Below, piece by piece: positions 1 to 64,000 of a DNA stretch of 64,000 nt (its first letter is position 1; each line of letters starts with the position of its first letter). The stretch spans positions 208,501 to 272,500 of the forward strand of contig JAIGNY010004521.1 of the NCBI GenBank assembly GCA_020152595.1, read 5' to 3'. The notes under the pieces are model-generated. The model was not told the DNA's origin, searched no databases, and saw only the letters and a list, made by a program, of their open reading frames with translations. The stretch comes from Chiridota heheva. Lineage: Eukaryota; Echinodermata; Holothuroidea; Apodida; Chiridotidae. The translations under genes were made by a program, and so were the position numbers.

Positions 1-1415
1 TGAAAAGTGCCCTTCAGATCCTGTGCCCCCTCCCAGATTTAAACATCTTCCGCCGCCCCTGGCAGAATTGGAGGGGTGGGGATGTTTTTTTAATTAGATA
101 TGTTAAAACTTTCCAATGGAATGTGCTGAATAATGAGTTCATAGTACCCTGAAAGGATTTCCAAACAATCCATATGCTGGACTTGAAAGAAAATCAAATA
201 GAGTGGTTGGGTATCAAAGAAAATCAAACAATTGCTTTTGGCATAAATGGTAAAGGATGGAATGTGAATCTTGTCTAACAAGAACTTAAACAATGAATGA
301 TTAATGAGAATAAAACTAAAAACAATGAAGTAGATAACCCTGAAGTGCCAAGAATGCAAATGGAAATTACTGATTTAAACAGGAATTGATTATTTGTGGA
401 TAAAACATAGTGGGTCTAGGAATTTTGAGGCAGATTGTATTGAGGATGGGGTACAAAAAATAGGCATGTTGGAATTATTAAGCAGGCAAAGGTATAGGCT
501 CTACACAGTGCTAAAATGATAGTTTCGGTTGATGAGGCACATACATACCCAAGGGCATAAAAAAATATTTCTGGACCTAGTTGCTATGTATACAAAAACA
601 ACAGAATTAAAGTAGCAATAAATAAAGGGAGTCTGAGTCTCTGTTCTAAAAACAAGATAACCTGGAGGACGATGGGACTCCTCCCAGAAACTAAAAAAAC
701 AAACCAAGTACTTAAAAAAAGAAGAGGAAAATGGCCACTTTCCAGTTACATACACCAGGCTAATTTAAGGGACACTATTTCCCACTTCCTCATGGTAAAA
801 TTGTTGTAGGTAAACAGTAGTTAGTATAATTTAATTCATTTGTCAGTGAAGTAAAGTTTTTGCAATATGAAGATACAAAACCATTAGAAATACTAAGTCC
901 CCTAACCCTCAAATTTCCTAGTTAGGCCACTGTATGTTATGTAAACCTATATATAATTTAATTGACTATCACAAAATTTATTTCAAAAATAAATGTCTTT
1001 TGATGACATTTAAACGAATTTTCTGTGATTATGATAACCCTATATGTTTAGGAAAACATGAGTGCTTAAAACTATAGTATGAAATTAAGTTTTCAAATGT
1101 CACCTAAACCTGGCAGGATCATAACGTACTGCATGAAAAATAATGCTTATATTCCTTCTTCCTACCTAGTATTGTCAAAATGGTGGCTTACAGGCACTCA
1201 CTGGAAAATGTACCTTGTGATATAAACTAAAATGTACAAAGCTAGCGCTCGTAGCACCCATAAAAAGCTTGAAGCCTTACGTTAAAATACAGTGTGTGAA
1301 CACTTAAAAAAAAAGTATCAAATTAGAAAATTATTGACTGCAAATGATAAACAAAATCTGAAGAAACTAAGTTAGTTACAAATGTTTTTCATTACAGATT
1401 TATGGACATCTAAAC
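1..1415. other. AT-rich sequence, no gene seen
   Basis: The stretch is AT-rich with short purine runs and has only short open frames lacking recognisable domains or splice-bounded structure. I see no feature I can support here. Confidence 0.6.
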
Positions 1416-1661
1416 TTAAAGGAGCGCCAGACCAAAATGTAAGGGCGCTCCTTTTCCGAATTTCACAGATACTGTATAATATCCACAACAGATCAATACA
1501 CTTTATGCCTCCATAGCCTACACAGGATGTGAGGGCAAAGGTCACTTAGATATTCATAGTAAACCAGAAAATTATCATACTGTTCCGCGCTAGATAAGCA
1601 TTCAAATTTTTTGGAGACCCCTTAAAATACGCCCTCCCTTTTTGGTCTAGTGCTCCTTTAA
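1416..1661. mobile_element. TTAA-flanked MITE, family A copy 1
   Basis: The 246-bp segment starts TTAAAGGAGCGCCAGACC and ends GGTCTAGTGCTCCTTTAA, so its ends are imperfect inverted repeats bracketed by TTAA. Two related copies occur at 53235-53442 and 56779-56999, sharing the ends and the internal stretch about Ca. 'CACAGATA' and 'AGATCAATA'. TTAA target duplication is typical of piggyBac-type elements. No coding capacity is seen, so it is non-autonomous. The superfamily is inferred from the TTAA only. Confidence 0.75.
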
Positions 1662-3120
1662 ATAGCCTATTGGAAAAAGTATATTTGGGAAGAACAACAA
1701 CAGTCTTTAAATTTCCAAAATACCGTCCTGTTCTTATTTCTAGGTTATGGTTAATCAACGCTTGAGAAATTCTCAATACACATTTAATTTGTGATGTATT
1801 ATTGGGCAAACAACTCAAAACACTTTTGTAATTCTTTCCATTTCTTACTTAAATTTTGACACTGAAGAAATTTTTTAGAATGCGGAAAGCGGAAAGTTTG
1901 CCTTGAATTTATAATAATCTGAAATATGGTCAATTTTTAACTGATCAATTTTTTGCAATGATTTTTGATTTTTTGCAAGTTTTGTAATATTGTCTTTACA
2001 CGTTGTGATGTCCAAATACTTTTAAAGACAAAATTATTAAAGGATATTTAAAATGGTAAAAAATGAAACATATTCAGTTATGGAATATGAAAGTTCAGGG
2101 CTAGACTTAAAACTGTCAGATCTTTACAGGTCAAGTGTCAGCAAGAAGTAACACTGCAGAATTTGTTTGCAATTGATTTTTATCAAATTGAGTCATCATT
2201 TTCCTAAAAAGACAATGATGTAGTATTCCCACTTTCTTCAATTGCTATTGTCACATAAATTATGATATTCGGAGAACTTCATTTATAAAAATATTTGTAA
2301 TTAGTATAAATTCAACCCTAATTCAAGCTATTGGAAAAAATTGAGAATTTCTTTTTTAACTAAATATTGCTGTAGTGCATGGACTATTATAAGATTCTAA
2401 ATATTTTGACAGAGAGCTGTGCATGGCAGAGGATTACACACAATGCCTTAATAAGTTGTGTCTGCCTGGTCATACATTAGCTACAAATTTGCATAGAGGC
2501 CAAAAACTTAAAGAATCAAAAGAATGGTCAATTCTAGAAGGTCTAAAAGGCCCACAAGTCGAGCGCTTTGTGCTTGAAGTGACACCTTTGGTGTCACCTC
2601 AACTACACCACTAAATATACTGTTGGTTTAATTTAATTCTCCGCCCCCCAATATGAAAATCCTGGCTACGCCACTGTGTACAGTAGATGTACAAGTTCAC
2701 CTTGCATTCTTATATTTCTGCTTATTGCTTTATAATTCTTCTTCTGCATGCCTCCCCTTACTGTTCATTCTATTTTCAGTCTACACTCTAATAGCTGTAT
2801 GTGTAGGTAGCAATCATGTAAGCCTACCTACACATAACCTTTACATGGAAAGGCAATTATTCTAGGAGAAGGAAAATTCTGATCTAAAATCCGATAGCAA
2901 AGGCATTGTTAACCTTGAGTGGTACCTAATCTAAGAGATGTATAAACTCTTAATTGAAACATGGAGAGATGAGTCTCACTACTCTGGAAAGGCAACTCAA
3001 CTAGGCGATGGAAAACACCAAGTTTGTAAACTATGGTCCCCCAGGTTGGGGATTTGGCTGAGGGTTAACAACCCACTCCTGTAAAAATATTATTTTTACT
3101 GAAACCACGGACACAACAAA
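1662..3120. other. no gene seen
   Basis: The stretch is AT-rich. A 63-codon open frame at 2423-2614 has no recognisable domain and no neighbouring splice-compatible exon, so it is not called. Short direct repeats occur around 2810-2830, where CCTACCTACA-type sequence faces its complement. Confidence 0.5.
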
Positions 3121-3527
3121 CAATGGCAGACATCTGCCAAATGGCAGACATCTGCCAATTGGCAGACATCTGCCAATTGGCAGACATCTGCCAATTGGCA
3201 GACATCTGCCAATTGGCAGACATCTGCCAAGTGGCGACATCTGCCAATTGGCAGACATCTGCCAAATGGCAGACATCTGCCAAATGGCAGACATCTGCCA
3301 AATGGCAGACATCTGCCAATGGCAGACATACTTCAGGACTTATGGGCCTCCTGGTGCAGAGAGAATGAATGCTTAAGTTTAATCTGCCAAATAGCAGACA
3401 TCTGCCAAATGGCAGACATCTGCCAATGGCAGACATCTGCCAATGGCAGACATCTGCCAATGGCAGACATACTTCAGGACTTATGGGTCTCCTGGTGCAG
3501 AGAGAATGAATGCTTAAGCTTAAATCA
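3121..3527. repeat. 18-19 bp palindromic satellite, higher-order array
   Basis: About eleven copies (3123-3320) and four to five more (3388-3465) of a unit TGGCAGACATCTGCCAAWT. Each unit contains a near-perfect palindrome, TGGCAGA-CA-TCTGCCA. Both blocks end in the same roughly 60-bp segment (ACTTCAGGACTTATGGG to AATGAATGCTTAAG) at 3328-3380 and 3469-3519, so the whole is a two-unit higher-order repeat. Because of the short period, open frames appear on both strands. They are repeat artefacts. Confidence 0.95.
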
Positions 3528-5159
3528 ATTTGGTTTAACCTGAAAACTATTTTGGCAGGAATTTATTTGTTTTTCATCCTATACAGTGAACTTAAAAGTA
3601 CTTCAGCTTACATTCTTCTACAAATGCACAGATTTTTAAAAGAAGATCATGTGAGAGAATTTTAAATATACATGACAGTATTATTGATACAAAACACATC
3701 AATCCCCAATGCATAAATTGATGCTGTGATTGATTACTCCATTGAGTGCCTTCAATTTAGAGATGGGTTACTCAGTGTCAAGTGTCCGTTCCATTCTAAA
3801 GACAACTTGCTATACCCTTCAACACGTTCTTTACATCTGTTAATGAAAAAGAAAATAAAGTAATGACAATATATCAATTATTACAAAAATTATTAATGGA
3901 ATTTAAAGGTCTATGGATGTGTAGAGGCAACATGACCTACTGTACATTACCTACTGTACATTACCCACTGTACATTATCTACTGTACATTACCTACTGTA
4001 AATTGCTTCAAAATCTACTAGAACCATTATAGTAGCAAAACAATGATTCCTTACAATCGTTAAAATATTGACCATTTCACAGAAATTATTAACCTCAGGC
4101 ATCAATTACTGTGGCATTTTCTTCCGTTTAAGTCTTTGTTTTTTTAAATGTATACCAAATTTCTTTTGATGCTAATTCAGCAAATACTGATCAAATTTTT
4201 GAGCCTTTGCCATGTCTCCAATAAAATTCTAGCTGGAATAAACTATCCCATCATTTTCAGTTACTAAGATTCAGGAAAGAAATTTAAAGAATTACATAAA
4301 GACTTTGAGCTGTCTGCCCAGTCATAAATTACAAATTTCTCATGAATTAAAAAGACTGATCAAACTTTAATTAGCCATAACTAAAAAATTAAAAGCACTT
4401 TTTGCAAAATTCAAAAACTGACTTGTCCAAAGTTTTACTCTTTCAGGCAGTATAGAAGTTGGTAAATGTTCATCAACCTTTAAATAAAAGATACACTTTC
4501 ATAAATTGTCCTCTCTTGTTTGTATGGTTTTCTTCTTCCTGAAGTGCAAATCAGCAGCAATAATGGTATTCGATTTTGGCCACAAACTTTCTTATTCTAA
4601 CCATGAAACAAAACATCAGTTTTTGTTCATAAAATTGACTTCCTTGCTCTACTACTCCCAAAACAATCATCTGGCTTCACCTATGGACACATATCCTCTG
4701 CATGTCTTCAAATTTTGGCTGAATGATGTACTGTATAAGCTTGTCCACCATCAAAAGCTACTGTAGTAGGATATAGCATGTGTGCAATTGTCCGAAAATA
4801 CAATTTAACATGTGTTTACCTGCCAAAGTTTTCAACTAACTTGCTTCTTAAAAGAGCCGTGACAGGTCATTCCATACCATTTTGCATATTTCCAAGTTGT
4901 TGTTCAAGATAAACCAAAACTAAATGACTGCCACTGCCTCTGAAATACCAGACCTGTACATGTATAAGAAAATATGAAATGGATAAATAAACAAGTACTG
5001 TGTTATGATTAAATGCTTTATTGGTGCTTGTTAACAGCTACGTATTTTTAAACAGTATACTGTATATATCTGCTATCAAATCCTGAAATATTTCCACTTT
5101 GATGAATATCTGGATAGAAAATCTCAAGTTAAAATATGAATTTCTAGCTTAGGAATCGG
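3528..5159. other. no gene; short 15-bp tandem repeat and old repeat sequence
   Basis: At about 3935-4010 there are about five copies of a CTACTGTACATTACC-type 15-bp unit. The 4050-4450 stretch (ATTGACCATTTCACAG, CAGGCATCAA, AAAAGACTGATCAAA) resembles 61860-62240 and, more distantly, 52950-53540. It is probably a diverged copy of the same interspersed repeat. No gene is seen. Confidence 0.5.
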
Positions 5160-6468
5160 GCCCTCACCACAGGAATTCCCAAGCTCAAAATGAATTCCCA
5201 AGCCAAGAACCCCCCCCCTCTCCCCCAGGAATATCAAAATCAAAACTCTGGGGAAGGTTGAAGCTTTGGGAAATCCGGGAGATTTCAAAGCCCCACCCCA
5301 TGAATTCCCAGCGGACCCTCACCCCAAAAAATACGGAACCATCAGGAGTTCCCAGCTTCTAAACCTCCCAGGAATTCCCAAGTCTAACCCCCGCCAGGAA
5401 TTCCCAAGCCTATCCTCCCTCCCAGGAATTCCCAGGGTTCAAACCCCCAGGAATTCCCATTTATCCAATCCCCCAGCTCGAACCCGCACCCCCAGGAATT
5501 CGGAAGTTCAAAATACCCCCAGGAATTCCCAGCTTCAAAAACCTCCAGGAATTCCCAAGTCTAACCCCGCAAGCTCCCTGCCCCCACCCGAGGAATTCCC
5601 AGGTTGAAACCCCAGAAATTCCCATATCCAATCCCCAGCTTAGAACCCGCATTCCCCAGGAACTTCGGAAGTTCAAAATACCCCAGGAATTCCCAGCTTC
5701 GGACCTTCTGCAATTCCCACCTGCCATGAATTCCCCAAATACCCACCAGGCATTCACAGTTTCAAACCCCCCTCACAAAGTCCAACCCCAGCCACAGAAC
5801 CCACACCCCAGGAATTCTAAAGTTCAAAATACCCAGGAATTCCCAGCTTTGAAGCCCCACCCCATGATTCCCAAAATACCCACCAGGAATTCACAGCTTC
5901 GAAACTCCCAGGTCCCAATCCCCCATCTTCGTAACCCGTACCCACCAGGAATTCCGAAGCTCAAAATACCCAAGAATTCCCAGCTTTGGACGCCCTACCC
6001 TGTATGAATTCCCAAAATACCCATCAGGAATTCACAGCTTTGAAACCCCCTGGAATTCTAAAGTCTAACCTCGTCCCCATGGAAGCCCCACCCCTATAAA
6101 TTCCCAAAATACCCACCAAGAATTCACAGCTTCGAAACCCCCAGGAATTCCCAAGTCCAATCCCCCATCTTCGGAACCTTGTAGTAGCCTACCCCCCCCC
6201 CCCCCCCTCAGGAATTCCGAAGTTTAAAATACCCCCAGAAATTCCCAGCTTCGGACGCCCCACCCCACATGAATTCCCAAAATACCCATCAGGAATTCAC
6301 AGCTTCGAACCCCCAGGAAGTCCCAAGTCTAAGCCTCCACCCGAGAATTCCCAGGGTTCGAAACCCCCCAGGAATTCCCAAGTCCAATCCCCACCTTCGG
6401 AACTTGCACCCCCAGGGAATTCCGAAGCTCAAGATACCCCCAGGAATTCCCAGCTTCGGATGCCCTAC
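5160..6468. repeat. GGAATTCC minisatellite, left part
   Basis: This is a long degenerate array of about 25-35 bp units built on CCAGGAATTCCCAAG followed by C-rich text such as TCCAATCCCC and CAGCTTCGAAACC. Each unit carries the palindrome GGAATTCC, which includes an EcoRI-type GAATTC. The array continues at 15169-15545, so the retroelement at 6473-15168 interrupts one original array. Open frames in it on both strands are rich in Pro/Asn/Ser and are artefacts. Confidence 0.95.
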
Positions 6469-6472
6469 CCGC
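6469..6472. repeat. target-site duplication (CCGC), left
   Basis: CCGC directly precedes the left LTR and is repeated at 15169-15172 directly after the right LTR. A 4-bp duplication fits Ty3/gypsy integration. Confidence 0.75.
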
Positions 6473-6915
6473 TGTAGCGTTGCCGAGTCTTTGTGGCGGT
6501 CTCGAAACACATATTTAAGAAAATACTATAACACAGCAATATTGGGATTAAGTAGAATATATTTTGAGCTACATGATTGACTGATCTGAGACTTCCTCCC
6601 TCTCTGAATCTCAATCCAATTCTGCTCTATTTCAGCTAGTTCTATACATTTATTTATCATCAATGCACAATATAATGATACAAAGAATAACATGATTAAT
6701 GGGACAAATTAGTACTATTATCATGTCCAACCCACAAACCCAGACCAGGCGAAGACAGGCAGACTACTGTCTATTCCTAATTACTCTTTGTGGTCATGCA
6801 TGTTGCACACCAATACCAAAAATATTTTAAGTTTAAGGGGACAAGGTTATTCCAAGTCATTAATTATTTATAAGGGCTAACTTTAGTCTAATGTGAGTAA
6901 TGCAACCACATTACA
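6473..6915 (-). repeat. 3' LTR of Ty3/gypsy provirus
   Basis: This 443-bp terminal repeat reads TGTAATGTGG...GCTACA on the minus strand, with TG...CA ends as expected of an LTR. It matches 14671-15168 with about ten substitutions by eye. It lacks a 55-bp internal duplication present in the other LTR. Confidence 0.93.
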
Positions 6916-6930
6916 TTCATCCCTCCCCAA
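6916..6930 (-). other. polypurine tract of the provirus
   Basis: On the minus strand, TTGGGGAGGGATGAA lies directly upstream of the 3' LTR start TGTAATG. This is the position and composition of the primer for plus-strand synthesis in LTR elements. Confidence 0.7.
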
Positions 6931-7173
6931 GAAAAGCAAGTCTCTTTGCTTCTGTTGTCAACATGACAGGTTATCAATTAATCCGGTTAAAACTTGACAA
7001 AGTTAGCCACAATTAGAGTACAAAGTATAATACACCCAGTAAAGTTATTGTGGTTTCCAAACACTACACAGAATTATCCCAAAATGTCAATTGATTTCTT
7101 TTTTAGATTAACATCAAAAGAAATTGTATGTAGCAAACTAATAAGTAAGATTGTTATTTTCTAAAACTACCTA

Positions 7174-7431
7174 TCACACAAACATAATAATATAAACAAA
7201 GTAATTATCAAATAATTTACTCGTCACAAAATCTGCCATCCATACTGGAAGTTTTGTTTGTCTTGAAGACCTTAAGGAAGAATCAGAACTCTCCGTCTCA
7301 TTTTGCATAAGCTGAGTAATAACAAAAGGATAATCATCTAAATTTTCTTGCCAATAAATTGCTGTTGAATCAGAACTTTGCTCAGAATTTGTAGGTGGTT
7401 CTGACTTAGATTCAAGTTCATCAGGAGATCT
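7174..7431 (-). pseudogene. pol C-terminal extension after a premature stop
   Basis: The integrase frame reaches a TAG at 7432-7434, but the same frame stays open for about 85 more codons to a TGA at 7174-7176. It encodes an acidic Ser/Glu-rich linker, then a basic stretch with RSSRQTKLPVWMADFV near the end. A basic R/S-rich tail is common at the end of gypsy pol. The TAG is therefore probably a mutation rather than the natural end. Confidence 0.6.
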
Positions 7432-8403
7432 CTAAGAATTTTCAACACTTTTTTCAACTGATTTTAAAAAACACTTTTTAAGTCTGTTGAACTGAACAAC
7501 CTGACGTTTCTTTTTGTTATTTACATGTTGAATTCTATAAACCAAGTCAGATAATTTCTTTATTACTCTATATGGTCCTTTCCAAGGCGAAGCAAGTTTT
7601 GCCGAAATACCTTTTCGAACATGAGGCACATGAAGCCACACGAAATCACCAACAGCATACGGTTGACCATGTTGTTTTTTATCATAAAATTCTTTTTGCC
7701 TCTTTTGTTTAAATTTCATATTCTCTCTGACTTTGTCATAAGTATTTTCAAAGTTCTGTTTCAACTCAGAAACATATTCACTAGGAGTTTTAGGATCCTG
7801 TTTACACCTATTGAACATTATGTCAGCAGGTAATTGAACTTCTTTTCCAAACATGAGATAGTATGGAGTATAATTTGTAGTTTCTTGTACACTAGACCTA
7901 TAAGCACACATTACTTTAGGCAAAATTACATCCCAATCTTTTTGATTGTCACAAATAAACATTGACAGCATAGCTTTAATTGTTCTATTCGCTCTCTCAA
8001 CCAACCCATCTGACTGTGGATGGTATGGGGTAGTCCTTGTCTTTTGAATATCAAAAAGTTTACAAATGTCTGTAAAAAGCTCGGACTCAAAATTTCTTCC
8101 TTGGTCTATATGAATATAATCTGGTGCACCATATCGACAAATAAAATTATCCACAAGAATTTGAGCAATAGTCGATGCATTTTGATTTGGCATAGGGAAA
8201 GCTTCAGCCTATTTCGTAAAATAGTCAACAATTACAACAATGTAAAGATTATCATTATCAGTTTTGGGCATGGGTCCCATTATATCAATAGCCACTCTTT
8301 CAAAAGGATAACCAACTTTACTTGTTTTCAAAGGAGCTTTGGCATTCTTAAGTGGCCCTTTCCTTTTTGAACATTCTTCACATGACCTACAGTGATCTTC
8401 CAC
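7432..8403 (-). pseudogene. integrase core of gypsy pol (broken)
   Basis: This is the central and C-terminal part of a retroviral-type integrase, which inserts element cDNA into host DNA. The acidic triad is visible: Asp in AIDIMGPM, Asp in YIHIDQGRNFES and Glu in GLVERANRT. Upstream is the C-x-x-C half of the zinc finger (CRSCEECSK). The C-terminal part includes the GPYRVIKKLSD stretch of the DNA-binding region. An in-frame TAG at about 8206-8208 falls where related integrases have YFTKWAEA, so a Trp codon became a stop. The N-terminal zinc-finger half is in a different frame just upstream, which implies a frameshift near 8400. Confidence 0.9.
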
Positions 8404-9251
8404 ATCACACCTGAGACCATACCAAAAAATCTTTCCCTAATTTTCTTAATTGTTTTAGTCACTCCTAAATGACCTGAAGTTTGAGTGTCATGGTAATTTA
8501 AAAGAATTTCATTAATCATAGCTGATGGAACCACAAGTTGAAACCATAAACTACTGTTCTGGTCAGAAAACCATTTCCTGTATAAAACTCCATCTCTCAA
8601 AACAAGTCTTTCCCACTGGGACCATAAATTCTTCACAACTTTGGAAGCACCCTGAACTTCTGAATTTGAAGGTTGTTCAGTAAACTTTTCAAGCCACTCA
8701 ATAATAACTTTCAATGCAGGGTCTGCTAATTGTAACTTCCTCAAATCATCACTGGAATAATTTGGAGACCAATTTGACTTGATTTTGCTTGACACTCTTG
8801 AAATGACAAATGTGTTCTGGCCAGAAGGTGGTAACCTTGACAATGCGTCAGCATTATCATGACCTTTACCAGCACGATGCTCTACAACAAAATCAAACTC
8901 AGCTAATTGTTCTAACCATCTGGCAACTTGACCTTCTGGTTCTTTAAAACTTTGTAACCACTTCATTGCACCATGATCTGTTTTAACAGTAAAATGACGT
9001 CCTAATAAGTAATGTCGGAAATATTTGCAAAAATAAACTAATGACAGCATCTCTTTTCTAGTCACACTATATTTTCTTTCAGGCTTGGTCATTGATCTAC
9101 TCCCAAAGGCAATGACCCTTTCAATGCCATCATCACCCTTTTGAGATAACACAGCACCAATCCCAAAGTCACTTGCATCAGTGTCAAGGATAAATGGCTT
9201 GTCAAATTGTCGATATGACAAGATAGGTGTTGTCGAAAGACAGACTTTCAA
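8328..9251 (-). pseudogene. RNase H and integrase N-terminus of gypsy pol (broken)
   Basis: The frame begins with the RT-RNase H junction. RNase H residues are present in LDTDASDFGIGAVLSQ and the middle Glu in SVTRKEMLSLV. HYLLGRHFTVKTDHGAMKWL and DNADALSRLP are typical of gypsy elements. The last third has the integrase His residues in the NYHDTQTSGHLGVTKTIKKI stretch. The reading frame then shifts near 8400, where integrase continues in another frame. The frame overlaps the upstream RT piece by a few bases, consistent with a small indel near 9250. Confidence 0.9.
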
Positions 9252-9550
9252 TTTCTCAAAGGAATTTGCAAAATTTCACTCCAAACAAATTTTGATTGTT
9301 TGCTTAACAATTTGTTCAAGGGGGAAGCAATTTCTGAGAAACCTTTAATAAACCTTCTGTAATAACTTGCTAGGCCAAGAAAACTTCTTAATTCTTTAAC
9401 ATTGGTCGAAGTTGGCCAATTTTTATTGCTACAAATTTTAGCAGGGTCAGTCATAACTCCTTTATCTGAAATAACATGACCTAAATATTCTACCTGCTTC
9501 TGCAGAAGTTTACACTTTAAAGGTTTTAATTTCAAATTTGCGTTTCTCAA
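9248..9550 (-). pseudogene. RT thumb/connection part of gypsy pol
   Basis: It contains LKPLKCKLLQKQVEYLGHVI and FLGLASYYRRFIKGFSEIAS, the hallmark gypsy segment after the catalytic palm. The YLDD catalytic box lies upstream on the minus strand at about 9610-9635 (LVYLDDVIVF). It is separated by frame breaks, so the RT is not translatable as one protein. Confidence 0.9.
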
Positions 9551-9599
9551 TCTAAGGAAAACTTCCCTAAGTCGAAATAAGTGATCATCAAAATTTGTA

Positions 9600-9911
9600 C
9601 TAAAAACAATGACATCATCAAGATATACAAGACAAGATTCGTAATTAAGACCTAATAAGACACTCCATTAACCTCTGAAACGTTGCGGGGGCGTTAAACA
9701 TCCCGAAAGGCATAACATTAAACTCGTAAAGACCATGACAAGTGACGAATGCTGACTTCTCCTTAGCAGAGGGGTCCAGCTCCACCTGCCAATAGCCGCT
9801 CGCAAGATCGAGAGTTGAAAACAAGGTTGCTCCAGACATCTGGTCTAATGTGTCATCAATTCGTGGGAAGGGTAGGCATCCTTCTTGGTCACTTTGTTGA
9901 GTCTTCGATAG
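9600..9911 (-). pseudogene. RT palm part of gypsy pol with YLDD box
   Basis: 9645-9839 encodes [20 protein letters not shown] and [21 protein letters not shown] motifs A and B. It is followed at about 9610-9635 by the YLDD motif, in a frame interrupted by a small indel. At about 9873 a further indel separates it from the upstream finger region. Reverse transcriptase copies element RNA into DNA. The breaks show the copy is dead or needs a helper. Confidence 0.88.
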
Positions 9912-10997
9912 TCAATGCAAAATCTTGTTGTGCCATCTTTCTTCCCAACAAGGACAATAGGGGCAGCCCACGGACTTGTGGAGGGTTGGATAAGCCCCCT
10001 GGGTACTCATCTTCTCCAAATGGGTCTTCACTTCCTCTCGGCGGTGGTAGGGTAAACGCCGCGGTCGCTCACGAATAGGGGACTCATTCCCAGTGTCAAT
10101 TTGATGTAAAACATGATTGGTCCTGCCAATATCGTCAGGACCAGTGGAGAAAATATCTGAAAATTCATCTAACAACTCCACTAAATTATTCTTTTGTTCA
10201 GAATCTATATTTAGGCCTTCTAAATCAAACAATTTACTCCCAGTGGAACACTGGCTTATTTTAGTTGGCTTAGATTTAGACGTAGAATTAACAGTGTGTA
10301 GGCATTTATCCTGCTCTTGAAGTATATGGTAACCATAACCATCTTTACTGTGTAACTCTTCAGAGAGCAACGGATAGAACTTCCCTACTTTCATACCCTG
10401 ATAAAGTGTAATGGGGGTAGGCGAAAGGTTAATCAACCGCAAAGGCACTGTATTTTTAATAGCATTAACCAATACTCTTGCAATAACAATATTATTATTG
10501 TTTGAATAATCCAGATTCCCCTCAATTACTCCTTCATGGAAAATACATGATTCAGAATTGTCATCAATACCAACATTATTAAGACATGCTTTAATGAGTG
10601 TTTCATGGTGACCCTCAATTTGAACTGTATCAGCAATTAAAACATCACATATTTGTGGCAAAGGCTTAACACCCAACCCAATTGGAACTATAATTCCACC
10701 AGCTTTTACCTGGCAACGATCCAATTCTATGCTAACACGATGCTTGCGTAAGAAATCTGTTCCTACCAGACACAATTGCATAATATTATCCACCACAAAA
10801 AGTGAATGCGTGGTTCTGATACCACCAAGACAAATTTCAACATCTGGAAAACCTAGAATTTTGAGCGGGTCACCATTTATCGACACAAAAGACCCAGAAT
10901 AATCAAAAAGTGTCTGATTTGGGGATTTAACTTGTTCCCAAAATTTCCTATTTAATAGTGTAACAGATGACCCGGTGTCAATCAAAATATCAACCAA
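9912..10997 (-). pseudogene. aspartic protease plus start of RT (broken)
   Basis: The N-terminus shows VDILIDTGSSVTLL, the catalytic D-T-G of a retroviral-type aspartic protease, followed by the GTDFLRKHRVSIELD stretch typical of its C-terminal half. A linker of about 150 residues leads to the RT start (IDTGNESPIRERPRRLP). After TQG near 10000 the frame changes, and the RT sequence ([14 protein letters not shown]) continues in another frame. Upstream, the protease frame is closed by a stop within about 50 bases, so the gag-protease link is lost. Confidence 0.88.
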
Positions 10998-10999
10998 TT

Positions 11000-13900
11000 G
11001 ATTCCTACATAACCAGGGACATATAAACCATAATCTAATTCCACACTATTAATATTGCAAAGGCAGATCCCCTCAGCCTTACTCTAATGAATTTACATTT
11101 GACATCATCTGACCAACCATTAATGTCAGCACAATTTTTAAAATAGCTTATCCACATGATAAAAATTTTGTTCTAAAAAGTTTGCAAGCCGTTTTTTCAG
11201 ATCATGGAGCTAATAATAGCACCATAATCAGATCAAATGGCTAAAGTGTCTAGGGCTGCACACAGTTGATTAAACTCCTGAATGACTGTTTGTTCATCAT
11301 GCCTGAATGCACAAAGCAGTTGCATCCAGAATTACTTTTTGTTATCAGTTATAGTTCATCACTGATCTAGTCCCACCATGGAGCTACTAAATGTTAACAT
11401 GGTCTCACAAGGTCAGTGATGTTTGTAAATTTGAAATCTCTCTGAAAACAAGTCATTCTTTTAATAGGTTAGATACTGTGTGTTACATACAAAGGCCATA
11501 CTGGAATTTCTGGAATTTCTATCCAGGGATTTGTACAGTAGCTACTAGATGTTAACATGGTCTCACAAGGTCAGTGATGTTTGTAAATTTGAAATCTCTC
11601 TGAAAACAAGTCATTCTTTTAATAGGTTAGATACTGTGTGTTACAAACAAAGGCCATACTGGAATTTCTATCCAGGGATTTGTGTTTCGCCAAGTTTCTT
11701 TTTACTTACTTAACACTGATAATAGTGTTAGATAAAGGAATGAGTTTTGAAAGAAGACTAATACAAATGATTAAATATCTATTGCTCTGAAACCATTAAT
11801 CAATTGATAATTCATGGCAATTAATTTTCTTTTGTTTTTATTTGTGAGAATAGATTTTATGTAAAATATCAATGACAGATTAAGATATTTCTTATCATTT
11901 AATACAATCCTTTGAAATTATTCATGCTATAATTATTGTTCACGTAATTCTAAAAGCAATGATTTTATGAATTTTTCTTTAATTTGTATTCTTTTTTACC
12001 TTTCTCATAATTAATACCCAATTGTATTCAATCTCAAGTCTTTTCTTCTTGGAAATTTAGCACGTTAGACAGTATATAGTGTCACTAAAGGCCCTTATAG
12101 CGAGAGTTAATTTCCCAAGCTAGAGCCTAATCAAGAGTTTAGCCAGAGTTTTGTCTGAAAATGTACTTCCTATGTCAGAAAAGTGTATTCAAGATTTTTT
12201 GGGGCCTAAGTCAGTTTTTGCCGCCTCTGCCCCCACACCCACCCACCAAAATATTTAGAGTTACCCAATTTCCGACTTTTTCCTCAAAATATCCAACTCT
12301 TTTCAACTCTTTAATTTCTTGCTCAATATATCCAACTTTTTTTTCGAAATTTCCAATGTTCTTCCTCAAAATATCTGACCTATTCCTCAAAATGTCTGAA
12401 GATTTTTAGGAAATATCCGACTTATCTTAAAAATCTCTGAATCATTAGTACAATATACATCCGAATTTTACTTTAAAATTTCCAAGGTTTTTCCTCAAAA
12501 TATCTGGCATTTTCCTCAAAGTGGCAGAAGTTTTTCCTCATTCACGATATAGTCAATGTTATAACAGCATAAGGACTTCTGCTTCCAGGCCAGTAGGGAA
12601 GGGGTTTGATGGGGTGACGTTCCCCCACTTTCTGTGAGCCCATTTGTTAAATTGTTTTTAAAATCTGTACAAATTTGTGTTTAAAAATTTCTATATTTTT
12701 GACCTGATCAGGCTCTGTTTTTAATTTTGACACCAGCAAAATAGATTTAGCTATTTGTAAAATGTTTAAAAAGTCAAAAAAAAAATTTAGTGTAATTTTA
12801 TTGGATTTAATGCACAGGTATGTGTGAATAATAATTGTAGGCTATATTGGCAAAATTCTACCTCTAATTTGGGGGTGGATTCAGTTCGGTTCCAAAATTC
12901 TGAAGGGGAATCCAACTAAAAATATCAACCACAAAAATGAACACTTTACTTTGAGCAGTCATTTGGATTATGTTCCTAAGTTATTATCATTTTTAAGTCA
13001 GTCGGGGCCATCAAAAGCATGGAATCGTCACCACTTCCAGGGCTAGTACACCCCTAACCACAGAACCGTGCAAGGTTGTCTGCTATACACTTGTTGTTAT
13101 TTTCATTGAAACGTTTTCCATTGCCATTGCGGGCCATCAAAAACATAATTTTTAGACCTCCGCCCCTGAGTCCCTAACAGGCTTTGCCTCTTGACCCCAC
13201 TAAAGCCTCTTAAGAAGGTCCTTGGACCACACTACTCTCATGCACTAGTTGTTCCCCCCTACCCCACCTTAAAAGGTCAGCGCCTAATTTTTTAGATACC
13301 TTAGTATATATGATTAATTTTAAATCTGGAAATTTGAGACCCCCCCCTCCCGTACCAAGAGCACTACCGCACTTTCTACTTCAGTATTTTTACATAGCAA
13401 AAAAATGCACCCCCTCCCCCACCCACTAACCAACTGTTGAAACAAATCCCAAGTCAATTTTGGCGTTTTGGCAAGTACATAAGTTAGTTATCACTTAAAC
13501 TTAAATGATGAGGCAAACAAATCTAACATTAGTGCCTTTGTCCCAAGATGCGTGGAACTTGTAGATAACAAATTTCTCACAAGTTGTCATATGTAGAAGA
13601 TGTCCACATATTCCTTATGGTCATTCAACAATCAAGACCCTCAAATAAAAGTGTAATCTTATCTAGAAAACTTAAGATAAATAACAGAGAAAGACACACA
13701 CACACACAAAATCAACTGGCAACTGAGGCCTAAGCTGTTGCCACACTATTTCAATGCAAAAATCAGCCTAATGAGTAGAGTACAATTTCTCCAAAATCGG
13801 AAGAAGTTATATCCCCCCCAAAACCTTAATTAATTAAGCAAAAAACACTAAGGTCTTTATCTAAACTCAACTGTTAAACTTAATAAATTCCTAAAGGTCG

Positions 13901-14207
13901 CCCGATAGTGATCAAAATTGGTTAAAATTTAAGCCCAGGTGTCTGTTCACTCGTCCGTAAAATTGTAAGTAAACATGTATGCTGTGGTACTGCACAGTGC
14001 ATGCAGTCACTGCACTGGCTTCCAATGTAACAAACAAACTGAAATGGTGCATTAACTACGGAGATGTGCACACATGGACAGTAAATAACCACAAGTTTTA
14101 TTTTTGTCGGCATTCACAGACAGCCGTATCGGGAGTTAAAGTTTTGTCTGGGATCTAATGAAAGAACCTTTTGTGTTTGAGTAAACATGCAACAGCATGC
14201 AACTTCC
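11000..14207. other. non-coding sequence replacing gag
   Basis: There is no gag-like frame on the minus strand here, although gag should occupy it. The stretch contains a roughly 157-bp tandem duplication at 11382-11690 (GCTACTARATGTTAACATGG... ), a degenerate TTTTTCCTCAAAATATCTGA minisatellite at about 12270-12540, C-rich runs near 12900-13430 and ACACACAC at about 13693-13706. I infer insertion of other repeats and deletion of gag after integration. Confidence 0.6.
11382..11690. repeat. roughly 157-bp tandem duplication
   Basis: Two near-identical units begin GCTACTAAATGTTAACATGG and GCTACTAGATGTTAACATGG. Each ends in the same text about a TATCCAGGGATTTGT core. Confidence 0.9.
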
Positions 14208-14303
14208 TTAGTCCTCCTCCTTATTACCAGAGAAAGGATCTGGCATAACAATAGGCCTGTTAAGCATTGCATTTGAACTCTGTGGATCACTATCGTTAGG
14301 CAT
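14208..14303 (-). pseudogene. gag N-terminal remnant
   Basis: A 31-codon minus-strand frame starts at an ATG at 14303 and ends at a TAA at 14208. It lies about 370 bp inside the 5' LTR, where gag should start. The peptide runs from MPNDSDPQSS to MPDPFSGNKEED. The P-x-F-x-G-N pattern is typical of the start of gypsy gag proteins. It stops abruptly, and what follows is unrelated sequence. Confidence 0.6.
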
Positions 14304-14651
14304 TTTGAACTTAAGTTAATTTAGATCTAGCAATAATACAAATATATATCACAAAATCTTGAAAGTCACAGTGAATTTAATCAAGACTTACTGACACAGA
14401 GGGAAGTTGGGATGTTCCCCTGCTATTTAAGATTTCTCTTAGGCAAAAGAAAACCGGCAGGGACATAACTCACAATCCCTCTAACCTCCTGCATAGACTA
14501 AAACTATAATTGAATCAGCAAGTTTAACCTTAATCAAATTACTGGACTTACAGATTTTAAACCTAAGTCATGTACAAATCAAAATCATTGGAACGAGCTC
14601 ACCTAATAAATCCCACCGAAAAGAAAAACAGAACTGCACATTGTATTTTCT

Positions 14652-14667
14652 TTTACCGTTGCCACCA
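14652..14667 (-). other. putative primer-binding site
   Basis: Three bases inside the 5' LTR the minus strand reads TGGTGGCAACGGTAAA. A TGG start is expected for pairing with a tRNA 3' CCA end. I cannot name the tRNA. Confidence 0.5.
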
Positions 14668-14670
14668 CTT

Positions 14671-15168
14671 TGTAGCGTCGCCGAGTCTTTGTGGCGGTCT
14701 CGAAACACATATTCAAGAAAATACTATAACACAGCAATATTGGGATTAAGTAGAATATATTTTGAGCTTCCCGATTGACTGATCTGAGACTTCCTCCCTC
14801 TCTGAATCTCAATCCAATTCTGCTCCCGATTGACTGATCTGAGACTTCCTCCCTCTCTGAATCTCAATCCAATTCTGCTCTATTTCAGCTAGTTCTATAC
14901 ATTTATTTATCATCAATGCACAATATAATGATACAAAGAATAACATGATTAATGGGACAAATTAGTACTATTATCATGTCCAACCCACAAACCCAGACCA
15001 GGCGGAGACAGGCAGACTACTGTCTATTCCTAATTACTCTTTGTGGTCATGCATGTTGCACACCAATACCAAAAATATTCTTAGTTCAAGGGGACAAGGT
15101 TATTCCAAGTCATTAATTATTTATAAGGGCTAATTTTAGTCTAATGTGAGTAATGCAACCACATTACA
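14671..15168 (-). repeat. 5' LTR of Ty3/gypsy provirus with 55-bp duplication
   Basis: This 498-bp LTR has the same ends as 6473-6915. It is longer because 14770-14824 (CCCGATTGACTGATCTGAG...) is repeated exactly at 14825-14879. The difference of 55 bp accounts for the whole length difference between the LTRs. Confidence 0.93.
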
Positions 15169-15545
15169 CCGCCATGAATTCCCCAAATACCCACCAGGAA
15201 TTCACAGTTTCAGAACCCCCACGAATTCCAAAGTCCAACCCCTCCAGCTTCGAAATACCCAGGAATTCCCAGCTTCGGAAGCCCCACCCCAATGATTTCC
15301 CAAAATACCCACTAGAAATTCACAGCTTTGAAACCCCAAGTAATTCCCAAGTCCAATCCCCAATCTTCGGAACCTGCACCCCCCAGGAATTCCGAAGTTC
15401 AAAATACCCCCAGGAATTCACAGCTTCGGATGCCCCACCCTGTATGAATTCCCGAAATACTCATCAGGAATTTCCAGCTTCGAAACCCCCAGGAATTCCC
15501 AAGTCTAACCCTGTCCACGGCCCCCACCCAAGGAATTCCCAGGGT
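15169..15545. repeat. GGAATTCC minisatellite, right part
   Basis: This continues the array of 5160-6468 directly after the provirus, with the same units (CAGGAATTCCCAAGTC, CAGCTTCGGA). It starts with the right copy of the CCGC target duplication. Confidence 0.93.
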
Positions 15546-17929
15546 TATGGATATTTTCTGGAACTGCCGAATACAGAGGTTAGAAATCAAGGGTGGTTAG
15601 TGTTACTGCCATACTGGTTCGGGAGGTAGGAAATATAGTGGGTAAGAACACTAACATTACTACACAACACTAGCACTGTCACAGAGTGTCAGTGTCAACA
15701 GAATATACACTCACCAAAGTTTTAACATAGCCTAGCCTAATCCTAACGTGCCATAGGCCTAACGTTATTGGTAGGCCTAGGCCCCAATCCTAATTTTGAA
15801 GTAAATTGGCCCAAATCTACTGTTACGATTTTGCAAGCAGCTGCTACCTTTAAAAATAATATTAGGTTAATACTAACTGCATAATCCTGCTGGGAATAAT
15901 TTTTATACGTACACATCACATCCGCATCCGGTTACCGAACAACGGAACATTACGACTCCGACTCTGTAACTTATTCATTTAGCGTTGTTAAACTTGCTGA
16001 CCTAGCCTAGGTACGGGGGTACGTACAGACGTACGTACGTGAGTTCCCAATCACGGAAGAATCATTACAAATAAACTAAATCCAAGCCGATAATGTAGGC
16101 TATTAAAAAAAATGAAGCAATCCGGGCTCATTTTGTTTATCACTGCATCGTAAGGATGAAATTCGAACAGGATCTGACTTATCCATAGCCTAGTGTTAAA
16201 GTGTGACGTTGTGACAGCGTGTGCTGTGTCACAAAATAAATTACAGATTTCACTCGGTCTTAAATGTGGCCACTGTGCTGTGTCACAAAATAAATTACAG
16301 ATTTCACTCGGTCTTAAATGTGGCCACATATGATGGCTTGAGCTACAACGCAATGCCGGAAAAGTAACCGCCAGGCGTGTGATTTTCAGGGGGTGGGGGA
16401 ACTACCAAGTTTGTACTAACAACTTCAGCAACCTTCGACCAAAAAAAAAGTATTACACCATCTTTTGGCAAAATTTGAAAATCTTATCATTGATATAGGT
16501 AAGGAAACAATTTTTGTTGATTGAGGGGTCAAGTAACATTCATGAAAAAAATATTGGGGGGCACTGTCGTTCCCACTTACGCCCCACCACTGGTCCCCAT
16601 GAAAAGCATTGTTGAGCCCATTGTTGGCCCTGCTTTGGTATAAATTCTTTTTAAAAAAAACATGTCAATCCTTAGACGAGTCAAGAATCTAGGTACTACA
16701 CAATGCTACAACTAGCAAAAATTTCCACGGTAACCACTAATGCACGTAGTTCGTGGCCTGTGCTGTACTGGCCCCTAGATATTTCTCAATCATCTAGTAA
16801 TTATTATCCCTTGTTGCGCAATTTTCCGCTGCCTCGTGAAATGTTGCCCATGTGGAAAAAAATAATATTATTATGTTGTAATACAAATGTACGGCATGGT
16901 TATACAGTTGTCTTTTGGGGTTCAGCACCTGCAGAGTTTAATGAATGATTGTATTAAGAATCAATGTCGTCAAAACCAAAACATAGTAATTACTTTTTTC
17001 TATTTGCAGAAACTTTCACAATAGATTGTGAGGAAAGGGGTTCATTATACAGGGATATTATATATTAGAGGGACTTATTTACATCAAAGCCCAACGATAT
17101 ATTGTGGTAAGTTGACCAGGTCCTGTATGTTAATGTACAACAAAAGTTTGTTTGATGGGTATGTTACTGTAAAAGGGAAATAGGTTGGAACGTGGGAGTC
17201 TGATCATGCATGTTTACAGGCCCAGGGGAGATGGAATATTCCACTACGCCCACGTTGATAGTACACACATAATGTGGATTTTAACTGGGAGAACAAGGTA
17301 TGAGCATGGTATTACACATCTGCTGTGATATACATAGCAGGGAGCTAAGCTGTGAATGATATAGAGACAGGTGTGCTTTATTTAGTGATTTATGTATAGT
17401 TACACTGTGACTGATATAGAGACAGGTGTGCTTTATTTAGTGATTTATGTATAGTTACACTGTGACTGTTTAGGGAAACAGAAAGTCTGTATACACGGAG
17501 AATTCTTCTTATTTTTTAAGCCCTACTTTAAAGTGATAATATGGAACATACATTAATTAGAAGCGATCAAATTTAACATCAGGATTTGGAAGGAATTGCA
17601 TGGGTAAACCTCAGTTAATAATTATTTTTTCGGGAATTTCCATTTGATTTACTTTCAGCAAATGTTTGATTGCATTATGCTGGGTGGGCTGGTAATAAAG
17701 AAAAGTATGCGAAGCAAAAGTTTTTTCCTCTTTTATTTTTCAAATGAAAAAAAAAAAACTTGAGGCAATTTTTTTTCTCTGCTTTTCTTTGTTTATCATA
17801 TCAAGCCATAGCTCAAAAAGTACAAATGCTTTTTAAACCTTTTTTTCCACAATTCAAAAATAGATCTGCTTAGATTAAAAAGTACTCTTTCAACCAATAT
17901 AGATTTCGCTACATGTCAATAGACCTTCA
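15546..17929. other. no gene; two small tandem duplications
   Basis: I see no supportable gene. A unit of about 57 bp containing GTGCTGTGTCACAAAATAAA is duplicated at 16216-16326. A unit of about 60 bp containing GATATAGAGACAGGTGTGC is duplicated at 17357-17470. An open frame at 16703-16948 has no recognisable domain. Confidence 0.55.
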
Positions 17930-18215
17930 AAAGAATATTCCCATGTTTGAAAGGAATATTCCCATGTTTTGAAAGGAATATTCCCATGTTTTGAAAGGAA
18001 TATTCCCATGTTTTGAAAGGAATATTCTCATTTTGAAAGGAATTATCCCATGTTTTTAAAGGAATATTCCCATGTTTTTAAAGGAATATTCCCATGTTTT
18101 TATAGGAATATTCCAATCTTTTTAAAGGAATATTCCAATCTTTTTAAAGGAATATTCCAATGTTTTTAAAGGAATATTCCCATGTTTTTAAGGGAATATT
18201 TCCATGTTTTTTGTA
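17930..18215. repeat. 22-bp GGAATATTCC minisatellite
   Basis: About thirteen tandem copies of a unit AAAGGAATATTCCCATG plus TTTT(T). Each contains the palindrome GGAATATTCC. The unit matches the end of an interspersed element seen at 36681 (TTAAAGGAATATTCCAATG). Confidence 0.95.
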
Positions 18216-18690
18216 ATCTTTTATAAGAAAGAGAAAAAAAATTGCAACAATTTAGTACAAAAATCATGTTATGTTATTCCTTTCAGGAGATACTCAAATT
18301 TTAGGGTTCACAAAAAATGACAAATGAATAGGAAAAGGCCCAGTATGACATCACAGGAACACATTTTCCCACAAAGTTTATGTTTTTCATTCAAATCTAT
18401 CATCCTTTTTTGTTTACCTTCTGGAAAAATAAATTGATACAGAAACAACCAAGTAACGTTCAAAGAAATACATAAACATTTGCAATGGAATCATCTCTAT
18501 ATGACATCATCAAACGAATTCATCATACTGTACAAAAACTTTAAAATGCACTTGGGAAAAATCTATATCTCCTGAACAATAAGATATCAACCAGATTTTT
18601 GTACCAAATTGGCTCTAAAAGTATGCTCTTTCAAATAAAATTCTACAAAAACATGGATATATTCTTTTTAATAATAGTCCACTATACTCT
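18216..18690 (-). mobile_element. interspersed element copy, inverted relative to 36681
   Basis: The 18430-18660 part is the reverse complement of 36700-36935. Shared landmarks are TTTGAAAGAGCATAC, GGTTGATATC, CAGTATGATGAATTC and CATTGCAAATGTTTATG. The right edge (CATGGATATATTCTTTTTAA) resembles a degraded GGAATATTCC terminus, and the left edge runs into the minisatellite made of the same terminus. There is no coding capacity. Confidence 0.7.
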
Positions 18691-20697
18691 AGGCCACAAT
18701 CACCATTTGGACCACTACATAGGGTTCATTCAGTGACGTAGCTAGACGTTTTTGTAGGATGGGGGTTACCCAACAGTTTAAGGAGAAAGTTGAAGTTTTT
18801 CGGACATACTTCAAAATTTTGAGGAAAATGGCGGATATTATGAGGAAAAGCTTTGGAAATGTTGAGGAAACACTTCAGAAATTTTGAGGATAAATTCAGA
18901 TATTTTGAGGAAAAATAGACCCAAATTCGTGATCCTTTTTACCAAGATGGCCGGTTTACAACTAAACGTGACTCTTCGCTTTCATCAGGATTACCAACAC
19001 AATCCAACATACTGAGTTTTAATGTGCAAATTTTCCTACCAAATTTCCAGCCATGGGGAAAATTGTTCCCCCCCCCCCCTCCCTTTAGCTATGCCACTGG
19101 GTTCATTAATGTTGGGCTGAATAGAAAAACATCAAATCTTGTTCAACTTTGTGCTTCTTTGTCAAAACCTCCTAAGCCCAGGATGATGATGAAGCATGCA
19201 TAATTACACCAAATGAACATAAACATCAAAGATTATTCCATTAGAAATATATTGACAATGACAATTTAACATATACAGGTTAACTTATAAGTTACCCTGT
19301 ATACAGTTAACGACTGCTTCAATCGCTTCGGTTGTATTCATTGTGTCCATCCCTTTTAAGCTTATGTTTTCGGAAGAAAAAAAAGGGAAGGATGAAAAAT
19401 GGAAAGGAAAGGGGACGAAAGATGTTAAAGAAAGAAGAATCTTTTTGAAGACTTCCATGGTCACATCAGATCTAAAGTGCCTAATGTCCATTTTGAGTGT
19501 TTTTTGTTTTATTCATTTTAAAGGACTTACTGTAAGACCATGGCCTTTCTTACCAGCACAGAAAGGAAGTTGTATTCTGTGTGAAAGGCTAATATCTAAA
19601 AAGCCTGGATGTTTTTTTTCTGGTAACTTTCTCAGATCTAAAGTGCCTTATAGCCCATGAATGGACATAAAGCGTTTAAGATGTAATTACAGACCCCTAG
19701 CGTGATTTAAAAAGGGGCAGGGTGTTAGACTTGTTGAGGGGCACATTAATACTGTACGCACGCAAAGCACTGCGACTTTTCGACATGAAGTCCAGGGCCT
19801 CCTTAAGGCTCAATCCCCTGGTGAAGAAGCTCTTGGATTTTAGCTACAATCATACATCTCAGAATGAAGCTATTCTGAATGATAAGGACAAGTCATTAGC
19901 CAAACAGAACAATTGCTTACTATGCTATCATTCTGTATCCATGTACTGTAAGGTATTTCATTTATGATGCTAATTAAGATCATTAAGTAAAAAGAAAAAA
20001 AATTATCATGAGGGGCAGGGCGGACCTCAGGGGGCAGTGTGGGCCCACAGAGGGGCGAGCGGGCCTCTCTGTGAAACAGCAAAGCTAGGGGTCTGGTGAA
20101 TATGTACTGCCACTGGTTGGACATGAGGCCCATGTTTGAGTCATGCCCGTACAGTAGAATTGCTGTTTTGCTGCTCAGGATGAGTAGTGTTATCTGCTTA
20201 TGAACCTACCTTTGTTTTCCATTTGTTATAACTCAGTAGTAATTATGACACAACAAACAAACTTTTACCTATGTCCATATATGTTTATTGTTTTCAGAGC
20301 TACATGTATAGGAAGCTTTATGTCCAAAGGTGAAGCCAAAAATTAAAACAAGAAAAATGTGGTCAAGGACGACAATTTTCACAGCTGGTCTGTAAAAAAC
20401 AGTAAATAACCTAAATCATACCCACGTTGGTAGCTTACATGATTTGTATAACTTATTGAACATGCAAAATGTCAGTTTTTAATGATCTTTTTTCATTTAC
20501 TCAAAACTATGTGGACATACCGTAAGACAATTTAGATCTTTTGTGACGCTTTGGTCCCAGAAAGTTAGATATTTTTGCCACCCCTGCTTGTCCGAAGATG
20601 GCTTTCTTTTGATTTTGTGTACCATTTTGAGCTTCTTTTATTACCTCTTTGCATTAAAATAACCATCTTTGCCATATTTGTTTTATTCTTGATGCAG
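18691..20697. other. upstream region of the TIR gene; no coding exon recognised
   Basis: A TTTTGAGGAAAA-type degenerate minisatellite lies at about 18780-18915, and a C-run at 19065-19083. Open frames at 19343 and 19722 have no recognisable domain. The promoter and 5' exon(s) of the TIR gene are not identified. The sequence just before 20698 is a good 3' splice site (TTTTATTCTTGATGCAG), so a non-coding exon should lie upstream. Confidence 0.5.
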
Positions 20698-20705
20698 AAT
20701 AGAAA

Positions 20706-20930
20706 ATGTCTGTCTTTATTAGCCACAATTGGGCACATCATCAATATGGCATGACATTGGTAAAAGACCTCAGGAACGAAGGCATAGAGGCATGGATTGA
20801 TGAGGGAAATATTGCACCAAATATTGGAGATGACTTACCAGGTGAAATTGTGAAAGGAATCAATTCTGCAGAAATCTTTGTTGCCCTAATTACAAAGGAG
20901 TATGAGTTGTCAGACTACTGCAGGAAAGAG
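20706..20930 (+). CDS. TIR-domain protein, coding exon 1 (N-terminal half of TIR)
   Basis: This encodes the first 75 residues of a TIR domain that starts at residue 2 (SVFISHNWAHHQYG, strand A), followed by helix A, IEAWIDEGN and the BB-loop region NIAPNIGDDLPGE. IFVALITKEYELSDYCRKE then leads to C-x-x-E, where Glu75 is the last codon of the exon. In TIR enzymes of the SARM1 and plant type this Glu is catalytic for NAD+ cleavage, so NADase activity is plausible but unproven. The ATG is chosen because an in-frame TAG lies two codons upstream and a 3' splice site ends at 20697. The donor is GAG|gtgcta (phase 0), and joining to 22071 gives normal TIR spacing. Reading through instead ends after eight more residues. 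The usual function is innate immune or cell-death signalling. Confidence 0.88.
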
Positions 20931-22070
20931 GTGCTACATGACATGATTCTTATTTAAATTAACAAATTGTATCAGATAAAGAGGGTGGAATATGGAAGAC
21001 AATAGACATGCAATAGATGAGAGGGCAAATGGGGTGGTAGAACAGATGGAGGTAGAAGGGCGGATGGTGGGGATTGGCAGTGGGTATGGTTTGGATGGGT
21101 GTGAGGATGGGAGTGAACAAGGGTAGGGGGATAGGTGGACAGAAGTGCTAGGGTGGGTATTGTGTGAAGGTTGGGTAGAGGGCATATTAGCATAAGACAA
21201 CACATGAAAAAACACTTGATTTCAGCCTTTTGTTTTAATTCAAAATATGTGAATTTATATTTTTCAAATGTTGTATTTTTCACTATTGATTTGAATAAAT
21301 TAGTGGGAAGTATAATTTTTCCTTGCTTAAACCAGTTGGGTATGGATTAAACTTTCCATCGGATACTGTATGTGTATAATGCAACATTGAAAATATCTCA
21401 AAGTTCATGCGGTATGGCTCTTGCTATTAAACTTGTATTAATTCCCTTTGGGTCATTGGCAGTGGTAACCTGCCCCATTATGGCTAAAGCTAGGGTGTGG
21501 AGTCGTGTGAGGCCATCCTTTAAAAATTGTTGTTTGCTGTAATCCTACCTACCCAACAAAAATGGTACCTCCCTACCTACCCAACAAAAATGGTTCCTCC
21601 CTACCTACCTACCCAACAAAAATGGTACCTCCCTACCTACCCAACAAAAAGGGTACCTCCCTACCTACCCAGCACAAATGGTACCTCCCTACCTACCCAA
21701 CAAAAATAGTACCTTTCTACCTACCCAACAAAAATGGTTTCTCCCTACCTACCCAACAAAAATGGTACCTACTCAAATAATTTTGTTTAATTTGGTCTGA
21801 ATGGTACAGTATGGTAGTTAGTGCTTTAGTGTATAAAAGGTATAAAAATACTTGAATTTGGCCACCAAAAATAATTTGCCTACCTACCTGTACCCAATTG
21901 TTTTGCTGAAGCCTGTTACAGCAAACCAACATTTTTCGTAAGGACTGCCTGACTGCTAAATTTCTGTATCCTTGATAAAGCTCTTTGGACACACATCATT
22001 AATAAAAATGGTTTCCTTAAGACCCTTAAATGAACTTTCATATACTGAACATTTATTTTCTTCCTTGCAG
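20931..22070 (+). other. intron 1 of the TIR gene
   Basis: It is bounded by gtgcta and by TTTATTTTCTTCCTTGCAG at 22052-22070. It carries a G-rich strand-biased stretch at 20990-21190 and a minisatellite at 21540-21775. Confidence 0.8.
21540..21775. repeat. 27-28 bp minisatellite in intron 1
   Basis: About nine copies of CCCAACAAAAATGGTACCTC plus CCTACCTA. Most contain GGTACC. Open frames over it (YLPTQQKWYLPTY pattern) are artefacts. Confidence 0.95.
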
Positions 22071-22278
22071 TTGAATTTGGCGGATGATAAAAAGAAGTGT
22101 ATTATTCCGGTATACATAGAAAACAAGAAAGACTTGAAGAAAGACTCCTCTGTTTGCTTACTTATTTCTGGCCTGCTGTACCTGGATTTTTTTAGGGGCA
22201 ATGAAAACCAACATAAACTTGAAACATTCTGGACAGGCCATCAGGAGTTTCCTAAACTCCTTCATAAGCTTCGAAAAG
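22071..22278 (+). CDS. TIR-domain protein, coding exon 2 (C-terminal half of TIR)
   Basis: The exon follows TTCCTTGCAG and encodes LNLADDKKKCIIPVYIE, the KK-x-IIPV strand D of TIR_2-type domains. SGLLYLDFFRG is the strand E motif (Y-x-D-F), and a final helix, EFPKLLHKLRK, closes the domain. Phase 0 at the start matches exon 1; the spacing from C-R-K-E to I-I-P is the same as in ordinary TIR domains. The donor AAAAG|gtataa leaves phase 1 (first base G of a Gly or Glu codon). All the exons I find downstream accept phase 1. The TIR part totals 144 residues, a complete domain. Confidence 0.88.
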
Positions 22279-22468
22279 GTATAATTCTTTCTTTTCAACC
22301 ATTTTATTTTCTACATTATACCACGATATACAGCTTTTTGTCCAACATAATGTTTTCACGTTCTGTAGCTCGTTCATGCGTATCTTACAAAATGTTGAAA
22401 AAACTTAGTTCAAATTCTTATTCCGGTAAGGAGCTATTCAAGTTTAAAGCTCTGTCTTCTCTTTGTAG

Positions 22469-22548
22469 AAATGACTTCTGTAGTAAGTGTACTATGGAAG
22501 GTTGGTGCCCTCATAATCACATTCTTAACAGTTGTTAATGTATTTTAA
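22469..22548 (+). CDS. alternative terminal exon A: hydrophobic tail
   Basis: A polypyrimidine tract and AG (TCTGTCTTCTCTTTGTAG) end at 22468. Entering in phase 1 from the TIR exon makes a Glu codon (G|AA). The frame then encodes 25 residues, MTSVVSVLWKVG then ALIITFLTVVNVF, and TAA at 22546-22548. The segment is hydrophobic enough for a C-terminal membrane anchor. Spliced directly after the TIR it would give a tail-anchored TIR protein of about 170 residues. The duplicate at 27547 keeps hydrophobicity with conservative changes. There is no transcript evidence; it could also be a repeat-borne cryptic exon. Confidence 0.5.
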
Positions 22549-22879
22549 AGAAAGTGTATTTAACTTTTTGGCTATTTGAATTATTTTCCCTTAAACTTTC
22601 TTCAAGTGGTAAATTATAATACCCTTACTAGATTATGTGTTTACTACCTACCTGACATATCCAATAGTTTTTAAGGCACACAATCGCAGGACAAAATATG
22701 ATAGAATACATTAAAACTTTGATGTGTGAAAAAGTTGCGATGAATGGAAAGGAATTGCTCCAAAATTTTAATGTAATTATTAAAAAAAATCAGTCACTGA
22801 CAATCATCACATGTTTTGTGATAAAGTGTATGATGATACTTTAAAACCCCATGGCCATATTCAGCTACTTCCAGATTGA

Positions 22880-22978
22880 AAACAATATTTGAATATATAT
22901 ATATATATATATATATAAATATATATATAAATATATATATAAATATATATATAAATATATATCTAAATATATATATAA

Positions 22979-23013
<35 letters not shown>

Positions 23014-23030
23014 TGTACATATATTTATTG
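22880..23030. repeat. AT microsatellite (ATATATATAA units), unit A
   Basis: A run of ATATATATATAAAT units about 140 bp long. The corresponding tract in unit B (27957-28045) is shorter. Confidence 0.95.
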
Positions 23031-23409
23031 CTTTTTATGATACATACATTTAAAAATGATCAAAATTGTACAATGGTAATATGCAAATATGTTGCAGTAC
23101 ACGAATATCGATTTAGTAGAACAAACAGAAAAAAAAGTAGAAAACGAAAAAAGTTGAAAATGACGATAAAGGTGTCTTACATGCAAAGTTAAACCCAAAC
23201 GTACAAGTAATCTACAAGTGGAAGTCCCGAGGCTGGTTGCAATAAAGTAACAATATTGAAAACAATAACTTAAGATATAAATGTTCTTAGGTTTTGTTGA
23301 TGTGACGTCCCAAAATTTAAATTAAATTTGCATAACAATAAGGCAATTAGACATTCAAAATATTGTAAAACCGATTTAAAGAAAGTTTTTGCTATTTTCA
23401 TGATAGGCC

Positions 23410-23853
23410 CTAGAGCATGGGTTCTTAATACAAAATTTGCCAAGGGTCATCATTTCATAACAGCTTCAAGCCATGGGCCAATCGCATGGCAAAACTAGCG
23501 TAATGTGACAAACAAAACCCGTTAAAACAAGTTGAGCATGCGCGATTAGAAGGATGTATGCCAGGTATCGGCCGTTTCTTATCCACCTTACTTGACAAGC
23601 CGCTAGCCCAATTTATAGTGGAACTAAAGATAACATTTTATTTGCTAAGCCGCGATGTTTGAGTGAGCTGATCTGCCTAGGAAAAAATCTTAAAATAAAC
23701 AAGTATTATGCGATTTTGACCGATCTCATACGGATTAAGCCAAATGCACTGTATTGCATTTTATAATGACTATTGTTCGCGGGCCAGATTAGATGGTCTG
23801 GCGGGCCAGATTTGACTCGCGGGCCGCCTATTAAGAATCGCCGCCCTAGAGCA
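23410..23853. mobile_element. hAT-like non-autonomous element with 8-bp TSD, unit A
   Basis: An 8-bp duplication CTAGAGCA flanks 23418-23845. The ends read (A/T)GGGTTCTTAA... and ...TTAAGAATCGCCGCC, an imperfect inverted pair of the type found in hAT elements (8-bp TSD, CAGGG-like ends, 'GCGGGCC' near the end). There is no coding capacity. The same element with the same TSD is at 28414-28873, so it was there before the tandem duplication. Confidence 0.7.
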
Positions 23854-26043
23854 TATTTTTGGTTCGCTTGCAAAGCATTTATGCGAATTACGTCCGTCCG
23901 GTCATCCGGCCGTCCACAGATTTGTCCACAGATTTCCTCAGAAATGTTAAAAGTTTTTTGAGAATTCCTCAGAAAATGTTAAAGTTTTTTCAGAGTTTCT
24001 CAGAAAAAGTTAGTTTTTTCAGATATTCTTATCGAAGGTTAGAATTTTCTTATAAAATGTTAAAGTTTTTCAGAGATACATAAGACAGGATTAAAGACTA
24101 GTTCCTTAAAAAGTCTACCAAACATTTGATATTTTCTTAGAAGATAACTGTAAAATGATATAATTTTCCAATATTCTTTAGAGATCCTCAAGTCTCTCTT
24201 GTAGCACTTAAGATTTAAAATCCTTAAAATTCTTCAAAATATTTGGGCACAAACAGTTATATCAGTCATGATTTTTTAAACTCCACCTTTATTATTGTGC
24301 TCAATTGCATAAAGTTGCCACAGTATATGACCTAACCACACTTTTTTTATTTAGTATGCTTAGTTAGGGAGTGTGACAGGATGTGATTGCATATAAACAT
24401 AGGAAGGGATGCCATGTGGGACATGGATGGGGGCCATGAGGGACATATGATATAATATTTACCATGTTGTATACACCAAGGGCTATATCAGGCATAATTA
24501 TTTGACTCCACCTTTTTTTTCCTATTTAACAACTCATTTGCATATAAGTTAAATGAATAGACACTTTAATACATAGTATGCTAAATCAGGAACTGTGATA
24601 GCTAGGATGAGACTTCTTATGGAGCTTATGGGACTTCATGTGAGACATAGGGTGGGATGCAATGTGGGACATGAGGTGGGCTACCATGTGGGACATGGGG
24701 TGGGATGCCATGTGGAACAGGGTGGAATGCCACGTAGGATATGTGGTGGAATGCCATGCAGGGGTAGGGTGGATTGCCATGGGATGGAATGTCATGTGGG
24801 ACATGGGATGTCATGTGGGACATGGCGTCCCACCCTATTTCAACAATTCATTTGCATATAAGTTATTATATGAACTGACACTTTCATACATAGTATGCTC
24901 AATCAGGGACTGTGATAGCTAGGATGAGACTTCTTATGGAGCCTATGGAATGTCATGTGGGACATGGGTGGGGTGGGATGCCATGTGGGACATAGGGTGG
25001 GATGCCATGTGGAACAGGGTAGAATGCCATGTGGGACATGGTGGGATGCCACGAGTAACACAGAGTGTGGCATAGGTTGTGATGCCATGTGTGACATAAG
25101 GTAGGATGCCATGTGTGACAAGGTAGGATGCCATGTGTGACATAGGGTAGGAGGCCATGTGCGACATAGGGTGGGAGGCCATGAGAACATGGGATGTGAT
25201 GCCATGTGGGACATAAAGTAGGATGTCATTGGGACATTGGGAGGAATACCATGTGAAACATATGGTGGGATGCCATGTGGGACATCAGGTGGGAAGCCAC
25301 AGATGCATGACACAGGGAGGGATGCCATGTGGGACATAGGGAGGGGTGTCATGTGGTACATATGGTTGGATTAATGTGGGACATACATGTAGGATGAGAT
25401 CCATGTGGGTCATAGCATGGGATGCCATGTGGGACATATGGTGGAATGCCATGTGGGACATATGGTGGAATATGCCATGTAAGACACTGTATGGTGAAAA
25501 GCCATGTGGAAGATATAGTGGAATGCCCTGTGGGACATATGATGGAATGCCATGTGGGACGTGGGACATGGGGTGGGATGCCATGTGGGAGATATGGTGG
25601 AATGCCATGTGGGACATGAGATGGTATGTCGTGTAAGACATGGGATAGGATGCCATGTGGGACATGGGATGGGATGCCATGTGGGACATGGGGTGGGGTG
25701 CCATGTGGGGCATAGGATGGGATGCCCTGTGGGACATATGATGGAATGCCATGTGGAACATGGGGTGTCATGTGGGACATGGGGTGGGATGCCATGTGGG
25801 AGATATGGTGGAATGCCATGTGGGACATGGGATGGGATGTCATCTGGGACATGGGGTAGGATGCCATGTGGGACATGGGATGGGATGCCATGTGGGACAT
25901 GGGGTGAAATGCCATGTGGGACATGGGATGCCATGTGGGACTTAATTGTGAGATGCCATTTTTATAATTGGCAGGACCATATGATATGGGTGTCAATTTG
26001 CATGGGCATGCGAACCATGACGGTATTTACCGTTCTAGTCTTT
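23854..26043. other. 2.2-kb block present only in unit A
   Basis: The two duplication units match up to AGAGCATATTTT (23861 / 28881) and resume at about 26046 / 28888 (TGAAGTCAAGTTG / TGATGTCAAGTTG). The block between has a degenerate TTCCTCAGAAAATGTTAAAG minisatellite at 23930-24080, three copies of an AT-rich motif (CATTTGCATATAAGTTA) at about 24300, 24540 and 24850, and the large minisatellite. It was either inserted in A or deleted from B. Confidence 0.8.
24400..25945. repeat. 23-24 bp GCCATGTGGGACATGG minisatellite
   Basis: Several tens of copies of GGGATGCCATGTGGGACATG plus GGGT, most regular at 25560-25935. It is interrupted near 24430-24600 and 24835-24950 by the AT-rich motif. The period of 24 keeps frames open on both strands, giving His/Gly/Cys-rich or Pro/Met/His-rich frames up to about 215 codons. 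These are not genes. Confidence 0.97.
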
Positions 26044-26229
26044 TAATTGAAGTCAAGTTGTTACTACAGTACCTGTCCATAAACTCTTTCAAGGCCAGTT
26101 ACTGTATCTAAGGTAAATGTAAATAGATTTCAGTTTGTCTTTTGATTGGTCGAAACACAATGGTGCAATGTGCACTTACATTGATAGTTTTGGAATAAAG
26201 TATGCCGCCACATTTTAATCATGACAGAT

Positions 26230-26465
26230 GGCCTTTTAAGTTTAAGCTTAATTAAGACTGATGCGTCTAAATGTAGTACAGTTTACTTTCTACCCCACTT
26301 TTTTTTCATTTTGTCATTGTTCAATTAAACAGATGCATACAAATGTAGTAGAGTGTACTTTCACCCAACTTTTTTTCATTTTGTCACTGTTCAATTAAAC
26401 AGATGCATCCAAATGTAGTACAGTTTACTTTCTACCCCACTTTTTTCATTTTGTCACTTCAGTTA
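26230..26465. repeat. 70-75 bp tandem repeat, unit A (about 3 copies)
   Basis: Units contain AATTAAACAGATGCATCCAA, ATGTAGTACAGTTTACTTTC and CCCCACTTTTTTTCATTTTG. The same array has about seven copies in unit B (29050-29580). Confidence 0.93.
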
Positions 26466-26650
26466 ATTATCTGTATCTGATCTCTCTAATTTTTGAACAC
26501 ATTTCTGTATTTCAGGTTGATGATGACTGAGATGGGTTTTGTGATCTTCTATTTTGTTTTGATTTGGAAACACAAATTAAATTGAACGGAAATCTAATCA
26601 ATTTTGTTTTTCTGTTACATTTGTTCTCCCTTTATTGCAACAACGTCAAG

Positions 26651-26815
26651 GTAAGGGTGTAGGGGAAGTTTGTGGCAAAACAAAGAAAAGGAAGCAAGTG
26701 ACACCGAATGAGACAGGAAATCAAGAAGAAGGAATTGCCAAAAGGCTTAAGGAGAATAATTCTGTGAACATTACTGGAGATAACAATACAGTGTATAATA
26801 ATGTTAAAAAACTTG
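26651..26815 (+). CDS. TIR-domain protein, exon 3: basic stretch and amyloid/RHIM-like motif (copy 1)
   Basis: A 165-bp exon lies between a pyrimidine-rich AG site (TTCTCCCTTTATTGCAACAACGTCAAG) and ACTTG|gtacgt. It is phase 1 at both ends, so it can be added or skipped without changing frame. It joins the TIR exon with a Gly codon. Residues in order: KGVGEVCGKTKKRKQ (a basic cluster that could act as a nuclear signal), a polar linker, then NNSVNITGDNNTVYNNVKKL. The G-D-N-N-T-V core resembles the G-x-x-N-x-hydrophobic core of RHIM motifs and related amyloid signalling motifs, although the residues before the Gly are offset by one. A duplicate lies at 29784. The role as an assembly motif is inference. 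Confidence 0.72.
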
Positions 26816-26999
26816 GTACGTACATTTGACATTCTTGTAGAGATCTTATTTGATTCCAGTTAAGCTTGAAAAAGTTTTGCTTATTCAGCACATGCTGTTC
26901 TAGCAAAAATTTCAAAACGGGGTGGTCAACAACATTACATGTCGGGTCGCAGAAAATATTTACAGAACCTAAAAGTTAATAGCGGCACCAGGATTTTAA

Positions 27000-27290
27000 A
27001 TAACAAGCAATCAGAAACTTTTTTTTTCTTTGTAAAACCACCAATCAGAGAGCTTTTTCAAAAACAATAGGTCAGAGAACTTGCTAAAACAACCAATCAG
27101 TAGCTTTTTCTGAAACAACCAATCCTAGCTTTTTCTAAACAGCCAATCAGAGAGCTTTTCTAAAACAAACAATCAGAGTTGTTTCTAAACAACTAATCAG
27201 AGAGCTTTTTCTAACAACCATTCAGAGAGCTTTTCTAAAACATTAAATCAGAGGTGTTTCTAAAAGAACCAATTAGAGAGCTTTTGGGCA
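27000..27290. repeat. 25-28 bp CCAATCAG minisatellite, unit A (about 10 copies)
   Basis: Degenerate units of AAACAACCAATCAGAGAGCT plus TTTTCT. Unit B has only about two copies (30145-30200). Each carries a CCAAT-box-like ACCAATCAG. Confidence 0.93.
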
Positions 27291-27546
27291 ATGCTAAAAA
27301 TTTCAAAAATTTAAAATGGTTTTTGTGTGTATTTGACATGATTTTTAAGCAATGTCTTGCCACCAAAACCGTGAACGACCACATGCCATTGTGCATTACC
27401 GCCACAGGTGGTACATGCTTCTACATACAATTTTATTTGTGCTCCCCCCCCCCCCCCCACCCTCCCTATCCCACAAAATAAATACGTTCAAAATCTTATT
27501 CCGGTAAGGAGCTATTCAAGTTTAAAGCTCTGTCTTTTCTGTGTAG

Positions 27547-27626
27547 AAATGACTGCTGTAATAAGTCTACTATGGAAGGTCGGTGCCCTCATAATCACAT
27601 TCTTAACAGTTGTTAATGTATTTTAA
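27547..27626 (+). CDS. alternative terminal exon B: hydrophobic tail
   Basis: The acceptor TCTTTTCTGTGTAG ends at 27546. Phase-1 entry creates a Glu codon, then 25 residues, MTAVISLLWKVG then ALIITFLTVVNVF, and a stop at 27624-27626. It differs from tail exon A by Ser to Ala, Val to Ile and Val to Leu plus a silent change, all conservative. Spliced after exon 3 it would give a TIR-amyloid motif-membrane tail protein of about 225 residues. No transcript evidence is available. Confidence 0.5.
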
Positions 27627-27956
27627 AGAAAGTGTATTTAACTTTTTGGCTATTTGAATTTTTTTCCCTCAAACTTTCTTCAAGTGGTGAATTCTAATAC
27701 CCTTGCTAGATTATGTGTTTACTACCTACCTGACATATCCAATAGTTTTTAAGGCACACAATCGCAGGACAAAATATGATAGAATACATAAAGACTTTAA
27801 ATGGAATGGAATTTCTCCAAAATTTTCATGTAATTATTAAAAAAATTAACCTAAATTCCAGTCACTGACAATCATCAGATGTTTTCTGATAAAGGGTATG
27901 ATGTAAGTTCAAAACCCCATGGCCATATTCAGCTACTTCCAGATTGAAAACAATAT

Positions 27957-28000
27957 TTGAATATATATATATATAAATATATATATAAATATATATATAA

Positions 28001-28032
<32 letters not shown>

Positions 28033-28045
28033 TTATACATATATT
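27957..28045. repeat. AT microsatellite, unit B
   Basis: ATATATATAAAT units, the shorter counterpart of 22880-23030. Confidence 0.93.
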
Positions 28046-28413
28046 TATTGCTTTTTATGATACATACATTTAAAAATGATCAAAATTGTACAATGGTAAT
28101 ATGCAAATATGTTGCAGTACACGAATATCGATTTAGTAGAACAAACAGAAAAAAAAGTTGAAAATGACGATAAAGGTGTCTTACATGCAAAGTTAAACCC
28201 AAACGTACAAGTAATCTACAAGTGGAAGTCCCGAGGCTGGTTGCAATAAAATAACAATATTGAAAACAATAACTTAAGATATAAATGTTCTTAGGTTTTG
28301 TTGATGTGACGTCCCAAAATTTAAATTAAATTTGCATAACAATAAGGCAATTAGACATTCAAAATATTGTAAAACCGAATTAAAGAAAGTTTTTGCTATT
28401 TTCATGATAGGCC

Positions 28414-28873
28414 CTAGAGCAAGGGTTCTTAATACAAAATTTGCCATGGGTCATCATTTTATAACAGCTTCAGGCCGTGGGCCAATCGCATGGCAAAACC
28501 AGCGTAATGTGATAAACAAAACCCGTCAAAACAATCCCTGAATACAAACAAGTTGAGAGCGTGTGCGATAAGAAGGATGTATGCCAGGTATCGGCAGTTT
28601 CTTATCCACCTTCCTTGACAAGCCGCTAGCCCAATTTATAGTGGAACTAGAGATAACATTTTATTTGCCAAGCCGCGATGTTTGAGTGAGCTGATCTGAG
28701 AAAACAACCTCAAAATAAACAAGTATTATGCGATTTTGACCGTTCTCATTCAGATTAAACCAAATGCACTGTATTGCCTTATATAATGACTATTGTTTGC
28801 AGGCCAGATTGGATGGTCTGGCGGGCCAGATTTGGCTCGCGGGCTGCCTGTTAAGAATTGCCACCCTAGAGCA
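28414..28873. mobile_element. hAT-like non-autonomous element with 8-bp TSD, unit B
   Basis: CTAGAGCA flanks 28422-28865. The ends are AGGGTTCTTAAT... and ...TTAAGAATTGCCACC. It is the duplicated copy of the element at 23410-23853. Confidence 0.7.
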
Positions 28874-29049
28874 TATTTTCCTCCAATTGATGTCAAGTTG
28901 TTACTACAGTACCTGTCCATAAACTCTTTCAAGGCCAGTTACTGTATCTAAGGTAAAAGTAAATAGATTTCAGTTTGTCTTTTGATTGGTCGAAACACAA
29001 TGGTGCAATGTGCACTTACATGTACATTGATAGTTTTGGAATAAAGTAT

Positions 29050-29580
29050 GCCGCCACATTTTAATAATGACAGATGCCCTGTTAAGTTAATGCTTAATTA
29101 AAACGGATGCATTTAAATGTAGTACAGTTTACTTTCTACCCCACTTTTTTTCATTTTGTCACTGTTTAATTAAGCAGATGCATACAAATGTAGTAGAGTG
29201 TACTTTCTACCCCACTTTTTTTAATTTTGTCACTGTTCAATTAAACGGATGCATCTAACTGTAGTAGTTTACTTTCTACTCCACTTTTTTAATTTGTCAC
29301 ATTAATTAAACGGATGCATCCAAATGTAGTATACTTTCTACCCCACTTTTTTCATTTTGTCACTCTTCAATTAAACGGATGCATCCAAATGTACAGTAGT
29401 ACAGTACACTTTCAACCCCACTTTTTTTCATTTTGTCTCTGTTCAATTAAAAGGATGCATTCAAATGTAGTAGTTTACTTTCTACCCCACTTTTTCATTT
29501 TGTCACTGTTCAATTAAACGGATGCATCCAAATGTAGTATACTTTCTACCCCACTTTTTTTTTTCATTTTGTCACTTCAA
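29050..29580. repeat. 70-75 bp tandem repeat, unit B (about 7 copies)
   Basis: Units contain AATTAAACGGATGCATCCAA, TGTAGT, ACTTTCTACCCCACTTTTTT and CATTTTGTCACT, with some truncated units. It is expanded relative to 26230-26465. Confidence 0.93.
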
Positions 29581-29783
29581 TTAATTATCTGTGTAATTGT
29601 GTATCAGATCTCTCTTAATTCTTGAACACATTTCTGTATTCTAGGTTGATGATGACTGAGATGGGTTTTGTGATCTTCTATTTCGTTTTGATTTGGAAAC
29701 AAACAAATTAAATTGAGCGGAAATCTAATTAATTTTGTTTTTTTGCTTACTTTTTTTTCTCCCTTTATTGCAACAACGTCAAG

Positions 29784-29948
29784 GTAAGGGTGTAGGGGAA
29801 GTTTGTGGCAAAACAAAGAAAAGGAAGCAAGTGACACCGAATGAGACAGGAAATCAAGAAGAAGGAATTGCCAAAAGGCATGAGGAGAATAATTCTGTGA
29901 ACATTACTGGAGATAACAATACAGTGTATAATAATGTTTAAAAACTTG
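29784..29948 (+). pseudogene. amyloid/RHIM-like exon, copy 2, with an in-frame stop
   Basis: This is an exact-length copy (165 bp) of 26651-26815 with the same splice signals. The sequence differs at the Lys-Arg-Leu-Lys site (LK becomes HE) and at one base that turns GTT-AAA into GTT-TAA. Translation would therefore end right after VYNNV. It may be a dead duplicate. It could equally be an alternative last exon giving a TIR protein of about 196 residues ending on the motif. The amyloid core NITGDNNTVYNNV is unchanged. Confidence 0.6.
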
Positions 29949-30144
29949 GTACGTACATTTGACATTCTTGTAGAGATCTTATTTGATTCCAGCTATGGTT
30001 GTAAAAGTTGTGCCCATTCAGCACATACTGTACTGTTCTAGCAAAAATTTTAAAACAGGGTGGTCAACAACATTACATGCCGGGTCGCAGAAAATATTTA
30101 CAGAACCTAAAAGTTAATAGCGGCACCAGGATTTTAAATAACAA

Positions 30145-30200
30145 CCAATCAGAAAGCTTTTTTTTTCTAAAACAACCAATCAGAGAGCTTTTTCAAACTG
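30145..30200. repeat. CCAATCAG units, unit B (about 2 copies)
   Basis: Two AACCAATCAGA(AAG/GAG)AGCTTTT units, the contracted counterpart of 27000-27290. Confidence 0.85.
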
Positions 30201-30210
30201 ATTTTTGGGT

Positions 30211-30311
30211 TTCTGAGTAATTAAGCATTCGAAGTGGTAACAGTATTATGTGTTACAAAATTATATTACAGCCGCTTTTGAATGCCCAACTTTTTAACCA
30301 ACATTAGTTAA
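30211..30311 (+). repeat. partial terminal repeat of the 4.1-kb element
   Basis: TTCTGAGTAATTAAGCATTC through CCAACATTAG is the inverse of 32029-32120 and matches 35950-36060 in the same orientation. It is truncated directly before the LINE. Confidence 0.88.
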
Positions 30312-30317
30312 GCATCA

Positions 30318-31990
30318 GTGGGTTTTACCTTCTAGACCCTAAGCTTACCTACAAGCGACACATCACCAACCTGAAACTGAAATGCAACAGCTCCCTCAAC
30401 CTCCTCAGACTCCTCTCCAACACCACTTGGGGTGCGAACCGCTTTACTCTCCTCAAAATTTTCAGGCTCACCGTTCGTGCCAAGCTTGACTACGGCAATA
30501 TTGTCAACTGTGTCGCTCACAACTCGTACCTCAACCACATCAACACCATCCAAAATGAAGCCCTCAGGATTTGTCTAGGTGCTTACAGGACCTCCCCAAT
30601 AACCAGCCTTCATGTTGAAGCCAACGAACTCCCCTTTCTACTTAGATGTAGAAAGCTTAGCCTATCCTATGCTTTTAGGGTCCTCACCAACACCCAGAGC
30701 CCTGTTTACAACCTCATTAGGTACCCCAATTTCTCCTCCCTCTTTAATAGGACTAAAACCCTATCCCCTACCTTCTGCTTACGCATTAAATCAGACCCTC
30801 TATCTCGGCATCAGCCCCACCACTCTCGGCACCTTCTCCTGGCCCACTTTTTTCCTTGGGCCACCCCCCTCCCTTCTGTCCACTTGGGCCTCTCCACCCA
30901 TCACAAAGCTCAAACCCATCCTAACCTCTTCATCAATCTCCACAACCAAGTCAAAGACCAACTCTCAAATTACACCTCCATCTATACTGATGGGTCCAAG
31001 GAGGGCAACAAGACAGCTGCTGCTGCGGTCATCCAAGACATCACCCTCAGTAGCAGACTTCCCGACTACTCATCCATCTTTTCAGCCGAGGCTAAGGCCA
31101 TTCTCCTTGCCCTCAACTTTATTGAGTACTCCTTGCTCAGCCACTTTGTTATTTTCTCCGACTCAAAGGCTGTTCTTACTTCTTTACTCAACCTTAAATG
31201 GGATAACCTCACATGCCACCTCCTCCTCCGCAAACTCCTTTCTCCCGCCCTCTGCAGGAAAAGTATTCTTTTCTTCTGGATTCCCAGCCATGTTGGCATC
31301 CAGGGTAATGACAGGGCTGATGCAGCCGCTAAGCTTGCCCTCACCCTCCTCCCTGCCCATTTCCCCAAAACCCTCTATGACATCAAACCGCTTATCGCTT
31401 TTCTTGTTCGTGACCGCTGGCAAACCTCATGGAAGTCCCAAATTGATAACAAACTCCATGTCATCCAGCCCACAATTCCGATCAAAGCCACCATCAACAA
31501 CCTCTCTTGTATTGACAACGTTCATATTACCCGTCTTAGAATTGGTCACACTCATCTCACCCACTCCCACCTCCAAATTGGCTCCCCCCAACTTCTCTGC
31601 AACAATTGCCTTTGCACCCTCACAATCCATCACGTTCTCCTTGCTTGCCCCCTGTACAACCTTCCCAGAGCTCCCCTTGCTCCCTACAACTCAATTGCTG
31701 AGTTCTTCCAGAAAATTCCTCCATATAAAATTATCTCCTTCCTTCATCATGCTTCCCTCTACGACCATATTTAATTCTCCATTTCCACCCCCTCTCTACT
31801 TTGTTTTTGTTTCAACCATGCACCTCCCCTCACGATCACAGCTTTCTGACCTTTTGTCCTTAAATTTCTCTCATTCTCCCCCTGTTTCCTTTACTTCCTA
31901 CCTCTAGAATGATCTGACCTCTCAGGCACAATTTGACCTTAGTAGATGTGGTGCAGTTAAGCCATCATCAAACAAAACAAACAAACTGAC
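30318..31990 (+). mobile_element. 5'-truncated non-LTR retrotransposon (LINE, RNase H-bearing clade)
   Basis: The element begins inside ORF2 and ends in a CATCATCAAACAAAACAAAC tail. A second copy (43085-44936) ends with the same tail motif, which identifies the 3' end. 5' truncation is usual for LINEs. RNase H downstream of RT places it in the I/R1/LOA/Nimb-type group; the exact clade is not determined. Confidence 0.85.
30322..31774 (+). pseudogene. LINE ORF2 C-terminal part: end of RT, RNase H, zinc knuckle
   Basis: One frame is open without stops for about 480 codons, lacking the start of ORF2. It begins with the RT thumb region (LLDPKLTYKRHITNLK, then VRAKLDYGNIV and IQNEALRICLGAYRTSPI). 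The RNase H domain has all four acidic residues: Asp in SIYTDGSK, Glu in SAEAKAILLAL, Asp in IFSDSKAVL and Asp in GNDRADAAAK. It also has FFWIPSHVGI. A C-x2-C-x7-H-x4-C knuckle (CNNCLCTLTIHHVLLAC) follows. The stop is at 31772-31774. The longer open frame at 30612-31907 in another phase is a shadow. The intact frame suggests recent insertion. Confidence 0.87.
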
Positions 31991-31992
31991 CC

Positions 31993-32290
31993 ACCCAATC
32001 CGAAGAATAGGTAAACTTTCAAAATCCTAATGTTGGTTAAAAAGTTAAGCATTTAAAAGCGGCTGTAATATAATTTTGTACCACATAATGCTATTAACGC
32101 TTTGAATGCTTAATTACTCAGAAGCAGTACAACAGTATTATAGTTTTGGTAAAGATTGTGAACACTCGTAGGCTTATGCCACGGCTAAAATACAGTAATC
32201 TTGTGTATTTGGGAGGAAATGAGTTGAAATGGCCTATATAAAGAACAAACCCGGTGCCCTTAAATTTGTCAAAAATCTCAATAAGATGTC
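31993..32290 (-). repeat. left terminal inverted repeat
   Basis: Reverse complement of 35815-36101. Confidence 0.88.
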
Positions 32291-35200
32291 GGCTTTATTA
32301 AAAGGAACTTTGTGAAGGAGGCAGTCTTTGCAGTTTTGGTAAGTTTGATACAAAGGTGAATGCTACTACCAGACCCAGCTGAAATTTGGAACTTGTTACT
32401 TATTATTCCATATCGTCTTTGATATTTTACGTTGGAACTTTGTCACTTTAATTTTACGGTAGTTTGCTCTAATCTCTGAATAGCACGGAAGTAATGATGC
32501 ATTAAACTGTTGCACCGTAGATTCAAAACAAAAGCTTGATAAATATTAATGGGGGGATGCTATTACAGCTATTTTATGAAAGAACAAGCTTCAATGATAT
32601 CAGAACCATGGGGACTAGGGGTCACTTCCCCTTTGACCTCCTGCCCTAGATGAAGAGGGACAGGAGGTGCCCTTCTGAAAGTTGGGGGAGGACGGGACAG
32701 GAGGTTCCTTTTTGAAAGTTGAGGTTGGACCAGGGCAGGAAGTGCACTTTTGAAAGTTGTATGAAATTATTCTAGGTCATTCTTGAAGCTTGAAAACAAA
32801 ATAGAAATCCACTCACTCACAAATTCTATAGTACATAAAAGTTGTAACATACAATTATTATTTACTTGACACAAATAAAGCATTGCATTTACCAGGGGTC
32901 CTAATTCCGAGGGCCGTAATTGGAGGGGCATGCCCCCCCCCCCCTCCATAATTTTCTTAAGCTGCTAAGCAGTGGTTTAAAAAAGTAGGCCATTAACTTA
33001 TTTGCCTGATGGGCAATTGCCAATAGCCAATATTGGTCATGGCTCCCCAATCTCAATCCCATAGTCCGGCAGGATTTGCCTACCCAAAGTGGGGGGAAAG
33101 TCAAAAGTAGGAGGGGCAAGAGAGGGGGTCAGAAAATCATGCTAAGATACAAAACATCACCATATTAAATTATACATTTGGAAAAAAAGTGGGGGCGGGG
33201 GTACTTTCCACAAATCCCGCTTTTACACAAACCATAGGCCTACGGTAGGAACCGCAGTCCAGAGGGAACCCCTCGCCGCACATTTTCGAAAACTGACATA
33301 AATGCCATTTTTGAATATAGAAAGTGCCCCTGATCAAGTACTGTCAAAGAAGTCCTATACCTATAGGCAGCATCTTCCTGCCATTGGTGGCAGTAAGAGG
33401 TGTTAGTTGGAGGGGCAAAACATAAACACCCTTTTATTATACAGTGTACATGCAATTCAAGCTTGTTGGTGTTTTTTATTACAAAACACAAAACAATGAT
33501 TAGCAAATCAACTTGAAGGTTGTTGAAATTTGGGGAAGTCGAGAGTGGCAGTGTGGGCATGGACCTTACAGGGCGACGAGAGCGACCTAGTTGTGGATTA
33601 CGCATTTCCGACTGTGTTGGAAAACTACCTTGCGTGTCCCCTTGCCCCCAACAACCCTGCCATTTTATTGGACTAGACTTTTCGATTTTCGTCTATAATT
33701 ATGTTTCACTTATTTCAAAGTTGATGCGCGTTTAACAAAGTTTAAAGGAAATGGGCAGACATTGTTTTAGTACTTTCCTGTCATTTCCATCATTGTGATT
33801 GGATGTCACAAAAATGTGGGTGTATGCAAAAATTACCTGTTTGCGTCTCACTGACAACTTACAATATACGTCCATTTAAATTGCGGATCAGTGGCATATC
33901 AAACTTGACCAGCCTGCCACCAAGAGGCGGAAAATTCAAGGTGGTCTAGTGTTTATGCAGAAAAGTGGCTAACACGACTTATAATCAGATCATTGCACCC
34001 TGCCTACAAACCAATTTACGGAATACACCATATTAAATATCTTAACCAGTGGAGTATCCTGCTGGGGAAGCCAGTGGGGCAAACTTCATTGTGCATGGTC
34101 TAAGGGTTATGCAGAATTACTGAAATGACAGAAATTAAGCTGGCAAAACATTCAAGATTTACAGTCCAAGCCTGAGGAATTTTGATCTGATAGTTGTTTT
34201 TTGTCGTTGTTGGTTTTGATTGCGGAATTCGCCTGTGATCGAAGTTGAAATCGAACATGTCAAATCGTGACTGGCCCCTAAGCTGCAAAGAAGCTGATTA
34301 AATACGTGCTGTTTCATGTAAATATAAGCGTTTTCATCAGCATATTTACTAAGCATGTGACAGAAGACATCCCTACAGTGGTGCATTCAGTGGGGGAACT
34401 TTTTGATCGAATACCCCACCGTGGGGATGGGGAGGAGCCCAGATATTTGCCACCCCCAAAATGCACGACCTAAATAAATCAGCAAGGGAAAAACAGTGTT
34501 TCAAATTGAAATCGAACATTTCTAGTCGTACCTGGCCACTCTGGAAAGTGTTGAGTCCCCTAATGGAAAGTACAGATATAGCTATGCCCCTGAGAGGAAG
34601 GAGAAACCTTTTATTCAGTGAGTTTCGTACGAATATTATAAAGATAATGTGCTGATTATAAACTAATACCGTAAACGTCAGGTGATGTAAGTGTATTACT
34701 TTAAATGGGCACTAGATCGAAAGTGAGCGAACAATATTTTAGAGATTAAAATAATCAGGACAATTTCTCCCCACGTGGAGAGCTACAAAAGTCCTCTAAT
34801 ATCAATGTTTATACCAAGTAGTTATCTAAGATTCATCAACATTAACATTTTATCACTCAAGGAGGTAAAACATGTCAACGAATATTTAAAAAGTTAAGCA
34901 AAAAGACGCCCTCACTTTCTGGTCTTGTCCTCCATTAATGTATGAAGTAGTGCGGCAAGTTGGAAAAAAGTAAAGTCAAACTGTAATCAAGACAAAAAAT
35001 GAAAGGGATCCCCCACTGGCAGAAGCTCTTGGGATGGGTCAAGTGTCCTGAATTGCACAACACCACATCCTTCCTGTCAGTTTCACGTAACTTCTATACG
35101 TATGTACAATATTACATGGTCACGAACGTCATCAGAAAATGATTTTGGTAATTTCTTTTGATTCTCCATCAACATCTTTGAGAAAAGTCTATTGATTTGA

Positions 35201-35814
35201 GAAAAACAACATTTTTTGCAGCCAAATAAGTTTCTTGCAACCAAACAAATCTCCAAAGAAAACCTCAAAGTCCCAATTATCCGTTCGAGTCAGAGAAGAT
35301 AATTTCATGGCCAAAGGAGTATGAACAGCCAAATTGAGAAAGGAAAAAATGATCAGTTTAAGCCAAATAACATTTTTTGCCGCCAAATAAGTCTTAAAAA
35401 GCTCTTTTTTATTTGGCTTTGAAAAGCAAATATACCAACCTGCCAACCCTGAATTGAAGAAACAATACCTAATAGATATCAAAACAAACTGAAAGTATTT
35501 AATAGGATGTCTCCTACTCCCGCTTAAAGTATTCTTGGCTTAACCCCCCCCCTCCCCTCCCCCTTGCGTTTTGCAAACACATTTTTGACAATTTTCTGGC
35601 AATAATTGCACATGTTTTTGTGTTAAAGTTTATCCTCCAAGCTGGATAAGGTACTGATCCCTCGCACCCAACCCTGAGCGATTTTCTTATAACTGCCTAA
35701 GTTATAGAATTGTCGGTATGGTTACAGCATTGATTTAGTTGTACTGTGAGCTGTAAGCCATCAAATAGAGCCCTTTACAAATTTCCTTTAAATAAAGGCG
35801 ACATCTTACAGTAG
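32291..35814. other. interior of the 4.1-kb element; no gene seen
   Basis: There are short open frames only. A purine-rich repeat (GAGGACGGGACAGGAGGT...) lies at 32650-32760, and a direct repeat around CAAATAACATTTTTTGCNGCCAAATAAGT at 35205-35235 and 35365-35395. Confidence 0.55.
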
Positions 35815-36101
35815 TTACAAATTCGAGGCACTGGGTTTGTTCTTTATATAGTCCATTTTCAACTTATTTCCTCCCCAAAAATCCACATGGCTACTGTATT
35901 TTAGCCCTGGAATAAGCGCCTACAGGTGTCCACAATCTTCACCAAAACTATGATACTATTGTACTGCTTCCAAATATTTAAGCTTTCAAAGCGGTAACGT
36001 TGGAATTATCTGTTACAAAATTATACTACAGCCGCCTTTGAATGCTTAACATTTTGACCAACATTAGGCTTTTGAAAGCTTAACCATTATTCGGATTGGG
36101 T
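35815..36101 (+). repeat. right terminal inverted repeat
   Basis: Reverse complement of 31993-32290; the same orientation as the partial copy at 30211-30311. Confidence 0.88.
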
Positions 36102-36422
36102 GCTGATCCGGCAATCCTATTTACTATAATTCTACGTAACTTCTCATTAAAAAGAGAACAAAATTCAGACCAGCACAGCCTTTAAATTTTAAAAATATAT
36201 TTTTCCTGTTGTGGATGATGAGATTATATTTCGTGGTATATGCTTTATTCAGTTGTAACATTGAAATCATTTTTGATTTTATTCAAGCACTACTTTGGAC
36301 TTATTATGACATTAGATGTTTTAGTAATCATAAAACCTAATCATTAAATATTTTGGTACTTTTCCTTAAGTTTCCACCATTGTCTCTGAATCTGTTTATT
36401 CTGTTAATTTCCTCTCTTGCAG

Positions 36423-36562
36423 GTGATAATGTTAGACTAGCATGGAAACCCACTCCTTGTGTTGAAAAAACTCTTGCACGTCAATACGTTGGCACCGTCC
36501 ATAAGTTTGGAGTGTCGTCAACAGTTCTGAGCCATCATATCTTGCGCAGGATCTTGATTTAA
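36423..36562 (+). CDS. TIR-domain protein, candidate C-terminal exon (alternative last exon)
   Basis: A strong 3' splice site (TTAATTTCCTCTCTTGCAG) precedes it. In phase 1 it makes a Gly codon with the preceding exon and continues for 45 residues (DNVRLAWKPTPCVEKTLARQ, then YVGTVHKFGVSSTVLSHH) to TAA at 36560-36562. I do not recognise the sequence as a known domain. Frame, splice site and position on the same strand as the TIR exons support it. The alternative is that it is a decayed internal exon, as no good donor is seen. Confidence 0.55.
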
Positions 36563-37599
36563 AGTTTGACGTGAGGAGTACGGTGTTATGGTGTTATGTT
36601 AGTTACCTCCGCCAACGAAGTTAAACGAAGGTTTTGTTTTCGCCTCTGTTTGTCATCAATAATTGAGGATTGGATTTTGATTAAAGGAATATTCCAATGA
36701 GTTTTTTTGTAAAATTGTATTTGAAAGAGCATACATTTATAGCCATTTTGGTACAACAATCAGGTTGATATCATATTCCGTTCAGGAGAAATGGATTTTT
36801 AAAGATTTCTCAATTGCATTTTAAAGTTTGTACAGTATGATGAATTCATTTGTATTTGATGATGTCATAGAGGCAATTCCATTGCAAATGTTTATGTAAT
36901 TCTTTTAATTGCTTGTTTCTGTTTGATTAGAAACAATTTTCCAAAAGTTATTGAAGTAGGGTATATTTGGGTATGTATATAAATAACAACTTCTGTCAAT
37001 TTAGGGTTTCTGAGGTAGATTGTATTCTGGATGGGGAATGAACAGGGGGCGGAGGTATGCACTCTGCAGAGTGCTATAATTCTAGTTATTGTCAGTTTTC
37101 AATTGTTGTTTCACATATCTGTTAATAATTTTAGCTGGAAAATCCCCTTCATGGAATAAGACTTAGTCTTGGAGTCATTCCTTGTCATGTCTTTCATACA
37201 ACCTCATAAAACTATGCTTTACCACTTCATGACTAGTTCTAGTTGATATTTGTACAAAGTCATTACTCAGTTACCTTAATATACCTTAATTTTGTTTTTC
37301 TTTATTAATATGTAAAACAACTTGCAAATAGTTTCCTCATGGAATTTCTTGGTGATTTATCATCATCATTCTTCTTTGCTTAGTTGTACACAGGCTTTTA
37401 AGCATAATTTGAAAATTTCTTTAATTAATATTTTGTAAGGAAATTCACCTGATAATTGATTGTATCATAGTGGGGAAATGTTTGAAAGGTCTATCACTGT
37501 CTATATATTCACTGCTGTAAATGGTTAACTGTTGGGAGCTTCTCTTAAGATGGTATATGCATGTATGTTACTTTATAGTTTGGTGTGTCATGTCCCAAC
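36563..37599. other. intron/intergenic; element copy 36681-36935
   Basis: No gene. 36681-36935 (TTAAAGGAATATTCCAATG to TTGTTTCTGTTTGATT) is the plus-orientation copy of the element at 18216-18690, and its right terminus is lost. Confidence 0.6.
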
Positions 37600-37745
37600 A
37601 GACCTCTATTAGGGTTTACGTCAAGACGCCCACGGCCATTTTATTAACCAGTCGTGGAGCACTGATTGGAGACCCACCAGGCATCGAACCCGGGACGCTA
37701 GATTGGAAAGTTGAAGCTTTATTGCACTGTCACGGATGTTCCAGT
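37600..37745 (-). mobile_element. tRNA-derived SINE, minus strand
   Basis: On the minus strand GTGACAGTGCAATAAAGC (box A-like) is followed about 35 nt later by GGGTTCGATGCC (box B-like), with TTTCCAATCTAG between them in the anticodon-arm position. The rest has no tRNA fold, so it is a tRNA-derived SINE remnant rather than a tRNA gene. Confidence 0.55.
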
Positions 37746-37839
37746 AGTTTTAGTTAAAACCCTAAAGTATTTCCTGGTTGCAAGTGAACAAATTTCACTG
37801 GTAAATAATATTGCTGCTCTGTGGGAAATCTTTCAAGAA

Positions 37840-38055
37840 AATTATTTTCAATTTCAGTTTTGGACTATATTTTCTCTTTGAATTTTCACAAAGTTTATTT
37901 TTCTGTAAAATTTCCAATCTTCTTTATTTTTCATGAAAATTTCTTCAATTTTGAGGAAACTTTCTTTAATTTTTATGAAACTTCCTTCAATTTTCATGAA
38001 ACTTCCTTCAATTTTTTGGAATTAAAAAAATTGAACAAATTTTTGAATTTTATTC
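37840..38055. repeat. degenerate TTTCTTCAATTTT minisatellite
   Basis: Units of about 20 bp (ATGAAACTTCCTTCAATTTT) repeated about eight times with decay. The same family occurs at 50900-51500 and, inverted, at 54530-54690. Confidence 0.8.
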
Positions 38056-39329
38056 CATAAGTGCGAAATTTATTGAGAATTATTTCAGATATAACAAAGA
38101 AGTGTAATCTAATTAAATTTGTATTATACTCACTTTTGCAGGTGAAATATTAGTATTTAGAATTTTTAGAAATATTTAGAAATATTAGTGTTTGCAACTG
38201 AAATTTTTTTAAGTTAAATTTCCTCTTACATTTTGAATAAGCTTCTTCATATCTTACCACTTGTGCAAAATTGTATTTGAATTTTTATTTTTCATTTTTT
38301 TACTATTGATCGTTTTATGACGATTTTTACTAATTGTGCTGTACATTATTCTTAAGTTGCATTAAATTTTCCTAAAACTTGTGGAATTGGTGAAACGAAC
38401 GACTGGATTGTGGAACAAGTTCTTAGGATGCGCAGGTGTTTGTTCATAAGTGTAAACTGGGCGAGTTGTATTATTCTCACTTTTGCGCTTGAAATAATAT
38501 GCTTTAAATGTACATTTATTTATTTTTCTCTTTTGCTTTGTTTGTAGCTGAAAAAAAAAGTCGCTTTCTGAATAGTTTTTATTTTCCTCTTGTACATTTT
38601 GCATAAACATGTATTTTCTTGCTGATGAAAAAAGCTTGGGTCCAAATGGATTGAGTTCATGTCTTGTACATTTTTTAGTATTTGTATTTTTTTTTTTATG
38701 GTGGTGTTTCATTCGTTTTGTACCTTAATTCCTCTGAATATGTGATGTACATTATTCTTTTAGTTTTGCATTATTATTTTTGTAAAACACTTGTGGAATT
38801 AGAACAAAACAAGTGAGATATGAATAACATAGTGCACTGCAAGATTTGAGAAGTATAGGATGCATATGATATTTATGCAGCGCATAGTGGTGTGGGAATT
38901 TGCATAATTTTGTGTACCCTGTTAAGTTTGCAGTATCCCATAGAGATTGGCTTCCCCTCCCTGTTGTGAAATTTCTGGCTGCCACAAACCTGATTTTTAT
39001 TAGGGGGATCTGCGCACGAAAGCTGTTAGGGACGAGGAGGGAGCAACCTAGGAAAACAGCACTTTCTATGATAATGTCACTTAATAGATCCTCTGAAATG
39101 CTTTCGGAAACATGACCTTCATTGGCCCGAAAACTTTAATCAAAATCACGTGACAATCAATTTGAATTCGAGTGATGAATTTCCATTTAATCTCAGTTAT
39201 AGATCGGGGAAATTTGCTCTAAAACCGAAAAACACATATGTATCGCATGGATACACGATAAAAGATACGACTTTTAAGAATTAATGACATCATTTTATGT
39301 CACAATGTGAGCACTACTACAGGTTCTTT
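38056..39329. other. no gene seen
   Basis: AT-rich intron or intergenic sequence; open frames show no domain. Confidence 0.5.
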
Positions 39330-39677
39330 AGGCAGACTACTCTTATAAATCTAGTGTAAAAAACCTGCTTCATAAATTAGATTGGCCCCTGCTTAAAACA
39401 AGAAGATACAACACCCGGCTACATATGCTATATAAAATCAATAACAATCTTGTCGCCATCAATAAAGATGAACTTATCCCCACCGTCAGAACTAATACAA
39501 GAAATAATCATGACCTTAATTTCCAGGTTCCCTATGCTGAAAAGAATGTATATAAATACTCTTTCTTCCCTCACACTGCCCTAAAGGATTGGAATGCTTT
39601 ACCTTCAGACATTGTACATGCACCAAGTCTTAACTGTTTCAAAGCTAAACTTTCTAACACTTGTATTGCTAACTAGT
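39330..39677 (+). pseudogene. LINE RT C-terminal fragment, a different clade
   Basis: A continuous frame shows the distinctive end of jockey/CR1-like RT proteins: HKLDWPLLKTRRYNTRLHML, YKINNNLVAI, then YKYSFFPHTALKDWNALPSD and PSLNCFKAKL, stop at 39674-39676. Only the last about 115 codons remain. Confidence 0.75.
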
Positions 39678-42600
39678 TTTTTTTAATATTTTTTACCCAT
39701 ACTTTTTACGCTCGGTTGGCGTTCATGTCCTCTTGAAGGATTTTTGCCGACTTAACCGATTCAGATTCACTACTTTTTGCCCAACAGACTACGAAAGATA
39801 ACAAATCATGATAAAATTGACAACCGACTGATACAAAAACTAATGAAAATCACGAAAAAAACAACTTACTAATTCGTGAAGTAAAACCAAATGTTGTTTA
39901 AACTATGACAAAAATAATTTCAAATTCATCTTAGGGCAAAGTACAAACCAAGAGCCTCAGAAAAGTTCTATCACAATTCGATTAGACCCGCTGGACACCA
40001 TGATTACAACGCATGCGCATTGAGTGTGTGTCCGTACAACGGATGTACAACACCAATAGACTATATACAGCGCTCTTGCCTTTCAAGAACAATTGATGCT
40101 ATTGGATGGAGGAGGGGATAAAACGCTCGATTTACAAAATACTCTTAGATTCGATGGTATATCAAGAGAAAGTTTATTTTGTGATTTATAAGAGTATTTT
40201 CATACCCAATTTCGAGATGTGTACTCGTCATATCAGCTTTAGCGTTTGGAAAGCTAGATACCTCCCAGTTTTTTTTAAACTGAAGTTTAGATAGATAAGT
40301 AGACCCCATAAGTATTTTACAGACCTAATTTACCTCATTTGATAATATGAGGCAACATTTATTACAAATTTTGTCACTTTTATTTTTATTCCTACCAGCC
40401 AACAAACTAACACAATTTTCTGAAATTTAGTGAGAAGGCTCTGGGGCTCCAAAACCGTGACAGCTTTCATATTTCGCCTGGAAAATGAGTCGATTATATA
40501 TCTATTACTTGTTTTCATATACATAGCATGGGACTTTAACATGCTCTGTAGTTAGTGGTGTAGCCAGAGGGTGGATGGAAGGGGGGGCCCTTTTCACAGG
40601 AAATTGGAATAATCTTTGTTTATATATATATCGCTTTTCAAAATTGCCTTCAGAATTGGGCTAAATTTGAACACAGTATTGTCTGTATAATCTTTGAATT
40701 TGCTTACATTTGAAGTTGCAGTGATTTATATAATTTACATGACGAAAAAAACAAAACACTTGTGACAATTAGCAAATATGTTTGTGTAGACAATGGTGTA
40801 ATAATAAAGTAACACAATTGGTTTAAGAAGTAAAAGATGTGTGAACCATTTATTATTCTCTATACATATCATTAATACATTTTGCAATGAACAATCACTA
40901 TTACTCACATGTGTCATTACAAGAAGTATAACAACTGATAATATTTTAATGAACTTTTTCTATGTATCCATTTATTCTTAAAATGTAGTAACATACGGTT
41001 AATTGGAGATGAATATACAATACATGTCGATGTTCTGTCTGATTGGTCGAAATATTTAAACAAACACTGACAAGTAAATCAATAAACTACGCGAGTGATT
41101 TACTGGTGACGTAGGCTCTAAAACATTTTTTTGGGACAACATTCCTACTTAAAAATGTATAAATTACTGCAAGTTTAAATTCTTAAAAGTTAAGCAAATT
41201 TAAAGATTATACAGACGATACTGTAACTGTTCAAACAGTTATCACAGATATTTTCTGCGATCAGGCAATAGAAATTGTGAAAGTATATGCCAATATGAAT
41301 TGAGCTTACCTGACAGCAAATATTGTTATACAGTTAAAGGCTTAAATTCATGATGATAAGTACATTTGAAGAAATTAGGCACCAACGTTGATCGTTCAAA
41401 AGGACGTTAACATAAACAAAATGGTGGAAAATAGTAGAAATGACTGGTGTGAACAGTTTACTGCAGAATATTGACGTCCTAATCAACACTTTCTCAACAA
41501 CTATTCAAATGAAAAATGATTAAACTGTTTTTAGTAATTGAATTTTTTCTTCAAACTTTGTTGGGGTGCCAAATTAGGATTACACTATACTGGTTTCCAA
41601 TTTACTCCTTTGCTGCTGGATAATTCAATAGTTTTTGAAGAAAAACAACATTCAACCAAAAATATGACAGTCAGGGACGCCGGAACGATTGAAGGGCAAG
41701 GAGCGGGGGAAGGGAAGGAGGTGGGTTAAGAGGGGGGGGGGGGCAGAATCCCAAAAAGGATCCATGTCCCGCAAAATTTTGAAAAAAGCTAGTACAATAA
41801 CAGACTAGCCCCTCACCCTTCTTCACCCCCTCCTCCCTCGTGCGCCCACACATATACATAGATAGATATATATTATTTCGAATACAAATCCCTTTATTGA
41901 AAAAAATAAAACAAAATATTTCACGTTTATGACTTTACGAAACTGCAGGAATGAAATATTTCTGCCCGGTAGCTTGCAGTCTTGGGACTTGAGAATCTTC
42001 TAAAGCTCATGAAAGGCAAAATATGTAGGGATGATAGGCTATCTATGAGTATTCATAAAAGTTTCTTGAACAAAAAAAGTACATTTATGAAAAGGGCACT
42101 TGTGAATCACTTCGAAAAGGGCAGGAGGCGCGATTACCCCAGGCGTCCCAGATAATGCTTCAAAAATACACCCGAAATGTGTAAAAAGTACGAAACAAAA
42201 GAAAAGGACACGAAAATTGTCTTCTGAAAATCACAGCCAATGGTATTTTACGCATGCGTATTATTTTGAATACAAAACAAAAAACGGCAACAGTGATTTC
42301 ATCAAATCCTCAATGTCTGACTATACGCAGCACATGGCGATATCATACTGCGATCATTCTGCATTATTTATTTCAAATAAATTCAATGTCCCAAATTTCA
42401 ATCACTGAAAATCATTAAACTCTTTCCTACCGTTAAATTGTGATCGAGTCATGATATTAACTGCTCTCTTTCAAAGAATGTTTAGGAAAGATTGAAATAT
42501 ATTAAGTTAACATAGTGAAATTCGTAGCGTTTACTCTTTGTTATGTCACAAAATATTGATAAAATTTGCATAATTTATTATAATAAAGGCTTAAAATATT

Positions 42601-43084
42601 CAAAATGACTTAAAATTATCAATTCTAACAGATTTTTCATATTTCCAATTTCTCGATATTAACGTGCAGGTTTCGTGTATTTTGTCTGGCAGCAGAAGAG
42701 CGCCACACGCTGTAATTAAAATGCCGTGCATTCTGCGGCTATACACCCCGTTCTGTTTTCTTTAATTTGATAGCTAGGCTAGTTTCTCCTCTCATGAAGA
42801 GAGCTTCTATTGTACCTATATCCATAATCTGACTGTTTATTGAAAATCCAAGCTGGCACAATAAATGTAAAGGGCAGACAGAGCATGCTTTCAGGATTGT
42901 CATACAAGCAAACTTCTGACATTTCAAAATATCGACTCACCGTCATAAGAGCAAAAATACTTTTTTCAGTACAGTAGCTTAATTGTGAAGTTGGTGGTGA
43001 AAGAATATCACAAAAGAGTCTATGTTACGTAACTCTGAAACTCTATCACTCTATACAAGGAATATTTCTGGAGAAAGGCTATTT
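39678..43084. other. no gene seen
   Basis: AT-rich, with a G-run at 41731-41744 and C-rich text around 41815-41850. Short open frames have no recognisable domain. Confidence 0.5.
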
Positions 43085-44936
43085 GTGTTCAGTTACGAAA
43101 GGAATTTCGTAACGTCAACCTGAGCATTAACGACATCGCGGACAATCTTGGCCCAAACATCAAACGTGCCCTCTACGACTTCACGATCTTCTACTCCTCC
43201 CATAGCTTTCCTCTTGTCGAAAATAGGCTCCAACTCAGCCTCACCTGGATAGATAACACTGGTGCAACAATAACGGTTTTAAATTCTCCAAAGACAAGAC
43301 AGTCCGCATGCACTTCTGTCATTTCAACAAGCTCCACCCCAACCCGAACCTCGTGCTCAATGGCAATCGCATCCCTAAAGTTGACCACACTAAGTTCCTG
43401 GGTTTAACTCTAGACCCTAAACTCTCCTACAAACAACACATCACCAACCTAAAAAAAAATGCAATAGCTCCCTTAAGTTTCTCCGCCTCCTCTTCAACAC
43501 CAGTTGGGGTGCGAACCGCCATGTTCTCCTTAAAATCTTCAGGCTCACTATTCGTGCCAAGCTCGACTACGGCAATATTATATACTTTGCCGCTCACAAA
43601 TCTTACCTCAACGACATTACACCATCTAAAATGATGCCCTTAGGCTTCATCTGGGTGAGGACCCCACTCCCACCCCACCCTATCACCAGCCGTAATGTTG
43701 AAGCCAACGAACCCCCTTTCTGCTAAGGTGTAGAAAGCTTAGCCTCTTTTATGCTTTTAGAACCTTCACCAACACGCATCAAACCAGACCTCCTCCATCT
43801 CGGCATTAGCCCCGCCACTCTTGGCACCTTCTCCTTGCCCACATTTCCTCCACCTGGGCCTCATCACAAAGCCCAAACCCACCCTAACCTTTTCATCAAC
43901 CTTCACAACCAAATCAACGACCAATTCTCTAGCTACACCTCCATTTATACTGATGGCTCCAAGGAAACGACAAGACAGATGCTGCTGTCGTCATCCAAGA
44001 CATCACCCTCAGTAGCAGCCTTCAAGTTCCCAACTACGCGTCCATCTTCTCGGCCAAGGACAAGGCCATTCTATTCGCCTTCAACTTTATTGAATACTCC
44101 CCGCTCAGCTACTTTGCCATCTTTTCCGACTCCAAGGCTGTCCTTACTTCTTTACTTAATCTTAAATGGGATAATTCCACCTCCTTCGTAAGCTATCCCT
44201 TCCCCCTTTCTCCCCACTCCTTGCAGGAAAAGTATTATTTTCTTCTGGATACCCAGCCATGTTGGCATCCCCGGCAATGACAGAACTGATGCAGCCATTA
44301 AGCTTGCCCTCAACATCCGCCTACGCCCTTTCCCAAAACCTTTTCTGACATCAAACCGCTTATCGCTTCCCTTGTTCGTGACCGCTGACAAACCTCATGG
44401 GGCTCCAAAATTGATAACAATCTCAACGTCATCCAGCCCACAATTCCGATCAAACCCACCATCCACAATCTCTCCCGTGTTGACAACGTCCACATTCTGA
44501 CATTTCTTGCCTTAGAATAGGTCATACCCACCTCCTTATTGGCTCCCCAACCCTCTGTAACAATTGCCATTGCACCCACACAGTCTACCACGTCTTCCTC
44601 TCTTGCCCCTGTACCCTTCCCAGAGCTTCCCTTGTTCCCAACAACTCAATAGCCGAGCTCTTCCAGAAAAATCCTCTGGATAAAATTATCTCCATCCTTC
44701 ATAGTCTTCCCTCTACAACCATATTTGGTCCTCTCCTCCCACCCCTCTTTCTACTTTTGCCACCCCCCCTCCCTTATGCACTTCTCTCTCGATCCCAATA
44801 TTCTAGTGTTTCTCTCAATCTCCCCCTATTTTTCTTTCTTCCTACGTCTGGAATGATCTAACCTCTAAGGCACATTTTGACCCTCGCTGTGTGGTGCCGT
44901 TAAACCCTCATCAAACAAACAATCAAACATCAGTTG
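43085..44936 (+). mobile_element. second copy of the RNase H-bearing LINE, decayed
   Basis: This is the same family as 30318-31990 but starts further 5' in RT. It includes KTVRMHFCHFNKLHPNPN and KVDHTKFLGLTLDPKLSYKQ, then the SIYTDGSKE start of RNase H at about 43935. After this, indels split the frame. DNA similarity continues through the zinc-knuckle region to the CATCAAACAAACAATCAAAC tail. Numerous frameshifts show it is older than the 30-kb copy. Confidence 0.85.
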
Positions 44937-44956
44937 TTTTTTGAACACATCAAAAT

Positions 44957-45240
44957 ATACCTACTGTGGTTAGCGGTTATCATACCTGTCTACAGACCAC
45001 GAGGCCCTGAGTTCAAGCCTGGGTTGGGTAGACACGCCAGTGTACCACAACTGGTTACCAAAGGCCGTGGATATTGACTTGGTTGTCGATGTTATGTCTA
45101 TCCGTACGTCATACCTGTGTTCTCGTCCAGGTCGTATTAAGCGTTTCGTGATAGCATTGTTACTATCATAAGCGAATACGCAGGCGACGACCCCGTCATT
45201 GTAATTGTGTGTTTACTCGTCGTCGTCGTCGTCGCAAACA
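44957..45240 (+). mobile_element. tRNA-derived SINE, plus strand
   Basis: TGTGGTTAGCGGTTATCA (box A-like) at 44964 is followed about 40 nt later by GAGTTCAAGCC (box B-like, 45009-45019). A tRNA-unrelated body then ends in GTCGTCGTCGTCGTCG at about 45218-45234. This is the structure of a SINE with a trinucleotide tail. Confidence 0.65.
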
Positions 45241-45884
45241 CATCAATGGAAGAAGTGTTTCTGATTTTAAAGGGTAGGCCTCATGCATTTCACATAGGTG
45301 GGCCGGCATGATATAAAGCTTGGTTCCCTACTTAATTTTGTGAAGGAAAAGTCACTAGTGCGAGTGTGTCAGTTGAGGATCTCAAAGGTCGGTTGGGATG
45401 ATAAATTGTTAATATGTCCTGAAGATTACATGGTTTAGGCTTCTGAAAACATTTGAATATACACATCAGAAAGCGAAAATGTACTCTTAGATGACAAGGT
45501 AGCCAACGAAAATCAGCAAGTATTGGTGAAATGTGACCAACATGTTTGCGCCTTGTAGCAACCCTAGCCGCTTTGTTCTGCGCTAGCTGTAGACGTTTAA
45601 TTGTGTTTGAGAGATTCCTGCAAAAAGAGAATAGCTGTAATCAAGTCTTGATGTAACAATGTAACAAGGCATTGGATATCTGTTTTGCAAGCCTGAGTGA
45701 ATACAAAACTGGGCAGCATTGCCGATGTTTCGAAGGTGAAAATAGCAGGTAGAGAAGCCATTCACTAGTAATTTTCATTACACTTTTTACAGCTTACAAA
45801 TTCAGGTAGGTATGTCGAACCACTCAACCAAACTTATGAAATCAGAACTTGTAAACTATGTCAGAAAAAAATATTTGTTTTTTT
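45241..45884. other. no gene seen
   Basis: No feature I can support. Confidence 0.5.
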
Positions 45885-46200
45885 ATTCTTAGTAGAGAGG
45901 TTGTTCTTAAGTTGTATAAGCAGGTAGTCATGCCTCCCCCTAAGTATGCTATTCAGGCTTAGAGTCCCTTTTATGAGAAGGATAACTTCATTTTCGAGCA
46001 GGTTCAACAAAGAGCCACTAGACTTATCCCCGAAGTAAGGAATCTTTCTTCTGAATCTAGGTTACAAATTTCTCGTTTGGCCACGGTGGTTGAGTTGAAA
46101 GAGTATATATATGGCGATATTATTTAGGCTTTTAAATTCATATCTGGTAGTTCTCACGTGACACATGGTAACAGTTTGTAGTTGACCAAAGAGTTCTCAC
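45885..46200 (+). pseudogene. LINE RT fragment (CR1/jockey-like), stops in frame
   Basis: The frame reads VVLKLYKQVVMPPPKYAIQA, stop, SPFYEKDNFIFEQVQQRATR and then LIPEVRNLSSESRLQISRLA. This is the R-P-x-L-E-Y-A ... Q-R-R-A-T-x-L-I-P region that follows the RT palm in CR1/jockey-like LINEs. TAG codons occur at the expected Trp sites. It is a dead remnant and not from the RNase H-bearing family. Confidence 0.72.
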
Positions 46201-46559
46201 AGATAGATATTCAGCGTTTTAGCTCTTGCAAAGAGTTGTTGATGAGTATGTATAATGGTTTGCGTGAGTGGGTGGTTAGCTCTAATTCTGCTCTCAATTT
46301 CAAAGTCAACATTAATAAGTTTTTTACTAAGTCTGGGTGTTTTTATTTTGTTTATTATTCTGTATTTTTCTTTTGTAATGGTGATGTTAAGTTGGCATTA
46401 TTATGGGTTGACTTACCCTTCTAAGCACATTATCCTGTGTTAAGCAGTTGATTGAGTCTTCTTCTTGATTCATACATTTTTTTGAAACTTTAGATAAATT
46501 CTGTAAACTTTTTAAACTTGTATTGTTTTACTCTATTTCAATCTCTCTGCAATGTACAG

Positions 46560-46621
46560 GAAATCCTTTAAGACAGAGAGATGAAGCTGCTCTAGGACTG
46601 ATGCCAAAGCCTGGAAATGAG
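46560..46621 (+). CDS. TIR gene, candidate internal exon near the 3' end
   Basis: Acceptor ATTTCAATCTCTCTGCAATGTACAG ends at 46559. Only the phase-1 frame is open: Gly (G|GA), then NPLRQRDEAALGLMPKPGNE. It ends at AATGAG|gtgaga, a consensus donor, in phase 0. No domain is recognised. It could follow exon 3 directly because that exon ends in phase 1. Confidence 0.55.
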
Positions 46622-47286
46622 GTGAGAACAAATTCTTTTGTTTATTATGCAATTGTTGTTTAAATTTCGTGACATCGCAAAAAGAAACAAACAAAACTAT
46701 TAATTTCCTCTTGTTAACTTATTGTGTTTCACTCATTCCCTAACGTTATTTAAATGGGAGCATTTGAATATAGCCAAAAACTTTTGAACTTCCATTATAC
46801 CACCAATCAAAACACTTTAATTCCTGTTTGCTTTGAAACCCATTAAGGGCACTTTCAGTATTGCAGATCTCATATTTGAGATAGAACTCACTTAAATGGT
46901 TTTTAGCTTGGTTATTCAAAGAATAGTGAGAGCTATATCTTACTATACCTGGCTGCATGGTGCTGGCATCAACATTTTCATTCAGTTAAAGTTTTTTGAT
47001 GAGTTTTTTTATAAGGTTCAAATTTTGGGAAGAGATTGATTCAAGTTTTCACAGGAGTTTGTTTGTTATGATAATGATTTCCTGACATGAATAGCAATTA
47101 AAATAATTGTGTTTGGCATGAATGAAAATTAGTCCAAGAATAGAGCTCTTCGCCTCAAATGACTTCAAAGTTAAGTGTATTGGGCATAACAAGAAATGTA
47201 AACAATAAGCAGATAAGTGTTGACTCGTATTGAGAGAAAACAAAAGATTTATATTAATCTGGCAGTTTGATTTTTCTTAAACTTAG

Positions 47287-47430
47287 GCATTCAAATTCAC
47301 CTTGAGGAAACATGTTCTCGACACGCCCAGTGACGACATTCGCAAGGAACAGCCAGACCATCCAATGATGGTTAGCCAGCCCAGCAAAGCATTAAAATCC
47401 ATCTCACAGGAAGAGACAACCCAAATATAA
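47287..47430 (+). CDS. TIR gene, candidate last coding exon
   Basis: It starts after TTTTTCTTAAACTTAG in phase 0, matching the previous donor. It encodes 47 residues (AFKFTLRKHVLDTPSDDIRK, EQPDHPMMVS..., ending SQEETTQI) and TAA at 47428-47430. A donor-like AAG|gtatta comes three bases later, and a 3' splice site (CTTTTTTACTTTACAG-like) ends at 48099, so a 3' UTR exon may follow. The tail is polar with no recognised domain. With exons 1-3 and 46560 it would give a protein of about 267 residues. Confidence 0.55.
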   Translation, partial: AFKFTLRKHVLDTPSDDIRKEQPDHPMMVSQPSKALKSISQEETTQI

Positions 47431-48329
47431 AAGGTATTATTTGGTTTCCAATTTATATTTCCGCCATCTATTTTTATTAGCTCTTACATAATGCTCAAAA
47501 TTCTGAATAGAATATTCTGTAAATTTGGAACCAGTTACTTTAGGATTTACAGCTGGTCAAAGTTTCAGTAATTCATTGTATGCAAGCAATTTTTTGTATG
47601 TATGTGGTGGGAGACAAAAACCAATCATTATGTTAGTCTACAGATGGTGTTTCTCAGTGATAATCGTGAATAATCTTATAATTTCCTATCCTGTTAATAG
47701 TACAAGATAGTTCCATCTGACCACTGATATTAGTGCTGGCAGAACAAAACAAATATTGGGGGTGGCTGAAATAGACAGTGATTTCTGCTGAACCCCAAGG
47801 CTTTAGCGGCACCTAAACGGCATTAGGTCCAGGGCCTACCTATGGGCTCCTTTTGGGGACCTGTGGCAAAACTCTGATGGGGACCCAACTGGCGAAAACT
47901 CAACCTTGAAAGATATATATTTTGATGTGGCCCACCCAAAAATAGATTAAATTTTTGACATATTAGGACAAAATATTTTGGGGGCTAAACATGACTTGGG
48001 TCTTTCCCCACTATTTTTGTTAAGGGGCTGAGACCCCCAGTTCTGCCACCAATGAATGAGCTAGTCTTTTTTATAATTGTTTCCTTTTTTACTTTACAGC
48101 CTTTTTTTAGCTATCTGGAGGCTTTCAGCAGTGGAGGCTTGGAGCCAGTGGAGGCTTTAGCCAATGGAGAAGAAAACCTCTGAAAGTCTTGTCATTAGAA
48201 TACCTTTATCAAGTGATCAAGCATGTCCCATCTTATACAAAAAAATACTTCAATAGAAACAAAATGATGAAGAAAGCATTCAAAATTGTATTCTGTGAAG
48301 GAGATTTTTAAGCTTGTAATGTTCTGTCT
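47431..48329. other. possible 3' UTR exon region
   Basis: After the stop, a possible exon begins at 48100 following a pyrimidine-rich acceptor. I cannot define the transcript end. Confidence 0.3.
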
Positions 48330-48640
48330 AGTTTGTGTCGAAACATTTTTTGAAAACGCGCTTGGGAGGCGGAGTCAAAGATGGGGCACCCAAAAGGGTT
48401 AAGCGCAGACCAATTATTGAAGGATCCTCTGTCTTTCGAGCAGCAGAGTCGGGCTTGTTCCGCTTCAGTGACTCGGTGGGCCACCCACCGAGATGGTTGA
48501 TTAATTCTTACTCTACCAGTACCTTTTTGAAAACGCGCTTGGGAGACGTAGTCAAAGTTGGGGCACCCAAAACGGTAATAATATCGCCGGATGGTAGAGT
48601 AACGGTTAATCCTGTAAATAAAATCTTCATGAAAATTGTG
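48330..48640. repeat. composite hairpin repeat, copy 1
   Basis: Units share AAAACGCGCTTGGGAGGCGG and end with inverted TTACTCTACCA / TGGTAGAGTAA. A full unit is at 48513-48602, a partial one at 48347-48400. Between them is a GATTATTGAAGGRTCCTCTG segment. The same arrangement is at 55745-56150. Confidence 0.88.
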
Positions 48641-50880
48641 AAGTCCCCTTCCAACTACTATTGTATCATTCATGAACTAATGAATATGGATGCTGCCATT
48701 TTATGCATTACATCATTCGCTGTAACAATAATTGAATAATGAGAATGTGTTGGGGACAATAGGCCAATTTCGCCCTGTTGGAAACTTAAGAATGATATGT
48801 GTTTTGAATTAAATGCAACATATATATGTGCTTAATGATGGCCACCTTTACAGAGTTATGTAGGTGTGTGAAACTAAAGTGTGTGAAAGATAAAGTTGAT
48901 AGATGTATATTTATATACTGGAAATTTTGCTTCTAAAAAAAAACTTAAACCCAGTTTTATACCTTCCCAAAGAGTCCTCATCACCCAAATCTGTTTTAAT
49001 CCTCTTCATGGTAACACTGGTGGAAAGTCAAACTCATTCTCCTATTATGAAGCTATTGGATTACATTTCCAACATGAATTCTTGTAATATATCCTTAAAC
49101 AATAAACTTTTTTCTACTTCCTGCAGTCCACTTAGCTGTTAAATGAGTACCAGCATTGTTGGGGACTTGATAATGTTTGATAGACTGGCGTCCGATCCAG
49201 GGACAAAAAGATAAGGCTAATTGGGTTCCATTGCCTGGGAAAGCATAATTTCACTTTGAATAAACTATTTTGAAAAATATGTGGGTCATTGTAAAAAATC
49301 GAAAAGGCAATATTTTGATTAAATTTGCAAATTTAAGTCCCTCCAATTACAGATGATTTTTCAAACTTATGTTAATATTCACTGTCACCGCCAAGTTGGG
49401 AAGAAATATTGGCCTCCTGGCTTTTTTTTTGCTCTTAGGAAAGATTTTGATCCATTTCGAAAGTAATCTTATACTTGTAAAGAATTATCCCTCTACATAG
49501 AATGGCGATGACAATTTGTGTACTTTGGTGTTTTCAAATTGATTTATTTTCGTGACTGGATTTCGCGCTCGGACAGAAACCGATGCATGGCGATAGCTCG
49601 TCAGCAATGTTTAATATCTGCTCCATGAAGGGCAAACAATTTCATTGAATACAGCTGGTAGAAGCTTTTATAGAGGGCACCAATTGCTCACAGGGGCGCA
49701 AAAGTTGTTATGAAAATATATTCTTATATACTTTTTATTCTGAACATTGTAAATATGTTTTGTCAAAGCTTTATTCTTACATCAGAAACATAAAAACCAT
49801 CCCTAGACCCCAACTAAAGACATAATGAAGTCAATGGGATCCTGCATTTGAATATTTATTCCTAAATAATATTCCTTTTAACGAGCTTTAGTTCGGAGTT
49901 GACACGATTTTTAGCTGCTACCAAAATCACGCCAAAAAACGCTATTAGCTTCCTAGGGCTTTGCTCCCCTCGGTGCCTAGGACGTGGATCCTGGATTTGA
50001 AACAATATTAAGCAATTTTTTGTTCTGGGAAATCGCGAGAAATGCCCGAGCTTTCGCCCCAGCGCCTAGCCTATACGTGAAGCTTCGCCCGATAGATGTG
50101 ACACATTTTAAAGCCCCTTTCTGCTGTTAAAATCATGACAAACGTAGGGCTTCCTGCAAAAACGTTGGTCCTCACCAGGGCCTCGCGGCCTTCGCCCCTT
50201 ATGGTAACAAGGTAAAAGCCATGATATACTGTTTTATGTCATTTTTACAAAGATTTAATGACATTGTATAACAAATGTGGACCACTAATATAAATTCAAT
50301 GGAAAAAATGGTATCTTTATGGAAGCTACAAAACTAGTAACGATTATGAATTATATTTAGCGCACATTGATTCTTGGTATCACCGTATGATCTTAAGTAA
50401 ATTTAGATATTGTGTTCTCGGTCTGAAGATTCACAAAGCGGCAAAGGGCGTAGATTTGATATACCACGTGACCAAAGATTGTGCTCTCTTTGTCACATGA
50501 GATTGAGGATGAATTCAACTTTTCGTTACTGTATGTAGTGTGTCCTTTTTATTACGTTTTACCTTGGTATTTCTTTTGTTCACCAACCTACCATCAATTT
50601 AATAGTTTGCTTAATACTAGAAACAATTCTTTATTGTATAAAGTAAGTAAGTTTTAATCTATGCTTTAAAATATCGCGCAAAATTTGTTTATGTTGAAGA
50701 CTAATATGTTGAAGACTGTTATAATTTCTATTCATATTTCTATTTGTACCTTGTTTTTTCTGTACATTGTGGATGTATTAATTTGAAAAAGGCCGGAGGC
50801 CAAATCAAAGAGGTAAATAAACTGTTAAACAGTTTTGGCATGTTTAGAGTTGACACAATTTTAAGCCCTTTAATATTGAA
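48641..50880. other. no gene seen
   Basis: No gene. A GC-richer stretch at 49900-50200 has flanking text (AGTTGACACGATTTTTAG; GATTTGAAACAATATTAAGC) that recurs around the minisatellite at 50850 and 51550, so it is an interspersed repeat. Confidence 0.5.
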
Positions 50881-50899
50881 CGTGTTACAAATTTATTTT

Positions 50900-51500
50900 C
50901 TTCGGGAAATCTGCAATTTCAGGGAAATCTCCTCCAATTTCTGGGAAATCTCCTCCAATTTCAGGGATATCTCCTACAATTTTCGGGAATTTTCCTTTCG
51001 TTTTCGTGAAACTTGCTTCCATTTTCAAAAAAATTTCCATCAATTGTGTCACATTTTCTTCAATATTTGGGAAATTTTCTTCATACTTCCTTCATATTGA
51101 TTCCTTCATTTTTGATAACTTTTCTTCAATATTTGAGAAAGTTCTCTTCAATTTGGGGGAAATTGTCTTCATTTTTTGTAAAATTTACTTCATTTTGGTT
51201 AAATTTCCTTCATTTTCGCGAAATTTGATTCCATTTTCGTGATGTTTTTTTCATTTTCGGGATAATATATTTAATATTTGGGACGTTTTCATCAATTTTT
51301 GGGGAATTTACTTTATTTTGCTGATTTTTCGGGATATTTTCTTCAATATTTGGGCAGCATTCTTCAATTTTCTTTAATTGTTGGAAAGTTTTTCTTCAAT
51401 TTTGGGGCAATTTTCTTCATTTTAGGGAGATTTCTATTATTTTCAGGAAATGTCCTTCATTTTCCGTACATTTCTACAATATTTTGGAAATTCTTTTCAA
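50900..51500. repeat. degenerate GGGAAATTTTCTTCAATTTT minisatellite
   Basis: About 25 or more decayed units of 18-22 bp. Both flanks resemble parts of the 49860-50000 repeat, as if the array expanded inside a copy of it. Confidence 0.85.
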
Positions 51501-51719
51501 TTTTGACCAAAGCAGCACTTCCAGGGGCTTCGTCGCCTGTACCCCTGCCAGGGCTTTGACGGTTCCCAGATTCGAAACACTGATTTTAAGCAATTTCCTA
51601 AACGGTTCATGCCACTTTACTTCTATGTGTCCAACGTTTTACTCTCATGAGCTTTTTTTGGGGGGGAAGGGGGCGCCAAACTTCCCTTTTTTTAAGTGAA
51701 ACATAACCCACCACGCCGC

Positions 51720-52560
51720 TGTGTGGTACACAGATAGCCCATGGTCCGTAGATGTGCGCTAGTGTTTTTGATGGTGATGTCATACATATTAATGAGTAGG
51801 CGGGACTTGATGTAAAAATCTGGAATTGTTCATATTTTAACAACTGTGTGTCTCTTTAGTTTTATATTTGGTACACTTATGATCTTAGCTCTTGTGTACA
51901 TGATGTAAAAACGTTGAGTTTCATTAATATGCATAGTGGGTGGGGCTTAATGTGATTTTGCTGAAAGGAAAACGAGCTTGTAAACACAGTATCTAAAGAA
52001 CGGTAAACTGGATTCATGATATATTTTGTACACAGATAACCATGGTTTTTAGATGTGCTGTATTGGTTTTGGTTGTGATATCATGCATATTACTGAGTAG
52101 GCGGGGCTTAATGTAAAATTCTTTAAATGTTCACTGACCACCGCATCTCTGTTTTGTTTCATATTTGGGATAATTATGATGTTAGCTGGTGTGTACATGT
52201 TCATGATATAAAAGCGTTGGATTTCATTAATGTGCGTAGTGGGCGGAGCTTAATATGATTTTGCTTAAAATAGCTTGCAAATACAGTATCTCAAGAGTGG
52301 TAAACTGGATTCATGTCATATTTGGTACACAGATAATCCATGGCCTATGCACTCTTGCTGTTCTTTGGTGGTGATACCATGCATGTTAATGAGTGGGTGG
52401 GGCTTACAGTGAAAAGTGATAAATGAGCAATTGTATATCTGTTTTGCGTCATATTGGGCATGATAATTTTGTTGGTTATTGTGCACATGCTTATGTTTTC
52501 AGCAGACCCATTAGTATGCATGGTGGTCGTGGCTTAATGTGAACGTGCTAAATTATGTAA
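51720..52560. repeat. roughly 300-bp tandem repeat, about 3 units
   Basis: Successive units carry GGTACACAGATAACCATGGT, AATGAGTAGGCGGGGCTTAA and TTCATTAATRTGCRTAGTGG at matching spacing, starting near 51725, 52025 and 52325. The last unit is the most diverged. Confidence 0.88.
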
Positions 52561-52599
52561 ACACCATCCTGCATTTCGTGAACAATATAGCAGATTTAT

Positions 52600-54012
52600 G
52601 ACATTACGGGGGCAGGGGCGGGGTTTTTGCGGTCATGAAGATAATAACTATGACAATACGCATTTTCAACAAGTATTTTGTCTTTTTGCCAAATAACAAA
52701 AACATAAAAGTATAAACAAATTAACTCTCCCGTAATTATTTTTCAATACTTGGCCATTTTGTTCTCGACGAAATAGTCAAAATTGGAATTGCCAAACGAT
52801 TTTTTTTGAGGGGATGCAATACCCACCCCCTCCCTCCCTTCCCCACCCTTGCGCCCTTGGCCATGCAAACCAACTGTTTACAGGTCTGCATGTAGCAATA
52901 ACTAGAGCTTAATTGGAAGAAAATATGCTATAAACCATAACAGAGTAAAATTTCATCAAAATTGGTCAAACAATTGACCGTTTTACAGTATTTTGAATTT
53001 ACCGGCCTTATTATAATAATTTAGGCAAGGTTTCTTAAAGTTTTGTGAAGTCACATCGAGAAAACCAATGAATTTCATGTGGTTATAACTTCTTATGTTG
53101 TAATCCTTCGCTAATTTTAGTTGAATCAAGGAACTACCACGCAGTAGTTCCTTGGTCAGTTGGTTGAATGGGAGCAGTTGCATATGGCTTAGAAGTTTTG
53201 ATACTCCATCATACTGTCATACCCTTTATTGAAATTAAAGGAGCACTAGACCAAAATCAAAAACTTATCTAACACGCAACTGCATAGCAATTTTTTGGTT
53301 AATATCAATATTAAAGTGACCTTTGCTCCACGTCATCTGTGGGCCGGGAAGGCATGAAGTTTATTGATCTAATGTGGATAATGTATCTGTGAAATTCGCA
53401 AAAACAAGCGTTTTCACTTTTCGGCCTATAGTGCTCCTTTAAGCAGGAGCAAACAGTCTGCTGATTTTCAGTGACTAAAATTTTGGACAAAAATTAAAAC
53501 AATTACATGATAGATTATGAGTTGTCTTTTCTTCCATATATCATAACTTTTCCTTTTTTTTAATGATGCAAAAACTTATGATGTATGAAAGCGAGGACAG
53601 ATCAAAATTTGTGACGTAAATATTTAAATTTCTGTCCCAAGTTTCAGGTCATCTGGTCATTGGACTTTTTTCTCGCGCTAAATTTTGATTGAGATTTGAA
53701 ACTTCTTAGTCAGATTTCTTATAGTCATATTCAGCTGTTGTCATAAGAATTGAAGAACAAGAAGTTGGCATAAGGAAATTAGTTCCCTCTTTGTTAACTT
53801 GCCACAACTTAATACATAATCTTTGAAGGATGAAAGTTTTCTAATGTTCAAAGGGCACGTTCTTTCTCTAAAACCGGCACTTTTTCTCTCTGAAAAGGGT
53901 AACAGCCGATTTCGACGCCTATGTATAATGTTCTCTTTGAGATAAGATGAAATAATTGATCACATGAAGTAATCCCTTAAGAGGATTTTCTTACACACAT
54001 GACTAAAGCTGT
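52600..54012 (+). repeat. large inverted repeat, left arm (~1.4 kb)
   Basis: It is the reverse complement of 56175-57640 over its length, with small indels. Landmarks are TAATTATTTTTCAATACTTGG, GCATGGCCAAGGGCGCAA, GGCAAGGTTTCTTAAAG and ATAATCTTTGAAGGATG. A family A MITE sits at the matching place in each arm, so it was inserted before duplication. Confidence 0.9.
53235..53442. mobile_element. TTAA-flanked MITE, family A copy 2
   Basis: The ends are TTAAAGGAGCACTAGACC and TATAGTGCTCCTTTAA. It lies within the left arm of the large inverted repeat. Confidence 0.78.
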
Positions 54013-55744
54013 TATATATATATATATATATTAATTAATTAATTAATTAATTAAAAAGAAAAGAAAACAACACACACCGACACGCAGAAAAAGAGGCTGC
54101 ACCCCTACGCTACATTTCCATGCCACGTTCCGGACACTTCAAACTGTCAAAATACATAAATTGGAACTGAAAATGTTGATATGTATGTGAAAGGCATGTT
54201 ACCTAAAATTCGGGCACTCTGAAAAAACAACAACAACTGAGCAAGTTTAGAAGACACCCCCATCTTCTTTCCCCCAATGTGTGGACGTTCGCGAAATCCC
54301 CTGCATGGGGCCCATTTGAAAGATGCCCCACAAATGAAATTTGGAGTAGCTCGCACACATAGCAAAGTCCTATTTTAACTGTTTAAAGAGTTTTAACATA
54401 TCATGAGCTGGGGAAACAAAGTATAGGCAGGTTTGAAGGCCTTTTCAGTACACAAAATTGTCTACTCTAGCCATACTCGAATTGGGGGCGATCTTAAATA
54501 CCTTGATACGAAACTGAGAAAACTGCACGAAAATTGAAGCACACTTCATGGAAATGAAGGAAATTGTGGGAAAATTGAAGCATATTTTACAAAAATTGAA
54601 GACAACTTCTCGATAATTCAAGAAAATTTTTTCGAAAATGCGGAAAGAAATTACACAAAAATTGATACAAATTTCACGAAAATAAAGAAAATTGACAATG
54701 ACATCAAGCGCAGGGGGTTTGTCTTCTGCATCACACCTTCGTCCCCATCCGACCTTTGTGAAAAGTGGCCAAAAGTTGGATGGCGCTCACCGTCCTTCGG
54801 AGAGGACATAAAGCCGTCGGCCCCGATGGTAGGAGTTTCACCCCTGCCTGGTTCTCTGAACACTCGAAAAGAGCAGGGTGTTAACCCGGTGTTCATCCAC
54901 TTTCCATCCTGGCAAATTCATCCAGTACTCACTGAAAGCAAGTCATTGTGACTTACGCGTGCTTTCCCTGGCATATGCTTAAAAGTGAAATACAAATATA
55001 AAGAAGCATCTGCCTCCAAGAGATCGCGAATCATCGCCAACCTGGCAATGTCTTAAGCGTCTTAGGGTTTGTGTGGGAAGATGTAAGACCCTTGTGTAGA
55101 AGTGGGGCTTTGACATTAACGGTGACAACTTATGCGATTGCAGGGAGGCCCGTGCAGACGATGGAGCACCTACTTGCAGTGGCGCATTAAGCTTTTATGC
55201 CCGGACCCTTTTGTAAATATGCTATGCAAATTGATCTCATGACTGCATGATCTGATAACCACATAAAGTTCACTTACTCTTTTTGCATCTTTTGAATCAT
55301 GGTCCATCATTACAGTTTTGATTTAATTTCTCTCCCGATTATTTTTACTTCTCTTTTTCAAAGATGATTTTTAGAGCATGCATTTTATTTTTTACACCTA
55401 ATTTTGGCGGGCCCAAATTTTAGCCTTATGCTTAAGCTTATGCAGCCTATAGGACTATCCGCCACTGCCTACTTTTCTGCCCTCTGCTGCCAGGGGATTA
55501 AGGACAGACGATATAAAAGCGTGGCAACCCTTGTGTCAGAACCTGTGTTTTGAAGTGGCTGCGGAAAGTGTAACAACACACTAAGATTTCTCAATAAGCT
55601 AACCCGCATTTTCTAATGCAGTTCTTATCATCTTTTGTTATGCGAAAATACTGTTATCAATATGGAAACAAGGTTTAGATAATGATGGCACTGTCTGTAC
55701 AATTCAGTGCTGTTTATGATCTATGCATACACGTCTACTGTGTT
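54013..55744. other. spacer of the large inverted repeat; no gene seen
   Basis: It begins with (TA)n and (TTAA)n at 54012-54050. A minisatellite of AAAATTGAAG units lies at 54530-54690, inverted relative to 50900-51500. The GC-richer stretch 54700-54960 (GAGAGGACATAAAGCCGTCG) looks like an interspersed repeat, perhaps a SINE body. No gene is seen. Confidence 0.5.
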
Positions 55745-56150
55745 AACAATTACTCTACCAGCACTTTTTTTCAAAACGCGCTTGGGAGGCGGGGTCAAAG
55801 ATGGGACACACATGAAAAACGGCGATAATATCGCCGGGTGGTAGAGTAAGGGTTAGGCACAGGCTGATTATTGAAGGGTCCTCTGTCTTCCGAGCCGCAG
55901 AGTTGGGCTCGTTTCGCTTCAGTAACCCAGTGGGCCGCCCACTGGGACCCTGCTGCATATATTTTTTTGAGTTGGCCTACTTGTTGCGGGTTGATTAATC
56001 CTTACTCTACCAGCACTTTTTTTTTAAACGCGCTTGGAAGGCGGGGTAAAAGATGGGACACCCAAAACGCCAATAATATCACCCCGTGGTAGAGTAAGAG
56101 TTAATTCTGTAAACAAAATCCTGGGTCATGAAATTCTGAAGTCTCCTTCC
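55745..56150. repeat. composite hairpin repeat, copy 2
   Basis: Two hairpin units (55749-55852 and 55999-56092) with TTACTCTACCA / TGGTAGAGTAA ends and internal AAAACGCGCTTGG. They flank GATTATTGAAGGGTCCTCTG and an AACCCAGTGGGCCGCCCACTGGG-like palindrome. The first unit also has CGGCGATAATATCGCCG, a perfect inner hairpin. Confidence 0.9.
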
Positions 56151-56174
56151 ATCTTTTTTTGTAACTTAACGAGC

Positions 56175-57640
56175 TGTAGTCATGTGTGTAAGAAAGTCTT
56201 CCTATTGGGATTACTTCATGTGATCAATTATTTCATGTAATCTCAAAGATGACATTAAACACAAGCGGCAGAATCGGTAGTGGGAGGGGGTTTGGGGCAC
56301 ACTTTTGTCAAAAACTTGAAAAGTGCCCTTTTCAGAGAGAAAAAATGCCCTTTTCTAAAGAAAGAACGTGCCCTTTCAACATTAAAAAACTTTCATCCTT
56401 CAAAGATTATGTATTTAGTTGTGGCTTAACAAAGAGGGAAGTAATTCCTTATGCCAACTTCTTGTTCTTCAATTCTTCACCAACGTTATTTGAATGAGAA
56501 CACTTGAATATGACTATAAGAAATCTGACTAAGAAGTTTCAAATCTCAATCAAAATTTAGCGCGATAAAAAGTCCAATGACCAGATGACTGAAATTTAGG
56601 ATAGAAATTTAAAGATAAATATCATAAATTTTTAGCTGTCCTCGCTTTCATACATCATACATTTTTGCATCATTAAGAAAAAAAGGAAAGAGAAGACAAT
56701 TCATAATCTATCATGTAATTGTTTTAATTTTTGTCCAAAATTTCAGTCACTGAAAATCATCCTACTGTTTTTTTCTGCTTAAAGGAGAGCTATAGGCCGA
56801 AAAGTTAGGGCGCTTGTTTTTGCAAATTTCATAGATATATTAGCCACAACAGATCAATAAACTTCATGCTTCCCCAGCCCACAGATGACGTGAAGGCAAA
56901 TGTCACTTGAATATTGATATTGACCAAAAAATTGCTATGCTGTTGCGTGTTAGATAAGCTTTTGATTTTTTGGGGCCCCTTGGTCAAGTGCTCCTTTAAT
57001 TTCAATAAAGGGTATGACAGTATGATGGAGTGTCAAAAGTTCTAAGACATATGCAACTGCTCCCATTCAACCAACTGACCAAGGAACTACTGTGTAGCAG
57101 TTCTTAATTCAACTAATATTGGCGAAGGATTAAAAATTAAGAAGTTATAGCATCATGATATTCATTGGTTTTCTCAATGTGATTTCACAAAACTTTAAGA
57201 AACCTTGCATAATTTTTTATAATAAGGTCGGTAAATTTAAAATACTGTAAAACGGTTAATTGTTTGACCGATTTTGATGAATTTTACCCTGTCATGGCTG
57301 TTAGCAAATTTTCTTCCAATCAAGCTCAACTTATTGCCACATGCAGACCTGTAAACTGTTTTTGCATGGCCAAGGGCGCAACTAAGGAGAGGGGGGAGGG
57401 GGGAGGAGAGGGGGGGGGGGTGTTACACCCTAAAAAAAACAAAAAAAATCGGCAATTCCAATTTTGATTAATTCATCGGGCAAAAAATGACCAAGTATTG
57501 AAAAATAATTACGGGAAAATTAATATTTTTATAATTTTGTTTTTGTTTCTTTGGAAAAAAGACAAAATAACTTGTTGAAAATGCATAATGTCATAGTTGT
57601 TTTGTTATCTTCATGACCGTAAAATCCCCCTCTCCTCACC
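56175..57640 (-). repeat. large inverted repeat, right arm (~1.45 kb)
   Basis: Reverse complement of 52600-54012. G-runs at 57390-57420 correspond to the C-run at 52820-52850 in the left arm. Confidence 0.9.
56779..56999. mobile_element. TTAA-flanked MITE, family A copy 3
   Basis: TTAAAGGAGAGCTATAGGCC to CAAGTGCTCCTTTAA. It is the counterpart of copy 2 within the right arm. Confidence 0.78.
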
Positions 57641-57689
57641 CATCTACCCCCACCCCCTCCACCCATTTGGCCGGACATTAATCTTCGGG

Positions 57690-58095
57690 TAGAGAATACC
57701 GGATGTACATGTATCAGAGTATATTTCAGTCATGCCAAACTCAGATAGATATCATAATCATGTCATCCCGACGGCAGACTCGGCATGATACTAACCAGCT
57801 CACAACATCATACTAGAGTACTCAGTCGGGTACAGATGTAAAATGTCGGATGTACTGTTGAAACCAGAGATATATCTCAACCATGCCAAAATCGTTTAGA
57901 TGTCAGATTCATGCCCTCCCGACTCGGCATCATTATGCTGACAACATCATACTTGGGCACCTAGTTGAGCAGAGATGTAAATTGTCTGACGTACTGTTTA
58001 AACTGTTAAATCAGAGATACATCTCAATCATGCCCGAATCATAGCTATCAGAATTATCTCCACTCGACTCGGTAAGATGTTGATTGGCTCGGGTT
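57690..58095. repeat. ~130-150 bp tandem repeat, about 3 units
   Basis: Each unit has GATGTACTGTT(G/T)AAAC, CAGAGATA(T/C)ATCTCAA, CATGCC and a CCCGACTCGGCAT-like core. The units start near 57700, 57850 and 57985. Confidence 0.85.
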
Positions 58096-58249
58096 GGGCA
58101 ACTGGAATGTATTTGAAAGATGCCTAAACACACTGCACACGTTTAAAATCCAGAGCCCCGATAATCATTGGTCAGTTTTGGGCGTCAAAAACTATAAATA
58201 TTCATAAATCTTCCAAGGGCACTAACATCAGAGCTGCGTCCATGAAACT

Positions 58250-59130
58250 TACAATGTAGGCTAAATTTTCTCAATTTCTTCTCTGCCTGTTTAGAAGTGG
58301 TAACCCAAAATGCTTATTTAAGTAGATTTTAACATTATGATTTGGAATTTTCTCCTTTTTATCAATTTCATTTTGTATTTTTGTGTTAATTTTAAGCTTT
58401 GAATCCAACAAAAGTCCAATTTTTTTCATTTTTTAGAGGAAATTTCTCCTCTGTCTGACAGTGTTTAAAAATGTTAAGCCAAATGCCTATCTAAGTAGAT
58501 TTTAACATTAGAATTTAAAATGTTCTTCTTTTCAACAATCACATTTCGGATTTTTGTGTTGATTTTAAGCCACTTTGGGGAAAAAACATCTTTAGACCAA
58601 GGCTTCACCCATGAATTCCTGCAAATGTTCTCCATTTTAGAAACGATAACAATAAAACGCTTATCTGAGTTTATTTGCACATGAGAATTTAAAATAGTAT
58701 TCTTATCATCACTTAAATTTCCGCAATTTTGTCAGTTTGTGTTAATTTTCAACCATTTTGGGGCATCAAAGACAAGAAATTTTCAGAGCTTCTGGTGGCT
58801 TTGCACCTGGATACCGTCCAATGTCCCCTCCTGAATCCATACCTTGCTTTGTCCTAGAACCTCACATTTTTTAAATTTACATTTTGTAAATTTGTCTTGA
58901 TTTCAAGCCATTTTGGGGCATCTTCAGACAAGATATCTTCAAAACCAAGGCTTCACACATGAACGCTTATATTTTGCACGATTTTTTTTTCAATTTTCAG
59001 TAAATTTCTTCTCTGCCTGTTTATAAATGATAACCTATGATAATTTACAATTGTCTTCTTTTCATCACTTAAATTTGGCAGTTTGTGTTGATTTTCCGCC
59101 ATTCTGGGGCAACAAAAGCAAGTAATGTCC
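58250..59130. repeat. ~180-200 bp tandem repeat, about 4-5 units
   Basis: Units share TTTCTTCTCTGCCTGTTTA, TTAAGTAGATTTTAACATTA, TTTTTGTGTTAATTTTAAGC and CCATTTTGGGGCA. They decay toward 59100. Confidence 0.85.
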
Positions 59131-59688
59131 AGAACTTTCGGGGACTGCGCCATTTGGATCCCTACCAAGATTTCGCCCCTGGAAATTTAGGGCCCGACCC
59201 TTAAACGGGTAAATGCTGTTTTGCAGTTCCGTGTTTGGCACTTATGTAGGCCCACTGTTCTCCTAAGCCAAAATGTCTGTCGATGATACTGCTTGAGAAG
59301 GGGGAGGGGCAGGGAGGGGGTTGTTCCCAATTGTTCTATATTGCGTGATTGTAAACAAATGTATAACGCTTATAGATATGTCATTTGTCTAACACCCCCT
59401 CCCTCTCCCCCTCTGCGGTCGAAGTCTAGTTACGCCTCTGTGCATAGCATGCTACTTGTTGAAATGAAGATTAAATCCTTTTTTGCTGTAAATTAGAGGA
59501 TCACACTATGGTACTTTTAATACATGAATTTATTTGAAGTACATGCCAATAATATTTCAGACAGTTGGTGGGAGAATAAACTCATGGAATGAGCACGTGA
59601 CAATGACATCATCGAATGTAACAACCATAGGGTATGTAGATCGTCCCATTGCAAGCGTAAAAAGCCAACTCAGTTTGAAAAAGTCAAA
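59131..59688. other. no gene seen
   Basis: No feature I can support. Confidence 0.5.
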
Positions 59689-59938
59689 TTAAAGGAAAAG
59701 TATCGTTACATAGATAATTTCAGATGTGAACGGTACCGTGCTTGTAACGTCACTTCCGGTTTTCAATTTTCTTTCTTGATTACGAGAAATCTGATTTGCT
59801 ATCGATAACACAGAAAAACCCCTATGCTCGGTATGACCGATGTGAGATCGATAACATCGGAGATTTCTCGCAATGAATATGGAAGATTGAAAACCGCAGG
59901 TGACGTTACCAGCACGTCGGATAATGCCTTTCCTTTAA
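59689..59938. mobile_element. foldback MITE flanked by TTAA
   Basis: A 250-bp segment begins TTAAAGGAAAAGTATCG and ends AATGCCTTTCCTTTAA. Its two halves are near-complementary over about 100 bp (GTAACGTCACTTCCGGTTTT against AAAACCGCAGGTGACGTTAC; GAGAAATCTGATTTGCTATCG against CGATAACATCGGAGATTTCTC). It is a non-autonomous, TTAA-targeting element by its ends, distinct from family A. Confidence 0.82.
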
Positions 59939-62900
59939 GCTAAAATAACAACGTCAAACTGTAATTAAGTCAAGAAAACTCAAAATTTTGAAATAAATCA
60001 GCTACTGCCGGGTCCAGGGCTTTTCTGTGAGGTGTAAAATGTAAAGAAAAGCAAACAAACATTATTACCTACCTTTTGCAACATGCAAAAAGTGACACAT
60101 GGTCTGAATGTTCAGGTGTCATCAGACAATTGTTTGTAACTTTCTATCTATTCTCCAACAAAGCTTCTGAGAAAGGGCCAGAATTCAGCCAAATTAGATA
60201 TGTTACAGCTAAGAAAGTCTTTAAAAAGTCAATAAGCAACAACAAATGACATGCATACTTAATATCAAAAAATACAAAACAATGTGGCCAAACAAGTTCA
60301 CAAAGCCACAAGAAACCAACTTTTCAGAAAAACTCAAAATCAAATAAGTTAATAGCCCTTTCTTAAATTTGGCCTCTAAAAAGCCAAACCCTCCAATCAT
60401 ACGTGGAGCTGCATGTAAGAATCTGCATGAAGATTCGCGCCCTTACATCAGCGATGTTCGGTTTTTCCACATGTCAGAAAATTAAACATCTCAAAGCCAC
60501 AGAAATTTACGCATCACTGTCCTCAGACTCCATACATACAGTGTGCAATTATACATACACTGTACGTACTGTACGTAGTTTATTTCGGGAATGGTTTAAG
60601 CGGACACATCGTGTATATCATTTATGAAATATTTAGTGAGGCGCACGACTGTATGAGTAGAAATGTCGTAGATGTTGAGGCCAATATTGGCATGGTTTGT
60701 TTTGAAATTCAGCAGAACACATTTACTGCCATTCATCTTCAATCGCCATGACAATGAGGCTAAGAACTATAGAGTATGTGCAAAATGGAATAATTTACCG
60801 GTAAAGTTACAATTGTTTACTGCTGCCTTTGAAATTTACCTTCGCCTTTTGTTTATTAGAGATAATTAAAAAAGAGCGACGATTATGAAAAAGAAAAGGC
60901 AAATTTCAACAGCGAATCTTAAAAGGTAGTGGTCAAAAGTTTTGAATATTCATATCCCAATAGTAGTAAAAATTTCACAGTAGCCAATGGAATTTTGAAC
61001 AATCCGGAGGGGAAAATATAAACACCCATAAGCTTTAGTGCATGCACGAACAACACCACGTGACGTGCCTGTAAAAGGACCAGGCTATTTTGGGGTATTT
61101 CAAAGTACCCTATTTTCTGTCTTATAGCCTTACTATTGAAATGTGAACATTTTGTCCCCCCACCTCTGAGACAAATGGACTCGTTAATTGCGGCCACCAT
61201 CCACGTTTTTAATATTAGCTCTTAAAAAAAAAAAAATTATATTTCCATTTCCATTTGAAAAATCTACGAGAATGTGGCTAAGGTTACTTTATTGCGCAGT
61301 AATCCGTGCAAAGCCTTTAATTGACCAGGTTTAAAGCAAATTTTGACTAAGTTTAGTCAAATACATTTTAAACAAAGCAGTAATAAACCTTTACTGTATG
61401 TACAGTGGTTGATCCAGTTCCATGCTCACCTGCTCACTGTAGGGCTGCAATTCACAGTATTTTGAAGGCGTACGCCTATATTTGATTCAAATGCAAGTTG
61501 CATTTGCATATTTTGATATTCAAAATCAGACATTGCTTTAACTGCCATTATCTTTATGCCATTACTCGTGTGATGCAGGGCAATGAGATTTCCTAGTGTA
61601 TAAAGTTTTCCGTATTTGAAATTCACGCTCCAGAATAAATATTCAAAATCTGCCACAGATTCATAAAAATATTCAACCATTTTATCAATTATCATCATCT
61701 CATAGAGTTTATTATTTTTTTTTATTACCTAGTACAATATAGGGTCAAAGGGCTGAGAACCGTATATGTCATGATCACCGCGTTGTCTTTTTAAAAGTTC
61801 TATGAACATTTAACAGAGACGATATATCAATTAATTAAAAACTATGGCTGTAGCAAACAATTTTATAAAAATTGGTCAGAAATTGACCATTTTACAGCCT
61901 TATCAAATTTTCAGGCATCAACAAGCAATTTTTATGTTAATTTATGATATATTACAGATTGTTTTATTTGAGTCTTTACAGTATCCCCATTCAAGCAGGT
62001 TTAACCTTTAGATCGTTTCCAGTGACTGAAATTTAGGAAAGAATTTAAAATGCATATATTATTAGGCATATAACTAATGCATATATTATTAGGCATATGA
62101 CAAATGCATATACTATTAGGCATATGACTTTAAGTTATCCGCCCAGTCTTGCATTACAAACTTAGAATAAATTACAAGTTTATCAACCTTTGATCAGTCC
62201 CAACTTGAAAACAAAATTTCAAAAATGACCTGTTCAGATTTGCATGTTTACTTAAATTTTTCCAGCGTTTAATACAATTCGTGAGAGAAGGTAAAGCTAC
62301 AAATGACATATTTACATCAAAAAGGGAATTAACGATATATTCCTTATAGATGGATTTCATCACGTGACTCTACCTCGACTGCATGAACTCCATTTTGCAG
62401 GGTAGCGGCGTCGATGCGCTTCACGCATCTCCATACGGCCCAGTCACATCACACGTACAACAAATATACTACATGCTAATCTACTAGTACCAGTTCAGCG
62501 AATTTTACTAATTGCAATTTTTTTGTTCGCTTTCGATTTTACGTCATATTTCCCTTAAGTTTTAGATACCATGCGAAGAGTAACTTTAACGTTTACGCCA
62601 GCTGATTGTTCGTTATACTCAGACAAAACCTACATACCTGTTATAAAGTGTTCGCTGCAAATCATATTAACCGTAAGTTGAAAGCTGTCGCGTCGCACAG
62701 CAGAAACCCACTTTGAACGTCAATCAGGATCAGATGGAAATCGAGAAAATATCATTTTTTCCCCGCACATATATCAGTGCAACCAACGGACAGAAAGGTT
62801 CCGCCTTAATTATCTTACAAAAATGTAATCCTATTTAACAATATGTAAACGTATGTTTAATTAAGTCTACAGCAGACGACAGTGTTTTAGCAAGACAAAA

Positions 62901-64000
62901 TGGCGATGTAAACAAAGTCATGTGACCTCATGACGTCAGCTAAAACACTTTATAGAGAAGAGCCCTAATCGGCTATTTTAGGACCATGGATACGGAATAC
63001 ACGATTGAGCCCCCCAGCCCACTCCTCGGTAGGCTAGTTTCCAGCCATGAATATTTATAAATGACACAAAAATACAACTTTTTATCATAAACGTTTTGCA
63101 AATTATTGGTGGGGAGGGGGTGGGGAGGGGGAAGGCATAGCCCTAGCCTCCTGGCTCCTTTGGCCCTGGATAAGTTGTAATTTGTACTGTTTCTGTCATT
63201 TCATAATTTTCGTGCATAAAAGAGATAAATATGAATTGATGTATATCATAATGTAGTGTTTAAATCGTCATACCCTGCAAATTCTGAAAATATCAATATG
63301 CCGGAGATAATATTGCTATCAAAACCAGAAATGCAAATTTTCATCCACAACATCTTTGTTTCAAAATGCGCAAAATTCTTAAAAGTTCAAAATCAGTCAA
63401 TGATCTGATGATAAGCTAACTGTTAGACTGTAATGCCTCTTTGAATGTGTGACCTTTTGATGCAACAACTTTGTAAGACTTGGCCTGTCACACAAGTGCA
63501 TTGGCTAAGGTGAGCTACAATTAGCGACAAAGTCTTGTCATTTTCCCCTTCCTCTGCACCCTTATTTAATGTTGGTATGGGATTTGCAAAAAAAGATTTT
63601 CGTAATATATCTGCAACATTGAAGAGGAGTATAAGTGTAGGGGAAAAATGCCAAGTACTTTATATAGATTTCACTGCCGTTTGTTTAAAGGAAACGTAAA
63701 GTCTGATATAATCCTTATTTCATATGATAGAAAATCTAAATCTAAACCAACTACCAAAAACAGCAAGTCAAAATCTTAATAATATCTCAAGTTATTTATC
63801 TCTAAAGTCAACACAGGCTGCTCAATTCTGTATTAAAATCTTGTAAATGATGACATTATTTCCCTAGCAGAGACTAAGGAATGTAATGTATTTTTTTATA
63901 ACTTTATGTTATGTTTTTTTTCTTTTCCAAAATTATGTAACACGAAGTTTTAATAGCATGTTTTGACATGTTTATGTGTACACAAAAATGTTCTTGACCC
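59939..64000. other. no gene seen; small repeats
   Basis: AT-rich sequence. A 26-bp unit with GCATATATTATTAGGCATAT is repeated about three times at 62048-62130. The 61860-62240 stretch resembles 4050-4450. A TTAAAGGAAACGTAAAGTCT at 63686 could be the left end of another TTAA element, with no right end seen. Open frames here have no recognisable domain. Confidence 0.45.

Follow-up and report, generated by a model that had tools for sequence, protein, structure and literature searches.

Whether one animal gene can carry both the leash of a TIR effector, a membrane tail, and its trigger, an assembly motif, as alternative exons is the question raised by this locus, which lies in a 64,000-nucleotide stretch of DNA that we call the window. 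If transcripts confirm that arrangement, animal control of TIR enzymes becomes directly testable through splicing. The components of the locus are of known kinds, and we infer a switch between them. The TIR domain and the tail seem genuine, and the self-assembly part and the switching are proposals built on them.

The locus begins with two exons that together encode one complete TIR_2 domain (PF13676; E=7.8e-22 in the Pfam scan).

T1, 20706..20930, plus strand: first coding exon, 75 codons, N-terminal half of the TIR domain.
T2, 22071..22278, plus strand: second half of the TIR domain, phase 1 at its end.

The profile match covers positions 1-116 of 122 and, at 78.5 bits, passes the curated cut-off of 28; the window holds no further TIR exon besides these two (next best E=0.28). 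An in-frame TAG stands two codons 5' of the ATG of T1, and a candidate acceptor lies 5' of T1 at 20698 (score 3.5). By splice-site matrices of approximate animal values, the T1 and T2 donors are ordinary, with 358 and 487 of 3213 GTs, respectively, scoring at least as high. The native T2 donor is weak (-0.72), and the open frame runs from T2 into the following intron as far as a stop at 22536. The last codon of T1 is a glutamate (E75) that aligns with a glutamate in 9mud (Cat1), 3h16 and 7uxr, three PDB TIRs with alignments shown among the eight sequences listed. We take this to be the catalytic position of TIR NADases, so that the predicted protein would carry a glutamate where such an enzyme should have one. 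The SARM1 architecture, with ARM and SAM before the TIR, is absent, as the TIR match already begins at residue 3 of T1.

Behind the TIR exons comes a phase-matched terminal exon for a short hydrophobic C-terminal tail, present in two copies.

M1, 22469..22548, plus strand: terminal exon with a hydrophobic tail of 26 residues and then a stop; acceptor 6.0.
M2, 27547..27626, plus strand: duplicate of M1, differing at 4 of 80 bases.

From M1 to M2 the changes are S to A, V to I, V to L and one silent substitution, and M2 retains the open frame and hydrophobicity of M1. When a tail is defined by a mean Kyte-Doolittle value of at least 2.2 across 19 residues, 2 of 32 acceptors scoring at least 4.6 open a short phase-1 tail, under thresholds chosen after the exon was seen. 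None of the 32 does so in either other phase and none of 45 on the minus strand, and 50 shuffles average 0.04; the tail falls in the sole phase compatible with T2. The membrane-tail exons exceed chance, though M1 and M2 stem from the duplication of a single exon. The 144-residue TIR part contains no tail-like hydrophobic segment (highest value 1.2), and the only such segment sits at the extreme C terminus, reaching 2.25 over 19 residues at 3 residues from the end, as in tail-anchored proteins. Hydrophobicity is no proof of membrane insertion, and tail-anchoring is predicted. An M-like relic at 41437-41511 (E=0.006) was dropped for its very poor acceptor (-7.7).

A tandem duplication copied the tail exon and a segment farther downstream, A, as one unit, which gives the order tail-A-tail-A.

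First copy of the M-A segment, 22408..27062, plus strand: contains a minisatellite at about 24604-25950.
Second copy of the M-A segment, 27486..30197, plus strand: duplicate of the first.
A1, 26651..26815, plus strand: candidate phase 1-1 cassette with a basic stretch, then an N/G-rich beta-arch-like motif; starts with the donor-like GTAAGG.
A2, 29784..29948, plus strand: duplicate of A1 with 3 of 165 bases different, all non-silent; stop at codon 53 directly after the motif.

The two copies of the segment are about 5% apart, with 65 mismatches in 1364 bases and 54 in 1014, and the minisatellite also differs. One of the three protein-altering changes in A2 is its stop. The sequence-only reading described swappable exons; their junctions are indeed phase-compatible, but the layout is owed in part to a tandem duplication that this reading did not describe, and A2 was missing from its list. 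The introns are filled with retroelement and minisatellite sequence. Together with the intron structure and the type of domain, the retroelements point to an animal gene. That content and the stop in A2 would suit a locus in decay, either a pseudogene after duplication and insertions or two haplotypes assembled in a row, but no TIR or tail exon is disrupted, their splice sites are kept, and the distance between the copies and their differing minisatellites also speak against it; we regard decay as unlikely.

What A encodes was earlier described as a RHIM or amyloid-type motif. The first name does not hold: the RHIM core tetrad is (V/I)-Q-(V/I/L/C)-G (PMC9444067), A reads V-N-I-T-G, published RHIM patterns give no match in A, and Pfam finds no family in A alone at E<=10, hence no RHIM profile, in a search that often misses short motifs. 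The second name describes a mere resemblance, a predicted hydrophobic strand, a G-D-N-N turn and another hydrophobic strand in a phase 1-1 open frame, with no profile match. The pattern [VI]N[VI][TS]G[DN][NG]N, derived from the motif itself, is confined to A1 and A2 and absent from all of 100 shuffles. Bacterial and fungal amyloid signalling motifs (PP, BASS, HRAM) offer a general, unscored likeness, being short glycine/asparagine strand-turn-strand elements on immune effectors. A GxQxG segment is described as common to PP and RHIM (PMC5485727), whereas A has no Q at that position, and no NLR partner is known here. If real, the motif would bear on whether RHIM is the sole signalling amyloid in animals, a point that PMC7889193 lists as open.

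Database searches add no relatives at the thresholds used. The spliced 225-residue product drew 238 candidates from the protein database, 0 at E<=0.001, and the TIR part 103, 0 at E<=10. Viral contigs gave 5 pattern matches for the TIR and 31 for A, and prokaryote genome contigs 26 for TIR plus A, with 0 confirmed at E<=0.001 in each case. A PDB search with A has no match at E<=10, and Rfam has none at gathering thresholds. In the Pfam scan of the 225-residue product, TIR families appear along with two hits to other families below threshold, and neither TRIF nor RHIM is among the results. TRIF already combines a TIR with a RHIM at the C terminus (PMC9440496), so that of the proposed layout only the alternative tails would be new. 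The proposed protein would resemble TRIF/TICAM1 in that a short assembly-type motif lies behind the TIR, close to the C terminus. It differs in having no TRIF N-terminal domain and no RHIM tetrad or profile match; the TIR begins the protein, with a stop in frame before the ATG, and the motif lies on a separate, optional candidate cassette.

Judged by splice scores and open frame, exons like A turn up no more often than expected at random: 2 phase 1-1 exons at least equal it in length and splice scores, and 20 shuffles give 1.7 on average. Its acceptor is poor (-3.9) and its own donor scores 1.84, with a strong donor of 7.3 overlapping its start; an alternative acceptor at 26663 scores -5.0, and exons of that type number 6 against 2.35 in shuffles. 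The AG-free stretch before A1 measures 119 nt (top 0.4% of 3309 AGs) and that before A2 66 nt, and phase 1, the phase offered by T2, is the only open phase of A. The duplicate pair gives no clear sign of purifying selection: A1 and A2 differ at only 3 of 165 bases and their near flanks at 28 of 387 (p=0.009), but of 1718 windows elsewhere in the duplication, each of 165 aligned bases, 24.2% have at most 3 mismatches, and the signal was discarded as evidence for that reason. A is the weak part of the proposed gene. Directly upstream lies another exon-like segment.

N, 26516..26650, plus strand: alternative exon-like segment; acceptor 4.7, donor 7.3.

Splicing T2 to N would end the frame at once and yield a TIR without a tail. 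A plain tail-anchored gene that makes only T1-T2-M or T1-T2-N, with A and the later candidate exons non-coding or belonging to another gene and the motif accidental, thus has a sizeable chance of being the whole story, if less than half. It draws on the chance-level count of A-like exons, on the weak acceptor of A seated on a top-ranked donor that N can use behind a good acceptor, and on the unclear selection. It leaves unaccounted for that the open frame, basic stretch and N/G motif of A sit precisely in the phase of T2, behind a long AG-free stretch.

The start of A exactly on the top-ranked donor suggests either a recursive-splicing cassette or no exon at all, since splicing T2 to 26651 recreates a donor of 7.3. 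Under the recursive model, T2 would be joined first to 26651, and the recreated donor would compete with the weaker one of A, so that A is mostly removed in a second step and sometimes retained. Such exons have been described as a 'binary switch', with a YAG/GT rule taken from one study (PMC5126111), and proximal recursive exons are also reported (PMC10156609). The recreated donor outscores the native donor of T2 and that of A, and A1 and A2 are the only AG/GT sites on either strand where, at the thresholds used, a strong donor follows a long pyrimidine-rich stretch free of AG. Those thresholds, however, are post hoc, 25% of 200 single-strand shuffles yield at least one such site, and the boundary here is AAG/GT, whereas the human sites behind the model fit YAG/GT. 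Recursive splicing of A is improbable, and as a special form of the preferred reading given below it shares part of that reading's probability. Fainter still is the prospect of the full scheme, in which one animal gene would choose by recursive splicing between a TIR enzyme tethered to the membrane and one armed with a prion-like assembly motif, the second step deciding whether the motif is kept and the duplication having added products with motif and tail.

Further 3' parts were proposed as terminal exons.

E36, 36423..36562, plus strand: candidate phase-1 terminal exon, 46 codons; acceptor 8.8.
E46, 46560..46621, plus strand: candidate phase 1-0 exon.
E47, 47287..47430, plus strand: candidate terminal exon.

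All seven junctions named in the sequence-only reading preserve one open frame with AG/GT boundaries at their given coordinates, as claimed. The predicted products are T1-T2-M1 (170 residues), T1-T2-A1-M2 (225), T1-T2-A1-E36 (245) and T1-T2-A1-E46-E47 (267). By itself such a fit is weak evidence, and chance fits are common, which also favours the plain tail-anchored gene: downstream of T2, 58 acceptors equal or outscore that of E46, and 24 of them open a phase-1 terminal frame of at least 20 codons; with M1 as the threshold the figure is 7 of 12 (shuffle mean 3.2). The claim of a TIR gene with three kinds of terminal exon keeps its phase-compatible 3' parts and a convincing tail; what speaks for E36 and E46-E47 is splice signals and an open frame. 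The acceptor of E36 is the third highest downstream of T2, and both higher ones lie inside LINE copies. E47 may be part of another gene, and the single PDB match of E46-E47, to Denticleless protein (E=1.1), is faint and treated as chance, though it leans towards the plain gene.

The reading we prefer, with a chance just short of even, is a functional animal TIR_2 gene whose product is a tail-anchored TIR by default, with a possible alternative cassette that swaps the tail for an assembly motif. The default product would be the small protein T1-T2-M1, whose tail would hold the TIR at the membrane and so restrain it. Amoeba TirC provides a precedent: in the available text of a preprint (PMC13142454), the toxic TIR NADase has a hydrophobic helix at its N terminus as a predicted tether, the form that lacks this helix makes amoebae round up and lyse, and an alternate transcript is among the possible triggers that its authors mention. 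The helix failed to prevent toxicity in other organisms, which counts against the parallel. Dictyostelium TirC and the present protein are both small eukaryotic TIR proteins with a single hydrophobic helix as the presumed tether; in TirC the helix is N-terminal rather than C-terminal and NADase activity is demonstrated, whereas here that activity is putative, and the preprint text reports no motif cassette. The 'Group 18' TIRs of lower metazoans (PMC7075850) are likewise invertebrate TIRs of varied architectures; none is described with alternative membrane-tail and motif exons in the material cited from that paper. In the preferred reading, a minority product would skip the tail and either stop, through N or a later terminal exon, or take up A, whose beta-arch-like motif could aid TIR assembly and so activate signalling or the cleavage of NAD. 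The duplicated order would further allow products in which a tail comes behind A (T-A1-M2) or in which the motif ends the protein (T-A2).

The TIR domain proposed in the sequence-only reading is borne out by two exons:

20706-20930, plus strand: T1, the first TIR exon, beginning at an ATG
22071-22278, plus strand: T2, which completes the TIR domain and ends in phase 1

Joined, they match TIR_2 over profile positions 1-116 of 122 (E=7.8e-22), and a TAG lies in frame two codons 5' of the ATG of T1; judged by its sequence, the TIR gene is real. Among the eight PDB sequences listed at E<=1, the top match is 9mud (E=2.6e-7), the CRISPR-associated TIR Cat1, followed by 3h16 (E=9e-5) and 7uxr (E=0.0011), all three of which we take to be bacterial proteins. 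The last codon of T1 encodes a glutamate; in each of the three alignments displayed (9mud, 3h16 and 7uxr) it pairs with another glutamate, at what is presumably the catalytic position of TIR NADases. A glutamate of this kind in other TIRs is described in the accessible part of a preprint (PMC13142454). Searches of a protein collection and of viral or prokaryotic contig collections returned no relative. The T2 frame also stays open into the following intron for about 86 codons (22279-22535, stop at 22536), with a chance of about 0.7% by stop-triplet frequency; retention of this intron would yield another C terminus.

Read in the phase 1 of T2, the terminal exon M1 (22469-22548) encodes a 26-residue tail with a hydrophobic segment and then a stop. 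Mean Kyte-Doolittle hydrophobicity reaches 2.25 over 19 residues, the maximum in the TIR part being 1.2 by the same measure. Its copy M2 (27547-27626) differs at 4 of 80 bases, one change being silent, and keeps both frame and hydrophobicity. M1 and M2 are the sole hydrophobic-tail exons among the 32 acceptors scoring at least 4.6 (approximate matrix) 3' of T2; none like them occurs in the other two phases at those acceptors or at 45 minus-strand acceptors, and shuffled sequence gave a mean of 0.04 (n=50), all with scan thresholds set after M was seen and with M1 and M2 not independent of each other. A relic resembling this exon at 41437-41511 (44% over 25 residues, E=0.006) is not strongly hydrophobic (0.78) and has a poor acceptor (-7.7).

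The tail exon and segment A, the candidate amyloid cassette (A1, 26651-26815; A2, 29784-29948), were duplicated as one unit. The matching blocks, 22408-23859 with 27486-28879 and 26045-27062 with 28885-30197, show 65 differences in 1364 aligned bases and 54 in 1014, respectively. The sequence establishes that the TIR is intact, that a hydrophobic tail follows it in matching phase, and that this tail was duplicated along with A. The arrangement now runs T1-T2-M1-A1-M2-A2. On the assumption of an ancestral M-A unit, no product could have carried A ahead of this tail before the duplication. The proposed layout of swappable exons is thus in part a by-product of tandem duplication; its in-phase membrane tail holds. 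A minisatellite (24604-25950, unit mostly 24 nt) is present in the first copy and absent from the second. Most other 100-base bins of the duplication diverge by 3-10%; one non-coding stretch (22900-23400 and about 27920-28400) has 3 differences in 443 aligned bases, possibly through gene conversion or uneven constraint.

Phase 1 is the only phase open across A, and the product comprises a basic stretch followed by an N/G-rich strand-turn-strand motif. The label of RHIM given to this motif falls away: the published tetrad and patterns find no match in A, Pfam returns nothing even at E<=10, and the motif is not a RHIM. The strict tetrad occurs once in six frames, at 45800, outside A (0.43 expected per shuffle). 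Three of the 165 bases of A2 depart from A1; each of these changes is non-silent, and one creates a stop right after the motif, but A2 could still be used as a final coding exon.

Splice evidence for A is mixed. Its acceptor scores -3.9, versus 6.0 for M1, 4.6 for M2 and 8.8 for E36 (candidate exon, 36423-36562), and 2 phase 1-1 exons match or exceed A in length and boundaries, versus 1.7 in shuffles (n=20). These values speak for a TIR gene without cassette A, a real possibility that we rank a close second. In favour of A, the AG-free stretch 5' of A1 is 119 nt long, its last 40 bases 70% pyrimidine (top 0.4% of 3309 AGs), and that 5' of A2 is 66 nt (top 3.3%). Among 3213 GTs, 358 equal or beat the T1 donor and 487 the T2 donor; because these donors, obligatory for the TIR, rank so low, the splice matrix is a blunt guide. 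Our tentative preference is a tail-anchored TIR gene with an optional cassette.

The start boundary of A1 doubles as a donor scoring 7.3, a value reached by only 2 of 3213 plus-strand GTs, the second being the equivalent site in A2. Joining T2 to 26651 would recreate a donor scoring 7.3, far above -0.72 for T2's own and 1.84 for that of A. With such a junction A has the layout of a recursive-splicing exon; that it acts as one is the boldest rather than the best reading, and might reconcile the mixed splice evidence. In such exons, according to the accessible portions of two papers, competition between two donors decides the next step (PMC5126111; PMC10156609). The likeness lies in the strong donor that T2 joining would regenerate at the start of A; the difference is that the boundary of A is AAG, not YAG. 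With the thresholds applied, neither strand has a site of this kind other than A1 and A2, but at least one arose in 25% of single-strand shuffles (n=200). Immediately upstream of A1 lies a further candidate:

26516-26650 (copy from 29645), plus strand: exon-like segment with a good acceptor (4.7) and the top-ranked donor

It could be an exon in its own right. Joined after T2 it gives an immediate stop; one frame, in the wrong phase for T2, encodes a short hydrophobic tail (LMMTEMGFVIFYFVLIWK..) and then a stop.

With a tail-anchored TIR gene, the default product would be the tailed form, membrane tethering by the tail might restrain the TIR, and the active forms would be tail-less or A-bearing. 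The nearest experimental precedent, within what the preprint's accessible text covers, is Dictyostelium TirC, a TIR NADase that carries a hydrophobic helix at its N terminus: amoebae tolerate the full protein but round up and lyse with a truncated form, and TirC is nevertheless toxic in yeast and E. coli (PMC13142454). The titles and opening abstract lines of the literature matches listed mention no animal TIR gene in which membrane-tail and amyloid exons are alternatives.

Further downstream, the E36 acceptor is exceeded 3' of T2 only at 31258 and 44227, both within LINE copies, and far upstream at 5229, 5426 and 6212. E36 has an open phase-1 frame of 46 codons, and joining E46 (46560-46621) to E47 (47287-47430) in phase gives 68. 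Phase-1 terminal frames of at least 20 codons are common, following 24 of the 58 acceptors as good as that of E46 or better. No Pfam match rises above the cut-off for E36 or E46-E47, with one sub-threshold match for E36; both may be part of another gene, E46-E47 perhaps its end. The E46-E47 product (46560-47430) faintly matches a Denticleless protein homolog of 730 residues, over residues 479-538 (E=1.1).

Mobile elements also occupy the window. At 30211-32123, inverted repeats of 97 nt, 91% complementary, enclose a LINE-like frame that runs for 488 codons from stop to stop and has an RNase H match. The LINE part recurs in degenerate form at about 43039-44861. On the minus strand, 7432-11045 holds pieces of a retroelement, probably of Gypsy type, whose integrase, RNase H, reverse transcriptase and protease matches are spread over separate frames.
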